Below are positions 1-64,000 of a stretch of DNA of 64,000 nucleotides, one piece after another. The position numbers and the translations under genes are program-made. The DNA is from Salinisphaera hydrothermalis C41B8. Lineage in GTDB: Bacteria > Pseudomonadota > Gammaproteobacteria > Nevskiales > Salinisphaeraceae. Position 1 is the first letter of the stretch. The number at the start of each line of letters is the position of its first letter. The notes under the pieces are model-generated. The model searched no databases, was not told where the DNA came from, and saw only the letters and a list, made by a program, of their open reading frames with translations. The stretch lies in NCBI RefSeq assembly GCF_000732535.1, contig NZ_APNK01000017.1, positions 1 to 64,000 of the forward strand. Direction: 5' to 3'.

Positions 1-170
1 CGCATCCCGCAGCTCCCGCTGCGGGAACCCTGCTCTCACGTCGCTGAATCGGCCGACTTCTCATCGATCCATAGTCATTCGGCCTACGCCATGACCGCAC
101 GGGACAAGAACCCGCTCCAAAACTGAAGCCTCCGTTCGATTAGAAGCCCCGCTAACACCAGGGTTCCAAT

Positions 171-198
171 AAAAAAGCGGGCCGCGTTACGGCCCGCT
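171..198 (-). terminator. Intrinsic terminator of the phasin-like gene
   Basis: A 9-bp perfect stem (176-184 with 190-198, five-base loop) is followed on the minus strand by a run of T (positions 175-171). It lies 29 bases past the stop of the minus-strand gene at 227. Bases 1-170 upstream hold only a short GC hairpin near 7-26 and no gene I can support. Confidence 0.85.
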
Positions 199-226
199 GT
201 ATTCAGACGCCTGCCCGATGCAACGA

Positions 227-769
227 TCAGCTCGTGGTCGGGGGAGCCGAGCGCTTGCGGGCCGTACGCCGACGGGTCGTCTGACGGTTCGCCGCCGTCG
301 CGGCGGCACGCTTTGCCGGGCGCTTGCGAGCCTCGCCCACCTCTTTTTCGGTCGAGCTCGGCTGTTGCTCCGGTTGCGGGCGTTCTGTTGTGCCGTTCAG
401 CTGAGCCGTCAGCTGCTTGTATCCGCCGCTCGCGACGTCGGTCAGTTCCGCACGTGTACGATCGAGTAGCTTGAGCGTGGCGCGATAGGCTGCGGCCGTC
501 TGCTTACGCCCGGCCGGAACATAACGTGATGGCCGCTGTGCAACCTTACGCAAGCCATCCCGCTTGGCTCGCCGAAACGCCGCCTGGGCCGACGTATAGA
601 TGTTCTTAGCCGCGCCGATCTCGGTGTTGGCAACCGACCGGCTGTTGTGCGTGACGATGGCCATGGCCTCGCGCTGGGTTTCGCGCCAGACCTGGCGAAT
701 CCCGCGATAGGTCTGGCCGGCCCGTTCAACACGCTGATGCAGATTCGATGCGATGTCTTGAATGATCAT
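227..769 (-). CDS. Phasin-like protein with basic C-terminal tail
   Basis: A 180-residue protein. Residues 1-125 look like an amphipathic helical phasin-type domain, the family that coats polyhydroxyalkanoate granules. From about 148 the protein turns into a tail rich in Lys, Arg, Ala and Thr, like the histone-like tails of AlgP or PhaF, which can bind DNA. The start is supported by GGAGGG eight bases upstream. It is transcribed away from lexA and ends in its own terminator. Granule and nucleoid association is inference from composition; no PHA synthase gene is present in the window. Confidence 0.6.
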   Translation of the reverse strand: MIIQDIASNLHQRVERAGQTYRGIRQVWRETQREAMAIVTHNSRSVANTEIGAAKNIYTSAQAAFRRAKRDGLRKVAQRPSRYVPAGRKQTAAAYRATLKLLDRTRAELTDVASGGYKQLTAQLNGTTERPQPEQQPSSTEKEVGEARKRPAKRAAATAANRQTTRRRTARKRSAPPTTS

Positions 770-908
770 GGATCGGCCCTCCGGCGATCTTTGGGCTTTG
801 TGCCCGGTTTGAGTCAGTCAACGCATGTTGCAGTGCAACATCACTGAATCTATGGGCCGGTGTCGCCCCAGTCAACGGGAGGGGGCAGGCTTTACGCCGG
901 GTTTTGCA

Positions 909-924
909 CTGGATATATTTACAG
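909..924 (+). promoter_or_regulatory. SOS box (LexA operator) of lexA
   Basis: CTGG-ATATATTT-ACAG matches the gammaproteobacterial LexA consensus CTGT-N8-ACAG with an AT-rich core and one changed base in the left arm. It ends one base before the lexA ATG at 926, so bound LexA would cover the start site. This implies autorepression. No other LexA box was noticed in the window. Confidence 0.8.
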
Positions 925-925
925 C

Positions 926-1552
926 ATGATTAAGCTCACGCCGAAGCAGCAACGTGTCTTTGATTTTATTAGAGACACCCTGAAACGCACCGGGGCCCCA
1001 CCGACCCGCGCGGAGATTGCCGATGCCCTCGGATTCGCCTCCGCGAATGCCGCCCAGGCGCATTTGCAGACCCTCGCGCGCAAAGGCGTGATCGAACTCG
1101 GCTCCCGGCGCAGCCGCGGCATACGCCTGGTAGGCGCCGACGCTGATGACGACGATCCGGCCGAGGACGGCACCACCCTAGCCGTGATTGGCCGGGTGGC
1201 GGCAGGCGCACCGGTACTGGCGGTCGAAAACATCGAGCGCCGCGTGAGTATTTCGCCCGGGTTGTTTTCCGCCCCGGCCGACTATCTGCTCACGGTGCGC
1301 GGCGACAGCATGGTGGGAGCCGGCATACTCGATGGCGATCTGCTAGGGGTGAAGGCCGGTGGCGAGATTCGTAACGGCCAGATCGGCGTATTCCGGATCG
1401 ATGACGAAGTCACCGTCAAACGATTCCACCGCGCTGGCAACGACGTACGGCTGCAGGCTGAAAACCCGGCCTACGAGGATATTCGCGTCGATCCCCAACG
1501 TGATTCGTTCGCCCTGGAAGGCCTTGCCGTCGGTATCGTCCGCTCGGTCTGA
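926..1552 (+). CDS. lexA: LexA repressor
   Basis: A 208-residue SOS repressor and autoprotease. The winged helix covers residues 1-70. An acidic linker (72-82, five Asp in a row region) precedes the cleavage site Ala93-Gly94. The Ser-Lys dyad is Ser128 (in GDSM) and Lys165 (in TVKRF), each nine residues later than in E. coli LexA, so all catalytic parts are present. The ATG at 926 gives the normal family length; a GTG at 860 would add 22 unlikely residues and run through the operator. No Shine-Dalgarno sequence precedes 926 because the SOS box occupies that space, so the mRNA may be leaderless. An IS element has inserted six bases after the stop codon. Confidence 0.95.
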   Translation: MIKLTPKQQRVFDFIRDTLKRTGAPPTRAEIADALGFASANAAQAHLQTLARKGVIELGSRRSRGIRLVGADADDDDPAEDGTTLAVIGRVAAGAPVLAVENIERRVSISPGLFSAPADYLLTVRGDSMVGAGILDGDLLGVKAGGEIRNGQIGVFRIDDEVTVKRFHRAGNDVRLQAENPAYEDIRVDPQRDSFALEGLAVGIVRSV

Positions 1553-1558
1553 CGCTGC

Positions 1559-1564
1559 CCTAGG
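1559..1564. repeat. Target-site duplication, left copy (CCTAGG)
   Basis: Six-base direct repeat identical to 2598-2603, made by insertion of the IS481-family element. The core CTAG is the preferred IS481 target. Confidence 0.9.
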
Positions 1565-2597
1565 TGTGACCTCCAAGTAGATTGTTCATCCGAGCCGCAG
1601 TCCCTGAAGCTGATGGGTGCTGAAATCCGTCAGACGTAAGGAGCGACCCGGATGAACACGCACAAGAATGCGCGCCTCACCGTTCACAGTCGACAGGTGC
1701 TGGTCCGTCGTGTGATCGAACAGGGCCTGAGACCGGTCGACGTCGCCCAGGCCATGGCCGTGAGTACTCGCACCGTCTACAAATGGCTGGCGCGCTATCG
1801 CAGCGAAGGCTGGGCCGGGTTGTCGGATCGCAGCTGTCGACCGCATCGATGCCCGCATCGGACTTCAGCCGCGCAGCAAGCGCGCATCCGCTGTCTCCGT
1901 CGCCAGCGGCGTATTTATTCGGCGATCGTGCGTCAGACCGGCGTGCCGCGCGCGACGGTCGCGCGCGTGCTCCAACGCGCCGGCCTGAATCGATTGTCGG
2001 CGCTGGAACCCTCGCCGCCCGTCCGACGCTACGAACACGACGCCCCGGGCGATCTGTTGCACCTGGATATCAAGAAAGTGAATCGTTTTGCGCGTCCCGG
2101 TCATCGCGTGACCGGCGACCGGCGCGGCAAGTCGCGGGGGGCCGGCTGGGACTACGTCCATATGGCCATCGACGATCATAGTCGGGTGGCGCATGCCACG
2201 ATCTGGCCGGATGAGACGGGCGCCAGTGCGGTTCGGGCGCTGATCGCCGCGTTGCGTTACTACCGCCGCTTGGGCGTCCGGTTCAAAGCCTTACTCACCG
2301 ACAATGGGGCGTGCTATCAATCCCGACGCTTTGCTAAAGCCTGTCGTCGACTTGGGCTGAAACACAAACGCACGCGGCCGTACCGGCCGCGGACCAACGG
2401 CAAAGCCGAACGCTGGATTCAGACGGCGCTACACGAATGGGCGTATGCCCATGTCTATCAGAACGCCGATGAGCGCGCCGCCTATCTGCCGTACTGGCTG
2501 CATGACTACAACTGGCATCGACCCCATGCCAGTCTGAACCATCAACCACCGATCAGCCGGCTGGGCTTATCCGTGAACAATGTGGTGGGTTTACACA
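1565..2597 (+). mobile_element. Complete IS481-family insertion sequence, 1033 bp
   Basis: The element is flanked by the 6-bp palindromic direct repeat CCTAGG at 1559-1564 and 2598-2603. This fits the NCTAGN target preference known for IS481. The terminal inverted repeats share TGTG, a 12-base spacer and ATTGTTCA: 1565-1568 and 1581-1588 on the left, 2594-2597 and 2574-2581 inverted on the right. It carries one intact transposase gene. Clean repeats and an unbroken frame suggest a recent insertion. It lies between lexA and the convergent MFS gene and disrupts neither. Confidence 0.93.
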
Positions 2598-2602
2598 CCT
2601 AG
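1652..2602 (+). CDS. IS481-family DDE transposase
   Basis: A 316-residue transposase. A helix-turn-helix covers about residues 13-60 and a second DNA-binding segment about 75-115. An rve-type catalytic core follows with Asp139 (LHLDI), Asp217 (LLTDNG) and Glu253 (NGKAERW), giving a complete DDE triad. AAGGAG eight bases upstream supports the ATG. The element itself ends before a stop codon: the TAG is supplied by the duplicated target, so the length of the protein depends on where the element lands. The gene looks active, with no frameshift or internal stop. Confidence 0.93.
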   Translation: MNTHKNARLTVHSRQVLVRRVIEQGLRPVDVAQAMAVSTRTVYKWLARYRSEGWAGLSDRSCRPHRCPHRTSAAQQARIRCLRRQRRIYSAIVRQTGVPRATVARVLQRAGLNRLSALEPSPPVRRYEHDAPGDLLHLDIKKVNRFARPGHRVTGDRRGKSRGAGWDYVHMAIDDHSRVAHATIWPDETGASAVRALIAALRYYRRLGVRFKALLTDNGACYQSRRFAKACRRLGLKHKRTRPYRPRTNGKAERWIQTALHEWAYAHVYQNADERAAYLPYWLHDYNWHRPHASLNHQPPISRLGLSVNNVVGLHT

Positions 2603-2603
2603 G
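2598..2603. repeat. Target-site duplication, right copy, carrying two stop codons
   Basis: CCTAGG. Read on the plus strand, bases 2600-2602 (TAG) stop the transposase. Read on the minus strand, bases 2601-2599 (TAG) stop the MFS gene. The palindrome therefore ends two convergent genes. Confidence 0.9.
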
Positions 2604-3798
2604 ACGCCGTCGTAGCCTCCTGCCGCTGGCGCAGGAGCAGGCTGATCGCCGACACCATCGACAACACGGCCACCGCCGACGCGAAGACAACACCCGCGGT
2701 GGGCAGTCCGAAGCCGCGCGCGATCAGGCCGAGCCCGACCACGGGAATCGAGATCGCCACATAGGCCACAACGAAGAACGTCGAGGCCACCTCGGCCCGG
2801 CGTTCCACCGGGCTGGCCTCGGTGATCTCGCCCATGCCGGCCCGGAAGGATGCCCCCTGCCCGGCCCCGGCGGTCGCGCCGGCCAGAATCATCAAGGCGA
2901 GCGAACCGCTCTCGATCGCGGCGATCATGAAGCCCATGCCGACGATCAACCCGAGACAACCGAGCGGCAGCCGGGCCGCCCGCGGCAGACGCGACTGAAA
3001 GATTTGCCCGATGGTCGAGGCAATGAACAACACGAACACCACGCTGCCGGTCAGTGCATGGTTGCCGTAGCCCAGCACCTTGCCCAGAAACGCCGGCGCC
3101 ACGGCCGTGAACAGGCCCATCACGGCAAAGCCCGCAAAGCCGGCGATTGCCGCCGGAATGAATACGCCGCGCACCTCGTGCGGCACGCTCGGCTTGCGTA
3201 CGGACAGGCGCGGCCGGTCGGGCCGGCGCGCCGTTTCCGGCGCCAGGGCGACAATCGCGAACGCCGCCGCCACGAGCACCAGATCCATGACGAAACACAA
3301 CAGCAACGGCGCTGGCGCGTATTCGGCCAATAGCCCGGCAACGAATGGTCCCAACCCCAGCCCCCCCATATTGGCCGCGGTCGCGACCAGCGTGGCCTGT
3401 TCGCGCCATTGCCGCGGCGCCATTTCGACCACGGCCACGGTCGCCGTTCCGGTAAAGATGCCGGCCGAAAACCCGGATAGCAGCCGCCCGATCAGCAACG
3501 GGATAAGCGCGCCGCCCCAGATGAAGGCAACCGCGCTAGCGGCCGAAAACACGAGGCCGAGCGCAAGCATGGGCCGACGGCCGATCTGGTCCGACCAGCT
3601 ACCCGTGACGATCAGCGCCGCGATCACGCCGACGGCATAGACGGCAAAGATCACGGTGATCATCAACTCGGAAAAGCCGAGCTGGTCCTGATAGATGGGG
3701 TAGAGCGGCGTCGGCAGCGTGGTCCCCATCATGTTGATGGCGAAAGTCGCGGCCAAACCGAAAAACACGGCCGCAGCCGCGCGGGACGACAAGGTCAT
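2599..3798 (-). CDS. MFS transporter, drug/solute efflux type
   Basis: A 399-residue major facilitator with about 12 membrane segments. The loop 2-3 motif A is clear at about residues 66-78 (GSWSDQIGRRPML), as expected for proton-coupled MFS exporters. The sequence resembles the multidrug and sugar-efflux branch, but the substrate cannot be read from it. It is convergent with the transposase and its stop codon lies in the IS target duplication, so the insertion left the reading frame unchanged. It appears to be a single-gene unit. The ATG at 3798 has only a weak ribosome-binding site. Confidence 0.85.
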   Translation of the reverse strand: MTLSSRAAAAVFFGLAATFAINMMGTTLPTPLYPIYQDQLGFSELMITVIFAVYAVGVIAALIVTGSWSDQIGRRPMLALGLVFSAASAVAFIWGGALIPLLIGRLLSGFSAGIFTGTATVAVVEMAPRQWREQATLVATAANMGGLGLGPFVAGLLAEYAPAPLLLCFVMDLVLVAAAFAIVALAPETARRPDRPRLSVRKPSVPHEVRGVFIPAAIAGFAGFAVMGLFTAVAPAFLGKVLGYGNHALTGSVVFVLFIASTIGQIFQSRLPRAARLPLGCLGLIVGMGFMIAAIESGSLALMILAGATAGAGQGASFRAGMGEITEASPVERRAEVASTFFVVAYVAISIPVVGLGLIARGFGLPTAGVVFASAVAVLSMVSAISLLLRQRQEATTAS

Positions 3799-4103
3799 CG
3801 CTAGACGAAAGTCGGAATTAGACCGCTAGATTAGAGCCTGTCGCCGCGTCATGCGAATCCCGCGTCCCATATAGAGCGCGAACCGTCGAGCGCAACAGGA
3901 TGATGCGATGGCTTCCACGGCGCCGGCGGTGGCAGGCGATCGCAAGCGGCCCGGTCGTTCGGCGCACTTCGCTTTCCACGCCGCGTGCGAGCCAGCCCGG
4001 CGCGACATCACGCCACGAATCGATCACCGGCTCCACGAGGGCGCCGCGATCCTTATTCTGCTCTCGGCGATGCTAAACCGTAGCCGGGGCGTACGCCGGC
4101 CAC
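3799..4103. other. Non-coding stretch between MFS gene and proX-like terminator
   Basis: About 305 bases. The only open frames are short, overlap on both strands and lack ribosome-binding sites or recognisable sequence. It should hold the promoter of the MFS gene, but I could not place one with confidence. Confidence 0.6.
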
Positions 4104-4130
4104 AAAAAAAGCCCGGCCGAAAGGCCGGGC
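4104..4130 (-). terminator. Intrinsic terminator of the proVWX-like operon
   Basis: An 8-bp perfect GC stem (4111-4118 with 4123-4130) around a GAAA tetraloop is followed on the minus strand by seven T. It lies 31 bases beyond the stop of the binding-protein gene. Confidence 0.93.
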
Positions 4131-4161
4131 TCCTGAGACTCATCCGAGTCAGCCGATTCGA

Positions 4162-5049
4162 TCAGCTCTGCTTGAACCAAGCGTTGACTTCGTCCGGATG
4201 ATCGGCGATGAACTGACTGATCGCCTTCTTGTAGCTGGTCTTGCGCGCGTTGTACATCGCACTCTGCAGCTGATCCAGCGGGATATGCATGTTGCTGAGG
4301 AAGCTGGCGACCTGCGGATAGTCCTTGGCGAAGCCCTTACGCACGACGGCGTCAATGTGCTGCGCCGAACCCAGCGTGCCCTTCGGATCTTTCAGGAAAC
4401 GCAGGTGCCATTTGCCGAACATCCAGTGCGGCGTCCAGCCGGTCACCACGATCCATTCCTTGCGCTGCTCGGCACGCGCCAGAGCCGCGGTCATCGCGGC
4501 GCCGCTGGACGACACCAGACGATAATCGCCTTTCAGGCCATAGGCCTTCATGGTCTTGTGCGACAGCTGCATCAGGCCGGCACCCGGGTCGATGCCCTGG
4601 ATCTTGCCGTCGAGCTTGGCCTTGACCGAATCCTTCTTCAGATCCTCGATCGAATTCAGCTTGTCCTTCGGCACATAGTCCGGAACCACCCAGCCCAGCT
4701 GGGCACCGGTGTACAGCGGGCCCAGATCGTCGACCTTGCCCTTGACCTTCTTCCAGTAGGCGGCGTGAGTATCCGGCAACCAAGCCATCAACATGCCGTC
4801 CAGGTCGCCGTTGGCCACGCCCTGATACTGCACCCCAATCGAAGCCATCTTCAGCTTGACCTTATAGTCGGTCCGCTTCTCGATCAGCGTCTTGGCCAAC
4901 TTGGTCACGAACTCGGCATCCGACCAGGCGGTCCAGCCGATCGTAATGGTCTTGTCGCCGCTGGCCGCCTGGGCACTGCCGAAGCTGCCCATCGCGATGG
5001 TGGCACCGGCCACGGCGGCCGCAACAAAACCTTTCATACGCAATTTCAT
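4162..5049 (-). CDS. proX: Glycine betaine/choline ABC transporter, substrate-binding protein
   Basis: A 295-residue periplasmic binding protein of the OpuAC family, which captures betaine-type quaternary amines and hands them to a ProVW importer. A Sec signal peptide covers residues 1 to about 28, ending in an AQA-A type site. The mature start contains two Trp close together (GWTAW), which fits an aromatic cage for a trimethylammonium group. The ATG at 5049 follows GGGAGA and begins the signal peptide; a longer frame from 5109 would overrun the upstream gene. It is the last gene of the operon, 56 bases after the permease gene. Betaine, choline or proline betaine cannot be told apart by eye. 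Confidence 0.88.
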   Translation of the reverse strand: MKLRMKGFVAAAVAGATIAMGSFGSAQAASGDKTITIGWTAWSDAEFVTKLAKTLIEKRTDYKVKLKMASIGVQYQGVANGDLDGMLMAWLPDTHAAYWKKVKGKVDDLGPLYTGAQLGWVVPDYVPKDKLNSIEDLKKDSVKAKLDGKIQGIDPGAGLMQLSHKTMKAYGLKGDYRLVSSSGAAMTAALARAEQRKEWIVVTGWTPHWMFGKWHLRFLKDPKGTLGSAQHIDAVVRKGFAKDYPQVASFLSNMHIPLDQLQSAMYNARKTSYKKAISQFIADHPDEVNAWFKQS

Positions 5050-5105
5050 AGTTTCTCCCTGGTTCAAACCCTCGTTAACGATACTCGCAAGCTCAGCCGG
5101 CTCGA

Positions 5106-6007
<902 letters not shown>

Positions 6008-6008
<1 letters not shown>

Positions 6009-7240
6009 CAGGCAGCGTCCTGTTCAGTCCGGTTGAGCGTATGCAGCAGCGTCGCGCGCGAGATGGTGCCGATATATCGGCCGTTCTCGTCGACCACCGG
6101 CACCGGATACGGGCTTTCGGCCACCGGCTCGAGCAGCTCGGTCAGCGGCGTGCTCGATTCGACGACCGGCACTCCCTCGACGAATGCGCGCTCGATGTTG
6201 CCCTCTTCGTTCTTGGACAGCTGCTCAATGCAGGCCTCAAGCGAATCCGCGCTGACCGTGCCGAGATAGCGACGGTTCCGGTCGTGCACCACGGCCGCCG
6301 GCCGGTCGTGCTTGTTGAGCCGCGACAGGGCTGCGCGCACGCTCGATCCAGCACGCTCGATCACGGTGACCTGGTCGCGACGCGCGACATCGCCCGCCGT
6401 GAAGACATGCCCGACGTTGACGTCGCGGAAGAACGAACGCACATAGTCGTTGGCCGGGCTGCGCACGATTTCTTCCGGCGTACCGACCTGCACCACCTGC
6501 CCATTCTGCATGATGGCGATCCGATCGCCCACGCGCATGGCTTCGTCGAGGTCATGGGTGATGAATACGACCGTGCGCGCCTGTTCCGACTGCAGACGCA
6601 GGAGCTCGTCCTGCATTTCCGTACGGATGAGCGGATCGAGCGCGGAGAACGCCTCGTCCATGAGCAGGATCCCGGGGTTGACCGCCAGCGCCCGCGCGAG
6701 GCCGACGCGCTGCTTCATGCCACCGGACAATTCATCGGGATAGCTGTCGGCATTGGCCTTGAGGCCGACCGCGTCGAGCGCATCGAGCGCGCGCTTTTCG
6801 CGTTCCTGCTTGCCGACACCGGCCGTGGCGAGGCCGAAGCAGGTGTTCTCTAGCACGGTCTGATGCGGCATCAGCGCAAACGACTGGAAGACCATGCTGA
6901 TCTCGTGACGGCGCAGTTCGATCAACTCCTTGCGATTCATCTGGGTGATGTCGCGGCCGTTGATCTTGATCGCGCCGGCACTCGGATCGATCAGGCGATT
7001 GAGCATGCGGACCAGCGTGGACTTACCCGAACCCGACAGCCCCATGACCACGAAAATCTCGCCTTCGTTGACATCGAAGCTCGCATCCGACACACCGACT
7101 GTCATGCCGGTTTCGGCAAAGATCTGATCCTTACCCTGGCCCTTCTTGACGCGCTCTAACGCGCGCTTCGGCTGCGCCCCGAAAATCTTGTAGACATGTT
7201 CTACGGACAGTTTGGTATTCAAACGCGCCCCTCGCGCCAT
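6008..7240 (-). CDS. proV: Betaine-type ABC transporter ATPase with CBS pair, ProV-like
   Basis: About 410 residues. Walker A (GLSGSGKST), the Q-loop, signature LSGGMKQR and Walker B (ILLMDEAF) are all intact. Two CBS domains follow in the last 130 residues; in ProV/OpuA they sense ionic strength or nucleotides and gate transport. The start is uncertain. ATG at 7240 is chosen for length against ProV (400 residues); ATG 7258 adds six residues; neither has a good Shine-Dalgarno sequence. It is the first gene of a three-gene operon with an AT-rich leader upstream (about 7330-7450). No betaine regulator or choline oxidation gene is nearby. Confidence 0.9.
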
Positions 7241-8080
7241 GTAAGTGTATTTACCCATACTAACGCAACTTCTGCACCAAACTGCAGTCCGGGCGCCTGC
7301 CCTGCCTCGCTCGCGCAACGCTTTGAGCAAGCAAGATTTTGCCAAAACCCTGTTAATACGAGGGATTAAACGTCATCTTCGTGATACAGCATTTTTTCTA
7401 AAATTTCTCGATTTCGACCAAAATATGACATATCGATTCGCGCAGTGGAGCGCGAATCCATTGACCCGTTGCATCCCCGTGGACGCGCTTCCAGTGCACG
7501 CCGGCTCAGTACGGCTCCATCGGCAACGTCAGGCACTCGATCGCAGGTATCGACACGGGGCCGTGCCGGGCGGCGCACGTCAGCCCAGCCTCGCCAGCGC
7601 CCCGGTATTACCTGCTCCGGCGTTGCAAAGCGGGACGTCAGGAGCAAGTTCGGGAACCCCGATTGCCCGCGAATTCGGGTATCGAAGGCCTGGGCAGAAT
7701 TCGATGGCGCGTGGGCCAAAGGCCGTACCATCGCCGGCGCCCATCACGCGGACGCGATGTTTATGCCGGGACGCGACCCGGAGATCGGGCCCGGCACCGT
7801 CTGGCCACGCATCGAGTCGATGAGACGCACAACCGAATACCGCGAGGCACGACTAAATCCGGCCATGCGAGTCGATGCGGCTGCGGCCGCGACAAACCTC
7901 GACCGCGGTGGCCACCCGCGGAATACGCGGCATACCGTCCGGCGATCTGGCCTGGCGAAGCGAGCGACTAACCACCGAGTCGCAACAGCTTGTCGCTCCG
8001 GATCCCAACAGGATCGGTGCGTTCAGGCCTCGGGAAGGTCGACGATAGGTCGACGATAGGTCGACAAGGGAGAGAAAAAA
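7241..8080. other. 840-base non-coding stretch between proV-like gene and tRNA-Phe
   Basis: The part nearest proV (about 7330-7450) is clearly richer in A and T than the rest of the window and probably contains the osmotically controlled promoter of the operon. I cannot fix one pair of -35/-10 hexamers. The remainder is GC-rich. Open frames exist there (for example 7445-8059), but their translations are Arg/Ser/Pro-rich and without any recognisable fold. An 11-base tandem repeat ends the stretch. Confidence 0.6.
8037..8065. repeat. 11-bp tandem repeat, 2.6 copies
   Basis: GGTCGACGATA occurs at 8037-8047 and 8048-8058, followed by GGTCGAC at 8059-8065. Each unit holds the palindrome GTCGAC. 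It lies just downstream of tRNA-Phe in the direction of transcription, past a T-rich run at 8080-8075. Confidence 0.85.
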
Positions 8081-8156
8081 TGGTGGCCGGAGACAGAATC
8101 GAACTGCCGACACTGCGATTTTCAGTCGCATGCTCTACCAACTGAGCTATCCGGCC
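8081..8156 (-). tRNA. tRNA-Phe (GAA)
   Basis: A 76-base tRNA including encoded CCA. The acceptor stem pairs GGCCGGA with TCCGGCC, the discriminator base is A, the D-loop has the usual AGCTCAGTTGGTAGAGC, and the anticodon loop reads CTGAAAA (GAA). The T-arm contains GTTCGATTC. It is read on the minus strand from a strong promoter at 8185-8213 and is followed by six T. Confidence 0.97.
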
Positions 8157-8184
8157 ACACACTCGCCGTTGCGGCGAGAGGCGT

Positions 8185-8213
8185 ATTAAACCGATACGCG
8201 CGGCTCGGGTCAA
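8185..8213 (-). promoter_or_regulatory. Sigma-70 promoter of tRNA-Phe
   Basis: On the minus strand, TTGACC (8213-8208), a 17-base spacer and TTTAAT (8190-8185) give five of six matches to each hexamer. A GC-rich discriminator follows, as in growth-rate-controlled stable RNA promoters. A 7-bp hairpin (8162-8168 with 8172-8178) lies between the promoter and the mature tRNA and may belong to the 5' leader. Confidence 0.75.
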
Positions 8214-8230
8214 CCGTTATGAACGATCGA

Positions 8231-8503
8231 TTACGATTTCGGCGGCACGTAGTGCGTTTCCGCGATGTCGCCATTGCCGAAGAAATACTTCTCGGTCTGC
8301 TCGGCGAGGAACTCGCGCGCTTTGGGATCGGCCAGGTGTAGGCCATATTCGTTGATCAAGCGGGTCTGTTCCTGCAACCACTGCTGCCAGGCCATCATCG
8401 AAACGTTCTCGTAGATCCGCTTGCCGAGTTCTCCCGGCAACGGTTGGCGCGGCAGCCCTTCGGCTTCGTAACCGAGTTTGACGCAGTGCACGGTGCGGCT
8501 CAT
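8231..8503 (-). CDS. yggX: Fe(II)-trafficking protein YggX
   Basis: A 90-residue small cytosolic protein, the usual length of the YggX family, which protects iron-sulfur clusters and handles labile iron. The N-terminal [11 protein letters not shown] with its single conserved Cys7 and the following EAEGL segment are diagnostic. Its ATG overlaps the mutY stop codon (ATGA). That mutY-yggX pairing is conserved in gammaproteobacteria and makes sense because MutY carries a [4Fe-4S] cluster. Confidence 0.95.
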
Positions 8504-9570
8504 AAGTTCAACTTGAGTTGCGGTGAATCAAGAAGACGCACGATCGGCGCCGGCAGGCCGGGCCGTTCGTCGCGTCGATACCAAGCGAAATCGCCGTCCA
8601 TGATACGAACTGTGCGGCGATACTGCACTCGTCGCGCATGCAGCGTCAGCAGGAAATGCGTGAAGCCGTGCTCGATCGGCGCCAGCGCACTCCCAGGCGC
8701 GGCCTCGATGCCGAAACGCTCGCGACAGACTTCGGCAATATCCGCGCCCGCCTCGATCTCCGGCAAGCTCCACAAACCACCCCAGATGCCGGTTGGCGGC
8801 CGTTTTTCCAGTAATAATCGACCGGCCTCGTCCTCGATCACCAGCATCGTGGTCTCGCGTTGCGGCCGAGCGCGCTTCTTGCGCGGCGCCGGGATATCGA
8901 CCTGTAGCCCGTCAATACATGCCACGCAGGTCGCGGCCAGCGGACAGGCCGGGCAATTCGGCCGCCGTCGAGTACACAGCGTGGCCCCGAGGTCCATGAT
9001 GGCCTGGGTGTAGTCGGTCACACGTTCGTGCGGGGTATAACGTTCGGCGAGCTGCCAGAGCGGCTTTTCGTAGGCCGCCGAGCCCGGCGCCGCGGTAATA
9101 CCGGCCAAGCGTGCGATCACGCGCTTGGCGTTGCCATCGAGAATCGGCGCCCAAATGCCGAACGCCTGTGCGACGACTGCGCCGGCCGTCGAACGCCCGA
9201 TGCCCGGCAGCGTCATCAGCGTCTCGACATCGCGCGGGAATACACCATCGTATTCGCCCACGACCTGTTGCGCCGCCGCATGCAGATTGCGTGCCCGGGC
9301 GTAATAGCCCAGCCCCGCCCAATGCGCCATGACGTCGTCGGACGGCGCCGCGGCCAGGGTCTCGACATCGGGGAAACGCGCCATGAACGCCTGGAAATAA
9401 TCGATCACGGTCGTAACCTGAGTCTGCTGCAGCATGATCTCGGCCACCCAGACCCGATAAGGCGTCCGCGGGTGCTGCCATGGCAAATCGTGGCGACCGT
9501 GTCGGTCGAACCAGGTCAGCAAATCGTCGGCAATGGTAGCCGGCGCGCGATCCGGAATCTCGTGTTTCAT
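8500..9570 (-). CDS. mutY: Adenine DNA glycosylase MutY
   Basis: A 356-residue base-excision repair enzyme that removes A opposite 8-oxoguanine. The helix-hairpin-helix domain holds Glu44 and Asp145 (LDGNAKR). The [4Fe-4S] ligands are Cys199, Cys206, Cys209 and Cys215 with the standard C-x6-C-x2-C-x5-C spacing. The C-terminal NUDIX-like domain (from about 225) recognises 8-oxoG. ATG at 9570 overlaps the stop of the upstream SRPBCC gene. A much longer frame from 9885 would run back through that gene and is rejected. It complements mutM at the other end of the window. Confidence 0.95.
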
Positions 9571-10160
9571 GACGTCGGGGTTTGAGTCGTGGCGGCATCG
9601 TGACGGGCGAGTTGTTCGATGGCCGTGGCGGTCGCGGCCACTTGCTCGCGTAGCGCTCTCGCGATGGCCCAGGGGCCGACCAAGGGCGGCACCCAGAAAT
9701 CGGGCACGATACGCGCGTTGAACTGTAATTCGGTGGCATCGGCGCCCGCCGCAGCAAAACGCCAATGCGCCTGCCCGGTCTTTAGATCGCCCCGCCCGGG
9801 CACCACGCGCATGTCGAGGCGTTTCGGCGGCGCCAGTCGGTACCGCATAACCTGGCGCACCGTCTTGCAATACCAGAGCACGCACAGCTTCATGCGCGAC
9901 GACAGCTCATCGTGACCGATCAACCGCGTGGATTCGATCATCGAGGAATAATCAGGGAGCCGTTTGAAATCGGTGGCCGCAGCGTAAGCGGGGCCGAGGG
10001 GCGCGGCGACGTGGATACGCGCGGTTACGACATAGGCATGATCGTCTCGGCTCACCTTGAGATGTTCGACCGTCGCGGCCTGCGCCGCGACCGCGATCGA
10101 TAACAGGACGAGCATGCCACTGAGCCGCCATCGCCGGCACGCCCGTGCAAAAGCCGTCAT
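9567..10160 (-). CDS. SRPBCC (START-like) lipid-binding-fold protein
   Basis: 197 residues with an N-terminal signal peptide or anchor (about 1-28, ending AAQAA) followed by a SRPBCC/polyketide cyclase-like domain, the fold that holds a hydrophobic ligand. It is probably periplasmic. It starts ten bases after the AsmA-like gene and overlaps mutY, so it is part of the AsmA-like/SRPBCC/mutY/yggX operon. AsmA-family proteins are now linked to phospholipid transfer across the periplasm, so a role in envelope lipid handling is plausible but inferred. A longer start at 10193 would overlap the AsmA-like gene. Confidence 0.7.
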   Translation of the reverse strand: MTAFARACRRWRLSGMLVLLSIAVAAQAATVEHLKVSRDDHAYVVTARIHVAAPLGPAYAAATDFKRLPDYSSMIESTRLIGHDELSSRMKLCVLWYCKTVRQVMRYRLAPPKRLDMRVVPGRGDLKTGQAHWRFAAAGADATELQFNARIVPDFWVPPLVGPWAIARALREQVAATATAIEQLARHDAATTQTPTS

Positions 10161-10170
10161 CGGGTGACGA

Positions 10171-12222
10171 TCAGCGCTGGATCGTCGAACCATCGTCGGG
10201 TGACCCGGTATGGGCCGCTTTCTGTATATCGATCGAATAAGACGGCGACAGCAGTGCGCCTTGCAGATGCATGGGTACCGTCAGCCCGGCCAGCGGCGCG
10301 AGCCGCTGACCGGCATCTTGGGCGACCGCGAGCCGAAGCGTGTAGTCGAGCCGATTGTCTTTGAGGCTGTACTGACCTTCGCCGCCGCCCGTCAGCGGCC
10401 CGGCGTCGATCGTGAAGGCATCACTGCTGGCCATACCGTGATCGACCGTAAACCGGCCGCCGAGATGATCAAATTCGGTCGTACCGTTGGCGCTCGCGGC
10501 ACGGGCCGACTTGCCGTGGGCCTGTTCATGCGCGGCCAACAACATGCCGACCAGATCGAAGCCGTTGATCTGGCCGTCGTTCAGCGCGAACTGGGCTGTG
10601 CCCGACAGGCTGCGCTTGAGTTGGGCGACCTGGCGACCGGTCGCATGCAGATCGATAGCGACATCGGCATTCCCCTCCAAGCGATCGCTATCGGCCACAT
10701 CCTTCAGCAAAGGCTCGATCGCCACGTGGCGAAAGTGGCCGAACAGCGCGTAGGCCGGGCGTGGCCCACTGGCGTCGACCCCACCGTTCAACTTCAGCGT
10801 GCCGCCATAGATATCCGCCGTCAGCGGCGCGATACGAAGCACGCTATCGGCCGCCGAGACCTGAGCTAACGCATTGTGAATATTTAGGTTCGCGGTCGTC
10901 AGCGAGCCAATACGCAACTGGCCGCGCATACGCAAATGATGCAGCGGCGCGAGATCAAATTCCGCGGCCTTCTGGGCGGCGCCGCCGCCGGTCTGCGCCG
11001 GCTGGCTGGTTTGTGCCTGGGCAGCACTGCCGGGCGGTAGATAGCTATCCACATCCAGCGTGTCCAGGTTCAGGTCGAAGCCGTAATGCGGGTCGGCAAA
11101 ATCTCGTACGTTGACCGTGCCGCTCAGCGTGCTCTTATCGAGCTTGGCGGCAATCTGCTTGAAATGGACGACATGCGCGCCGCCCTCGAACTGGGCATCG
11201 AAGCTGGCCGAGGTCAGCGCCGCAGCCGCCTGGGTCTTCGGTGGATGCAGTTCGAGTTGCTGCAGCGTCGAGCGCGGGCTGAATTCCGCCACCGTGATGC
11301 GCCCGTTGTACGCCAGCCGATCATGTAGCCCGGTGCCGTCCACGTTACCGGTTATGGTCAGCCCGTCAGCCTGCAAACTGACGTCGTCAAGACCGAAGCG
11401 GCCGGCCTCCAGATCGAGATCGCCGGACGCCCCCAGATTGGCTTCCTGCTTGCCGCCGGGCACCGCCGGGCCGCGCGCCAGCACGTTCACGCTGAGCCCG
11501 GAAAATCGATAGAAGCGATCGGCGACATTCGGCTCGATCCGCGATACCAGATGCACCGCAGCCGTCATGTGCGACCCCGGCCAACTCAGATCGCCGCCGG
11601 CTTCAAGCCGGAACGGGTGCCCGTTGCTGATCCGGCCGGTCTCGAGATCGGCGCCCTTGAGCCGATAGTGCCGATCGTGCGCATCGTCGTCGTAGCGGAC
11701 GTCGGCGCGGGAAATTTCCACCGCACCGATTTTCAGAGAGGATAACGGCAGGCCGGTGTGGTGCCTGGAACGCGCGCCGTCCGGCGACGGTCGTGCCGCC
11801 GGAGCGGCCGCGGACAACCGATGTACGATGCTTTGCCAGTTGGTCTGCCCGTTCGCATTCCGGGACAGTGCGAGGTCGAGCCCACGAATATTCAGCGTGC
11901 CGAGCCGCAAATGGCCCGTGAAAAGCGGCAAGACGCGTAGCGTGACATGGCCGGCGCGAATGCGGGCCAACGGCTGGCTACCGAAACCGTCGGCATTGGC
12001 CACGGTCACCGCGCCGAACCGAATCGAAGGCCAAGGCAACAACGACAACCGGATCGGCCCGTCGATGTCCACCTCGCGCCCGATGGCGTCGGTTACCGCG
12101 GCGTCAATACGCGCCCGATACGCATCGGGATCGATCGTCACGCGCAATACGACAAGCGCCATAACGACGACCACCACGAGCGCAGCGACAGCGCCGATAA
12201 CGATCTTGACCCAGGTTTTCAT
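10171..12222 (-). CDS. AsmA-family envelope protein
   Basis: 683 residues: a single N-terminal membrane helix (about 7-30) and then a long beta-rich periplasmic part, with the AsmA N-terminal region (IDPDAYRARIDAAV and the GPIRLSLLPWPSI-type stretch) and the AsmA_2 C-terminal domain at about 440-640. AsmA relatives such as YhdP, TamB and YdbH form hydrophobic grooves for phospholipid movement to the outer membrane. It is the first gene of an operon with SRPBCC, mutY and yggX. E. coli AsmA is 617 residues, so this is a close size match. The exact paralogue is not certain. Confidence 0.85.
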   Translation of the reverse strand: MKTWVKIVIGAVAALVVVVVMALVVLRVTIDPDAYRARIDAAVTDAIGREVDIDGPIRLSLLPWPSIRFGAVTVANADGFGSQPLARIRAGHVTLRVLPLFTGHLRLGTLNIRGLDLALSRNANGQTNWQSIVHRLSAAAPAARPSPDGARSRHHTGLPLSSLKIGAVEISRADVRYDDDAHDRHYRLKGADLETGRISNGHPFRLEAGGDLSWPGSHMTAAVHLVSRIEPNVADRFYRFSGLSVNVLARGPAVPGGKQEANLGASGDLDLEAGRFGLDDVSLQADGLTITGNVDGTGLHDRLAYNGRITVAEFSPRSTLQQLELHPPKTQAAAALTSASFDAQFEGGAHVVHFKQIAAKLDKSTLSGTVNVRDFADPHYGFDLNLDTLDVDSYLPPGSAAQAQTSQPAQTGGGAAQKAAEFDLAPLHHLRMRGQLRIGSLTTANLNIHNALAQVSAADSVLRIAPLTADIYGGTLKLNGGVDASGPRPAYALFGHFRHVAIEPLLKDVADSDRLEGNADVAIDLHATGRQVAQLKRSLSGTAQFALNDGQINGFDLVGMLLAAHEQAHGKSARAASANGTTEFDHLGGRFTVDHGMASSDAFTIDAGPLTGGGEGQYSLKDNRLDYTLRLAVAQDAGQRLAPLAGLTVPMHLQGALLSPSYSIDIQKAAHTGSPDDGSTIQR

Positions 12223-12367
12223 TCGATTATCACGCTCCGGGGGATCGTGTGTCCCAAACCCTCAACACGCTGCAGTCCGACGGCATGCAGCCCGGCCACA
12301 TTGCGCGTTATTCTAGCGCCCTGTTTTTTTGCGGCCCTGCCGCCCGTACAACGAATCGGCAATCCTC

Positions 12368-13366
12368 ATGCAGATTGAAGTCAACGGCCAGCTCCGCGAG
12401 TGTGCCGAACGCACCACGCTGTCGCAGCTGCTCAGTGAGCTCGGTTACGGCGACCAGCGCGTCGCCGTCGAACACAACGGCGAAATCGTGCCGCGCGACC
12501 AACACGGCGAAACCACGGTCGGCGCCGACGATCGCATCGAGATCGTGCACGCCATCGGCGGCGGCCAGGCCACCTCCGAGGCCGATGCCTTTACCGTAGC
12601 CGGGCGTACGTTTGCGTCGCGCCTGCTCGTCGGCACCGGCAAGTATGCCGATCTCGACGAAACCGACGCGGCCATTACCGCCTCGGGCGCCGAAATCGTC
12701 ACGCTCGCCATTCGGCGTACGCCGGCACTAACCGATCCGGAAGCGCGCAAGACCCGCAACCTGCTCGACGTGGTGCCGCCGGAAAAATACACCCTGCTGC
12801 CCAACACGGCCGGCTGCTATACCGCCAAGGATGCCGTGCGTACCTGTCGCATGGCGCGCGAGCTGCTCGATGGCCATAACCTGGTCAAGCTCGAAGTCAT
12901 CGGCGATGAAAAGACGCTTTATCCGGACGTCTCGGAAACACTGGTTGCCGCGCGCGAGCTGATCGCCGACGGCTTCGACGTCATGGTCTATACCAGCGAC
13001 GATCCGATCGTGGCCCGTCGGCTGGAAGACATCGGCTGCTGCGCGATCATGCCGCTGGCCGGCCCGATCGGCTCCGGGCTCGGCATCCAGAATCGCTACA
13101 ACGTGGTCGAGATCGTCGAGCACGCCAACGTGCCCGTGCTGGTCGACGCCGGCGTCGGCACCGCCTCCGATGCCGCGATCGCCATGGAGCTTGGCTGTGA
13201 CGGCGTGCTGCTGAACACCGCCATCGCCAACGCCGATAAACCGGTTCTGATGGCCCAAGCCATGCGGCACGCCGTGATCGCTGGACGCCAGGCCTATCTG
13301 GCCGGCCGCATGCCGCGCCGTCGCTATGCGTCCGCCTCGTCGCCGATGACGAATCTGCCGTTCTGA
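12368..13366 (+). CDS. thiG: ThiS-ThiG fusion: sulfur carrier joined to thiazole synthase
   Basis: 332 residues in one frame. Residues 1-66 are ThiS, the ubiquitin-fold sulfur carrier, ending in the Gly-Gly (Gly-Gly-Gly 64-66) that is normally the free C-terminus and is adenylated and thiocarboxylated. Residues about 74-332 are ThiG, the TIM-barrel enzyme that makes thiazole phosphate for thiamine. The Schiff-base lysine is probably Lys174 (VKLEVIGD). The Gly-Gly is internal, so either the chain is cut after it or the sulfur reaches ThiG another way. No TPP riboswitch-like leader was recognised. trmB follows 23 bases later, a neighbour pair seen in other gammaproteobacteria. Confidence 0.92.
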
Positions 13367-13389
13367 ACGCCCCAGCCCAGGAGCCCGCT

Positions 13390-14079
13390 GTGGACCCATC
13401 GCAGCCTGCGCATCGCCGCATCCGCAGTTTCGTCAAGCGCGAAGGCCGGCTCACGCCGGGCCAGGAGAAGAATCTCGCCGAGCTGTGGCCACGTTACGGG
13501 CTCGAGTTGCCGAGCGCGCCCATCGACTGGGCTCGTGAGTTCGGGCGCGATGCGTATCGCACGCTAGAGATCGGCTTCGGGGCCGGCGAAGTGCTGGCGG
13601 ATCTCGCCATCCGGCATCCCGATGCCGATTTCATCGGCATCGAGGTCTATCGCACCGGTGTGGGCCGCTTGCTGGGCGCCATCGACGAGGCCGGCGCCAC
13701 CAATACGCGCGTGTTTTCCGAGGATGCGGTGGAAGTGCTGGCTGCGGCCTTCGCGGACGATTCACTCGACGAAGTCCTGCTCTATTTCCCCGACCCATGG
13801 CCGAAAAAACGACATCACAAGCGCCGGATCGTGCAACCGGTGTTTGCCGATGAGATCGCCCGGGTATTGAAACCGGGCGGGCTGTGGCGGCTGGCCACCG
13901 ACTGGGTGAACTATGCCGAACACATGCGCGAGGTGCTGGACGCCCACGGCGCGTTCGAAAACGTGGGCGATACGAATGGCTTTGTCAGCGACCCGCCACG
14001 TCGCGATACGCGCTTCGAGAACCGCGGCCGCCGGAAAGGCCATGTGGTGCACGACATGGCCTATCGACGCCGCAGCTAA
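13390..14079 (+). CDS. trmB: tRNA (guanine-N7-)-methyltransferase TrmB
   Basis: A 229-residue SAM-dependent methyltransferase that puts m7G at position 46 of tRNAs. The SAM loop EIGFGAGE lies at about residues 59-66, and the family signature DPWPKKRHHKRR follows at about 137-148. The start is GTG at 13390, supported by AGGAG (13378-13383 region). Length and motif order are normal. It is convergent with the ehu operon; the 45 bases between hold only a weak GACC/GGTC hairpin. Confidence 0.95.
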   Translation: MDPSQPAHRRIRSFVKREGRLTPGQEKNLAELWPRYGLELPSAPIDWAREFGRDAYRTLEIGFGAGEVLADLAIRHPDADFIGIEVYRTGVGRLLGAIDEAGATNTRVFSEDAVEVLAAAFADDSLDEVLLYFPDPWPKKRHHKRRIVQPVFADEIARVLKPGGLWRLATDWVNYAEHMREVLDAHGAFENVGDTNGFVSDPPRRDTRFENRGRRKGHVVHDMAYRRRS

Positions 14080-14124
14080 TCGAACAAAGCACGGTCCGCG
14101 GGCGAGAGACCATGTCGGTCACAC

Positions 14125-14916
14125 CTAGCTCGCCTCGCTCGCCGGTTCCTCGTGCAGCACCATGCGCAGGAACTGGCGGGTCCGATCCTCGGCTGGATCG
14201 GTAAAGATCTTGGACGGCGCGCCCTGTTCCAGGATCTGGCCGTCGCAGAAGAAACAGACTCGGTCGGCCACATCCCGGGCAAACCCCATCTCGTGGGTCA
14301 CGATGAGCATGGTCAGATCATGCTCTGCGGCCAGATCCTTGATGACCTGCAGTACGTCGCCGACCATTTCCGGATCCAGCGCCGAGGTGGGTTCGTCGAA
14401 CAACAACAATTTCGGCCGCATGGCCATGGCCCGGGCGATCGCCACGCGCTGTTTCTGCCCGCCCGACAGCGAATTGGGATAGGCCTCCCGCTTGTCGCTC
14501 ATGCCCACCCGGGCAAGCAGCTCGTCCGCGCGGGCTTCCGCCTCCTTGCGCGAGAGTTTCAGCACTTTCATCGGCGCTTCGATAATGTTGCGCAGCACTG
14601 TCATATTGGGGAACAGATTGAAGTGCTGAAACACCATGCCGACATTGCCGCGCATCTTGCGCAAGTGCTTGTCGGACGCCGGCTTCAAGTTGTTGCCCAC
14701 ACCCTCATGCCAAAGCGGCTCGTCGTCGATATAGACCACGCCGTCCTGGATATCCTCGAGCGTCATCAGAATACGCAGCACGGTGGACTTGCCCGAACCG
14801 GACGGGCCCATAAGCACCACCCGCTCGCCGGGTGTCAGCTCGAAGTCGAAATCCCGCAGGATGACGGTATCGCCGAAACTCTTGGTGACCTTGTCGAAGC
14901 GAACGATCGGTTTCAT
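14125..14916 (-). CDS. ehuA: Ectoine-type ABC transporter ATPase, EhuA-like
   Basis: A 263-residue polar-amino-acid-type ATPase with Walker A (GPSGSGKST), signature LSGGQKQR, Walker B (LLLFDEPT) and the H-loop (IVTHEMGFA). The ATG at 14916 gives the family length; its first bases overlap the permease stop codon. It is the last gene of an operon in the order binding protein, permease, permease, ATPase, the ehuBCDA order known from Sinorhizobium. The ectoine assignment rests mainly on the binding protein; another polar amino acid is possible. Confidence 0.88.
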   Translation of the reverse strand: MKPIVRFDKVTKSFGDTVILRDFDFELTPGERVVLMGPSGSGKSTVLRILMTLEDIQDGVVYIDDEPLWHEGVGNNLKPASDKHLRKMRGNVGMVFQHFNLFPNMTVLRNIIEAPMKVLKLSRKEAEARADELLARVGMSDKREAYPNSLSGGQKQRVAIARAMAMRPKLLLFDEPTSALDPEMVGDVLQVIKDLAAEHDLTMLIVTHEMGFARDVADRVCFFCDGQILEQGAPSKIFTDPAEDRTRQFLRMVLHEEPASEAS

Positions 14917-15608
14917 TTGACGGCTATCCCCGCACGCGGCAGGCGTTTTTCGATGAATTTGACGAACCCGGCGCTGATCAGCGTCAGGATCAGGAACAGA
15001 ATGCCGACCATGGTGATCGGCACCATGTAGCGATAGGTGCGGTCGCCGATAATGTTGGCGACATGCAGCACTTCCATCACGGTGATCGCCGACAGAATCG
15101 GCGTGTCCTTGATGATCGACACCAGATAGTTGCCCAGCGCGGGGATGATGCGCGGGATCGCCTGCGGAATGACGATGTCGCGATAGGTCTGCCAGGTGCT
15201 CAAGTTGAGCGCCCGCGCCGCTTCCCACTGACCGTTCGGCACGGCCTGCAACCCGGCCCGATAGACCTCGGAACAATAAGCGCTGTACTGGACGCCGAGC
15301 GCGAGGATGCCTGCCTCGAGCGCCGGCAGCGTAATGCCCGTGCTCGACGGCAGGACATAGAAAATGAAGAACAGCTGGATCAGCAACGGCGTATCGCGTA
15401 CGAACTCGATCACGAAGCCGACCGGCCAGGATATGAAGCGCGTGGGCGCCGAGCGCGCCAGTGCGAACACCAGCCCCAGCGTCATGGCGATGAGAAAGCC
15501 GAAGATCGTCGCGATGATGGTGATCTTCATGCCGATGAGCAGCATCGGGATAATCGACCAGGCGAACGTCCAGTCGTTGGTCAGATCCCAGGACATTCCG
15601 AACAGCAT
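14913..15608 (-). CDS. ehuD: Ectoine-type ABC transporter permease, EhuD-like
   Basis: A 231-residue inner-membrane permease of the HisMQ type, with about five helices and the EAA loop (WEAARALNLSTWQTY) near residues 135-150. The start (15608) shares a base with the EhuC stop, as TGATG. It pairs with EhuC as a heterodimer in this importer type. Confidence 0.85.
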   Translation of the reverse strand: MLFGMSWDLTNDWTFAWSIIPMLLIGMKITIIATIFGFLIAMTLGLVFALARSAPTRFISWPVGFVIEFVRDTPLLIQLFFIFYVLPSSTGITLPALEAGILALGVQYSAYCSEVYRAGLQAVPNGQWEAARALNLSTWQTYRDIVIPQAIPRIIPALGNYLVSIIKDTPILSAITVMEVLHVANIIGDRTYRYMVPITMVGILFLILTLISAGFVKFIEKRLPRAGIAVK

Positions 15609-16282
15609 CAGCGGGCCACCTCGCGACCGGAAACCTTTTCGAAGTAACGCTCAAGCAAGCGCATCGCGCCCATGAGCACCAGTGCCATGACGAAGTAGAA
15701 CAACAGCGTCAGCCCCAGGATGGTGATGGTGTCGCTCTCGAACGCGCGATTACGCAGATCGTCTGCCTGAAAGGCCAGATCCGACAGGCTGATCAGCGAG
15801 ACCAGCGACGAATCCTTCAGATTCTGGATCGCGAGATTACCGAACGGCGGCATCATCTCGATGATCGACTGCGGCAGCAGAATGCGCCGCAGCGTCTGGC
15901 CCGGGGTGAAGTTCAGGGCCCGCGCGGCTTCCAGCTGCCCCTCGTCGACCGACTGCAGCGCGCCGCGCACGACCTCTGCACCATAGGCGCCGATGTTCAG
16001 AGACAGCCCGAGAATACCGGCAGCGACCGGCGAGATATGAATACCGATAAGCACGGGCAACGCGTAGTACAGCCAGAACAGCTGCACCAGCAACGACGTG
16101 CCGCGGAAAATCTGGACATAGGTCTTGGACAGCCAGCGCGCCGGGGCGAAATGCGACAACGAGCCGATGCCGGACGCAAAAGCCAGAATCGCGCCGCCGA
16201 CAGTCGAGGCCAGCGTAATCCAGATCGTGACATACGCCCCTTGCAGCAGCGCATCGATGATCTGGTCGAAGGTCACTCCCAT
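15608..16282 (-). CDS. ehuC: Ectoine-type ABC transporter permease, EhuC-like
   Basis: A 224-residue HisMQ-type permease with an EAA loop (LEAARALNFTPGQTL) at about residues 120-135 and about five membrane segments. It lies 128 bases downstream of the binding-protein gene and overlaps EhuD. That gap is the only sizeable one in the operon and has no clear terminator, although it is GC-rich and could fold to favour higher binding-protein levels. Confidence 0.85.
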   Translation of the reverse strand: MGVTFDQIIDALLQGAYVTIWITLASTVGGAILAFASGIGSLSHFAPARWLSKTYVQIFRGTSLLVQLFWLYYALPVLIGIHISPVAAGILGLSLNIGAYGAEVVRGALQSVDEGQLEAARALNFTPGQTLRRILLPQSIIEMMPPFGNLAIQNLKDSSLVSLISLSDLAFQADDLRNRAFESDTITILGLTLLFYFVMALVLMGAMRLLERYFEKVSGREVAR

Positions 16283-16410
16283 GGCAACTCCTCTGCGGAA
16301 CGCCGCCCTAATAAAAGGCTGGCGTCGACGAAATCCGGCCGCCGCGAACCCACGCGACGGCCGGCATCGGATACCCGGCCGGGATTTGCCCGGTCAGGTC
16401 ACGGCGGCAG

Positions 16411-17286
16411 TTAGCTGTCCGCCGAGCAGAGCTGCTGGGTGGTCTTGTTGAAGACCTTCTCGATCGACCCTTCGTCCAGGCCGTATTTCTTCATGGTCTG
16501 CTTCCAGCCGTCAGTCTTCTGGTAGGCGGCCAGCTTCTTGTCGAACGCCTTACGCAGAGTGTCGTTACCCTTGGCGAAGGTGAAGCCGCCCCAGCTGCGC
16601 TGCGGCTTGCCGTCGATGACCGGATCCTTGAACGGCAGCGCCTGCTCGACCCGCGAGGACTTCTTAGCGAGCATCGCAACGGTCAGCTGCGTGGCCGCAT
16701 AGCCGCTGATACGGCCCGAGGTCACCGCCGAGATCGCATCGGAGTTGGCGCGCAGCGATACGATCTGGTCGCTCTTGATGCCGCTCTTCTGGGCAAAGCC
16801 GAGCTGATTGGCGCCCGAGACGATGCCGAACTTGAGGTTATGGTTCTTCACGAAGGCATCGTAGCCGTGGATATTGTCGGGGTTGCCCTTCTTCACCAGC
16901 ACGCCTTCGCCGTAGGTGCTGTTCGGGATCGAGTAATCGACCTGCGAGCAGCGCTGCGGCTGGATCGCCTGGGACGCGGCCACCATATCCACACGATCGG
17001 CCTTGAGCGACGGAATCAACGAACCGAACGGGACGACCGTCCACTTGATGTGCTTGATACCCATTTCCTCGAGCACGTGCTTGGCCACGCTCGGACCCAG
17101 ACCAACCGCTGTATCACCCTCCATGAAGCCATAGGGGATCTCGTTGGCGATCGCGATGCGAATCGTGCCCGATTGCTTGATCTGCTCCAGCGTACGCGCC
17201 TGGGCCGTGCCGACGGCACCGGCGACACAGGCCAGCGCAACGGCTGCACTGGCGGCCATCGACGTCAATCGCATGGATTTCATCAT
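16411..17286 (-). CDS. ehuB: Ectoine/hydroxyectoine-binding protein, EhuB-like
   Basis: A 291-residue periplasmic SBP_bac_3 protein with a signal peptide (about 1-30, ending AQA-R). After it comes the LEQIKQSGTIRIAIANE stretch, and the PYGF element and the IQPQRC segment resemble the EhuB ligand-binding face of Sinorhizobium, where aromatic residues and an Arg hold the zwitterion. GGGAGA precedes the ATG pair at 17286/17283. It is the first gene of ehuBCDA. Together with the ProVWX-like operon it gives the cell two routes to take up osmoprotectants. Ligand identity (ectoine or another amino acid) needs a binding test. Confidence 0.82.
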   Translation of the reverse strand: MMKSMRLTSMAASAAVALACVAGAVGTAQARTLEQIKQSGTIRIAIANEIPYGFMEGDTAVGLGPSVAKHVLEEMGIKHIKWTVVPFGSLIPSLKADRVDMVAASQAIQPQRCSQVDYSIPNSTYGEGVLVKKGNPDNIHGYDAFVKNHNLKFGIVSGANQLGFAQKSGIKSDQIVSLRANSDAISAVTSGRISGYAATQLTVAMLAKKSSRVEQALPFKDPVIDGKPQRSWGGFTFAKGNDTLRKAFDKKLAAYQKTDGWKQTMKKYGLDEGSIEKVFNKTTQQLCSADS

Positions 17287-17790
17287 GTGAAGTCTCCCTC
17301 GTTGCGGTTACAGCCCGTTCGCAGCCGCCGCGATCGCACGGACATGCCGCGAGCGACCGGGCCTCGATCCGAGCCCTAAGTTCGTCTTTGACCATGCAAC
17401 ATCCGAGCCGGGCTTACAAATAAGACAGCGGTCGTATTTGCACCGACTCGATGCATGAAACGAAGCGATCCGGACCCAAACGCACAAGCACAAATCGGTG
17501 CATAATCAGATACCTGCGTGATACACCAATAGTCCCGAAAGAGCTCTAAAGGCGCTTTTGAATCAATCACCTGTCGATCACCTCGCCGGCCGGGATTTAC
17601 TCTTTCGCCATCGGCTCTGCACGTTTTTGGTGCAGGCCTGGTCGCGCCTCGTCCAGGTCGTGCTCGACTTTGGTCGCGGGCCTCCCAGGAACGGTCTGAT
17701 CAGGCGATATTTGCGCATCGATTGATAGCCTTGTCCGGACGCCTTGGGCTAACCTGTCCGGCTTGCTCCCCCAACCGATATGCTTTACGC
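17287..17790. other. Divergent control region between ehuB and the aldo-keto reductase gene
   Basis: 504 bases without a credible gene. It is AT-richer near 17400-17570 and should hold the ehu promoter. An inverted pair TGCACCGA (17439-17446) and TCGGTGCA (17495-17502), centres about seven turns of helix less than apart at 56 bases, could be operator half-sites. No regulator gene lies next to it. Confidence 0.5.
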
Positions 17791-18837
17791 ATGGAATACC
17801 GCAAGCTCGGTCCCACAGCGCTCGAAGTCAGCGCCATCTGTCTCGGGACCATGACCTTTGGCGAACAGAACAGCGAAGCCGACGCTCACGAACAGCTCGA
17901 CTACGCCCTCGATCGCGGCGTGAACTTCATCGACGCGGCCGAGATGTACCCGGTCCCGCCGCGGGCTGAAACCCAGGGCCGGACAGAGACCTATATCGGC
18001 AGCTGGCTGGCCCGCACGGGCCGGCGCGACGATGTCGTGCTGGCCACCAAGGTAACCGGCCACGCGCGCACGCCGATGGAATATCTGCGTGACGGCGAAA
18101 CGCCCCGCCTGACGCCTGATCACATTCGGCGTGCGATCGAAGGCAGCCTGGCGCGCCTGCAGACCGACCATATCGATCTCTACCAGCTGCACTGGCCGGA
18201 CCGGTCCACCAACACTTTCGGCAAGCGCGGCTATGTCCACGATGCCAGCGAGACGCCGGTGCCGATCGAGGAAACGCTCGGCGAACTCGCGCGCCTGGTC
18301 GACGAAGGCAAAATCCGATACGTCGGCCTGTCCAACGAAACGCCCTGGGGCGTGATGCGTTTCCTGCGCGCGGCAGAGCGTGAGTCGCTGCCGCGGGCGG
18401 TTTCCATCCAGAACCCCTACTCGCTGCTCAATCGTACGTTCGAGATCGGGCTGGCCGAGTGTTCGATTCGTGAACAGATCGGCCTGCTGGCGTATTCGCC
18501 GCTGGCCTTCGGCATGCTCTCGGGCAAGTATCTGGACGGGGCGAAACCTGAAGGCGCACGCCTGACGCGTTGGGAACGCTTCGCGCGTTACAGCGGCGAG
18601 CGCGCTGCTCAGGCGACCGCCGACTACGTGGCACTGGCCCGCGAGCACGGCCTGGATCCGGCCCAGATGGCGCTGGCTTACGTCACCAGCCGCGACTTCG
18701 TGACGTCCAACATCATCGGCGCGACCACGATGGAACAGCTGGCCTCGAACATCGACAGCGCCGAGCTGACGCTGTCGGACGAGGTACTGGCTGGCATTGA
18801 GGCGATCCACACCGACAATCCGGACCCTTCGCCTTAG
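17791..18837 (+). CDS. tas: Aldo/keto reductase, Tas-like
   Basis: A 348-residue NADP(H)-dependent aldo-keto reductase. The AKR tetrad is visible: Asp near residue 51, Tyr56 in the AEMYPVPPR segment, a Lys near 90 (ATKVTG) and His in QLHWPDR near 132. The N-terminus (EVSAICLGTMTFGEQNSEAD) and C-terminus closely follow E. coli Tas (346 residues). The physiological substrate of Tas is not known. ATG at 17791 matches the Tas start; a longer frame from 17722 adds residues with no counterpart. The coding end contains a 12-base direct repeat (18822-18833 and 18839-18850). Confidence 0.9.
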   Translation: MEYRKLGPTALEVSAICLGTMTFGEQNSEADAHEQLDYALDRGVNFIDAAEMYPVPPRAETQGRTETYIGSWLARTGRRDDVVLATKVTGHARTPMEYLRDGETPRLTPDHIRRAIEGSLARLQTDHIDLYQLHWPDRSTNTFGKRGYVHDASETPVPIEETLGELARLVDEGKIRYVGLSNETPWGVMRFLRAAERESLPRAVSIQNPYSLLNRTFEIGLAECSIREQIGLLAYSPLAFGMLSGKYLDGAKPEGARLTRWERFARYSGERAAQATADYVALAREHGLDPAQMALAYVTSRDFVTSNIIGATTMEQLASNIDSAELTLSDEVLAGIEAIHTDNPDPSP

Positions 18838-18894
18838 TGGACCCTTCGCCCTAGGGTGTATCTCGTGACGACACGCCCTAACGACCAAGCCCAC

Positions 18895-18929
18895 AAAAAA
18901 GCCGGTGCGATCACGCACCGGCTTTTTTT
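18895..18929. terminator. Bidirectional intrinsic terminator between tas-like and HMG-CoA synthase genes
   Basis: A 9-bp perfect stem (18901-18909 with 18914-18922) has six A before it and seven T after it. It can stop transcription from both sides and serves the convergent aldo-keto reductase and HMG-CoA synthase genes. Confidence 0.95.
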
Positions 18930-18950
18930 ATCGGATCGTCGCGATTGGGA

Positions 18951-20456
18951 TCAGCCGACGGCTTTCTTGGCCGCAGCGCCGGCCTCGGCAGCCGGCACGT
19001 AGCGATAGTATTCGATGCCGACATCGCGGAAATCCGGGCGATCGATATTGCCGATCCGATCGACGACGAACTCATCGCTGGCAGGCGCAGGCTCGACGTC
19101 GGCCGGGTGGCCGTCGTGCAGCGCGGCATATTGCTCCGCACTCAGATCCAGCGGCAGGCCGAGCGCCTCGGTGAAGTTAATACGAGCCGCCGCCGCTTCC
19201 CAGTTCTCGGCCACGCGCATGGGCAGCGCCTCCGCCGCGTCGCCACTGCCATAACCGAGCGCAAGCCACTGCTGCCCCCCGAGGTTGAGCGTATCGCGAT
19301 GGGCCTGGGTGAAACCGGCAGCCAGCCAGGCCGGCAGCGCGGCGGTATAGAGATTGCCCAGATCCCGCATCATCTCGCTACCAAGCGAGAGCTTGCCGGC
19401 CACGAGGTTCTGCCAGAGCTCGGTCTTGCGCAAATAGCGCATCAGATCGCCGGCCAGCGGAAAGGCATCCTTGCCGGATTCGCCCGCCGCCACGCGCGAA
19501 CGCATATCGGGCGCGACGTTGCGAATCTCGGCCAGCAGCGCGTGCGGATCGATGCCGGCGGCTTCGGCGTATTCGCACAGTTCGGCCCGGTTGTCGTCAT
19601 CGCCGTCGGCCAGCGCGAACAGATAGGCCATCGCCCAACCGGCGGACGGCATGCGGTGATACGGCCGGTGCATGAACACCGCATCCACGGTATGGAAGTA
19701 GTCCGCACGGCGCCCGCCGCCACGACGCGCCAGCATGGCGTTGATCGCAGCCCGCGTGGCATCCACATAACAACTGGTGGAATAGCGGCCGTTGAACACC
19801 GGCAGGTCCTGCATCTGGCCATCGCTACGCTGCGGCTGACCGCGGAAGCGCGCGAACGGCTTGCGAAAGTCGACCATGCGATAGTCCGAGGCACTGCCCG
19901 AACTAGAGAGGTCGATATGCAGCAGCTTCGGCTCGGCTTCGAGCAGAATTGCTACCGCGCCGGCGCCCTGGGTCGGCTCACCGGACGAGCCGCGCTCGTA
20001 TTCGGCGATATCCGAACAGACGACGATTGCCTTGCGGTCCGCGCCGTCGGTCGCCAGATAGCGCAGCGCGCCCTTGAGCGCGTACACGCCGCCGAGGCAG
20101 GCGTGCTTGTATTCGGGGACCTCGCATTCGCGCGCCATGGGCGGCAGATCGTGCGCGGCGAGCGCATCATCGAGCATGCCCTTGACGATGACCGCCCCGG
20201 CCGAATTATCACTCGAGGATTCGGTCCCCAGCGCCAGATAGCCGATCTCGCGCGGATCGATATCGTAGGCTTCGATCAGCCGCCAGACCGCATTGGCGGC
20301 GAGCGTGTACACGCTCTGCTCGGGCCCGCGCATGCGAAAGCTGCGGCCCACCACTTTGCGAACCTTGTCCCAGGGCTGGTCGTTCCACTCACACCAGTCC
20401 TCAAGATTGACACGATACGGCGGCAGATAAAGCGCCAGTCCACTGATTCCCGGCAT
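18951..20456 (-). CDS. Hydroxymethylglutaryl-CoA synthase
   Basis: 501 residues. It condenses acetyl-CoA with acetoacetyl-CoA to HMG-CoA, the first committed step of the mevalonate pathway. The thiolase fold shows the general acid/base Glu80 (GTES), the nucleophile Cys120 (KHACLGG) and a His in the MHRPYHRM segment near residue 260. Typical Gram-positive enzymes are about 390 residues, so this one carries extra length in its second half and C-terminus. ATG at 20456 follows a GAGAACGAC-like purine stretch and starts the fold directly. It is divergent from the mvaD operon, sharing a 168-base control region. No acetoacetyl-CoA thiolase gene is in the window. Confidence 0.88.
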   Translation of the reverse strand: MPGISGLALYLPPYRVNLEDWCEWNDQPWDKVRKVVGRSFRMRGPEQSVYTLAANAVWRLIEAYDIDPREIGYLALGTESSSDNSAGAVIVKGMLDDALAAHDLPPMARECEVPEYKHACLGGVYALKGALRYLATDGADRKAIVVCSDIAEYERGSSGEPTQGAGAVAILLEAEPKLLHIDLSSSGSASDYRMVDFRKPFARFRGQPQRSDGQMQDLPVFNGRYSTSCYVDATRAAINAMLARRGGGRRADYFHTVDAVFMHRPYHRMPSAGWAMAYLFALADGDDDNRAELCEYAEAAGIDPHALLAEIRNVAPDMRSRVAAGESGKDAFPLAGDLMRYLRKTELWQNLVAGKLSLGSEMMRDLGNLYTAALPAWLAAGFTQAHRDTLNLGGQQWLALGYGSGDAAEALPMRVAENWEAAAARINFTEALGLPLDLSAEQYAALHDGHPADVEPAPASDEFVVDRIGNIDRPDFRDVGIEYYRYVPAAEAGAAAKKAVG

Positions 20457-20624
20457 GGTCGTTCTCGTTGTCCGGCGGCCCGCAATGCGCGCCACGTGAA
20501 TATTTCGTGAGGGCTATGCTAACAAATGGTGCACAGTGCAAGGGCAATCGGGCTCGGCAGATCGATAGCGATGGCGTATCCTTTCGCGCGAAATCGTTGT
20601 TCAAAAGCTGACGGCACCCTGATT

Positions 20625-21596
20625 ATGAGCCAAGCCACTGCGCGCGCCCACAGCAATATCGCGCTGATCAAGTACTGGGGCAAGCGCGCGGGTCCGCGCA
20701 ATTTGCCGGCGGTCGGGTCGATCTCGGTCACGCTCGGCGCGCTGTATACCGACACCACCGTGGTGTTCGACGACACCCTCTCCGCGGATTGCGCCCAACT
20801 CGACGACAAGCCCGCCGATACCGCGCGGCTGACCCCGTTTCTCGACCTGGTACGCGCACGCGCCGGCATCGACACGCGCGCGTCGATCGTCTCCGCCAAC
20901 AACTTCCCGACCGGGGCCGGCCTGGCCTCCTCGGCTTCGGGGTTTGCGGCGCTGTCCCTGGCGGCCACGCGCGCCGCCGGGCTCGAACTCGACGCGCGCG
21001 AGTTGTCGATCCTGTCGCGGCAGGGTTCCGGCTCGGCGGCCCGCTCGATCTTCGGCGGCTTTGCCGAAATGCATCGCGGCACGCGCGACGACGGCAGCGA
21101 CGCCTTCGCCGAACCGATGCTCGAACCCGAGGACTGGCCGGTGGAGATCGTGGTCGCAATCACGGACACGGCGACCAAATCGGTGAATTCGTCGATCGGC
21201 ATGAGCCATCTCGACGAGCGATCCGATTATTACCAGGCCTGGGTCGACCATTCCGAGAGCGATCTCGCCGCCATGCGCGATGCGATCGCGGCCCGCGATT
21301 TCGAAACCGTGGGCGCGCTCACGGAGATGAGCTGTCTCAAGCTGCATGGTCTGATGATGTCCACGCGCCCGGGGCTGATCTACTGGAACCCGGCGACCGT
21401 GGCCGCCATGCACGCCGTCCGGAGCCTGCGCGAGGCCGGCACGCCCGTCTATTTCACGATCGATGCCGGGCCCCAGGTCAAAGCCCTTTGCGCCCCGGGA
21501 CACGGCGAAGCGGTCGCCCGCGAACTGGCCGACGTGCCCGGGGTGCTGGAAACCCGTCGCACCGCACTCGGCCCGGCCGCGCGCGTGATCGCATGA
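20625..21596 (+). CDS. mvaD: Diphosphomevalonate decarboxylase
   Basis: A 323-residue GHMP-family enzyme that uses ATP to turn diphosphomevalonate into isopentenyl diphosphate. The family start HSNIALIKYWGKR lies at about residues 9-21, the ATP loop is FPTGAGLASSASG (about 93-105), and the catalytic Asp is in the TIDAGPQVK segment near 283. ATG at 20625 is chosen because the family motif begins a few residues later; the frame from 20526 would add 33 unconserved residues. It is the first gene of a four-gene mevalonate operon with ATGA overlaps. Confidence 0.93.
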   Translation: MSQATARAHSNIALIKYWGKRAGPRNLPAVGSISVTLGALYTDTTVVFDDTLSADCAQLDDKPADTARLTPFLDLVRARAGIDTRASIVSANNFPTGAGLASSASGFAALSLAATRAAGLELDARELSILSRQGSGSAARSIFGGFAEMHRGTRDDGSDAFAEPMLEPEDWPVEIVVAITDTATKSVNSSIGMSHLDERSDYYQAWVDHSESDLAAMRDAIAARDFETVGALTEMSCLKLHGLMMSTRPGLIYWNPATVAAMHAVRSLREAGTPVYFTIDAGPQVKALCAPGHGEAVARELADVPGVLETRRTALGPAARVIA

Positions 21597-22669
21597 GCAT
21601 GGCGGGTCCGATCGTCGCGAGCGCCCCCGGCAAGCTGTTCCTGATCGGCGAATACGCCGTGCTGGAAGGCGCGCCGGCGATCCTGAGCGCAGTCGATCGA
21701 CGCGCCCGAGTGACGCTCACCGATTCAGACGACGAATACTGGCATCTCACCGCCCCCAACCTGGATATCGACGGACTGGCGCTGGGCGTCGACGGTCGCG
21801 GGCCGGCCGAGATCGACGCCAGTCTGGCCGACCGTCTACGCGTCTACCGCGCCGTGCTGGCGCGCGTCGTCGCTCATATCGACACCCCGCTGCCTCCGCT
21901 CAATGTCCATATCGATACCACCGATTTCGCGCGCGATGGGCACAAGCTCGGGCTCGGCTCCAGCGCGGCCGTGGCCGCGGCCCTGAGTCGGGCGCTGCTG
22001 GCCCGCGCGGGCGTCGAAGTTGGCCACGCCGAGCTGGCCGAACTGGCCATCGCGGCGCATCGCGACGCCCAGAACGGCACCGGAAGCGGCGGCGATGTCG
22101 CAACCGCGGTCTATGGCGGTATCATCGGCTACACGCGCGATACGGCGCCGACCCCGCTGGCCTGGCCGCCGGGGCTAAGCGGTCTAGTCGTGGTGACCGG
22201 TACCGGCGCCAGCACCACCGATCTGGTCGGCCGGGTCTACGAATACGGCAAACGAGAACCCGCCGGCTTCGCGTCCGATATCGGCCGCCTCGCCGCGCTG
22301 GCCGAGAATGCCGCGGAAGATCTCGGTCAGGCCGTGCGTTTCGTGCGACTGGCCCGTGAATTCTTCGAGGCGCTTATCGCTCTGGATCATCACGCCAAGG
22401 CCGGCATCGTCAGCGAACGCCATCATGAACTGCATGCCACGGCGGCCCGTCATGGCGCGGTCTTCAAGAGTTCCGGCGCCGGCGGCGGCGATGTCGGCCT
22501 GCTATTCACCACCCCGAATGTGGACGAAACGGCGCTACGTCGCGAGTTCGACGCCGCCGGCGCCGACATTATCGATCTCGGTTTCGCCGCGCCCGGCGTG
22601 GCGCTGGAAAACGAAACCGATTCATCCGCCGCCCCCCGAGCAACGACAGGCGAACGTGGGCTGCGCTAA
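21593..22669 (+). CDS. mvaK2: Phosphomevalonate kinase, MvaK2-type
   Basis: A 358-residue GHMP kinase that phosphorylates 5-phosphomevalonate. It has the N-terminal SAPGKLFLIGEYAVLEG motif (9-25), the ATP loop LGLGSSAAVA near 122-131, and the C-terminal SSGAGGGDVG loop near 300. This set fits bacterial phosphomevalonate kinase rather than mevalonate kinase. The ATG overlaps the mvaD stop codon (ATGA). A far longer frame from 20789 is an out-of-frame shadow of mvaD. A 72-base gap separates it from the next gene. Confidence 0.88.
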   Translation: MSMAGPIVASAPGKLFLIGEYAVLEGAPAILSAVDRRARVTLTDSDDEYWHLTAPNLDIDGLALGVDGRGPAEIDASLADRLRVYRAVLARVVAHIDTPLPPLNVHIDTTDFARDGHKLGLGSSAAVAAALSRALLARAGVEVGHAELAELAIAAHRDAQNGTGSGGDVATAVYGGIIGYTRDTAPTPLAWPPGLSGLVVVTGTGASTTDLVGRVYEYGKREPAGFASDIGRLAALAENAAEDLGQAVRFVRLAREFFEALIALDHHAKAGIVSERHHELHATAARHGAVFKSSGAGGGDVGLLFTTPNVDETALRREFDAAGADIIDLGFAAPGVALENETDSSAAPRATTGERGLR

Positions 22670-22741
22670 ACTTATGTATTACACAACGATATCGATGCGG
22701 TGTCGGTATCGTCGACCATTCGGCGCGAGGGTTCGTTTCGC

Positions 22742-25023
<2,282 letters not shown>

Positions 25024-25027
<4 letters not shown>

Positions 25028-25623
25028 GCACGAACATGAACGCTGGCGCCGCCGAAGTCGTCTCCTTCGACGACGAACCGTTGATCCTGGTCGACTCCGA
25101 CGACAACGTACTCGGCCATATGCCCAAGGCCGAGGCACACAAAGGCGAAGGGGTACTGCACCGCGCCTTTTCGATCTTTCTGTTCAATAGCGATGGCGAG
25201 GTACTGATGCAGCAGCGCGCCGACGCCAAGCAGCTGTGGGGCGGCTTCTGGTCGAACAGCGTCTGCAGCCATCCACGGCGCGGCGAGACAGTGCCCGAGG
25301 CGGCGCAGCGGCGCCTGCGCGAGGAAATCGGCGTCGAAGCCGACGTCACCTATCTCTACAAATTCGAGTATCACGCCCAGTTCGGCGAGATCGGCGCCGA
25401 GCACGAAATGTGTTCCGTATTTGTTGCCTGTTCGGACGCCGCCGTGGCCGGCAACCCCAACGAGATCGCCGATTTCTCGTTCATGGCGCCCGATATGCTT
25501 GATGCCGAGCTGGCCGCCCACCCGGATCGCTATACGCCCTGGCTCAAGCTCGAATGGCCCCGGATTCGTGAAGCCCATTGGGCCACGGTCGAACGCCTGA
25601 CGCCCGGCAACGCGCCACGCTGA
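25024..25623 (+). CDS. idi: Isopentenyl-diphosphate delta-isomerase, type 1
   Basis: A 199-residue NUDIX-fold, metal-dependent isomerase that interconverts IPP and DMAPP. The catalytic Cys is in NSVCSHPRRGE (near residue 79) and the catalytic Glu in the EHEMCSV segment (near 138). The Nudix helix residues REEIG lie near 98-102. The ATG overlaps the fusion gene stop (ATGA), so it is translationally coupled. Type 1 is the E. coli-like form, not the FMN type 2 form that often comes with mevalonate pathways in bacteria. Confidence 0.95.
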
Positions 25624-25927
25624 GCCCATACCGGGCGCCGGGCTCGTTGCCCGGCACTACTCACTCGGCTCCCACGATATTTTCAGGGCCGCTCGGGTCG
25701 CCCACGCGCCTACGGCTAGGGCGTGTTGAGTCCGTCAACGGCCAACGCGCTGTCCTGGTCGTCAGGTTGGCAGAACGGAGCTTAAACGGCGGCGAGCTCT
25801 ATGCTCATGCCGCGCCGGCTCCACCAGCGCTTGGCCATCGCCCGGCCGCTCGACGCCGTGTGCAGTACGTCGATCCACGGCGCGTCGCGTCTACATCCGA
25901 CAACACTCATCCGCGTTTTTTGGCCAT
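25624..25927. other. Non-coding stretch between idi and hpnM
   Basis: About 300 bases between convergent genes with no supportable gene. It contains one copy of a 14-base motif TAGGGCGTGTTGAG (25717-25730) that recurs inverted at 39174-39187. The stretch ends in the unusual poly-A/poly-C terminator region. Confidence 0.55.
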
Positions 25928-25976
25928 AAAAAAAAAAAAAAAACCCCCGGGCCCCCACCCGGCCCCCCCGGGCCCT
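25928..25976 (-). terminator. Terminator of hpnM with homopolymer runs
   Basis: On the minus strand, a GC-only segment with two GGGCCC blocks able to pair is followed by 16 T (25943-25928). It lies 22 bases after the hpnM stop. The long A run and the C runs of five to seven bases are the most extreme homopolymers in the window, so the exact base count may be unreliable. Confidence 0.75.
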
Positions 25977-25997
25977 TTTCGGTCAATCCGACGAAAA

Positions 25998-26642
25998 TCA
26001 GCCGGCGTCGTTTGCCGGCACCTTCGGGATACTGGGATATTTCTTCAGCTGCGCCTGGAACTGCTTGATAAAGCCAGCCGGGCCTTTTTCCTGAATGGAA
26101 CCGGTGTACTGGCCGCGCTTGAGGGCCAGGTCGCTGACGCCCTTGGCCACGACGTTCACGATCTTCCAATCGCCGCTTTCGTTATCCAAGACATAATTGA
26201 TCGGGATATCGTCGCCATCGTTGGAGGTAATGACCGTGTTGACCTGGCGGCGACCGCCCGGCGCATCCTTGACGGCCTTGATCTTGAAAGACTGGCCGCT
26301 ATAGCTGTCGAAGCGCGATGCGTAGGTTGCGAGTGTGTCCTCGCGGAACATGTGCAGATACTGAGTCTGCTGTTGCGGGTCGAGTTTTTCCCACTTGCTG
26401 CCGAGCGCGAGCTTGGCGATGCGGTTCAGATCGAACGATTGGTCGATCACCGGCGCCAGTTTCTTGTAGCGTCCCTCGAAACCGAGCTGCTTGCCCTGCT
26501 TCATCGTGGCCACAAGCTGGCTGTCGAGGTTCTCGACCACCGTGCGGGCCGGTTCGGCTGCCGCCGCCGTCCACACGCTGACACAGGCGAAGATCACGCC
26601 CGTAGCCACCACGCTTTGCAACAAACGCGTCAATGCTTTCAT
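25998..26642 (-). CDS. hpnM: Hopanoid-associated MlaC-type periplasmic protein HpnM
   Basis: A 214-residue periplasmic protein with signal peptide (about 1-30, ending in AAAAE) and an MlaC/Ttg2D fold, the phospholipid-shuttle family. HpnM members are MlaC relatives encoded with hopanoid genes and are thought to help move hopanoids or lipids between membranes. ATG at 26642 follows GAGGAAG. It is last in the long minus-strand hopanoid run, 174 bases after hpnB, and has its own terminator. The rest of an Mla system is absent here. Confidence 0.85.
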   Translation of the reverse strand: MKALTRLLQSVVATGVIFACVSVWTAAAAEPARTVVENLDSQLVATMKQGKQLGFEGRYKKLAPVIDQSFDLNRIAKLALGSKWEKLDPQQQTQYLHMFREDTLATYASRFDSYSGQSFKIKAVKDAPGGRRQVNTVITSNDGDDIPINYVLDNESGDWKIVNVVAKGVSDLALKRGQYTGSIQEKGPAGFIKQFQAQLKKYPSIPKVPANDAG

Positions 26643-26816
26643 TCTCGACTTCCTCGGTCTCAATCCAGGCCCGCCTTCGGGTAACACGTTCTCCGATATG
26701 GGGCCGTCGTGCATCTCATCAACCCGATTAGACGCCAACCCGGATGTCTGCATCCTGAACATATCCGGAAAGACCCGATTTCGTCGGTGAGCGTTGCATC
26801 CCAGGGGTGCCGTCGA

Positions 26817-27938
26817 TCAGGACCGGTGGTAGGCCCGCCCGCGCCATGCCGTGCGCACACCGCGCCAGTACCGTAGCGCCGAGGACCACGTCATGCCCAG
26901 ATAAATCGTGCCGATCAGCGGCAGGCCCACAGCCCAGAAACGCGACAGCCCGTAATAAGTCAGGGTCGGTATATAGCTGACCGCCATCGCAATCCAGGCT
27001 GCCAATCCGAGCCAGCGGGCCGTCGAATCGCCCAGGATCAGCGCCAGCGGCGGCAGCCAGAACATCAGCCCCATCGCTAGCGTGCATCCGGCCAACAGAC
27101 CGGGCGAATAGCGCAGCTGGCTATAGGCCGAACGCGCCACCATGGCGTGGATGCCCTCGAAATCGTCGTAGCCCCGCAGGCTCACCGCCGCATGCGTTAC
27201 CCCAACCCAGGTCCGTCCGCCGCTACGACGTACGCAACGCGCCAACGTGCAATCGTCGATCACGGCATCGCGCAGGGCGCCGAAACCGCCGATACGTTCG
27301 AGCATGGCGGTATCGATCAGCACGCAGCCACCGGCCGCCGCCGCGACATATCGCGAGCCGGCGTTGGACAAGGCAAACGGATAGAGCAGCTTGAAGAAAT
27401 AGATGAAGGCCGGGATCAGCAGCCGCTCGGGCAGGCTGGTCATGCGCAAATGCGCCATCAGCGACACCATCTGCCGGTTTTCGGCCATGGCTTTGGCCTT
27501 CAGCCCGGCGATCGTGCCGGGCGCGATACGGATATCGGCATCCAGCAATACGACCCGCGATGTCGCCACGTGCTGGCGCGCCTGCTCGAGCGCCCAGAGT
27601 TTCCCGGTCCAGCCCTCGGGCAGCGGCTGGCCGGTGAGGACGGTGAGCCGATCGAGCGGGGCCGCCCGCGCGATGTCCCCGGTACCGTCGGTCGAGTTGT
27701 CATCGATCACGACCACCGACAACCCGGTGCCCTGCTCAGCCAGTGCGGCCAAAGTACGCTCCAGCGCCTCGGCCTCGTCGCGTGCAGGAATCAGCACGGT
27801 CACATCCGACAAATCGGCGGTCTGAGCGTCGGCGGCACGTGCCGCAAAGCGCTCCCGCAACAACCAGGGCAGCCAGGGCTGCGCCAGCAGGCCGAGCCAG
27901 ATGATCAGAGAAGTCAGAACCAGTGTCGTGAGCAGCAT
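26817..27938 (-). CDS. hpnB: Hopanoid-associated glycosyltransferase HpnB
   Basis: 373 residues: an N-terminal membrane helix, a GT2 domain (about 45-270) with VLIPARDEA, the DDNSTDGT loop and LLDADIR (DxD-like metal site), then two or three C-terminal helices (about 285-350). HpnB genes accompany hopanoid clusters; transfer of a sugar to a hopanoid head group is assumed from family context. The ATG lies only 13 bases after the terminator of hpnH, and no good Shine-Dalgarno sequence is visible, so expression may depend on read-through. Confidence 0.88.
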   Translation of the reverse strand: MLLTTLVLTSLIIWLGLLAQPWLPWLLRERFAARAADAQTADLSDVTVLIPARDEAEALERTLAALAEQGTGLSVVVIDDNSTDGTGDIARAAPLDRLTVLTGQPLPEGWTGKLWALEQARQHVATSRVVLLDADIRIAPGTIAGLKAKAMAENRQMVSLMAHLRMTSLPERLLIPAFIYFFKLLYPFALSNAGSRYVAAAAGGCVLIDTAMLERIGGFGALRDAVIDDCTLARCVRRSGGRTWVGVTHAAVSLRGYDDFEGIHAMVARSAYSQLRYSPGLLAGCTLAMGLMFWLPPLALILGDSTARWLGLAAWIAMAVSYIPTLTYYGLSRFWAVGLPLIGTIYLGMTWSSALRYWRGVRTAWRGRAYHRS

Positions 27939-27950
27939 AACGTCGGATAC

Positions 27951-27978
27951 AAAAAAGGCCGCCGGCGCACCGGCGGCC
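27951..27978 (-). terminator. Intrinsic terminator between hpnH and hpnB
   Basis: A 9-bp perfect stem (27957-27965 with 27970-27978, loop CGCA) is followed on the minus strand by six T. It ends 12 bases upstream of the hpnB start, leaving no room for a separate promoter, so it may act as an attenuator between hpnH and hpnB. Confidence 0.9.
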
Positions 27979-28006
27979 TCGGAAGGCTGGAAATAGAACG
28001 TCGGCG

Positions 28007-29149
28007 TTAACCGAGTTCTTTTTCCTTCGAGCTCGACTCCCGACGGCCGATCTGGGAAATCGGGATCTTGGTCGCCGTGGCCTCGGCCCGATCGCCGTAC
28101 AGAACCGGCAGTTCTTCGGCGAAGTCGCCCGACAGACGCGGGCCGCGCGCCATGCTCTTCAACGCTTTCAGCGGGTGCGAGAACGTATCCTCGACCGCCG
28201 TGCCTTCATACCCGCAGTGCGCCATGCAGTTGTCGCACTTCGGATTGCGGCCCACACCGTATTTCTCCCACTCGGTGTTTTCCATCAGGCCCTTGAAGGT
28301 CTTCTCGTAACCTTCGTCGACCAACAGGTAGCAGGGCTTCTGCCAACCGAAGATGTTGTAGGTTACGTTCGACCAAGGCGTGCACTGGTAGGTCTCGTTT
28401 CCGGCCAGGAAGTCCAGATACAGCGAGGAATGATTAAGCTTCCAGTCCGAACCGCGCTCCTTACCGTGCCGGAAAATCTCGCGGAACAGGTTCTTGGCCT
28501 TGGAGCGGCCCAGGAACACGTCCTGACGCGGCGCATGCTCGTAGGAGTAGCCCGGCGACACGGTGATGCCTTCCACGCCCAGATCGGTGACGTAATCGAA
28601 GAAATCGGCGACTTCTTCCGGCACTTCACCGTCGAACAGCGTGCAGTTGATGGTTACGCGGAAGCCGCGGTCGCGCGCCATTTCGATGGCCTCGACGGCT
28701 TTCTCGAACACGCCTTCCTGGCACACCGACTCGTCGTGGCGCTCTTTCAGGCCGTCCAGATGCACCGACCAGGTGAAGTAAGGCGACGGATCGTAGTCGT
28801 CCATCTTCTTCTTCATCAGGATGGCGTTGGTGCAAAGATAGACGAACTTCTTGCGCGCCACGATGCCCTTGATGATTTCAGGCATGTCCTTGTGGATCAG
28901 CGGCTCGCCGCCTGGAATCGACACCATGGGTGCACCGCATTCGTCGACCGCGTTCAACGCGTCCTCGACGCTCATGCGCTGCTTCAGGATGTCTTTGGGG
29001 TGGTCGATCTTGCCGCAACCGGCGCACGCCAGGTTGCACTGGAACAACGGCTCCAGCATCAGCACCAGCGGGTAACGCTCACGCCGGGCGATCTTCTGGC
29101 CCATGATGTAGCGTGCCACTTTGTACTGTTGAATCAGCGGTACTGCCAT
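28007..29149 (-). CDS. hpnH: Radical SAM adenosylhopane synthase HpnH
   Basis: 380 residues. HpnH joins the 5'-deoxyadenosyl group of SAM to hopene, giving adenosylhopane, the first C35 hopanoid. The radical SAM cluster site CNLACAGC (C-x3-C-x2-C) is at residues 38-45, and a SPASM-like Cys set (CDNCMAHCGYEG) lies near 300-311. The N-terminal VPLIQQYKVARYIMGQK stretch is typical of HpnH. It has its own AT-rich upstream region (29150-29280) and a strong terminator, suggesting separate transcription inside the cluster. Confidence 0.95.
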   Translation of the reverse strand: MAVPLIQQYKVARYIMGQKIARRERYPLVLMLEPLFQCNLACAGCGKIDHPKDILKQRMSVEDALNAVDECGAPMVSIPGGEPLIHKDMPEIIKGIVARKKFVYLCTNAILMKKKMDDYDPSPYFTWSVHLDGLKERHDESVCQEGVFEKAVEAIEMARDRGFRVTINCTLFDGEVPEEVADFFDYVTDLGVEGITVSPGYSYEHAPRQDVFLGRSKAKNLFREIFRHGKERGSDWKLNHSSLYLDFLAGNETYQCTPWSNVTYNIFGWQKPCYLLVDEGYEKTFKGLMENTEWEKYGVGRNPKCDNCMAHCGYEGTAVEDTFSHPLKALKSMARGPRLSGDFAEELPVLYGDRAEATATKIPISQIGRRESSSKEKELG

Positions 29150-29280
29150 TTCGACCTCTCTTTTGGGCCCGGCGGTTGGGGGTTAGCCGATCCGAGCGCA
29201 ATAGATGTAATGCGGCGATGCCGCGAAGCACCACTGCATTATACATATGCAAATTTTGTTAAGAACTCTATTGTTGCACA

Positions 29281-30354
29281 TTAGGGTGCCGTGATCTCGG
29301 CAATTCGTGCAATCAGTTCATCTACGTCCCCATCATGCAGATCGCCCATGGTGGAGATACGAAAAATCTCATCCGTCAGGCCACCCTGCCCTGCGTAAAT
29401 GACAAAGCCAGCCGCTTTGAGATGATCATGGAGCTCATGATAAGACACTCCGGCGGGCAGCCGATACGCCCTTAAAACACACGAACTCTGTTGCGTCGAC
29501 AGCATGGCTTGGATACCGAGCTCCGCCAGTCCATCGGCGACACGCTGTGCCAACGCCCGATAATACGCGCGTCGCGCCCGCCAGCCGCCCGCACTGGCGT
29601 GTTCGGCCAGAGCGGCGGCCAGGGCATGGAAGGCCGGTATGGCCGGTGTGAACGGTGTGCCGCGCTCATCTTGCTTGTCGCAGTAGCTCACCAGATCCAG
29701 ATATAACGCCCGCGTTTTTGCCGCGGTCAGCGCGCTGCGCCGTGCGAGCACGAATGCAGCGCCGGGCGCGCCGTGCAGACATTTATTGGCGGTGGCCGCC
29801 ACCGCAGCGACCGCAGGACCGAAAGCGATCGCCTCGGCGCCGAAACTCGACACCGCATCGACCAACAACGCCACATCGGCGTCGGCACACACCGCCGCGA
29901 TCGCATCGAGGTCGTTGAGCCGGCCCGTGGTGGTTTCGTGATGCACCACCGCAACGTGGGTGAAATCCGCGCCCGCAAGCCGCTCGGCCAGAATTACCGG
30001 ATCGATGGCCTCGCCCCAGGCAAGCGACAAGGTCTCGTGGTCGATGCCGTGGACGGCCGCCATGTGCGTCATCCGCTCGCCGTAGACGCCGTTCTCGATC
30101 ACCAGCACGCGCGCGCCGTCACCCGGCATCGAGGCCATCATCGCTTCGACCGCCGCGGTGCCGGAGCCGCTCAGCACGATCGGCGCCCAGACGGCGGTAT
30201 CCAGATCATAGACCGCCGCCAGCCCATCCCGGAGGGTATCCTGCAGATCGAAGAACTCGACCTCGCGATGACACAGATCCGGCGCCGCGAGCGCGTCACG
30301 CACGGTCGGGGTTAGCGTGACCGGGCCCGGGTTAAGCAAGCGCATGCGATTCAC
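29281..30354 (-). CDS. phnW: 2-Aminoethylphosphonate transaminase-type aminotransferase
   Basis: A 357-residue class V PLP enzyme. It should convert phosphonoacetaldehyde to 2-aminoethylphosphonate. The start has the family's LLNPGPVTLTPTV motif, the cofactor Asp166 (LLVDAVSS) and the PLP Lys191 (TANKCLHG). GTG at 30354 overlaps the decarboxylase stop; ATG at 30345 is an equal alternative. PhnW enzymes usually work in AEP breakdown, but no phosphonatase gene is present, whereas the two upstream genes make its substrate, so the direction here is biosynthetic. It is the last gene of the ten-gene block. Confidence 0.88.
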   Translation of the reverse strand: MNRMRLLNPGPVTLTPTVRDALAAPDLCHREVEFFDLQDTLRDGLAAVYDLDTAVWAPIVLSGSGTAAVEAMMASMPGDGARVLVIENGVYGERMTHMAAVHGIDHETLSLAWGEAIDPVILAERLAGADFTHVAVVHHETTTGRLNDLDAIAAVCADADVALLVDAVSSFGAEAIAFGPAVAAVAATANKCLHGAPGAAFVLARRSALTAAKTRALYLDLVSYCDKQDERGTPFTPAIPAFHALAAALAEHASAGGWRARRAYYRALAQRVADGLAELGIQAMLSTQQSSCVLRAYRLPAGVSYHELHDHLKAAGFVIYAGQGGLTDEIFRISTMGDLHDGDVDELIARIAEITAP

Positions 30355-31505
30355 GATCCGGCCCCGATATGCGCCATCAGGCGCTGCTTGACTTCCACCG
30401 GCGTGGCCGCGGGCCGCGGCAGGTTGGCCTTATCGGTGCCCGGCGCGATATGCAGATGAGAGAACGCCGGTCCTTGCGAGCTGCCGCCGAGCATCTGATC
30501 GATCACCGTACGATCATGCCCCTCATACGTCGTGCGATAACCCGCTGCGGCCGCGATGCCGGCAAACGACAGGCCCGACGACACCGTGGCCTGGCCGCCG
30601 GTGGATTCATGCATGCCGTTGTCGAGCAACAGATGATGCAGATTGGTCGGCCCGTAGGCCGCCAGTGTCGACATCGCGCCCAGCCGCATCAGGGCGGCCC
30701 CATCGCCGTCGACCACGATCACGTCGAGATCGGGCCGCGCCATCGCCAGGCCGAGCCCGAGCAGCGGCGCACAGCCCATCGAACCGACCATGTACAAATG
30801 GTTGGGCCGATCGTCGATCGCATACAGCTCGCGACCGGCAAAACCGGTGGAGGCAATAATGACACTGTGTGCCGGATCGGTACGCTCAACCAGATGCGAC
30901 AGCGCCTCGCGACGCGAGACGGTCGGCTCCTTGTACGGCGCCGGGCGGAACGTGATCGCCCCGCGGCTCTGGGTCGGCGCGCTTTGGGTCTGCAGCTCGG
31001 CCGGCGCGACCGTGCCCTTCTTCATGACCAGCACATAAGGCCGACCGGTCTCGTTCATATGGGCTTCGGCCCGGGCCAACGCCTCGTCCACGGCCTCCGC
31101 ACGATCCGGGAAGATTTCCCACGGTAGATCCATGGTCTCGAGCATATCGGTCGTGATCTGGCCCATCAGCTCGTGCTGCGGCTCGTCGGCCACATCCGGC
31201 GTGCCGCGCCAGGTCACGATGAGCAGGATCGGTAGCCGGAACACCCAGTTGAGCGAGGTCAGTGGCGATACGGCGTTGCCCAGCCCGGAGTTCTGCATCA
31301 TCGCCACGGCGCGCTTGCCCGCGAGCGCCTGGCCGGCGGCCAGGGCCACGGCATCGCCCTCGTTCGCGGCCGAGACATAGGTCAGCCGTTCGCTGTCGAT
31401 CACGGTGTTGATGAACGGTGTCAGAAACGAACACGGCACCCCGGCATAGAAGTCGTAGCCATAGGCGGCCGCGCGATCGATGAAGTCGTTGGCCTGAAGG
31501 GTCAT
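30351..31505 (-). CDS. Phosphonopyruvate decarboxylase
   Basis: A 384-residue thiamine-diphosphate enzyme that decarboxylates phosphonopyruvate to phosphonoacetaldehyde and so drives the unfavourable PEP mutase reaction. The N-terminal Pyr domain has GVPCSFL and the catalytic Glu in the [11 protein letters not shown] segment (near 50). The PP domain has the TPP/Mg motif [10 protein letters not shown] ending in an LLLDNG stretch near 300. ATG at 31505 overlaps the PepM stop; a frame from 31574 adds an unrelated N-terminus. Gene order PepM-Ppd-transaminase is the classic one for aminoethylphosphonate synthesis. Confidence 0.93.
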
Positions 31506-33163
31506 GATGCAGCTTCTCCGTGTGCGAATTCGGATGCGGCGCGCAGATCGTCGAGATCGTTGACGTCCAGCCAATGCCCGGTGATGTAGATAACATCCAC
31601 GCGATGCCCGGCCGCGATGAGCTCGTTGAGCAGATCCGGTACGCCCGCGGTTTCGAATCGGCCTTCGGCGCGGAGTTTATCCAACGCCTGGCGAATCCAG
31701 ACCCGTCCCTCACCACGACTGCGCATCACGCCGATCCAGCGTCCGTTCGGCGTGCTGTCTGGTGCATTGTCCATACCGACGTGGGTCAACGCCACGGACT
31801 GGCCGAACAACGACCGGTCATCCGGCGCGCTACACCAGGCCGGGTCGCGCTGGGGCGCATCGGACCGGCGTCCCTGCGAATCCACCACCACGGTGATCTC
31901 GCCGGGCGCCTCCAGCAGGTCGGTCAGCACGTGGCGCCGGAAGATCAGGTCACCATAGACGATCAGATTGTCGTCGCCGAAATGCTCACGCGCCTTGTCC
32001 AGCGACGCCAGCTCGCCGGTGGTTTCGAAATCCGGATTCTCGACCACTTTCACGCCGGCGACATCGATGGTTTCCGGGCGATAGCCCGCTACCGCTGTGA
32101 TGTCGTGCAGCCCGTGCTGCTTAAAAACGTCGACCAAGTGACGAAGCAGCGGCTTACCGGCCACTTCGAGCATGGCCTTCGGCCGCGCCTCGGTCACCGG
32201 CTCCAGACCCTCGCCGCGCGCCGCGGCCAGCACGATAGCGCGGGTGGCCGCACCGGCATCGCCCGCATAGCGCTTCTCGGCCTCGCGCAGTTCCGGATCG
32301 CCCTGGAGACGGAAGATCTCCGACACCGGCGCGATCCGGTCCTCCACCCCGGTCAGGGTCTCGTTCTGATAAATCCTAGCCACCGTGTTCTGCATGGCGG
32401 TTACCGAGGCTCGCACCGTATGGTTGGCCCAGATCACCAGGCTGATACCCGCCGCTCGAAACACATCGGTCGGCGTCGAGTAATACTTGGTGGGCACGAT
32501 CACGAGCGGGCAGGAGCCGTCCCAGCGATCTGCGAACTTCTGAATATTGTCGAACCGCGGCGCCTTGTCGTGGATGAGGATGGCATCCGCCCCGGCCTGC
32601 TGGTAAGCCTTGGCACGCTCCAGCGCCTCGTCCACCGACCAGCCGGCAATCAGCGCCTCGACGCGGGCGACGATGCAGAAATCCGGATCGGCCTGGGCAT
32701 CCTTGCCGGCGCGGATCTTGCCGCAGAATTCGTCGACATCCGCCAGCGGCTGGCGCTCGCCGTCGATGAAGCTATTGGTCTTGGGAAACAGCTTGTCCTC
32801 GATACAGACGCCGGCCACACCGCGCGACTCGAGCTTGTTGACCAAGCGCCGCAGGTTGTTGAAATTGCCATAGCCGGTATCGCCGTCGAGCAGAATCGGC
32901 ACGTCGGTGGCATCGGCCATGAACTCGACCGTTTCCAGCACCTGGGTCCAGCTCGCCTCGTTGGAATCGCGTACACCGAACGCCGCCGAGAGCGCCAGAC
33001 CGGATGCCCAGATGCCGGCAAAGCCGGCCTCTTCGACAATACGCGCCGACAGGCCGTTGTGCGCCTCCATGATGAATTCGAGCCGGTTGGACTCGAGCAG
33101 ATCGCGCAGGGCGCGGGTCTTGGTCTTGTTCGGGGTCGTCCGGGCTTTGATATCCGCAAGCAT
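31502..33163 (-). CDS. PEP mutase fused to a nucleotidyltransferase
   Basis: 553 residues. Residues 1 to about 295 are PEP mutase, which makes the C-P bond: LDGDTGYGN (92-100) binds Mg, and the signature EDK-x5-NS is at 122-131 (Glu122, Asp123, Lys124, Asn130, Ser131), separating it from isocitrate lyase relatives. Residues about 306-553 are a nucleotidyltransferase with an [20 protein letters not shown]-loop-like signature near 313-331 and VYGDLIF (metal-binding Asp) near 417. The second domain probably activates the phosphonate with CTP, as PntC does in Treponema. The two domains catalyse the first and a late step of one pathway in one chain. It lies two bases from the upstream nucleotidyltransferase gene. 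Confidence 0.93.
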
Positions 33164-33165
33164 GG

Positions 33166-33936
33166 CTATCCGTGGTTGATTTGAAGCTGGGGCAGAATGT
33201 CGCGGACGGCGCGCTCGGCATCGACCGGATAATCGATCTCGATCCAGGGCAAGCCGGTCACGTCCGCAGGATCGAAGGCGGCGCCGTCGGCACGCATCAC
33301 CCGCTGCAGCGCGGCCTCGTAGGGCGCGTCTTCATCGGCCCGGCCGACACGCTCGCATTCCCGAACCAGTGCCTTGGCGCTGGCCGGCGACAGCCGGAAG
33401 AAGCCGACTGATTCGCCGATCGTGTCGTAAGCGAGATCGGCGGGCAGCACCTTGTCGAAGGCCACGATGCGCTCGTCGTCGAGACAGACCTTGACCGCCT
33501 CGGCATCGTCGGCGCCTACACTGCGATCCATGCCCAGAACGTCGGCAGCATCGGCCGCGAGCAATGTATCGAGCAGTCGATGATCGTAAAGCACGTCGGC
33601 GTCCATCAGCAGGACCTCGTCCCCGCCCGCCAACACATCGGCCGCCGCGAGCACGCTCTTCGCGCTGCCTTGGCGAAACGCCGGGTTGTGGGCGGTGGTG
33701 ACCGTCATCTCGGGCGCCACCTCGGGCACGAGCGCGCCCAGCGCCTGTTCGATCTGCATCGCTTCGAAGCCGACCACCACCGTGAGCCGGTCAATGCCCG
33801 CTGCGGTCAGCCGGCGCAGATGACGCTCGAGCAAACTGGCCTTACCGAACGGCAGCAGGCATTTCGGGCCGCCACCGGTGATGTCGTCGAGTCGACGGCC
33901 CATACCGGCCGCCAGCAGAACTGCATGCATAAGCAC
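33166..33936 (-). CDS. Stand-alone sugar/choline-phosphate-type nucleotidyltransferase
   Basis: A 256-residue NTP transferase. The signature [19 protein letters not shown] is at residues 7-25 and the metal site [10 protein letters not shown] near 109-118. The overall look is of the LicC-like phosphocholine cytidylyltransferase group. It sits directly before the PepM fusion, which already has a nucleotidyltransferase domain, so the operon encodes two. One may activate aminoethylphosphonate and the other a second head group, or one may be redundant. The start is ATG at 33936 or 33930. Confidence 0.85.
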
Positions 33937-33951
33937 TCGTCTTTCGATGAT

Positions 33952-34950
33952 TTATGAATGTCGAGGGGTCGCCGCGGGCGAACGGCGCGGGCGTTCCAGC
34001 AGGCGGCCTTCGGCCCACTGCCAGGCCACCAGCCCGGGGATGCCCAGGCCGAGCTCGCGCACGCGCTTGACCAGCGACAAGGCCAGCCCGATCTGCGGAT
34101 TAAGCCCGATCAGCCCAGCCAGGAGCACGAAACCGCCCTCCTGAACACCGAGCGCACCGGGAATGGCAAACGCCGCACCGCGAATTGCCTGGCCCAGCGC
34201 CTCCAGCATGACGGCATCCGCCAAGCCGACCGGGTGGCCGAGAAAATAAAGCCCGAGCCAGACCTCGCCGATGCCCGCCACCCAGCCAATCCAGCGCCAG
34301 CCCAGCGCACGCACGGCGGTCCACGGCCGGGCATAAATCGCGCTGATCGCGGCGTCGAGCGACTGTGCGCCGCCCACGAAATCCAGCCACGCGCGACCGC
34401 CGCCGATACGCTTGACCAGCACCGCTAACGCGCCGAACAGGCCGCCGCGCTGCAGCCTGTAGAACAACGCCAGCAGCGCCAGCATCACGCCGATGCCCAC
34501 CGCCACACCCCAGGCGATATCCGGCTTATCGATCAGGATCAGCAACAGCACCAGCCCGAGCATGCCGAACAGCATCTGCGTAAGAGCGGCCAGGGTGATG
34601 TCGACAACCACGGTGGCTCCAGTCTCGGCTGCGGCCAGCCCCTGTTTGATCAGCAACCGGGCCTTGGCGATATCACCGCCGATCTGGGCGACGGGTAACA
34701 GGCCGTTGATCGACTCGCCGATCCAACGCGCCCAGACGATGCGCGGCAGCGCTGGCCGCGGTGGTCGATACAAAATTCGCCAGGCGTGGCTATCGATCAC
34801 CAGCGGCAACAGATGCCACGCCGTGACCGCGGCCAGCCCCCAGCCCGCCACCGACAGCGCGTGACCGATCGCGGGCAGACCCTGCCAGGCGAGTACGGCC
34901 GTAAACAGGGCCACGCCGGTCAGCAGCATGAGGGCAGCGGTGCGTTTCAC
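33952..34950 (-). CDS. hpnL: Hopanoid-associated membrane protein HpnL
   Basis: A 332-residue integral membrane protein with about eight helices, of the lysylphosphatidylglycerol-synthase transmembrane (UPF0104) family. HpnL members accompany hopanoid genes; their relatives are lipid flippases, so movement of a hopanoid or phosphonolipid across the inner membrane is a fair guess. Motifs include GESINGLLPVAQIGGDIAK near 78-96 and FAIPGALGVQEGGF near 261-274, both conserved in the family. It is 11 bases after the oxygenase gene and 15 before the nucleotidyltransferase gene. Confidence 0.85.
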   Translation of the reverse strand: MKRTAALMLLTGVALFTAVLAWQGLPAIGHALSVAGWGLAAVTAWHLLPLVIDSHAWRILYRPPRPALPRIVWARWIGESINGLLPVAQIGGDIAKARLLIKQGLAAAETGATVVVDITLAALTQMLFGMLGLVLLLILIDKPDIAWGVAVGIGVMLALLALFYRLQRGGLFGALAVLVKRIGGGRAWLDFVGGAQSLDAAISAIYARPWTAVRALGWRWIGWVAGIGEVWLGLYFLGHPVGLADAVMLEALGQAIRGAAFAIPGALGVQEGGFVLLAGLIGLNPQIGLALSLVKRVRELGLGIPGLVAWQWAEGRLLERPRRSPAATPRHS

Positions 34951-34961
34951 GGGTCGGGCGG

Positions 34962-35717
34962 CTAGCGCTGATCGCGCTTGAACACCTGTTTGAAACCGAA
35001 ATACGCGATCGAATCCTTCATGTTGGAGACGAAACGCTGCCAGCCACTCATGTGGGTGTCGGTGACGTACTCGAAAGTCAACGAAATACGGCGTTCGTTA
35101 TCGCCCAGCGGCGTGATGCGATGCCAGACCTCGTCGCCGTTGAACAGACACATCGCGCCCGGACGCAGATTGCGCGCATCGCCCACCGTCTCGCGGTTCT
35201 CGTCGTTCTTGAACAGCTCGAACTCAAGCTGGGCCGACGATTCGTCGACCACGCCCAGCAGCAACGTATAGCGCTTACCGGCGTAGTACGACGTATCGAA
35301 ATGCCAGCCGATGTGATCGCCCGGCTCGGTATAGAAATACAGCGCGTAGGCATGCGGATCGGATTCGGGACAAACCTGCAGAGTCTCGCCCGTCATCCGC
35401 TCAAGCCAGGCGATGAAACGCGGGTTGCGATAGAGCGCGGGGATTTCGGGGGCGAGCTCGTCCAGCGCATAGCGCGACACGCTGCCCCCTTTCTTGTGCC
35501 GCGGAATATAGTTGCGGTGTACGGCCTCGGCCAGTTCCGGAATACGTGCCTGGAACCGCGTCGTGGTTTCCACGGGCAGAAATTCATCGAGAAAGATGAA
35601 TTCGTTATCCGCCTCGAAGCGCTGCTTCAAAACGGGCGTATCCAGATCATCGACGAACGCCGCCTCATCGGCGGCGTCGGCATCGGCAATCATTTCTTCG
35701 ACGCTGGCGCGACTCAT
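34962..35717 (-). CDS. 2OG-Fe(II) oxygenase-like protein
   Basis: 251 residues. A jelly-roll dioxygenase pattern is visible: His139-x-Asp141 (GWHFDTSYY) and His199 (EVWHRITPL) form the likely iron triad, and Arg209 or Arg210 (NERRISLTF) the likely 2-oxoglutarate contact. About 45 acidic, probably disordered residues precede the domain. AGGAGACC upstream supports ATG at 35717 over a start at 35738. I do not recognise a named family member. By context it could hydroxylate the phosphonate (as the AEP dioxygenase PhnY does), a fatty acyl chain or the hopanoid side chain. Confidence 0.75.
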   Translation of the reverse strand: MSRASVEEMIADADAADEAAFVDDLDTPVLKQRFEADNEFIFLDEFLPVETTTRFQARIPELAEAVHRNYIPRHKKGGSVSRYALDELAPEIPALYRNPRFIAWLERMTGETLQVCPESDPHAYALYFYTEPGDHIGWHFDTSYYAGKRYTLLLGVVDESSAQLEFELFKNDENRETVGDARNLRPGAMCLFNGDEVWHRITPLGDNERRISLTFEYVTDTHMSGWQRFVSNMKDSIAYFGFKQVFKRDQR

Positions 35718-35767
35718 CGAGGTCTCCTGGTCATCCATCTAGGGCGCGAACCGGCCCGTCGCGGGGC

Positions 35768-36817
35768 TCAGTCCGGGCAATCGGCAAACGAAGCCGGCTC
35801 GAGCTCAGCGCGACCGTTGATTTCACGACGACGAGCCGAGGCGCGATAAACGGCCTTGCGCGCCCGGTTGATCGAGCCCAACGGCCGCAGATCCGGCCGC
35901 CCGGCCCAGGGATCGAAGGTCAGCACCTCGTCACCGAAGGTTTGGCGCGCCGGCGTGCCTGGATCCTGGGGCGGCAGGTGGAGCGTGCCGACCCGGCGCC
36001 AGGCGCTACGACCGACGTCCCATTCGATCGACGCGTCCTCGATCGGCATGGCTTTCGGATCGGTCATCAGCTGCACACAGAAATCGAAGCCGGCTGCGTT
36101 ATCGGCCAGAAAGGCGGCCAGCCATTCGGCGAGTACATCCGGCCCGTCGTCGTCGGTGACCGGACGCGCGGCCAACGCGCGCTGGGCGTCGATATTCGGC
36201 ATTAGCGCGTATTTGCACACGTAATCACCGAAACGAAACGCCGACTGGCTGTAATAACTGTTCGCCAACAAGTCGATGTTCGGCAGACGCTCGAACAAGG
36301 TCTGCACATCGCCGTCGTCTCGCTTGGCGATCTCGGCGGCCAGTTGCTCGGGATCGTGTCCGTATTCGGCACGCAGTCGCGCAATCTCGCGATAGGTGGT
36401 GACATCGGCGAGCGGTAGGACCGGGCAGTTGCCGAACAAAAAGTCCTGGGTCACCCGGCCGTCGCCCACCATCTTCTCGCCGTCGACGCCCATCAGCTTC
36501 ATCGCCAGGCCGCGGGCGGCCGGCCGGCGATCGTCCATGAACGCGCCGGGCTCGGTAGCAAAGCGCAGTATCGCCGGGTATTCACCCGGCGTGGCGAACA
36601 GGCTCTGCGCGAGTTCCCCCGGCAAATCGGGCGCAACGGTGAACACGCCCTTGAGCACGCCATGGCCCTTGGCCTGGGTACCGCGCGGTGCCTGGGCGCG
36701 GGCTTCGATCATGCGCTCGTGGGCAATGCCCAGATCACGCACGATATCAGCAATCTGGGCCTGCTCATCGGGCTGTTCGACTTCGAGATCGTCGGAATAC
36801 GGCACGTACATCGTCAT
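35768..36817 (-). CDS. Catalase-fold haem protein with altered active site
   Basis: 349 residues of the small catalase-related family. The proximal haem Tyr is in the RKAVY motif (Arg320, Tyr324), and the distal Asn region is FLFGNCPVLPLAD. Where catalases have the essential distal His, this protein appears to have Gln48 (RGTQAKGHG). Normal catalase activity is therefore doubtful; relatives of this fold include peroxygenases and allene oxide synthases, so a lipid oxidation role is possible. ATG at 36817 overlaps the stop of the DUF2147 gene. A frame reaching 36970 lies inside that upstream gene and is rejected. Confidence 0.8.
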   Translation of the reverse strand: MTMYVPYSDDLEVEQPDEQAQIADIVRDLGIAHERMIEARAQAPRGTQAKGHGVLKGVFTVAPDLPGELAQSLFATPGEYPAILRFATEPGAFMDDRRPAARGLAMKLMGVDGEKMVGDGRVTQDFLFGNCPVLPLADVTTYREIARLRAEYGHDPEQLAAEIAKRDDGDVQTLFERLPNIDLLANSYYSQSAFRFGDYVCKYALMPNIDAQRALAARPVTDDDGPDVLAEWLAAFLADNAAGFDFCVQLMTDPKAMPIEDASIEWDVGRSAWRRVGTLHLPPQDPGTPARQTFGDEVLTFDPWAGRPDLRPLGSINRARKAVYRASARRREINGRAELEPASFADCPD

Positions 36818-37335
36818 GACTTGCTCTGATCCATGGCGCCCGGGCGGCTCGCCGGGCGCGGGTCGGCCACTCGCGTCCAGGTTGTGGTTTTGCCCAACGC
36901 CCGGATACCGACGTAGCCACGCAACTTCAGGTGATTGGGGTCGGCGAGCCAAAGATCGCAGTCGAACCACTTCCCCCGGTCGGGATCGTAGACGCGGCCG
37001 TTTTCCCAGCGCGCGTGATCGTTGTCTAATACATGATAATCCAGATCCTTGATCATGCGCAGCCCAATCATCGGCCGATCACGCTTGCCCGGGTCGGGAT
37101 TGTGGCGATCGACGAGCGGCTGACCCCCCATGCCGTGCGGGTCGTCCGTCGGGTAGCGGGGCTGCTTTAGCCATACGATACGGGCGACAAAATCGCCGCG
37201 ATCATCGACGACATGAATGACTGCGCCGCCTTTCTCGGTGCGCCAGAATCCGGTGATCGCGTCGGGTGCCGGCGCTTCGGCCAAGACGGCCATCGACGCC
37301 AGCGCCAAGGCGACGAAGGCCGCCAGGCGTGGCAT
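36814..37335 (-). CDS. DUF2147 periplasmic protein
   Basis: 173 residues with a signal peptide (about 1-21) and a DUF2147 domain, recognisable by the start ITGFWRTEKGGAVIHV, GLRMIKDLDY in the middle and the RGYVGIRALGKTTTW end. DUF2147 proteins are small periplasmic beta-barrel-like proteins of unknown job, often near lipid or fatty-acid genes. The ATG shares a base with the hpnA stop (TGATG), and its own stop overlaps the catalase-like gene, so all three are coupled. Confidence 0.85.
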   Translation of the reverse strand: MPRLAAFVALALASMAVLAEAPAPDAITGFWRTEKGGAVIHVVDDRGDFVARIVWLKQPRYPTDDPHGMGGQPLVDRHNPDPGKRDRPMIGLRMIKDLDYHVLDNDHARWENGRVYDPDRGKWFDCDLWLADPNHLKLRGYVGIRALGKTTTWTRVADPRPASRPGAMDQSKS

Positions 37336-38336
37336 CACGGCTTTTTGCCGACCGGCAGGTAGCGATGCGCGTAATACCAGGCCACGGCATCGGCCAGCGC
37401 ATCGCGCGCGGGGCGTGCCCGATAGCCCAATTCGGCCGCCGCACGCGCGTGGGAAAAGAACATGCGTTTCTTGGCCAGCTTCACGCCGTCGACGGTCACC
37501 TTCGGCGGCCGGCCTGTGACGCGCGCCACCGCTTCCGCGGCATGCGCGATCGGCATCACGAGGTTATGCGGCAACTTCACGCGCGGCGGCGGTCGATCGA
37601 CGATCTCGGCCACCAGCGCGAGAATTTCGGCCAACGTCATGTCGGTGCCGCCCAGCACATAGCGCCGACCGGGCGTGCCATGCGCATGGGCCAGCAGATG
37701 ACCGCGCGCTACATCGTCGACATGCGCGACATTCAAGCCGGTGTCCACGAAGGCCGGCATTCGCCCTGCCGCGGCTTCGAGCACCATCTGGCCGGTCGGC
37801 GTCGGCTTGTGGTCGCGGGGGCCGATCGGTGCCGACGGGTTCACGATCACGATATCGAGCCCGTCGGCGGCGTATTCGCGCGCGACTTCTTCGGCCAGGA
37901 ACTTGGATCGCTTGTAATGGCCGATCATGTCGTCCAGACCGACCGGCGTATCCTCGTCGCCGGGCGAGCCGTCCTTGGGAATGCCGAGGGTCGCGACACT
38001 CGAGGTATACACCACCCGCGAGATGCCGGCGCTACGCGCGGCCTCGCAGATACGGCGCGTACCCTCGACGTTATTCTCATAGAGCTCGCCGGGGTCGGCC
38101 GCCCAGAGACGATAATCGGCCGCGACATGGAACACCGCGTCGCAATCTTGCATGGCCTCGACCAGCGCCGCCGTATTCGATAGATCGGCTTCGACGAACT
38201 CCAGATCCAGCCCTTCCAGCGCGGTCAGATCGCTGCTCGGTCGGCGGGTCGCCCGCACCGTCCAGCCGTCGCGCAGCGCCGCGCGGGCCACTGCACTACC
38301 AACGAATCCCGTGGCTCCGGTCACCAGCGCGCGCAT
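37335..38336 (-). CDS. hpnA: Hopanoid-associated sugar epimerase HpnA
   Basis: A 333-residue extended short-chain dehydrogenase with the NAD loop TGATGFVG (7-14), the Ser-Tyr-Lys catalytic set (TSSVAT near 117 and HYKRSK near 141-146) and the HpnA-like NVAHVDDVARGH stretch near 204-215. HpnA is widespread in hopanoid clusters, but its reaction is not settled. ATG at 38336 follows the CDP-alcohol phosphotransferase stop by three bases. Confidence 0.9.
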   Translation of the reverse strand: MRALVTGATGFVGSAVARAALRDGWTVRATRRPSSDLTALEGLDLEFVEADLSNTAALVEAMQDCDAVFHVAADYRLWAADPGELYENNVEGTRRICEAARSAGISRVVYTSSVATLGIPKDGSPGDEDTPVGLDDMIGHYKRSKFLAEEVAREYAADGLDIVIVNPSAPIGPRDHKPTPTGQMVLEAAAGRMPAFVDTGLNVAHVDDVARGHLLAHAHGTPGRRYVLGGTDMTLAEILALVAEIVDRPPPRVKLPHNLVMPIAHAAEAVARVTGRPPKVTVDGVKLAKKRMFFSHARAAAELGYRARPARDALADAVAWYYAHRYLPVGKKP

Positions 38337-38339
38337 CAA

Positions 38340-38990
38340 TCAACCCCTCGTCGAACGCGTGCGCAGCACGCGGAAATACCAGCCTAACCAGATCGCGAAC
38401 GCCGGCGCACCGATGAACGAGAGCACCAGAAACGCTTCGCGTATATCGAAGATGGTAACCAGCGGGAACAGATAGAGCACGTCTTCGATCTCGAACAAGC
38501 CGGCCGAGGGCAGCTTGGCCCCCGCCTTGCCCAGTTCATCTTCCATAACCATATGCAGCCAGAAAATGAATGCGACCGAGGCGCCCGCCACCAAGCCCAT
38601 CAAGGGCGCCCAGGCCCCCAACGGACCATGAATCAGACCGTAGCCCAGCGCGGCGAACAGCAGCGTATGGATGATCGCGTCACAGGCCAGATCGTAGAGA
38701 TGCCCGAAACGGCTCGACGCGCCGGACATGCGAGCCAGTTCGCCGTCGGTATGATCGACGAAATTCGATAGCGCGAACACGAACGCACCGATATTGGCTT
38801 CCACGAGACTTCCGTGGGCCAGACACCAGGCCGAAACGAGCCCCAGCACGAGCCGGACAGTGGTCAGATGATTGGGGCGCGCCGCAGTGCCGTCGAGCGG
38901 CCGGACCAGACGACGTGCCAGGCGTGCGTCCAGCGGGCGCGACGAATCCGCGCCCTGATCTTTGCGTGCCGAATCGATCGGTTCAGGCAT
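38340..38990 (-). CDS. CDP-alcohol phosphotransferase-family membrane enzyme
   Basis: 216 residues with about five or six helices. The full family motif is present: Asp82-Gly83, Ala86-Arg87, Gly96, Asp100 and Asp104, that is DG-x2-AR-x8-G-x3-D-x3-D. This family moves a phospho-alcohol or phosphonate from a CDP/CMP carrier to an acceptor alcohol. As first gene of the block that also makes and activates aminoethylphosphonate, it is the likely final transferase, putting CMP-activated AEP on diacylglycerol or another lipid alcohol. AAGGAA upstream supports ATG at 38990. The acceptor is unknown. Confidence 0.85.
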   Translation of the reverse strand: MPEPIDSARKDQGADSSRPLDARLARRLVRPLDGTAARPNHLTTVRLVLGLVSAWCLAHGSLVEANIGAFVFALSNFVDHTDGELARMSGASSRFGHLYDLACDAIIHTLLFAALGYGLIHGPLGAWAPLMGLVAGASVAFIFWLHMVMEDELGKAGAKLPSAGLFEIEDVLYLFPLVTIFDIREAFLVLSFIGAPAFAIWLGWYFRVLRTRSTRG

Positions 38991-39184
38991 GCCGATAAAT
39001 TCCTTATTGGGTCGAGGACCTAAGGTCTGTCGACGTGACCGGGGGCAGGCCGCGGGCGATGGACCGCGTGACGGCCGCTCGGCGTTGTCGCCCGCCACCG
39101 TCCCATAACGATACGGCGCGCACTACGCCTTGTCGGGCCGCACAACGGTGCTTGGCGCGGACTCGCACGCAATCTCAACACGCC
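38991..39184 (-). promoter_or_regulatory. Probable promoter region of the ten-gene phosphonate/hopanoid block
   Basis: 194 bases between hpnN and the CDP-alcohol phosphotransferase gene, the largest gap between 29281 and 42528. It carries an inverted copy of a 14-base motif (39174-39187) that also occurs at 25717-25730; this copy includes the hpnN stop codon. No certain -35/-10 pair was found. Confidence 0.4.
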
Positions 39185-41806
39185 CTACTCCCGCAATATA
39201 CGAAACAGTGCGGGCACGACAATAAGGGTGGTTATGAGAACTGCAAGCATGCCGATCGTCAGCAGTTGGCCCATGCTGGCCGTGCCGGCGTGACGCGAGA
39301 AAGCCAGGCTGCCGAAACCGGCCATGGTGGTCAGTGACGAGAGGATGACGGCGCGTGCCGTCGAGGTGCCCAGGAACGGTCGATGATGTTCGCGCTGTCG
39401 CAGCCGGTGAACGACATGAATGCCACTGTCCACGCCCACCCCCAGCAACAACGGCAATGCAATCACGTTGGCGAAATTGAACGGGATATCCAGGACCACG
39501 GTCGCCGCCGCCAGAATCAGCCCGGAGAGAGCCAGCGGCACCAGCACACGAATGGTATCGACGACGCTGCGCAGCAAAACCAGCAGGAACAGCGAGATGA
39601 AAATGGCGGCATAAATGAAGGCATGCATGAAGGCGCTGGACACCGTATGTCCGGCCGAGAGCTCCAGAACCGGCGCGCCGGTGATGTGCGGCGCCGCTTG
39701 GCGCACGCTCGCCACGAACTTGCGCATAGCCGATTCGTGATCGAGGTTGCCGCTTGGCGACACCTCCACGCGAAACTGGCCCTGGGTGCCGATCCAGCGC
39801 TTGCGCAGACTTTCCGGCAGATTCTTGAGCGTAATGCGCGAGGCATTCATCGCATCCGCGAGCCCGTCGATCTGCCGGGGCAGCCCGGACAGCACGCGAT
39901 CGTGAAGGCTGGCCAGAATTTGTTTCTGCGCGGCGGGCTTTTGTTGTGCGAACCAGTCACGCCAAGCCGATAACGACTGCGCCAGATCGCGCGCCGCGGC
40001 CGCATCGTCGCCGGTGTCGCTTTTGCGATAAGCCGTCAGATGCTGAGCGAAATCGGCAATGGCCTGCTTGCGGGCGCCGAAATCCGCGTGCTTGCTCATA
40101 TCGGGCGGCGTCACCGCGAGCGTCAACGCCAGATCGCCGATGATCGACAGTTTGGCGGTCTGGTTACCGGGCACGAAATTCGCGACCGTCATCGCACCCG
40201 AGACGTGCGGCTGCTTGGCGATACGAGCAGCCAAACCCTTGGCCTGCGCCAATGTCGGTCGCGTCGTCACGAGCGTCAGGGGCGAATGTTCACTATGCGC
40301 CAGCAGATCGCGATAGGTCTTGACCGCTTCGTCGTTGGGATTTTTCAGATCCAGCGTACTCGGGTCGAAGCGAATGAACGGCAATGCCATCACGCAGGCC
40401 AGGACGGCCACCGCCGACAGCGTCCAGATCAGGCGCTGGGCACGACGACCGATAAACGGCGCCCAGCGGCTCGTTGTCGTATCGGTGCTCGGCACCCAGG
40501 GCTTCATCAGCGAGATGGCGGCCGGCAGGAAGGTCAGGCTCACCACCAGGCTGATGAACATCCCCACACCCGAAATCAGCCCGAGTTCGGCCACGCCGGA
40601 ATACGAGGTCGGAATAAAGGCAAAGAAACCGGCGGCCGTGGTCAGCGCGCAGAGCGCGAGCGATAGCCCGACGTCGGAAATCGCCGACGTCAACGCATGG
40701 CGTACGCCGGCCGCGCGCCCGGCCACGCGCTCACCCAGCTCGGCCAGCGCCTCGCGATAACGCAAACAGACGTGAATCGCGTAGTCGATGCCAAGCCCGA
40801 TATAGAGCACCGCAAAGGCGATGGAAATCAGGTTCAGGCGACCGACCGCGAGGGCGGCGAAGGTGGCCGTGCCGACCAGGCCGGCCACCAGGCTGGCGAG
40901 CGACGCGCCCATCAGCGCCCACGAACGCAAGCCCAGGTACAGAATGATGCCGACGGCCAGGAACGCGAGCGACGCGCCCCAGGCCGCGCCATGGGTCACA
41001 CTGGCCAGCTCTTCGTCGGACAGCGCCACCTCGCCGGTCTGGCGTACGCGCACGCCGTGCGCCGCGTCGAGATTCAGCCGCTTGGCGGCATCGCGGATCG
41101 CCTGCATCGGCTTTTGGGCCGGCAGCAAGGCGCCATAATTCAGCTTCGGCTGCACGATGATGAAGCGCTGATCGGACACGCCCGGCTGATCGCCGCCGAT
41201 CAATTGTTGCCAGGACAGGCGGTTGTAGCGTCCTTCCCGACTGGCGTCGAAGGTGTGCGCCAACTCGCTGAACACGGGGGCCAGATTCATGTCGACCGGC
41301 GCATCCGGCGCCATGGCCTTGTCCAGCATGTCGAAAAACGTCGGCAACGTCGGATCCGCCGACAGCCGGCCCAGGAACGGTTGGATTTGTGTCAACCGCG
41401 ACGACAGCGACTGCAGTTTGTCCTTCGACAGATAGAGAAAACCGTTCTTGGCAAAAAACTGCCCACCGCCCGGCTCGTATACCGATGGAAACAGATTCGG
41501 CTGCTGCCGCAATGCCTTGGCCAGCTTGTCCGTTGCGGCGCCCGCGATATCCGGCGTCGCCCCGTCGACCACGATCACGAGATTGTCGTTATAGATCGGG
41601 AACGCGTGCTGGTAGGCGATGTAGGTCTTTCGCCACGGGACGTGGCTGCTGATCAGATTGGAATCGTCGGTGTCCATCGACAGATGGGTCATCGAATACC
41701 AGGCGCCGCCCAACGTGATGACGATGCCGACCGCGATTACCCAGATCGCGTGACGCGTCATCAACTCGATCCATGCCGCCAGTGCACGCGATAGCATGCG
41801 CGTCAT
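39185..41806 (-). CDS. hpnN: Hopanoid transporter HpnN (RND superfamily)
   Basis: 873 residues with 12 membrane helices in the RND/MMPL layout: one helix, a periplasmic loop (about 45-270), five helices, then a repeat with the second loop at about 470-720. HpnN carries hopanoids to the outer membrane in Rhodopseudomonas and is needed for normal growth there. The conserved GLGIDYAIHV (helix 4) and GVGVDSGIHVVHR (helix 10) segments hold the Asp residues used for proton coupling. Its ATG overlaps the hpnG stop (ATGA). Confidence 0.93.
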   Translation of the reverse strand: MTRMLSRALAAWIELMTRHAIWVIAVGIVITLGGAWYSMTHLSMDTDDSNLISSHVPWRKTYIAYQHAFPIYNDNLVIVVDGATPDIAGAATDKLAKALRQQPNLFPSVYEPGGGQFFAKNGFLYLSKDKLQSLSSRLTQIQPFLGRLSADPTLPTFFDMLDKAMAPDAPVDMNLAPVFSELAHTFDASREGRYNRLSWQQLIGGDQPGVSDQRFIIVQPKLNYGALLPAQKPMQAIRDAAKRLNLDAAHGVRVRQTGEVALSDEELASVTHGAAWGASLAFLAVGIILYLGLRSWALMGASLASLVAGLVGTATFAALAVGRLNLISIAFAVLYIGLGIDYAIHVCLRYREALAELGERVAGRAAGVRHALTSAISDVGLSLALCALTTAAGFFAFIPTSYSGVAELGLISGVGMFISLVVSLTFLPAAISLMKPWVPSTDTTTSRWAPFIGRRAQRLIWTLSAVAVLACVMALPFIRFDPSTLDLKNPNDEAVKTYRDLLAHSEHSPLTLVTTRPTLAQAKGLAARIAKQPHVSGAMTVANFVPGNQTAKLSIIGDLALTLAVTPPDMSKHADFGARKQAIADFAQHLTAYRKSDTGDDAAAARDLAQSLSAWRDWFAQQKPAAQKQILASLHDRVLSGLPRQIDGLADAMNASRITLKNLPESLRKRWIGTQGQFRVEVSPSGNLDHESAMRKFVASVRQAAPHITGAPVLELSAGHTVSSAFMHAFIYAAIFISLFLLVLLRSVVDTIRVLVPLALSGLILAAATVVLDIPFNFANVIALPLLLGVGVDSGIHVVHRLRQREHHRPFLGTSTARAVILSSLTTMAGFGSLAFSRHAGTASMGQLLTIGMLAVLITTLIVVPALFRILRE

Positions 41807-42528
41807 GTCGTCTCCTCGCCACGAACAATAAGGGCCGCATCGGCCAAGGTCATACGCGCGGCGCGAAACGCCACGGCCAGATTCTTCAACGACCGGAGCT
41901 GGGCATGCACCGACGACGGCCGCCCGGCCAGTGCGCCCATCAACGCGGCCGGCCGCAGACGACCGTCGGCATCCATCGCCGCCCGCGCCACCGGCGGCAA
42001 CACCATGGCGGCATCATCAATGATTGCGCGCACGCAAACGAAACCCAGCCCGCGTTCGGCCGCCACGGCCGCGATCGCCGCGCTTTCCATGTCGCAGGCG
42101 ATGGCTTCCGTGGCCTCGTGCAGCGCGCGCTTGGCGGCCGCGTCGACCACCAGCCCGGGCGTTTCCGTCAGACGCTGTTCGAACACCTGATGCATCGGGG
42201 CCAGGGCCGTGGCCAGCGCGGTTCGCCAGACGGGATCGGTCGACCATTCCCGGTCGTCGGCACCGCGTACGGTCGACGCCAGAATCAGCGCCCCGGGGTC
42301 GACGCCCGGCGCCAGCGCGGCCGCCGTGCCCCAGCTCATCAGCGTGGTCACGCCTTCATCAGCTAACGTGGCGGCAGCCTGTTCGGCGCGCTCGGCGCCC
42401 ATGCCCGACAACAGCAGGCGTGCGCCGCCGGGCAGCCGGGCACGGCCGCGCGGACGCAGCCGTGCCAGGGCGCGCACCTCGCCCGGCAACGCGGCAACGA
42501 TGCCGAGCCGATCGATGGCAAGACTCAA
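41803..42528 (-). CDS. hpnG: Adenosylhopane nucleosidase/phosphorylase HpnG
   Basis: A 241-residue purine-nucleoside-phosphorylase-fold protein. HpnG removes adenine from adenosylhopane (made by HpnH) to give the ribosyl hopane that leads to bacteriohopanetetrol. Visible parts are GIVAALPGEVRAL at the start, LMSWGTAAAL near 62-71, and the nucleoside-binding CDMESAAIAAVA segment near 145-156. It lies 63 bases after the cyclase gene and overlaps hpnN. Confidence 0.9.
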   Translation of the reverse strand: MSLAIDRLGIVAALPGEVRALARLRPRGRARLPGGARLLLSGMGAERAEQAAATLADEGVTTLMSWGTAAALAPGVDPGALILASTVRGADDREWSTDPVWRTALATALAPMHQVFEQRLTETPGLVVDAAAKRALHEATEAIACDMESAAIAAVAAERGLGFVCVRAIIDDAAMVLPPVARAAMDADGRLRPAALMGALAGRPSSVHAQLRSLKNLAVAFRAARMTLADAALIVRGEETT

Positions 42529-42591
42529 ATCAACGTCTCGGCGGGCCCGAGAACACGGCGCCCGCCCGTACGATCCATCCGGGGCATGGCT

Positions 42592-45500
42592 TTAATCGGT
42601 ACTCGCCGCCTCGGCGCCCGATGCCGGCACACCGTGCACGTTGCGATAACGCGCCAGCGCCCAGAGCGGAAAGTAACGGGTGTAACCGTGGTATTTGAGA
42701 TAGAACACGCGCGGGAAACCGGGCGCGGTATGTTCCGGATCGTGCCAGGCGCCGTCATCGCCCTGGGCGTCGATCAGCCAGGCCGCGCCGCGGGCCAGGG
42801 CGGGCGTATCGCGCTCGCCGGCCGCCATCAGCCCGAGCATCGCCCAAGCCGTCTGGAAGCTGGTGGAGACATCGGAGCGACCGCGCGGCGGGTCCCAATA
42901 GGTGCCGTTATCCTCCCCCCAACTGCCGTCGGTACGCTGCATGCCGCGCAGATAGGCCACCGCACGCTGAATCCAGTCCTGGCTCATGTCTTCGCCGAGC
43001 GCTTCGAGCGCCATCAGCACCGACCAGGTGCCATAGATGTAGTTCGTGCCCCAACGCCCGAACCATGAGCCATCGGCTTCCTGTTCACGCTTGAGATACG
43101 CCATCGCGCGCTGGATGAACGGCCCGTCTTCCGGCCGCTGTAACAACCCGGTCAGCGTGAGCACGCGCGCGGTGACGTCCGCCGTCGGCGGATCCAGCAA
43201 CGCGCCGTGATCGGCGAACGGGATCTCGTTGAGATATTCGTGGTTGTTGTCGGAATCGAAGGCGGCCACGCCCCCGTTCGACGACTGCATGCCGACCAGC
43301 CAGTTGGTCGCGCGCGTGATCGCCCGGCCGTAGGTGGCGCCGTCGCCGGTGTTGTACATCGCCCAGGCGATCACGGCGGTGTCGTCCAGGTCGGGATAGT
43401 GATCGTTGGCGTACTGGAACGGCCAACCGCCGCCCGGCAGGTCGGGGTGATCGCGCTTCCAGTCGCCCGGGCCATCCAGCACTTGGCGTTCAGCTAGCCA
43501 GTCGAGACCGGCACGCACGACCGGTGTATCACCCTCGCCCGCGGCTTCCTGCAGCGCAAGCGCGGCCAGGCCGGTATCCCAGACCGGGGATACGCACGGC
43601 TGGACGTTGGCCATGTCGCCGTGATCGAACACGAGGTCGTCGATCGCCTGGCGCGTGTTGGCGCGGTAGGGATGATCGGCCGGATAGCCGAGCTCGCCCA
43701 GCGCTTCGTAAACGTTGACCATGGCCGGGAAGATCGCACCGATACCGTCGGTGCCGTTGAGGCGCTCGATGATCCAGTTTTCGGCGGTCTTGATCGCGCG
43801 CTTGCGCACAAATTTGGGAATCAGCGGCTCGAAGCTTCGGCCGACGAGATCCAGCCCCTTGAATACGCGCTGCAGTGTGTTCTGGGCCGGCACGAAATCG
43901 CGCTGCTGCTCCGGCGGAATCGTAAACAGCTCGCGGATGTTCACCCCAGCCGGATTACGCGCCATCGTGCGCAGGCTGGTGAGGATGAACAACGGCACCA
44001 TCACCGTGCGCGACCAGTAGCTCACCTTCGACAGATGGAAGGGCGACGCCTGCGGCATCAGCATCACTTCGACCGGAATGAACGGCACGGCACGCCACGG
44101 CACCTGCCCGAACTGGGCCAGCGCGATGAGCGTGAAGACGTTGACCTGGCCGGCCCCGCCGCGGGCCAGAATCGCTTGGCGGGCGTGCACCATATGCGGC
44201 GCATCGACATCGTCGCCGGCGAGCTTGAGCGCGTAGTAGCACTTCACCGAGCACGATAGGTCGAGATCGCCGCCGTAGTACAGCGGCCAGCCGCCGTGGG
44301 CGGCCTGCTTGTAGCGAATATAGTTCGCGACGCGCGCCTGCAGGGCGGTATCGACATCGCCGACGAAGTGCATCATGAGGATGTATTCCGCCGGAATCGT
44401 GCAGTCGGCCTCGCATTCGTAGCGCCAGTGGCCGTCCGGATTCTGATCGGCGAACAGGCGTGTCTGCGCCGCGTCGATAGCCTCGGCCAACCCCGCCGGC
44501 TGCGCGGCGCTGGCTACACCGGGGCGCGGCATTTCGACGATGTCGTTGATCGGCGCGGCCGGATCGTCGGCCAGTTTCGGCGTCAGCGCCGGCAGATCGT
44601 GCGCGGTCATGTGGAACAGATGACGCAGACGATCGTCGTCGGCCACCGCCAGATTGGTCGTCAGTACCGTGGCCTGCACGCTGCGGCGCGATACCTTCAC
44701 CTGCGAACCATCGGTGAAATACGGGTTCGCCTGGATCTTGCGCAGCGTCAGCAGCGCCAGACCGATCGCCCACAGGCAGAACCGGCGCATGCCCTTCTGA
44801 TGACCGGGAATGCGCAACGTGAACTCAAGCGCGTTGCGCAGATGCCCGGTCGCCAGGCCAATCAGTTCGGACAGACCGGCCGCGAACGCTTCGTCGGCAG
44901 GACGCTTGCCGAGATCCGACAGATCGAAGCCGTGGCGCGCGAACACGTCGCGCGGCAACCAACACACCCCGCGCGACTGATCGGCCCAGATATCCTTGAG
45001 GATATTGGTCATCTGCAGACCCTGGCCGAACGACACGGCCAGACGATTGAGCTCGGCGTCGTGCGCGCCCATGGCCGGCTCGTGGTCGGTGAACATGGCG
45101 GACAGCATCTCGCCCACCACGCCGGCCACGAAATAGCAGTAGCGATCCAGATGCGCCAGCGTGGGAAGCCCCTCGGCGCTGGCGGCGCGCTCGTATTCCG
45201 GCATGCCTTCGCACATGATGCGGACACAGCGCGCGACCGCCGCGCGCTGGGCCGGGCGCAGATCGCGCATCACGGTCAGCACGTCTTCGGTATGCGCGAC
45301 CAGACGCCGCTCGGCGTCGAGCGTGGCGCTGGCCAGCTGCGGCGCCAGGCGCTGGCCGAAGTCGGCGCCGCCTTCGCCGGTTTCGACCACTTGCACGAAC
45401 TCGGCGTGCCAGTTCGCCTTGGTTTCGTAGTCGAGCTCCGCGTCGTCCTCGATGGTGTCGGCGATACGGCACAGCAGATAAGCGTTGCCGACGGCCACCC

Positions 45501-45621
45501 GCAGCGCCTCGGGCAGCTCGGGAATCGTCAGCGCGAATGTGCGCGAAACATGCGGCAGGATCTCGTCCTGAAAGGCCAGCGCGCGCCGACCGGAATCCGT
45601 CTGCATTGGGGCTTGTGACAT
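42592..45621 (-). CDS. Squalene synthase-squalene-hopene cyclase fusion
   Basis: 1009 residues in one frame. Residues 1 to about 345 are a squalene synthase: first Asp-rich motif DTIEDD (55-60), YCYFVAGVVG (161-170) and second motif NILKDIWAD (206-214, Asp210 and Asp214). Residues about 380-1000 are a squalene-hopene cyclase with repeated QW motifs (for example DGHWRY near 396) and the proton-donating DLDD at 744-747. A linker of about 35 residues (345-380), Pro/Ala-rich, joins them. The protein could take farnesyl diphosphate to hopene with squalene never leaving. It uses a true squalene synthase instead of the three-protein HpnCDE route. ATG at 45621 is divergent from ispA, which supplies its substrate. 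Confidence 0.95.
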   Translation of the reverse strand: MSQAPMQTDSGRRALAFQDEILPHVSRTFALTIPELPEALRVAVGNAYLLCRIADTIEDDAELDYETKANWHAEFVQVVETGEGGADFGQRLAPQLASATLDAERRLVAHTEDVLTVMRDLRPAQRAAVARCVRIMCEGMPEYERAASAEGLPTLAHLDRYCYFVAGVVGEMLSAMFTDHEPAMGAHDAELNRLAVSFGQGLQMTNILKDIWADQSRGVCWLPRDVFARHGFDLSDLGKRPADEAFAAGLSELIGLATGHLRNALEFTLRIPGHQKGMRRFCLWAIGLALLTLRKIQANPYFTDGSQVKVSRRSVQATVLTTNLAVADDDRLRHLFHMTAHDLPALTPKLADDPAAPINDIVEMPRPGVASAAQPAGLAEAIDAAQTRLFADQNPDGHWRYECEADCTIPAEYILMMHFVGDVDTALQARVANYIRYKQAAHGGWPLYYGGDLDLSCSVKCYYALKLAGDDVDAPHMVHARQAILARGGAGQVNVFTLIALAQFGQVPWRAVPFIPVEVMLMPQASPFHLSKVSYWSRTVMVPLFILTSLRTMARNPAGVNIRELFTIPPEQQRDFVPAQNTLQRVFKGLDLVGRSFEPLIPKFVRKRAIKTAENWIIERLNGTDGIGAIFPAMVNVYEALGELGYPADHPYRANTRQAIDDLVFDHGDMANVQPCVSPVWDTGLAALALQEAAGEGDTPVVRAGLDWLAERQVLDGPGDWKRDHPDLPGGGWPFQYANDHYPDLDDTAVIAWAMYNTGDGATYGRAITRATNWLVGMQSSNGGVAAFDSDNNHEYLNEIPFADHGALLDPPTADVTARVLTLTGLLQRPEDGPFIQRAMAYLKREQEADGSWFGRWGTNYIYGTWSVLMALEALGEDMSQDWIQRAVAYLRGMQRTDGSWGEDNGTYWDPPRGRSDVSTSFQTAWAMLGLMAAGERDTPALARGAAWLIDAQGDDGAWHDPEHTAPGFPRVFYLKYHGYTRYFPLWALARYRNVHGVPASGAEAASTD

Positions 45622-45794
45622 GAACGAACGTTTTCCAGGTTTTCAAGCGTGAGCGACGCACCGCGGGCGCAGCGCGCATCGTCGCACCGGTCATGCGTCA
45701 CATCGAGTTGACGCTGCCGATCTTCAGTGGCTAGCTAGCTCGCCAATCGAGCCGCCGGTATGTTGATCCGGCCACCAGGGACGGCGAACTAACC
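45622..45794. promoter_or_regulatory. Divergent promoter region between the SQS-SHC fusion gene and ispA
   Basis: 173 bases shared by two divergent units that use the same intermediate, farnesyl diphosphate. A CTAGCTAGCTAG-like run lies near 45731. I cannot assign hexamers with confidence. Confidence 0.4.
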
Positions 45795-46682
45795 ATGGAC
45801 AATTATCAAGTGCCGCATTATAGCCAACGCATCGAACATGTGCTTGACGCTTGCCTGCCGAGCGCCGACACATCCCCCGCTCGCCTGCACGAAGCCATGC
45901 GCTACGCGGCGCTCTCACCGGGCAAGCGCGTACGCCCGCGACTCGTTTATGCCGCCGCGGAAGTTTTGGGGGTGCCGGTGACGAAAGTCGACGGCGCGGC
46001 CGCCGCGATCGAGTGTATTCACGCTTATTCGCTGGTTCACGACGATCTCCCGGCGATGGATGACGACGATCTGCGGCGCGGCCGGCCGACCACGCATATC
46101 GCGTTCGACGAGGCTACCGCGATCCTGGCTGGCGACGGTCTGCAGGCGCTGGCTTTCGAGATCGTCGCCACGCACGGCGGGCTCGACGACGCGCCCGCTG
46201 CGCGCGCGGCACAGATCGCGACGCTGGCCCATGCCGTGGGTTCGCGCGGCATGGTCGGCGGCCAGGTGCTCGACATGGGGGCCGAGGGCCGCGACGACGT
46301 CACCACCGACGATCTGGAAGAAATTCACAACCTCAAGACCGGCGCCCTGCTCGCGGCCTGCGTGACGATGGCCGCGGATGCGGCCGAAAAACTGTCGCTG
46401 GATCAACGCGCCGCGCTCGACATTTTCGCCACCCGAATCGGCCTGGCCTTTCAGGTGCGCGACGACGTGCTCGATATCGAATCGTCCACCGAAAAACTCG
46501 GCAAGACCCAGGGCGCCGACATCGCCCACCACAAGGCGACTTACCCGGCGCTGCTCGGTCTGGGCGAAGCCAAGGCCCTGGCTGAACGCCTGTACACCGA
46601 AGCCACCGCCGCCCTGGATATCTTCGACAACGCCGAACCGCTGCGCGCGATCGCCGCCGAAATCGTCAAACGCGACCACTGA
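45795..46682 (+). CDS. ispA: Farnesyl diphosphate synthase
   Basis: A 295-residue polyprenyl synthase. It condenses IPP with DMAPP and geranyl diphosphate to C15. The first Asp-rich region DDLPAMDDDD lies near 88-97 (D-D-x4-D type, with the bacterial FPPS two-residue insertion), and the second, QVRDDVLD, near 227-234. The residues just before the first motif (HAYSLVHDD) fit a C15 product. It stands apart from the mevalonate operon but next to the enzyme that uses its product. No dxs or xseB is nearby, unlike the usual ispA context. Confidence 0.92.
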   Translation: MDNYQVPHYSQRIEHVLDACLPSADTSPARLHEAMRYAALSPGKRVRPRLVYAAAEVLGVPVTKVDGAAAAIECIHAYSLVHDDLPAMDDDDLRRGRPTTHIAFDEATAILAGDGLQALAFEIVATHGGLDDAPAARAAQIATLAHAVGSRGMVGGQVLDMGAEGRDDVTTDDLEEIHNLKTGALLAACVTMAADAAEKLSLDQRAALDIFATRIGLAFQVRDDVLDIESSTEKLGKTQGADIAHHKATYPALLGLGEAKALAERLYTEATAALDIFDNAEPLRAIAAEIVKRDH

Positions 46683-46700
46683 GCGCGCGCCACACCAGAC

Positions 46701-46727
46701 CCTGGCGGCTCACGGATAGCCGCCAGG
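46701..46727. terminator. Hairpin between convergent ispA and DUF4139 gene
   Basis: A 10-bp perfect inverted repeat (46701-46710 with 46718-46727, seven-base loop) fills the 52-base gap. There is no clear T run on either side, so it may be a weak or Rho-assisted end for both genes. Confidence 0.6.
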
Positions 46728-46734
46728 ACGATCG

Positions 46735-48099
46735 CTACGACTTAGCGCGCGAGAATGTGTAGCTGAAGGTCTTGTGGCCGTTGGCCGGCACGCTTACCGG
46801 CCATTCCGGCTCGTCTGCCGAACCGCCGCTGGGTTTGGGTACATCGTCGGCGAGCTGTGCGTTCGCGGGCAGATGCTCGGCGATCGTCACCTGACGCGAC
46901 TTGTTGCCGGCGTTGAACAGCTCGATGCGTACCTGCGTCGTGGTCGCCCCGCTTTCGTCACTGGATCGTTTCGTCACCCGATGCGTGCCGGTGATATCGA
47001 ACGCGCTGCCCAGCGCCAGCTGGACCGGAGCGCCAGCGGGCGTATCGTCGATTTGTGTACCGCCCATTAACTGGGCCGCGTGCCCCGCGTCGTAAATACG
47101 CACCGCGCCCGCCGGCAATGGCTGGCCCGTATCGTTGTCGAACGCCAGACTCACCCGTGCATGCTGCCGGCTTTTACCGGTGTCATTAAGCGCATAGTTC
47201 TCGAAGCGGTAGTCACGCGTCGCATCGACGCTGATGGGTTTCATCAAGGCCACCGACTGCACCGCCCCGGCTTCGATATGCAGGCCATCTGCCAGCGGAT
47301 AGCGATAGACATCGCCGACGGCCTGCGGCGCGCCGGCGCCGGAGGACTCGCTCGACGCCATCTTGGCCATCATCATCGGGCGCGGCGCGCCATTGTCAGC
47401 GCGAGAGGTATCCCCGGCCACCAGCCAGGCCCGCTTCGCATTGATTGCGTCGTGACCGGTATTGTCGATCACGGCCTGGCTGATCAAGCGCAACTTGCCC
47501 GTTTTCGGATCGAAGCTGCCGGTGTAGCTCGCCTGCCACTTCGGGGCTGACGTCTGGTAGGTCGCCGTCAACCGCTGCTTACCGGCCTTGGCGGCATCGA
47601 CGTGCAACGTGACGTCGTGTCCGGTGCCCTCATCCCCGTTTTTCGAGGTGACCGACCAGCTGATCTGAACCGGCGATGCCGCCGTGATCCGCTCGATGCG
47701 GCCATCCACGCGTACATAGGCGGTATCGCCATCGGTGGCCACGAGCGTGCCCTGGCGGGTATTGCCGCCCGGCGAGTCGAGCGAGACCGACTGGCCGACC
47801 CGGCTGGACAACGGTCCGCCCGAGCCGCTGGCACTCGGCGCCAGATCGAACCCGGCCAGATTGATGCCGGATCCGGACAACCACAGCGTGTCCGGCTGCG
47901 GCGTGCCGATTACCGGCCACGAGAGCGTCTGCTCGCCGGCGTCGAGGCTCATCGTACGGCTGTCTTGTACGACGGCGGCTCCCCGGCTGTACAGCGCGAT
48001 GGCGTCGACGGGTTGATCCGAGTCGGCGGTCGTCGCGGCCAGCGCAAATGGGGCGGCCGCGACCAGGCCCGCGAGAGTAAAGATCCATCGGCTTTGCAT
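46735..48099 (-). CDS. DUF4139 domain exported protein
   Basis: 454 residues with a signal peptide (about 1-22, ending ALA-A) and a long beta-rich part matching DUF4139/DUF4140-type proteins: VDAIALYSRGAAVVQ at the start and a C-terminal Ig-like end with FSYTFSR. The function of the family is unknown; it is presumably periplasmic or outer-membrane attached. AGGAGG five bases before ATG 48099 decides the start. It is 16 bases downstream of the AmpG-like gene, so the two may be cotranscribed. Confidence 0.78.
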   Translation of the reverse strand: MQSRWIFTLAGLVAAAPFALAATTADSDQPVDAIALYSRGAAVVQDSRTMSLDAGEQTLSWPVIGTPQPDTLWLSGSGINLAGFDLAPSASGSGGPLSSRVGQSVSLDSPGGNTRQGTLVATDGDTAYVRVDGRIERITAASPVQISWSVTSKNGDEGTGHDVTLHVDAAKAGKQRLTATYQTSAPKWQASYTGSFDPKTGKLRLISQAVIDNTGHDAINAKRAWLVAGDTSRADNGAPRPMMMAKMASSESSGAGAPQAVGDVYRYPLADGLHIEAGAVQSVALMKPISVDATRDYRFENYALNDTGKSRQHARVSLAFDNDTGQPLPAGAVRIYDAGHAAQLMGGTQIDDTPAGAPVQLALGSAFDITGTHRVTKRSSDESGATTTQVRIELFNAGNKSRQVTIAEHLPANAQLADDVPKPSGGSADEPEWPVSVPANGHKTFSYTFSRAKS

Positions 48100-48115
48100 C
48101 GTCTGCCTCCTGAAA

Positions 48116-49525
48116 TTACGGGGCCGTTGCACGATCCGTGCCCGACCGGGCAAGCAGCCAAAGCAGTAGCAAGACCGCGGGGATCCCCGCGATCGCCGTA
48201 TCGACGAAGAACCAGGCATAGCCGGCCTGATCGACGACCCAGCCCGAGAATCCGCCGATGAACTTGCCGGGCAATGTCATCAACGACGAAAACAGTGCGT
48301 ACTGCGTGGCGGTATAGGCAGTGTTCGTCAGACTGGATAAATAGGCGATGAACGAGGTCATGGCAATGCCGCCCGCCAGATTCTCGGCGGAAATGGTCAA
48401 CGTCAGGTCGACCAGGTCGGGATGGCCCAGCGTTGCCAGCCAGGCGAACACCAGATTCGCGCTCGCGGTGAGTATCGCGCCGACCAGTGCGGCTTTCATT
48501 ACGCCGACCCGGGCGACCAGCACTCCACCGATACCGGCGCCGGACAACGTCATCACCAAGCCGAAAATCTTGGAAATACTCGCAATCTGATCTGGCGTGT
48601 AGCCGGCATCGAGATAGAACGGGTTCGACATCACCGCCAGCGTGATATCCGAAATCCGATATAGCCCGACCAGACAGAGGATTACGACCGCCTCGCGCCG
48701 ATAGCGCGAGAAAAAATCCCAGAACGGGCAGGCGATCGCACCGATCACCCACCGCTCGATGTTCTGCAGCCAGGCCGGCTGGGAAGCGCGGGCGGCCAGC
48801 CAGTCGATCGCCCACTGCTCGCGCAGCTCGGCATCCCCGGTGCGATCCACGTCCGGCTCGCCGAGCGCCAGCACGGTAACCATGCCCACGCCCACCAATG
48901 CTGCCATCACGGTATAGGCAGTCGACCAGGACGCCGCAGCCGCGATATAGAACGAACCCGCACCAGCCACCAGCATCGCGATTCGGTAACCGGCGAGATA
49001 GGTCGCGGCCATCGCGCCCTGCAGATCCTTGGCGACCGCCTCGATGCGCCAGGCATCGATGGTCACATCCTGGGTTGCGGCCGAAAACGCCACCAGCAGC
49101 CCGAACCAGGCCATGGCCTCGAGATTCGTCGCCGGATTCGTGCCGGCCATGCAGAACAGGCCGACCATCAACCCGATCTGGGCAAGCAGCATCCAGCTAC
49201 GCCGCCGCCCCAGCCAGCGCGCCAGTAGCGGCAACGGAAACCGATCCACGACCGGCGCCCAGAAGAATTTGATCGAGTACGTGATGCCGATCCAGGAAAA
49301 GAACCCGATCGTGGTTTTGGACACACCGACCGTGGTCAACCAGGCCGACAGCGTCGAAAACACCAGCAGGTACGGCAGACCGGACGAAAAACCCAGCAGC
49401 CCCATGCCGATGACGCGTGGGCGAGTGTAGGTCGCGACGGCCGCCTTCCAGTCTCGTCGCTTGCGTGACGCCGATTCGGCCGCGCCAGCACGCCCGGTCA
49501 CGCGATATTCAGAATTCGACATCAT
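48116..49525 (-). CDS. ampG: AmpG-like muropeptide/MFS permease
   Basis: A 469-residue inner-membrane transporter with 12-14 helices. The N-terminal GFSSGLPYLLVFSTLSAWL stretch and the FSAATQDVTIDAWRIE segment near 148-163 are typical of AmpG, which imports anhydro-muropeptides during cell-wall recycling. E. coli AmpG is 491 residues. The start (ATG 49525 or 49522) overlaps the end of the exonuclease III gene by 17 bases. Confidence 0.85.
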   Translation of the reverse strand: MMSNSEYRVTGRAGAAESASRKRRDWKAAVATYTRPRVIGMGLLGFSSGLPYLLVFSTLSAWLTTVGVSKTTIGFFSWIGITYSIKFFWAPVVDRFPLPLLARWLGRRRSWMLLAQIGLMVGLFCMAGTNPATNLEAMAWFGLLVAFSAATQDVTIDAWRIEAVAKDLQGAMAATYLAGYRIAMLVAGAGSFYIAAAASWSTAYTVMAALVGVGMVTVLALGEPDVDRTGDAELREQWAIDWLAARASQPAWLQNIERWVIGAIACPFWDFFSRYRREAVVILCLVGLYRISDITLAVMSNPFYLDAGYTPDQIASISKIFGLVMTLSGAGIGGVLVARVGVMKAALVGAILTASANLVFAWLATLGHPDLVDLTLTISAENLAGGIAMTSFIAYLSSLTNTAYTATQYALFSSLMTLPGKFIGGFSGWVVDQAGYAWFFVDTAIAGIPAVLLLLWLLARSGTDRATAP

Positions 49526-50288
49526 AGTCGATCGTCAACGGCGCATGATCCGACAGGCGCGCTTCGCGATAGACATATTCGGCGGTGGCCAAATCCGCAA
49601 GGCCCGGCGTGGCGACGTGATAATCGATCCGCCAGCCGACGTTGTTGTCCCAGGCCCGGCCGCGATTCGACCACCAGGTGAACTGATCCTCGTCCGGATT
49701 CACCTCACGGAAGACATCCACCAAGCCGACCTCGCCGAACAGCTTGTCCATCCATTCGCGTTCGTGCGGCAAGAAGCCCGAATTCTTCTGGTTGTTCTTC
49801 CAGTTCTTCAGATCGATTGCCTTGTGCGCGATATTCCAGTCGCCACAGATCAGATATTCACCCGGCGCTGCGGCCTGACGGCGCAGGAAATCGAGGAAAT
49901 AGATCAGATAACGCTCCTTGGAATCCTGGCGATGATCGCCGGACGATCCCGACGGCGCATACAGGCTGGCGATACGCAGATCACCGAAACGCGCCTCGAT
50001 ATAGCGACCTTCGGCATCGAATTCCTCATGCCCCATGCCGCGAACGATCTCGTCCGGCTCGCGCTTGGCATAGATTGCGACCCCGGAATAGCCCTTGCGG
50101 TTGGTCGCCTCTTCATAGAAGCAGTGATACCCCTCCGGCCAGAACGCCGCGACGCCCTCGAGCTGATGTTGCTGGGCCTTCAGTTCCTGAATGCAGACCA
50201 CGTCCGGATCCTGATCGGCCATCCACTCGAAAAAGCCCTTGCGCTGGGCCGCCCGTATGCCGTTGGCGTTGAAGGACATCACCCGCAT
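49509..50288 (-). CDS. xth: Exodeoxyribonuclease III (AP endonuclease)
   Basis: A 259-residue EEP-fold nuclease that cuts abasic sites and degrades 3' ends. Catalytic residues are present: Glu35 (IQELKAQQ), Tyr in SLYAPSG, Asp and Asn in GDWNIAH, and the Asp-His pair in LSDHAPL. It lies back to back with pyrE, the place where Pseudomonas has crc, an Xth relative that has lost catalysis. The intact active site says this copy is an enzyme. ATG at 50288 starts the fold directly (MRVMSFNANG). Confidence 0.9.
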   Translation of the reverse strand: MRVMSFNANGIRAAQRKGFFEWMADQDPDVVCIQELKAQQHQLEGVAAFWPEGYHCFYEEATNRKGYSGVAIYAKREPDEIVRGMGHEEFDAEGRYIEARFGDLRIASLYAPSGSSGDHRQDSKERYLIYFLDFLRRQAAAPGEYLICGDWNIAHKAIDLKNWKNNQKNSGFLPHEREWMDKLFGEVGLVDVFREVNPDEDQFTWWSNRGRAWDNNVGWRIDYHVATPGLADLATAEYVYREARLSDHAPLTIDYDVEF

Positions 50289-50427
50289 GCACGCGCTCCT
50301 TGTCTTTGATAATCCGCGAGCGGCGCGCTTGACCGCCCGCCCGATGCGTCGGCGCTTACTCACGATATAAGCGAGCCCTTATCATACGTGCACAGCGACC
50401 GATCCCGACAACGCCGGAGTGAACCCG

Positions 50428-51090
50428 ATGCCCGCCGAAACGACGACCTATGCCCAGGACTTCCTGGCCCTCGCCGATACCTACAACGCTCTGAAATTCG
50501 GCGAATTCACCCTCAAGTCCGGTCGGGTGTCCCCGTATTTTTTCAACATGGGCGAGATCGCCTCCGGCGCCGGCATGAAACGCCTCGCCGCCGGCTATGC
50601 CGCGGCGCTGACCGACGCCGGCATCGAATACGACAGCCTGTTCGGCCCGGCCTACAAGGGCATCCCGTTGGTCGCGACGGTGGCATGTGCGCTCGCCGAT
50701 CACGGCCGCGACGTGCCCTTCACCTACAACCGCAAGGAAGCCAAGGACCACGGCGAAGGCGGCACGCTGGTCGGCGCGCCGCTGGGCAAGCGCGTGGTGA
50801 TCGTCGACGACGTCATCACCGCCGGTACCGCCGTGCGTGAAGCGATCCAGCTAATCCGGGCGGCCGGCAGCGAAGTAGCCGGCGTACTCATTGCGCTCGA
50901 CCGCCAGGAACGCGGCGCCGACGACCGCTCGCCGCTGGCGGCCCTCGCCGAAGACGAGGGCATTCCGACGGCGGCCGTCGCCACACTGGATGACGTCATC
51001 GGCTACGCCGAACGCACGGGGCTCGATGAGAGCACGGTCGCGGCAATCCGACGTTATCGCAGCGAATACGGTGTCGGCGCGTCCCGTTGA
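50428..51090 (+). CDS. pyrE: Orotate phosphoribosyltransferase
   Basis: A 220-residue enzyme of pyrimidine synthesis that joins orotate to PRPP. The PRPP loop VVIVDDVITAGTAV is near 121-134 and the catalytic flexible loop has the YNRKEAKDHGEGG segment near 99-111 with the essential Lys. GGAG lies upstream of ATG 50428; a GTG at 50419 is a less likely start. A 10-bp imperfect inverted repeat (51166-51175 with 51181-51190) downstream may end the transcript. The rest of the 266-base gap to the chemoreceptor gene holds no gene. Confidence 0.95.
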   Translation: MPAETTTYAQDFLALADTYNALKFGEFTLKSGRVSPYFFNMGEIASGAGMKRLAAGYAAALTDAGIEYDSLFGPAYKGIPLVATVACALADHGRDVPFTYNRKEAKDHGEGGTLVGAPLGKRVVIVDDVITAGTAVREAIQLIRAAGSEVAGVLIALDRQERGADDRSPLAALAEDEGIPTAAVATLDDVIGYAERTGLDESTVAAIRRYRSEYGVGASR

Positions 51091-51356
51091 GCACTTCCGA
51101 TCGTGACGGTAAGCGGGATCATACCGCGCCGGGCGTCGTCACAGGCCCGACCTCGGGCGGCATGATGCAAGAAACCGGGCGTTTCATGCACTCAATTCGT
51201 GTAACAGCCACTTAAATCAAGCGATCGCGCCTCATCCAACCAGCCGTCTCATAAGGTAATTTGAAATAAGGCCAAATTTTATCGTTCACACGCACTCAAG
51301 CCCGACCCCGGCGGGCCGATAACTACTCGGACCACAACCGCACGGGACACGTCACC

Positions 51357-53054
51357 ATGTTGAACAGAGTTGGAATTGGATACAGGTTGGGCCTGGCCTT
51401 CGGCATTTTGATTCTACTTCTGGCCTTCGCTGTCGGCGCCGGAACCTATGGGATCGATCGAATCGCCGCGACCGGGCATAGAGCGATCGACGTGGATGCG
51501 CGCGTGGCTACCAACGCGATGCAGATCGAGAAACTGGGTCTGGAAGCACTGCGCTACGAAAAAGACATTTTTATCGACCTGAACGATCCCGAAAAGATCG
51601 CGACGTACAAGGCCAAGTGGGACGATGTCCACACCCGACTCAAAGCAACGCTCCAGGCCGGACTCGCGATGGCGGCGACCGATCAACGGCGCCAGCTTTA
51701 CCAGGACGCGCTGAACGGCTTATCCGCGTATCAGACCGGCTTCAATAAAATCTATGCACGTATCCGGAGCGGCGATATTCAGTCGACGGCGCAAGCCAAC
51801 AACGCGTTCCACGAATACAAGTCGGCGATATACCAGCTCGAGAATAATGCAGAAGCCATCGACAAAGCCGCCAGCGCGCAATTGAGCCGCGCGGTGCCCA
51901 AGATGGAAACCGTACGACGCGACACCCAGATCAGCCTGCTCGCATTCGCCGGTATCGCCATTGTGCTGGCGATAGTTCTAAGCTACCTGATCACACGCAG
52001 CGTCAGCCGCCCATTGCGATATGCCGTCGACATCATCGAGGACATCGCCCAAGGCAACCTGCGACGTGATGTGTCCGTTACCGGCAAAGACGAGGTCAGC
52101 CGCTTGCTCGCTGCCATGTCGAGCCAACGCGAGCGTCTGTCGGCGCTCGTCCTGTCCCTGCGCAATCTGAGCAATGCCGTCTACCACGGCGCGCAAGAGA
52201 TCGCGAGCGGCAATGACGAGCTGAGCAGCCGCACCCAGCAACAGGCGGCGAGCCTCCAGGAGACCGCGGCCTCCATGGAAGAGATGACGTCCACGGTGCG
52301 GCAGAATGCTGAAAACGCCAGACAGGCCGATCAGCTCTCCCGCAACGTGCGCACCCAGGCCAGCGAAGGCGGCCAAGTCGTCGACCGCGCCGTTCGCGCA
52401 ATGAGCGAGATCAGCGATTCCAGCCACCGGATTACAGAGATTGTCAGCCTGATTGACGATATCGCGTTCCAAACCAACCTACTCGCGCTCAATGCCTCGG
52501 TAGAGGCAGCGCGGGCGGGCGAACAAGGCCGTGGCTTTGCCGTGGTCGCTTCGGAAGTTCGCAACTTGGCCAGCCGTAGCGCGACCGCGGCGAAAGACAT
52601 CAAGACACTGGTCGACGAAAGCGCCCAAAAGGTTGCCGACGGTTCGAAGCAAGTCGAGCTATCCGGCAAGACGCTGAACGAGATCATCGAATCCATCAAT
52701 CAGGTCAGCAATATTATCTCGGATATCGCGACCGCAGGCAGCGAACAAGCCCAGGGTATCGATCAGGTCAACACGGCCGTGTCGCAGATGGACAGCGTGA
52801 CGCAACAAAACGCGGCGCTGGTCGAAGAATCAGCCGCCGCGAGCGCATCGCTTGAAGAACAAGCGCAACAACTGAACACACAGATCGCTTTTTTCAAGCT
52901 CCCGGAGGATCCCACCGGTGCGCGCGATGCGCAGCCGAGCGCGCGTCGTACCGTTTCATCCCCGCGATCCGAGGGGAAACGCACGGCTCCCCCGGCCACG
53001 AAGCCAAAGAGCGAATCCAATCCGTCAGACGCCGAGGACTGGGCAACCTTTTAG
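51357..53054 (+). CDS. Methyl-accepting chemotaxis protein
   Basis: A 565-residue receptor. TM1 is at about 8-30, a helical periplasmic sensor (4HB-type) at 35-188, TM2 at 191-213, HAMP at 212-264, and the cytoplasmic hairpin contains the highly conserved IAFQTNLLALNASVEAARAG tip near 370-390. The C-terminus EDWATF resembles the NWETF pentapeptide that tethers CheR and CheB, so full adaptation is likely. The ligand is unknown. No other chemotaxis or flagellar gene lies in the window. It is convergent with argB. Confidence 0.93.
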   Translation: MLNRVGIGYRLGLAFGILILLLAFAVGAGTYGIDRIAATGHRAIDVDARVATNAMQIEKLGLEALRYEKDIFIDLNDPEKIATYKAKWDDVHTRLKATLQAGLAMAATDQRRQLYQDALNGLSAYQTGFNKIYARIRSGDIQSTAQANNAFHEYKSAIYQLENNAEAIDKAASAQLSRAVPKMETVRRDTQISLLAFAGIAIVLAIVLSYLITRSVSRPLRYAVDIIEDIAQGNLRRDVSVTGKDEVSRLLAAMSSQRERLSALVLSLRNLSNAVYHGAQEIASGNDELSSRTQQQAASLQETAASMEEMTSTVRQNAENARQADQLSRNVRTQASEGGQVVDRAVRAMSEISDSSHRITEIVSLIDDIAFQTNLLALNASVEAARAGEQGRGFAVVASEVRNLASRSATAAKDIKTLVDESAQKVADGSKQVELSGKTLNEIIESINQVSNIISDIATAGSEQAQGIDQVNTAVSQMDSVTQQNAALVEESAAASASLEEQAQQLNTQIAFFKLPEDPTGARDAQPSARRTVSSPRSEGKRTAPPATKPKSESNPSDAEDWATF

Positions 53055-53065
53055 GGCATTAACGA

Positions 53066-54056
<991 letters not shown>

Positions 54057-54093
54057 CTAATCATCCGGATCTGGCAACCACGGCGGCGCGCGA

Positions 54094-54549
54094 TCACCCG
54101 GTACCGGTCGAGCCGAAACCGCCGATACCGCGGTCGCTTTCGTCGAATTCATCGACAATCGCCAGTTCGGCGGCCACCACGGGAATCAGCACGAACTGGG
54201 CGATGCGTTCACCCGGCTCGATGGTGTAGGCCACATCGGCACGGTTCCAGACCGAGACCTTGAGCTCGCCCTGATAATCGGAATCGATCAGGCCCGTGCC
54301 ATTACCGAGCACGATGCCGTGCTTATGGCCCAGCCCCGAACGCGGCAGAATCAAACCGGCCAGATTCGGGTCGCCGATATGAATCGCCAGCCCGCTCGGC
54401 AAAAGCTCGCACTGGCCCGGCGCCAGCGACAGCGGCGCGGCGATCATGGCGCGCAAATCGATGCCGGCCGAGCCGGCCGTCGCGCGTTCGGGCATCGGGA
54501 AATCACGACCCAGGCGGTCGTCGAGGCGTTTCACCTGCAGTTGCGTCAT
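54094..54549 (-). CDS. dut: dUTP diphosphatase
   Basis: A 151-residue trimeric dUTPase that keeps uracil out of DNA and supplies dUMP. The five motifs are present: [23 protein letters not shown] (catalytic Asp), ERIAQ and the C-terminal [10 protein letters not shown]. Start is ATG 54549; a TTG at 54555 is less likely. It is 18 bases from the end of coaBC. Confidence 0.96.
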
Positions 54550-54567
54550 GGACAATCCAGAGTGGTT

Positions 54568-55785
54568 TCAGATAGCGGTTGAATCGCAGGCCAGTCGCTC
54601 GCCGATCAGCGCGACCAGATCGCGGGCGAGATCGATCTTGGACGCCTGGGCGAGGCGCTTCTCGCCCTCGCCCCAGATCACGAGCAGTTCGTTGTCATCG
54701 CGGCCGAACGCCTTGTCCGGCCCGACAACGTTACCGGCGATCATGGACAGCCCCTTGCGCTCGCGTTTGTCGCGAGCGGCAGCTTCCATGTTGGTGGTTT
54801 CGGCCGCGAAGCCCAGGGTGAAGACCTCGGGCCAGGCAGAGGCGACCTCGGCGATGATGTCTCGCGTACGCGCCAGACGCAGACTGGCCTCGCCGTCGGA
54901 TTTCTTGATCTTGTCGGTCGCGATCTCGGCCGGTCGATAGTCGGCGACCGCCGCCGCGCCGATGAAGATATCCGCGCCCGGCATGGCAGCCATTACGGCG
55001 TCGTACATCTCGCCCGCCGATTCGACCGCCACGCGCTCGACCCCGGACGGCACATCCAGCGCGGTCGGCCCGGAGACGAGCGTGACCTCGGCGCCCGCGG
55101 CCGCGCAGGCCGCAGCCAACGCATAACCCATGCGCCCCGACGAGCGGTTGGTGAGATAACGCACCGGATCGAGCGGCTCGCGGGTCGGCCCGGCCGTGAC
55201 CACGACCCGTCGCCCCGCCAGAACGCCATTCGCGTTCGCGCCGTAGCGCGCGATCAGCGCATCGCGGATCGCCTCCGGCTCGGTCATGCGACCGGCGCCG
55301 GATTCGCGCTCGGCCAGCTCGCCAACCTCGGGGCCGATACAGACCACGCCGCGCTCGGTCAGCGTTGACATATTCGCGCGCGTCGCCGGATGCGCCCACA
55401 TCACATGATTCATCGCCGGAGCCACCACTAGATCGGCGGTACTCGCCAGACACAGCGTGGAGAGCAGATCGTCCGCGCGGCCCGTCGCGAGCCGGGCCAG
55501 CGTATCCGCGCTGGCCGGCGCAATGAGAATCAGATCGGCCCAGCGCGCGAGCTCGATATGGCCCATCGCCAGTTCGGCGGATTCGTCCCACAGATCATCG
55601 CGCACGGGGTGCCCGGACACGGCGGCCAGCGTCATCGGCGTGACGAAGCGTTGTGCGGCGGCGGTCATCACCACCTGGACCTCGGCGCCGGCCTCGACCA
55701 GACGACGCACCAGGATCGGCGTTTTATAGGCGGCGATGCTGCCGGTGACTCCGAGCAGCACGCGGCGTTGGGCCAGCGCTTGCAT
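54568..55785 (-). CDS. coaBC: CoaBC: phosphopantothenoylcysteine decarboxylase/synthetase
   Basis: About 405 residues, two steps of coenzyme A synthesis. The N-terminal flavoprotein half has GSIAAYK, the catalytic His in [10 protein letters not shown] and PAMNHVMW. The C-terminal CoaB half has [19 protein letters not shown] and FAAETTN. In the flap segment [17 protein letters not shown], the Cys of E. coli (Cys158) is replaced, apparently by Glu; such variants may exist in other lineages. Start at 55785 is chosen; ATG 55821 has a purine run too close to it. It is divergent from radC. Confidence 0.93.
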
Positions 55786-55859
55786 GGACTCTATTGTACC
55801 CGGGAAGGCGTGGCGCTCCATGGCCCTTCAGCCACAAACCACTCAGAGGAGACTTCACC

Positions 55860-56534
55860 ATGCGGATATCCGACTGGCCAGCGACCGAACGACCGCGCGA
55901 GAAACTGCTGGAACGCGGGGCCGGCGCACTGTCCGACGCCGAACTACTCGCCATCTTCCTGCGTACGGGCGTGACCGGCATGAGCGCGGTCGATCTGGCG
56001 CGGCAGCTCTTGACCGACTACGGCAGCCTCGACGCCCTGCTGGCAGCCGATCGCAAGACATTCACGGCCGGACGCGGCCTCGGCGAAGCCAAGTACGTGC
56101 AGCTGCAGGCGGTACTGGAAATGGCACGGCGCCATGCCGGGGAGACCATCCGCGAACGCGACGTGTTAAGTGACCCGTCAGCTACACGCGCCTACCTTTC
56201 GCTGCACTTGGCGCGCTCGGAACACGAAGTTTTTGCTTGCATTTTTCTGGATAACCGGAATCGCGTCATTGCCTTCGAGGAGATGTTTCGCGGCACGATC
56301 GACGGCGCGGCCGTTTACCCGCGGGAAGTCGTCAAGGCCGCTCTGGCCCACAACGCAGCGGCGGTGATTCTGGCGCACAACCATCCCTCCGGCGTGGCCG
56401 AACCCAGCCCGGCGGATCGCGATATCACGCGGCGCCTGGTCGACGCGCTCGGACTCGTCGATATCCGGGTTCTGGATCACGTCATCCTGGCGCGCGAAGC
56501 CACCACAAGCCTGGCCGAACGTGGGATGATGTAG
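55860..56534 (+). CDS. radC: RadC-family JAMM-domain protein
   Basis: 224 residues: helix-hairpin-helix part (about 20-95), then an MPN/JAMM metalloprotease-like domain with the [15 protein letters not shown] motif near 183-197 that holds the zinc ligands. AGGAGA upstream fixes ATG 55860. Despite the name, a role in recombination repair is disputed. The coaBC/radC divergent pair is conserved, usually upstream of rpmB-rpmG as seen here, with one extra gene inserted between. Confidence 0.95.
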
Positions 56535-56575
56535 AATACATACAAAGGCTATCGTAACGATTATTTAATTTTTTA

Positions 56576-56604
56576 TTGACATCTTAGCCGCGGCTTCCTA
56601 CCTT
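56576..56604 (+). promoter_or_regulatory. Sigma-70 promoter of the outer-membrane protein gene
   Basis: A perfect -35 TTGACA (56576-56581), a 17-base spacer and a weak -10 TACCTT (56599-56604) in an AT-rich stretch. Transcription would start near 56611, giving a leader of about 44 bases. Confidence 0.65.
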
Positions 56605-56610
56605 TCCGCG

Positions 56611-56632
56611 ACCAGATCACCCCCTATCTGGT
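56611..56632 (+). promoter_or_regulatory. 5'-terminal mRNA hairpin before the outer-membrane protein gene
   Basis: A 7-bp perfect stem (56611-56617 with 56626-56632) with an eight-base C-rich loop, placed right at the predicted transcript start and 23 bases before the ATG. Such 5' stem-loops protect ompA mRNA from decay in E. coli. Confidence 0.5.
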
Positions 56633-56654
56633 TGTAGAGATTGGAGAAAAGATT

Positions 56655-57389
56655 ATGAAAAAAGCCGCAATTGTCTTGGGTGCCACCATGATTCCGGCCG
56701 CTTCCGTTATGGCGGCGCCGAGCTTCGTTAAATCCGCGTCGCAATTCGTTACACCGGCGTCGCAAACCGATGGCCCGGGTTACACCTACGCACAGGGCGA
56801 ATACATTCCCCACGGCAACGTCGACCACGCCGGCAACGATGTCACCGGCTACGGCGGTGACGTGTCCGTCGGCTTCGCTACCCACAGCAACTTCCCCATT
56901 CACCCGATCCTGCAGGGCGGGTTCCATCGCCTGAACCTGCATGACTCGCCGGTCGGCGTGAACCAGGCGTACGTCGGTCTGGGCGGCGAAGGCTTCTATG
57001 ACTACGGCGGTCGCAAAGGCACCGGTCTGGGTTACTACGGCACGGTGAACTACGAGCGTCTGGAACTCCGCGACGTGCCGGGCGGCACCGGCGGTAACGA
57101 CGCCACCGGCGATGGCTACGGCATCAGCGCTGGCTTGCGCTGGATGGTCGCGCCGCAGGTCGAGATCAATCCGCACGCCACCTACGTCGATTACGGCGAG
57201 GTTTCGGGCAGCGGTCTGGACTACGGCAGCCCGGATGGCTTTAAGTACGGGCTGCAGCTGGTGGGCTATCTGGACCAGGCTCAGCACTATGCGCTGACCG
57301 CCGGGTACGACCGCTCTGACCTGGATGTCGGCCGCAACAACGCTGACTTCGACAACGTAGTCAACGTGGGCGCGCGCTTTACCTTCTAA
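56655..57389 (+). CDS. Outer-membrane beta-barrel-type protein
   Basis: 244 residues with a signal peptide (about 1-20, ending VMA-A) and then alternating, Gly/Tyr/Asp-rich strands that end in the C-terminal Phe typical of BAM substrates (VGARFTF). It resembles small 8- to 10-strand porin-like or YfaZ-type proteins; I cannot name the family. GGAG seven bases upstream supports the ATG. It has its own promoter and terminator, and a strongly expressed look. It separates radC from rpmB, an uncommon insertion in that neighbourhood. Confidence 0.75.
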   Translation: MKKAAIVLGATMIPAASVMAAPSFVKSASQFVTPASQTDGPGYTYAQGEYIPHGNVDHAGNDVTGYGGDVSVGFATHSNFPIHPILQGGFHRLNLHDSPVGVNQAYVGLGGEGFYDYGGRKGTGLGYYGTVNYERLELRDVPGGTGGNDATGDGYGISAGLRWMVAPQVEINPHATYVDYGEVSGSGLDYGSPDGFKYGLQLVGYLDQAQHYALTAGYDRSDLDVGRNNADFDNVVNVGARFTF

Positions 57390-57438
57390 GGCTGAAACGC
57401 AATTCGCCCCGACGGCGAATACGCAAGCGCCAACCCGG

Positions 57439-57470
57439 AACACCCCGCCATGCGCGGGGTGTTCTTTCGT
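57439..57470 (+). terminator. Intrinsic terminator of the outer-membrane protein gene
   Basis: A 10-bp perfect stem (57439-57448 with 57454-57463) with loop CATGC, followed by CTTTCGT. The T run is short, but the stem is strong. Confidence 0.8.
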
Positions 57471-57571
57471 CCGCGGATAAAAATCGCGTCACAGCGGTTG
57501 TGCCGTGTTTCCGTTAGTGGTTAAATACGCGGCTCGCCGACGCCGACTTGCGCGCGATCAGGAGTTCAAGC

Positions 57572-57808
57572 ATGTCCCAGATTTGTCAGGTAACTGGTAA
57601 GAAGCCGATTACCGGTTACAACGTTTCGCACGCCCACAACAAGACCAAGCGCCGCTTCGTGCCCAATCTGCACTGGCATCGCTTCTGGGTCGAGTCCGAG
57701 CAGCGCTACGTCCGCCTGCGGGTCTCGTCGAAGGGCATGCGTATTATCGACCGTCAAGGCATCGACAACGTGCTCGCCAAGATGCGCAAGCGCGGGGAGA
57801 AAGTCTAA
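57572..57808 (+). CDS. rpmB: 50S ribosomal protein L28
   Basis: 78 residues, the normal size of L28. It begins [12 protein letters not shown], has the [11 protein letters not shown] segment and the [10 protein letters not shown] end. The start at 57572 matches the family; an earlier ATG at 57548 would add eight residues. It shares a base with rpmG (TAATG), so the two are coupled. Confidence 0.97.
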
Positions 57809-57963
57809 TGCGCGAAAAGATTCGCATGGTCTCGACCGCGGATACCGGGTTCTTCTACACCACGTACAAGAACAAGCGGAACAGTCCCGACAAGCTCGAG
57901 ATGAAGAAGTACGACCCCAAGGCGCGCAAGCACGTGATCTTCAAGGAAGCGAAGATCAAGTAA
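57808..57963 (+). CDS. rpmG: 50S ribosomal protein L33
   Basis: 51 residues, beginning [19 protein letters not shown] and ending in FKEAKIK, the standard gammaproteobacterial L33. The usual zinc-binding Cys pairs are absent, so this is the zinc-independent form. It begins on the last base of the rpmB stop codon. Confidence 0.97.
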
Positions 57964-57990
57964 TCGCTGCGGCGACTGCCTGATGGAAAA

Positions 57991-58012
57991 GCCGGCCGCG
58001 CGCCGGCTTTTT
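57991..58012 (+). terminator. Intrinsic terminator of rpmB-rpmG
   Basis: A 6-bp GC stem (57991-57996 with 58002-58007) preceded by four A and followed by five T, 28 bases after the rpmG stop. Confidence 0.85.
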
Positions 58013-58135
58013 CGTGGGCGCTCGCCGCTGAATACGCAACGTAACAGCCCGACCCCGGGTCGTTTGGTTAGACTGGCCGTCTTTGGATGGTGGACTAACG
58101 GGCGACATACCGCACCGGCGTGTCGAGAGGGCTCA

Positions 58136-59076
<941 letters not shown>

Positions 59077-59080
<4 letters not shown>

Positions 59081-59847
59081 CCGGCGCGCTGGCCATCGCC
59101 CGCCACGAGAGCACCCGTCTGTTCGCGTCGCCGCTGGCCTGGGCGCTGCTCGGCTTCACGCAACTGCTGGCCGGCCTGTTGTTCGTGATGTCCCTGACCG
59201 ACATCTCGCTCAACCCCCAGCACCTGACCGACTATGACGGCGTATCCGAAGTGGTGGGCGCCGGCTTGTTCCGCTTCGTCACGCTGGTGCTGTTGCTGGT
59301 GGTGCCGCTGCTGACGATGCGAGCCTTCGCCGAGGAACGGAAAAACGGCACGCTCGAACTGCTGCTGGCCGCGCCGGCCTCGGCGACCGAGCTGGTGCTG
59401 GGCAAATTCGTCGGCGTGATGGTGTATCTGAGCTTGAGCTGCCTGCTGGTCGGCGCCTTGCCCGCCACGCTGACGGCATTCACGCCGCTGGACTGGGGGG
59501 TGATTGCCGCCGGCCTGCTCGGGCTATGGTTGGTGATGGCGGCGTTTGCCGCGGTTGGCCTGTTCGCCTCGGCGCTGACCCGCGAACCCACGCTGGCCGC
59601 CGTCATCAGCCTGGCCGCGCTCATGCTGCTTTGGCTGATCTATGCGGTCGCGAGTATCGACTGGCATCCCAGCGTATTCGGCCATACGCTCGATATCGGG
59701 CGCATCGCCGGCGGCATCTCGCCGATCGGGCATGACGACACGCTTCTGCGCGGGCTCGTCACCTCCGGCGATGTGCTGTATTTCGTGATCTTCGTGCTCG
59801 CGTTTCTGGCGCTGGCGATCGTCCGGCTCGACGCGGAACGCCGATAG
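59077..59847 (+). CDS. ABC-2 type permease, GldF-like
   Basis: A 256-residue inner-membrane protein with six helices and the ABC-2 element MRAFAEERKNGTLELLLAAP near 81-100, which contacts the ATPase. The ATG overlaps the ATPase stop codon (ATGA). Relatives include GldF and NosY. It probably works as a dimer with the GldA-like ATPase. Confidence 0.85.
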
Positions 59848-59849
59848 CC

Positions 59850-61199
59850 ATGCGTGCGAGTTCCTATCTCACGATGGTGTTGATCGTGCTGGTGGCCGTG
59901 GCGGCCGGCTGGCTGGCCCAGCGCAGCAGCGTCACCGCTGACTGGACCGCCGGCAATCGCAACAGCCTGACGCCGGCCAGCCTGCGCGTCGTTCATGCGC
60001 TGGGCGCCGGTCCGATCGATTTCACGGCCTATATCTATCCCGGCCCGCAGCGCAACGACGTCCGCCAGCAGCTCTCGCGCTATACCCGCGCCTCGAATCG
60101 CGTTCATCTGCATTTCGCCGATCCGGCCCGGCATCCAGCGACGGTGCGCAAGCTCGGCATCGGTAAGGACGGCGCGGTGGTGGTGCGCTATCAGGGCCGC
60201 CAGCAAACGCTCACCGATTATTCCGAATCGAGCGTGACCAATGCCTTGCAGCGATTGTCGCCCGGCGGGTCGAAATGGATCGTGTTCGTGACCGGCCACG
60301 GCGAGCGCGATCCGGGCGCCAAGACCACCGCCGGGTATTCCAAGCTGGCCACCGCCCTCGACAACCAGGGCCTGAAGGTCCGGCAGGTCAATCTGGTTCA
60401 GGCCGGGGCGATTCCGGATAACACCGCGGTGCTCGTCATCGCCTCGCCGCAGCACGATCTGTTGCCCGGCGAGGTCAACATGATCCGGGCGTACGTCAAA
60501 CGCGGCGGCAACGTGCTGTGGGTCGACGACCCGGGGCCACGCTACGGGCTGACGCCGCTCGCACAGGATCTCGGCATCCACTGGCTCGACGGCACGCTGG
60601 TCTACCCGGACTATCGCAAGCTCGGCACCGGCAGCCCGGCCATGGCGCTGGTGGCCAATTACCCGGATACGCCGATCACCGAGAACCTCAAGCAGATCAC
60701 GATCTTTGCCTTCGCCGGTGCGCTGTCGCCGCTCGACCATTCGTCCTGGCAATCGAAGGCGATTCTGCGTTCGCCGGCCCGAAGCTGGCTGGAAACCGGG
60801 TCGCTGGATCAGGGCAGCATCAGCTTTCAGCCCGATCAGGGCGATCGCGCCGGGCCGCTGACCTTCGGGCTGATGCTGAGCCGGCCCGAGCCCGGCGCCT
60901 CGGGCGATAATCCGCCGTCCGGGCAGTCCCAACAACGCGCGGTGGTCGTGGCCGACAGCGACTTCATGGACAACGGTCATCTGGCCGATCTCGGCAATCG
61001 CACGCTGGCCCTGGCAATCTTCCAGTGGCTGGCCGGCCGTGATGCGCAGATCGCCGTAGACGTGCCGAAAGCGCCCGATGCCCATCTGGAAATGGCGCCG
61101 GCACGACTGTCGACGTTCTGGTGGCTGTTTGTGGTAACGCTGCCGGGCGCGCTGTTCGTTCTCGGCTTCGGCCGCTGGTGGTGGCGACGACGCCGGTGA
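59850..61199 (+). CDS. GldG-like ABC-associated periplasmic protein
   Basis: 449 residues: an N-terminal helix (about 5-23), a large periplasmic part of the ABC_transp_aux/GldG type with the VTGHGERDP motif near 149-157, and a C-terminal helix (about 421-441) before an Arg/Trp-rich cytoplasmic end. It is two bases after the permease gene. In this family the protein partners the exporter, but its biochemical role is unknown. Confidence 0.82.
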   Translation: MRASSYLTMVLIVLVAVAAGWLAQRSSVTADWTAGNRNSLTPASLRVVHALGAGPIDFTAYIYPGPQRNDVRQQLSRYTRASNRVHLHFADPARHPATVRKLGIGKDGAVVVRYQGRQQTLTDYSESSVTNALQRLSPGGSKWIVFVTGHGERDPGAKTTAGYSKLATALDNQGLKVRQVNLVQAGAIPDNTAVLVIASPQHDLLPGEVNMIRAYVKRGGNVLWVDDPGPRYGLTPLAQDLGIHWLDGTLVYPDYRKLGTGSPAMALVANYPDTPITENLKQITIFAFAGALSPLDHSSWQSKAILRSPARSWLETGSLDQGSISFQPDQGDRAGPLTFGLMLSRPEPGASGDNPPSGQSQQRAVVVADSDFMDNGHLADLGNRTLALAIFQWLAGRDAQIAVDVPKAPDAHLEMAPARLSTFWWLFVVTLPGALFVLGFGRWWWRRRR

Positions 61200-62062
61200 G
61201 ACAACGACGCGCCCTGCTGATTGTCGTCCTGCTGCTGGCGCTGGTGGCGCTCGGCGGCGGATTATGGTGGTCATACCGGACGCCGCCGAGTCCGCCATCG
61301 GCGTCCCATCCGCCGGTCAGCCCGCTCGCGGCAGCCGATGTCACTCGTATCCGGGTGCGTCACGGCAGCGATCTGGTGATGATCCAGCGAAAAAATCCAC
61401 AAGCGCCCTGGCATCTCACCGCGCCAGTCCACGCCCCGGTGGATCCACCGCATCTCGAGGCCATGCTGACCCTGCTCGGCAAGCCGGCCGAACGGCGCTA
61501 TGCGCCCGACGCCATCGCGGACACGACGACGGGGCTGAAGTCGCCGACGCTGGTCGTTCAGTTCAACCAGCACGCCCCGATCGATATCGGCGGGCGCGGC
61601 CCGAGCCGTGGCAGTCGCTATGTCCGCACCCCGCACGATCTGCTGCTGGCGAACCTGCCCGATCTGACCGGCCTGCACTGGAGCTGGACGCACTGGATCT
61701 CGCCGGCGCTGGTGCCACCGCATCGACAGCTCGAGAAACTGGTGCTGCCGCATTTCACGCTCGATCGCGACAAGCAGGGCGATTGGCAGGCCCAGCCACG
61801 CGGGCAACGCAGCGCCGCGGCCGTCGCGGCCACCATGCAGGCCTGGCAGCGCGCCCGTGCCCTCACCGTCGTGCCCGCCGATGAAAGCCGCCAGCGCCTG
61901 GCCCGGGTCACGCTCGTCTTCCGGCATAGTCCGCCTCGCCATCTGGATATCATCGAGCGTGATCCGAACCTGATCCTGCGCGATCCCGCGCTCGGCGTGG
62001 ATTATCACCTCGCCGGCAACCGCATCGGGCCGTTGTTGGAGATACGGCACCCGGGGCTTTGA
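61196..62062 (+). CDS. DUF4340 domain protein
   Basis: About 288 residues: an N-terminal helix (about 6-27), a Pro-rich spacer and a DUF4340 domain that is regularly encoded after GldG-like genes. The best start is GTG 61196, which overlaps the upstream stop as GTGA; a longer frame from 61121 would lie inside the upstream gene. It completes the four-gene export operon. The 294-base gap to mutM (62063-62356) holds no gene I can support. Confidence 0.78.
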   Translation: MRQRRALLIVVLLLALVALGGGLWWSYRTPPSPPSASHPPVSPLAAADVTRIRVRHGSDLVMIQRKNPQAPWHLTAPVHAPVDPPHLEAMLTLLGKPAERRYAPDAIADTTTGLKSPTLVVQFNQHAPIDIGGRGPSRGSRYVRTPHDLLLANLPDLTGLHWSWTHWISPALVPPHRQLEKLVLPHFTLDRDKQGDWQAQPRGQRSAAAVAATMQAWQRARALTVVPADESRQRLARVTLVFRHSPPRHLDIIERDPNLILRDPALGVDYHLAGNRIGPLLEIRHPGL

Positions 62063-62356
62063 TGCGTGGTTTCATGACGTTTTTATCCGCAGATCGACGC
62101 AGCCTTCCGCCGATGGCGGGTGGCCGGGGCGGGCTTCGACCCATTGCGGTGGCGCCAATATTCTCAGTCTAAAAGCCGGTTTGACCCCGGCAGAACCAGG
62201 TCACGGTCAGTTGCCGTGGCATCCGGCTCAACGCTAAAACGCCGTGATCGACCCCTCGCATCGCCTTGAACGGGCCCGCCGCGTGCTGGATGCATCGACG
62301 CGTCGAAAAGCCGACCATGGCCTGCCCTTGCGCCCGGCGCATGTCAGAATATTGGC

Positions 62357-63172
62357 ATGCCCGAACTTCCCGAAGTCGAGACCACGCGCGCCGGCGTGGA
62401 GCCGCATGTCGCCGGTCAACGCGTGCGGACCGTCATCGTGCGTCAGCCGCAGTTGCGCTGGCCGGTGTCCGACGCGCTCGCGCGCGATCTGCCCGGCCAG
62501 ACCATCCACGCCGTCAGACGCCGCGCGAAGTATCTGCTGTTCGCGGCGGACACGGGGCATGTCTGTCTGCATTTGGGCATGTCCGGACGCTTGCGCGTGG
62601 TGCCGGCCGACACGCCAGTGGAAACACACGACCACGTCGATATCGTGCTGGAAAACGACACCCTGTTGCGCTTCAACGATGCACGCCGCTTCGGCTCGCT
62701 GTTCTGGCTCACGGGTGATCCGCATGAATTCTCGCTGCTGTCACGGCTCGGGCCGGAACCGCTGTCAGACGCTTTCGACGGTGCCTGGCTGAGAGCGCGA
62801 TCGGCCGGTCGGCGCACGGCCGTCAAGGCCTTCATCATGGACGCCGCGGTGGTCGTGGGCGTCGGCAATATCTATGCTTGCGAAGCCTTGCACATGGCCG
62901 GCATTCATCCGCGCCGCACCGCCGGACGCATCGGCCGGGCGCGCTACGAGCGGCTGGCCGAGGCCATCAAGCAAGTGCTGGCCGAAGCCATTGCGGTCGG
63001 CGGCACCACGTTGCGCGATTACATCGGCGTCGACGGCGATACCGGTTATTTCCAGCTGTCGCTGGCTGCCTATGGCCGCGAGGGCCAGCCGTGCCCGCGC
63101 GGCTGCGGCCCGATCCGGCGCGAAGTCATCGGGCAGCGCAGCACGTTTTTCTGCCCCGTCTGTCAGACCTGA
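62357..63172 (+). CDS. mutM: Formamidopyrimidine-DNA glycosylase MutM (Fpg)
   Basis: A 271-residue bifunctional glycosylase/AP lyase that removes 8-oxoguanine. The N-terminus PELPEVE provides the catalytic Pro2 and Glu3, the beta-loop Lys is in RRRAKYLLF near 57, the helix-two-turn-helix with the conserved Asn is [12 protein letters not shown] near 170-181, and the C-terminal zinc finger has four Cys in CPRGCGP and CPVCQ, the first two being three residues apart rather than two. With mutY it forms the GO repair pair. Confidence 0.95.
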
Positions 63173-63257
63173 GACAGCGGTGATTCATCGGAGATGACAG
63201 GCTGCCGGGTGGCGGACTAGGCTGGGCGATCGTTTACCCATTCTCGGCGGCCCGCTC

Positions 63258-64000
63258 ATGCGCTATATCGGACTGATCGCGGCCTTCGTGGCCACCGGCG
63301 TGTTCGCCGGCCTGACGTTTCTCGCGCCACGTTATTTCGCGCTTTTCTTCATTATTTCCGGTCTGTTTCTCACCGTCGGGCTGCGCGATCTGCTGCAGGC
63401 CGAACATGCATTGCTGCGCAATTATCCGCTGCTGGCGCATTTCCGTTGGTTATTCGAAGCAATCCGACCGGAGATCCGTCAATATCTGATCGAATCCGAC
63501 ACCGAGGCCGCGCCGTTCTCGCGCGAGCAGCGCAGTCAGGTCTATGCCCGGGCCAAGGGCGCCAACGACGCCGACCCCTTTGGTACCGAACTCGACGTCT
63601 ATGCTGAAGGTCACGAGTGGCTGGCCCATTCGATGGCCGCGCGCACGCCGTCGGAAACACCGCCGCGCGTCCATATCGGCGGGCCGGATTGTAGCCGGCC
63701 GTATTCCGCCTCGACGCTCAATATCTCGGCGATGAGTTTCGGCTCGCTGTCCGGCAACGCGATTCGCGCGCTCAACAAGGGGGCGGCCAAAGGCGGCTTT
63801 GCCCACGACACCGGCGAAGGCTCGATCTCGCGCCATCACAAGGAATACGGCGGCGACCTGATCTGGGAGCTGGGCAGCGGCTATTTCGGCTGCCGTGCCA
63901 AGGACGGCAGCTTCGATCGCGCCCAGTTCGTCGACCGTGCGAGCGACGACCAGGTCAAGATGATCGAGATCAAGATGTCCCAGGGCGCCAAACCGGGCCA
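63258..64000 (+). CDS. FMN-binding glutamate synthase-family protein (partial)
   Basis: At least 247 residues, cut by the window end. Two N-terminal membrane helices (about 4-45) precede a GltB2-like FMN/iron-sulfur barrel; the segment with ISAMSFGSLSGNAIRALN near 157-174 and the HDTGEGSISRHH stretch near 184-195 are diagnostic. These membrane-anchored relatives lack the amidotransferase domain of true glutamate synthase, and their reaction is not known. ATG 63258 is preceded by a weak GGCGG region. Confidence 0.85.
   Translation, partial: MRYIGLIAAFVATGVFAGLTFLAPRYFALFFIISGLFLTVGLRDLLQAEHALLRNYPLLAHFRWLFEAIRPEIRQYLIESDTEAAPFSREQRSQVYARAKGANDADPFGTELDVYAEGHEWLAHSMAARTPSETPPRVHIGGPDCSRPYSASTLNISAMSFGSLSGNAIRALNKGAAKGGFAHDTGEGSISRHHKEYGGDLIWELGSGYFGCRAKDGSFDRAQFVDRASDDQVKMIEIKMSQGAKPG

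Follow-up and report, generated by a model that had tools for sequence, protein, structure and literature searches.

Organization of the locus

Why should a complete pathway for carbon-phosphorus bond formation lie inside a run of hopanoid genes, and what might the two sets of enzymes make together? Hopanoids are cholesterol-like lipids of bacteria. Family searches across the window (the whole stretch of 64,000 nucleotides of Salinisphaera DNA analysed here) delineated a minus-strand run from 45621 to 25998 in which a phosphonate module is enclosed by hopanoid genes [Table 1]. The hopanoid part consists of the SQS-SHC fusion, hpnG, hpnN, hpnA, hpnH, hpnB and hpnM. The module comprises a CDP-alcohol phosphotransferase (CDP-OHP), a HalD-like 2OG enzyme, hpnL, a stand-alone nucleotidyltransferase (NT), a PepM-NT fusion, Ppd and an AEP aminotransferase. 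PepM enzymes convert PEP to phosphonopyruvate, from which Ppd and the aminotransferase yield phosphonoacetaldehyde and 2-aminoethylphosphonate (AEP), respectively; the run encodes all three, with a marginally sub-cut-off score for the aminotransferase.

The gene names given to the run in the original prediction were borne out by these searches. HpnN, HpnA, HpnL, HpnH, PepM, Ppd and SQS-SHC all exceeded their curated cut-offs (780 vs 431 bits for SHC, 551 vs 225 for HpnH and 390.5 vs 319.55 for PepM against TIGR02320), HpnG and the AEP aminotransferase fell just below theirs, the latter by 3.5 bits, and CDP-OHP matched PF01066 with 52 bits (cut-off 22). The run, first delimited as 45621 to 28007, does cover that interval and ends further on, via hpnB and hpnM. 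With the starts chosen for CDP-OHP (38990) and Ppd (31505), nine of the 13 junctions between SHC and hpnH measure between -4 and 29 bases; the remainder measure 63, 194, 131 and -157, the last probably because the start of the 400-aa frame was called too early. This 400-aa protein, initially described as having a catalase fold, found no match in Pfam or NCBIfam, and the title of its sole PDB match (3e4w) is 'Putative uncharacterized protein'. Elsewhere in the window, an EhuA-type ectoine transporter ATPase is encoded at 14125-15654, which lends slight support to an earlier remark that the organism may face osmotic stress.

Table 1. Genes of the minus-strand hopanoid-phosphonate run, listed from high to low coordinates.
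Gene product	Position	Strand	Match or remark
SQS-SHC: squalene/phytoene-synthase domain + squalene-hopene cyclase, 1009 aa	42592..45621	-	PF00494, PF13249, PF13243; TIGR01507
hpnG, phosphorylase-type protein	41803..42528	-	TIGR03468 162.5 bits, below cut-off 187.1
hpnN, hopanoid RND transporter	39185..41806	-	TIGR03480 944 bits
CDP-OHP, candidate phosphonate-to-hopanoid transferase	38340..38990	-	PF01066; frame open from 39098, start probably at 38990
hpnA, sugar-epimerase-like SDR	37335..38339	-	TIGR03466 468 bits
DUF2147 protein	36814..37338	-	PF09917
400-aa protein without family	35768..36970	-	nearest PDB chain 3e4w; start likely further in
HalD/BesD-like 2OG-Fe(II) enzyme, intact HxD...H site, putative hydroxylase	34962..35738	-	PF23169
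hpnL-type flippase-like membrane protein, cassette version	33952..34950	-	TIGR03476 331 bits, PF03706
Stand-alone nucleotidyltransferase, candidate CTP:AEP cytidylyltransferase (PntC-like)	33166..33936	-	best PDB match 6pd1
PEP mutase fused to second nucleotidyltransferase domain	31502..33163	-	TIGR02320; canonical Arg missing from NT domain
Ppd, phosphonopyruvate decarboxylase	30351..31505	-	TIGR03297 434 bits; frame open from 31574
AEP aminotransferase	29281..30354	-	TIGR03301 357.3 bits, cut-off 360.8
hpnH, adenosyl-hopene transferase (radical SAM)	28007..29149	-	TIGR03470
hpnB, glycosyltransferase-like	26817..27938	-	TIGR03469 401 bits
hpnM, MlaC-like	25998..26762	-	TIGR03481 198 bits

The candidate phosphotransferase and its partner enzymes

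Foremost among the enzymes of the module is CDP-OHP, which we propose to be a phosphonate-to-hopanoid transferase, its catalytic activity being predicted from motif and fold. The residues of what we take to be the superfamily motif, DxxDGxxAR(x8)GxxxDxxxD (D115, D118, G119, A122, R123, G132, D136 and D140), are invariant in 30/30 aligned homologues, and the AlphaFold model (pLDDT 85.4) adopts the CDP-AP fold. The top Foldseek match of the model is 4o6m (AF2299; E 1.5e-5, probability 1.00, query TM 0.63), and its best structural neighbours comprise, besides AF2299, PIP synthases, including one with bound CDP-DAG (6h59); profile searches matched CEPT1 and CHPT1 (8gyw, 5.9e-6; 9uet, 4.6e-5). The closest solved structures are those of glycerolipid enzymes. 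Context labels cluster in the CDP-OHP tree, where the relic found in one relative, G014, sits on a long branch (1.7).

The stand-alone NT is a candidate CTP:AEP cytidylyltransferase, which would be expected to favour AEP over phosphocholine. PntC (6pd1) is its best PDB match (E 8.2e-9, residues 1-253), and the Arg of LAAGxGxR, presumably the signature to be expected of PntC, is found in 70/70 sequences. The corresponding position of the PepM-fused NT domain is occupied by a residue other than Arg in 87/87 domains, which thus depart from the signature, and the missing Arg makes this domain a less likely source of CMP-AEP. The EDKxxxxxNS motif of PepM itself is present in the window protein and in 86/86 locus frames, four of which are second copies of one genome.

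As a rule, HalD and BesD halogenases have lost the Asp of the HxD iron site. In the HalD-like protein, H146, D148, H206 and R217 are conserved in 33/33 aligned frames, and this intact HxD disfavours halogenation. The site is of the hydroxylase type and we propose that the protein hydroxylates either AEP or the lipid; since such a conserved enzyme belongs to the module, hydroxylated AEP may serve as the head group. The HpnL proteins of the cassette fall on one side of a single tree branch (support 59/34), suggestive of a separate group. At two loci (L123, L124), hpnL is absent along with the phosphonate genes, and the DUF2147 protein is retained with the hopanoid genes.

Conservation of the gene mixture in other genomes

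The mixture of hopanoid and phosphonate genes is real, exceeds chance expectation and recurs beyond this strain, which excludes the possibility, raised at the outset, of an arrangement confined to a single isolate. It is found in five other CDP-OHP-containing genomes of the genus (G001, G004, G010, G013 and, on two contigs, G009) and, in different gene orders, in other gammaproteobacteria. Altogether, the cassette spans 11 family labels in one class as well as Cyanobacteria and MAGs titled Rhodospirillales. Of 61 relatives, nine carry PepM above cut-off, and the identical nine have a CDP-OHP with an intact motif. Three PepM-less relatives illustrate the converse: in G002 the hpn run is present and the cassette is missing; G014 lacks a PepM match above cut-off, and three motif residues are lost from its CDP-OHP; and G007 has kept the hpn blocks (79-84% DNA identity), with PepM and the aminotransferase present only as scraps and weak traces of CDP-OHP. 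Judged from these sequences, CDP-OHP in close relatives with hopanoid genes and no PepM is absent, decayed or catalytically broken.

In some genomes CDP-OHP keeps company with hopanoid genes in places where PepM does not. Around 20 kb surrounding CDP-OHP in L147, L158 and L211 lack PepM but hold SHC and hpnA together with hpnG and/or hpnN. In Nostocales, CDP-OHP lies near HpnI (L056, 370 bits, cut-off 310; similar matches in L049, L057-L059 and L202). A B12 radical-SAM protein at L057 was considered as HpnJ and rejected (62 bits, cut-off 577.6), being closer to PhpK (80 bits, cut-off 600). Among SHC-less genomes, the PepM loci of L113, L114 and L120 have only more distant CDP-OHP proteins. In Cupriavidus and relatives the cassette stands apart from other hpn genes, and in Burkholderiaceae it is unlinked to SHC. 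A count of 44/84 loci with an hpn neighbour was set aside because weak hpnA labels (33-37% identity) next to lower-tier CDP-OHP genes (L151, L208-L210) may denote other SDR proteins.

Co-occurrence with the hopanoid and phosphonate pathways

CDP-OHP behaves like an AND gate of the hopanoid and phosphonate pathways. Among 369 evenly drawn genomes of the host's class, it was found in at least 20, representing 11 family labels, this count and the cyanobacterial one given below being lower bounds since up to 8 or 10 first-look candidates per genome were scored. SHC is present in 20/20 of these genomes and PepM in 19/20, against base rates of 52/369 and 27/369 in the class (Fisher, 2e-19 with SHC and 1e-24 with PepM, both overstated given that genomes are related and samples overlap). 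With SHC held constant in this survey, CDP-OHP was found in 19/21 genomes with PepM vs 1/31 without; the three genomes whose PepM matches stay below the curated cut-off (G206, G322, G419) were scored as PepM-negative. With PepM held constant, in 80 genomes chosen for PepM-NT in which every CDP-OHP candidate was scored, it accompanies SHC in 67/71 genomes and occurs in 1/9 of those without SHC. The figure of 67 includes L121, a genome with SHC whose CDP-OHP (E 2.4e-25) is positive only at 90 bits, and becomes 66/71 without it. At least 3/292 Cyanobacteria have CDP-OHP, and SHC, looked for in those three, is present in 3/3.

CDP-OHP was not found among all candidates scored in four genomes with PepM-NT and SHC (L088, L095, L100, L118), the first of which has an otherwise complete hpn-phosphonate run, nor among the candidates scored in one class-survey genome with both PepM and SHC (G439). 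Conversely, L074 has CDP-OHP and no SHC was found in it, yet hpnH lies in its locus. HpnH has little power as a test for a C35 acceptor because 47/50 of the SHC genomes tested have it above cut-off, the exceptions being G157, G304 and G372; G304, with a lower-tier CDP-OHP, SHC and no HpnH over cut-off, is at odds with such an acceptor.

Proposed pathway and alternative explanations

We consider it probable that the product of the locus is a phosphonohopanoid in which CMP-activated AEP, or hydroxy-AEP, is transferred onto a hopanoid alcohol. AEP would be made from PEP by PepM, Ppd and the aminotransferase and activated to CMP-AEP by the stand-alone PntC-like NT, the HalD-like enzyme hydroxylating either AEP or the finished lipid. 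The membrane-bound CDP-OHP would then move the phosphonate from CMP to a hydroxyl of an acceptor built by SHC, HpnH, HpnG and later steps, such as bacteriohopanetetrol (BHT), the choice of acceptor being suggested by the co-occurrence of CDP-OHP with hopanoid genes. The cassette HpnL may flip the product, and HpnN/HpnM may carry it outward.

The original prediction had offered two options, AEP on a hopanoid alcohol or an AEP lipid that cooperates with hopanoids. Genome comparison favours the former over the latter, because CDP-OHP follows SHC even with PepM constant, adjoins hpn genes in some loci with PepM elsewhere, and is missing or broken jointly with PepM. The second option nevertheless provides the main rival, which we hold to be unlikely: CDP-OHP would transfer the phosphonate of CMP-AEP to diacylglycerol, in the mode of eukaryotic choline/ethanolamine phosphotransferases with CDP-choline, to yield a glycerophosphonolipid useful only in hopanoid-rich membranes. 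The CEPT1 and CHPT1 matches and the unlinked cassette of Cupriavidus agree with this, as do the DAG and AAG entries in the abbreviation list of a paper on lichen Nostoc that places a similar cassette under phosphonolipids (PMC5987646). Diacylglycerol, however, is universal, and by itself predicts neither the 20/20 association with SHC nor the dependence on SHC among PepM-NT genomes, nor the nearness of CDP-OHP to SHC, hpnG, hpnN and HpnI. Co-occurrence does not establish a substrate, since an AEP-diacylglycerol synthesized by CDP-OHP and required by hopanoid-containing membranes alone would leave a similar pattern.

Structural neighbours that include AF2299 and a CDP-DAG-bound PIP synthase would suit a reversed geometry, in which CDP-OHP joins CDP-diacylglycerol to a hopanoid polyol to give a phosphatidyl-hopanoid, with AEP serving another purpose. 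The near-strict dependence of CDP-OHP on PepM (19/20) and the fact that in G002, G007 and G014 it is missing or broken where PepM is missing too render this very improbable. We give as little credence to the gene mixture being merely a shared operon whose phosphonate ends up on a glycan or protein: phosphonoglycans and phosphonolipids are the predicted destinations of most phosphonate clusters in bacteria (PMC6697681), but 0/16 scanned genes of the run were named polysaccharide polymerase or LicD over cut-off, the module has a membrane CDP-OHP, and SHC is tracked across wide taxa. Hardly better placed is co-inheritance of SHC and cassette in shared lineages with no functional link. The Burkholderiaceae cassettes and co-occurrence statistics that ignore kinship leave room for it; the spread over 11 family labels in one class, Cyanobacteria and MAGs titled Rhodospirillales, the joint absence inside one genus and the physical interleaving with hpn genes speak against it.

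The phosphonohopanoid reading would have consequences for hopanoid biology at large. Hopanoid head groups bear on lipid location and membrane stress resistance, and as molecular fossils these lipids rank among the foremost. In a hopanoid, a zwitterionic phosphonate head group would confer a phospholipid-like character, C-P bonds would enter a geologically traced lipid class, and phosphonohopanoids could escape hopanoid methods not tuned to them. We lean, somewhat less firmly, toward the broader view that AEP or hydroxy-AEP on the polyol side chain defines a widespread, unrecognised class of C-P hopanoids, made by a dedicated CDP-OHP in gammaproteobacteria, Burkholderiales, MAGs titled Rhodospirillales and Nostocales, with the cassette HpnL as flippase. 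The last assignment, if true, would give a function to an hpn gene whose role is not established.

Relation to known systems

The run shares with known hpn clusters SHC, HpnH, HpnN, HpnA, HpnB, HpnM and HpnL above cut-off and HpnG slightly below, and differs from them in its full C-P pathway and CDP-alcohol phosphotransferase. In a 2025 study on hopanoids of alphaproteobacteria, hpnA, hpnB and hpnL are described as genes without an established function, and the main text, as available, contains no instance of 'phosphonate' (PMC12583986). With Pnt clusters, the module has in common the fusion of PepM to a MobA-like NT, Ppd, the aminotransferase and a stand-alone NT nearest PntC; unlike them, it sits within hopanoid genes, and neither 'hopanoid' nor 'CDP-alcohol' occurs in the available main text of the Pnt paper (PMC6697681).

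Nearer in content is the lichen Nostoc/Burkholderia cluster, with its CDP-alcohol phosphatidyltransferase, OG-Fe(II) enzyme, NTP transferase, pepM, ppd, AEPT and hpnL, which was classed in 2018 as 'phosphonolipid' in a paper whose main text, as available, has neither 'hopanoid' nor 'hopene' (PMC5987646). Hybrid clusters of Roseomonas likewise link a hopene cyclase gene to PepM, and their authors proposed in 2021 an 'undiscovered terpene-phosphonate'; the accessible text presents no phosphotransferase, mechanism or co-occurrence test (PMC8776678). In the open-access literature we found no paper uniting the SHC-PepM linkage with the CDP-OHP phosphonolipid cassette. The vague terpene-phosphonate idea now has a named candidate enzyme, a proposed reaction and calculated masses, and hpnL a role open to experiment: AEP on BHT would be C37H68NO6P, with [M+H]+ at 654.4857, and the hydroxy-AEP form would lie at 670.4806. 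Ceramide aminoethylphosphonate, reported to occur in Bdellovibrio (PMC9174665), offers a precedent for a membrane lipid with AEP as its head group, with ceramide as the acceptor in that case and a hopanoid as the acceptor proposed here.

Organization of the gene run

The original prediction placed a phosphonate pathway inside a run of hopanoid (hpn) genes, and family searches bear this out: sixteen genes follow one another on the minus strand [table below]. Nine of the 13 junctions from the squalene-hopene cyclase (SHC) gene to hpnH fall within -4 to 29 bases, the remaining four measuring 63, 194, 131 and -157. The predicted range (28007-45621) held for the run itself and fell short in extent, the real run being longer and ending at 25998. 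Mevalonate-pathway genes, which are unusual in a gammaproteobacterium, adjoin hpnM on the opposite strand. Frames of ~1010-1025 aa matching the SQS-SHC fusion also occur in L034-L038, L041 and L042. The 400-aa protein found no family in Pfam and NCBIfam searches and, among the loci compared that encode a fusion of PEP mutase with a nucleotidyltransferase (PepM-NT; best 80 of 205), was matched solely in the window's genus (L034, L035, L037, L038, L044, L048).

Coordinates of features in the window and in loci from other genomes (L numbers)
Feature	Stretch	Position	Strand	Remarks
Hopanoid-phosphonate run	window	45621 to 25998	-	Order: SQS-SHC, hpnG, hpnN, CDP-alcohol phosphotransferase (CDP-OHP), hpnA, DUF2147, 400-aa protein, HalD-like 2OG enzyme, hpnL, NT, PepM-NT, phosphonopyruvate decarboxylase (Ppd), AEP aminotransferase, hpnH, hpnB, hpnM
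SQS-SHC	window	42592-45621	-	Squalene-synthase-like domain and SHC in a single 1009-aa frame
CDP-OHP	window	38340-38990	-	
400-aa protein	window	35768-36970	-	Nearest PDB entry 3e4w
HalD-like enzyme	window	34962-35738	-	
Mevalonate-pathway genes	window	20789-25027	+	In-frame fusion of HMG-CoA reductase with mevalonate kinase, both parts over cut-off; a kinase frame scoring 117 bits (cut-off 165.7) for phosphomevalonate kinase, its nearest family
EhuA-type ectoine/hydroxyectoine ABC transporter ATPase	window	14125-15654	-	Match spans residues 251-500 in a frame of 509 aa and is over cut-off
Second CDP-OHP	L075	8452-9159		
Second CDP-OHP	L084	8397-9167		
Second CDP-OHP	L148	8074-8727		
B12-binding radical SAM protein	L057	7599-9245		Nearest PhpK P-methyltransferase, under cut-off

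Co-occurrence of CDP-OHP with SHC

A profile of 30 CDP-OHP homologues, applied at E <= 1e-20 (fixed before the result was seen) to 369 genomes evenly drawn from the host's class, matched 20 of them under 11 family labels; SHC was present in 52 of the same genomes and PepM, over cut-off, in 27. All 20 CDP-OHP genomes carried SHC, a link that is not built in by the choice of profile, and 19 carried PepM, a link that is partly built in for the upper of two tiers of best match per genome (267-331 and 117-203 bits) since the profile came mostly from PepM-adjacent loci. The exception, G118, is a 75% complete assembly whose CDP-OHP lies on a 4.7-kb contig. CDP-OHP was found in 19/21 genomes with both SHC and PepM (G273 and G439 being the misses), 1/31 with SHC only, 0/6 with PepM only and 0/311 with neither. 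Fisher tests on these counts ignore kinship between genomes; at the family level, all 11 CDP-OHP families fall within the 30 SHC families (4e-10, assuming ~181 families sampled, an estimate from family labels). The family was found in three of 292 cyanobacteria, all with SHC, one of which (G107) was the search centre.

With PepM held constant, across 80 PepM-NT loci from named genomes (best 80 of 205), CDP-OHP was present in 68 genomes (34 in the locus, 33 of the other 45 by genome search, and L045, counted as positive because SHC contig and position identify its genome as G009) and SHC in 71 (46/50 and 25/30, the latter leaving out G600 and G642, extra genomes of the second search). CDP-OHP occurred in 67 of the 71 genomes with SHC versus one of the nine without, in a set sharing some genomes with the class sample (e.g. 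L084 is G449, by SHC contig position), so that the two tests are not independent. The one CDP-OHP genome without SHC, L074, has hpnH in its locus, and the absence of SHC may be an assembly effect. Those with SHC and no CDP-OHP are L088, L095, L100 and L118. The L088 genome (G109), in which the CDP-OHP family was not found at E <= 1e-20, has a complete hpn run together with NT, PepM-NT, Ppd, aminotransferase and a PhnY-like enzyme.

Ignavibacteria PepM loci from genomes without SHC (L113, L114) carry a more remote CDP-OHP, scoring 52-65 bits as against 115-347 bits in other loci (except L121, 86, and the second copy of L162, 78), and L120 (Bacteriovorax, no SHC) has a relative at 29%. Such distant enzymes would suit different acceptors in different hosts.

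Neighbourhoods and separable modules

A search for the same interleaving in other hpn loci had been proposed, and it recurs in other gammaproteobacteria, with the cassette either inside the hpn run or adjoining it (L075, L084, L092, L105, L148, L149, L155). The order CDP-OHP, HalD, hpnL, NT, PepM-NT, Ppd, aminotransferase is kept in Cupriavidus, Ralstonia, Trinickia, Mycetohabitans and Nevskia, in stretches with no other hpn genes save a weak hpnM match in L083. Burkholderiaceae L069, L089, L094 and L110 have PepM-Ppd-aminotransferase in one place and CDP-OHP-HalD-hpnL-NT in another, the latter thus forming its own unit. The ~20-kb stretches L147, L158 and L211 have CDP-OHP close to SHC, hpnA and one or both of hpnG and hpnN, and contain no PepM; L144, L205 and L206 present a similar picture, but on short contigs. 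The Nostocales loci have HpnI close to CDP-OHP, with a score over cut-off in L056. A PhpK-like protein (L057, L197-L200, L202) also accompanies it there and could make a further change to the phosphonate or the hopanoid. The second CDP-OHPs of L075, L084 and L148, each in the same hpn-phosphonate run as the first copy, are divergent, form a separate clade in the tree and are perhaps for another acceptor or donor.

Among close relatives, the 20-kb stretch of G002 (L124) retains SHC, hpnG, hpnN, hpnA, DUF2147 and hpnH and has no CDP-OHP, HalD, hpnL, NT, PepM, Ppd or aminotransferase. G007 (L123), with hopanoid blocks at 79-84% DNA identity to the window, has an open Ppd frame (388 codons), an aminotransferase in fragments, a 124-base scrap of PepM-NT and a CDP-OHP reduced to weak traces (E 0.004 and 0.05) in the hpnN-hpnA interval. 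The hpn locus of G014 (L042) keeps an open CDP-OHP frame that has lost three conserved catalytic-motif residues and scores just below the PF01066 cut-off, and no PepM over cut-off was found in that genome. Of 61 relatives, 20 have SHC. PepM over cut-off is present in nine of the 61, all of them SHC genomes, and these nine are also the ones with an intact CDP-OHP motif. These patterns place CDP-OHP and the cassette hpnL with the phosphonate module and DUF2147 with the hopanoid genes. The taxonomic titles of two records seem off: L044 (G062), labelled Lysobacterales, and L103 (G101), labelled Rhodospirillales, match G010 of the window's genus and G047 of its order, respectively, by SHC contig and position.

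Enzyme signatures and proposed pathway

The PepM motif EDKxxxxxNS is present in 86/86 locus frames and in the window. The Arg of LAAGxGxR is kept in 70/70 stand-alone NTs and missing in 87/87 PepM-fused NTs (four frames in each set being second copies from one genome), and the stand-alone NT has the AEP cytidylyltransferase PntC (6pd1) as its best PDB match; we therefore infer that the stand-alone NT probably makes CMP-AEP. Residues H146, D148, H206 and R217 of the HalD-like enzyme are present in 33/33 aligned sequences, a site that we take to be hydroxylase-type by the rule for halogenases. In some loci a PhyH enzyme replaces it or sits alongside; those of L088 and L100 are nearest the methylphosphonate hydroxylase PhnY (198-212 bits, cut-off 500). 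These are in keeping with a hydroxylated phosphonate, but the L088 and L100 genomes are without CDP-OHP. CDP-OHP itself has a complete catalytic motif in the alignment and a CDP-AP fold in the predicted structure.

In the proposed pathway, PEP would be converted through phosphonopyruvate and phosphonoacetaldehyde to AEP, three steps assigned to established families. The phosphonate might then be hydroxylated, AEP would be activated to CMP-AEP, and the phosphonate would be transferred in the membrane to a hopanoid hydroxyl; HpnL may flip the product, and HpnN and HpnM may export it. The genomic case that CDP-OHP joins the hopanoid and phosphonate pathways in a conserved system is strong. Co-occurrence, nearness and joint absence point to a hopanoid as the acceptor, and with moderate confidence we predict a true phosphonohopanoid. 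The main alternative is an AEP-diacylglycerol lipid tied to hopanoids.

Open-access titles and abstract openings yielded no report of a phosphonate hopanoid, or of a CDP-alcohol enzyme with hopanoids. The PntC paper shows NT activation to be common (PMC6697681). The same cassette type, including hpnL, is placed under phosphonolipids for Nostoc and Burkholderia in a 2018 Nostoc paper, the words "hopanoid" and "hopene" being absent from its main text (PMC5987646). A 2021 genome survey of Acetobacteraceae links PepM to a hopene cyclase gene in Roseomonas and suggests a terpene-phosphonate (PMC8776678).
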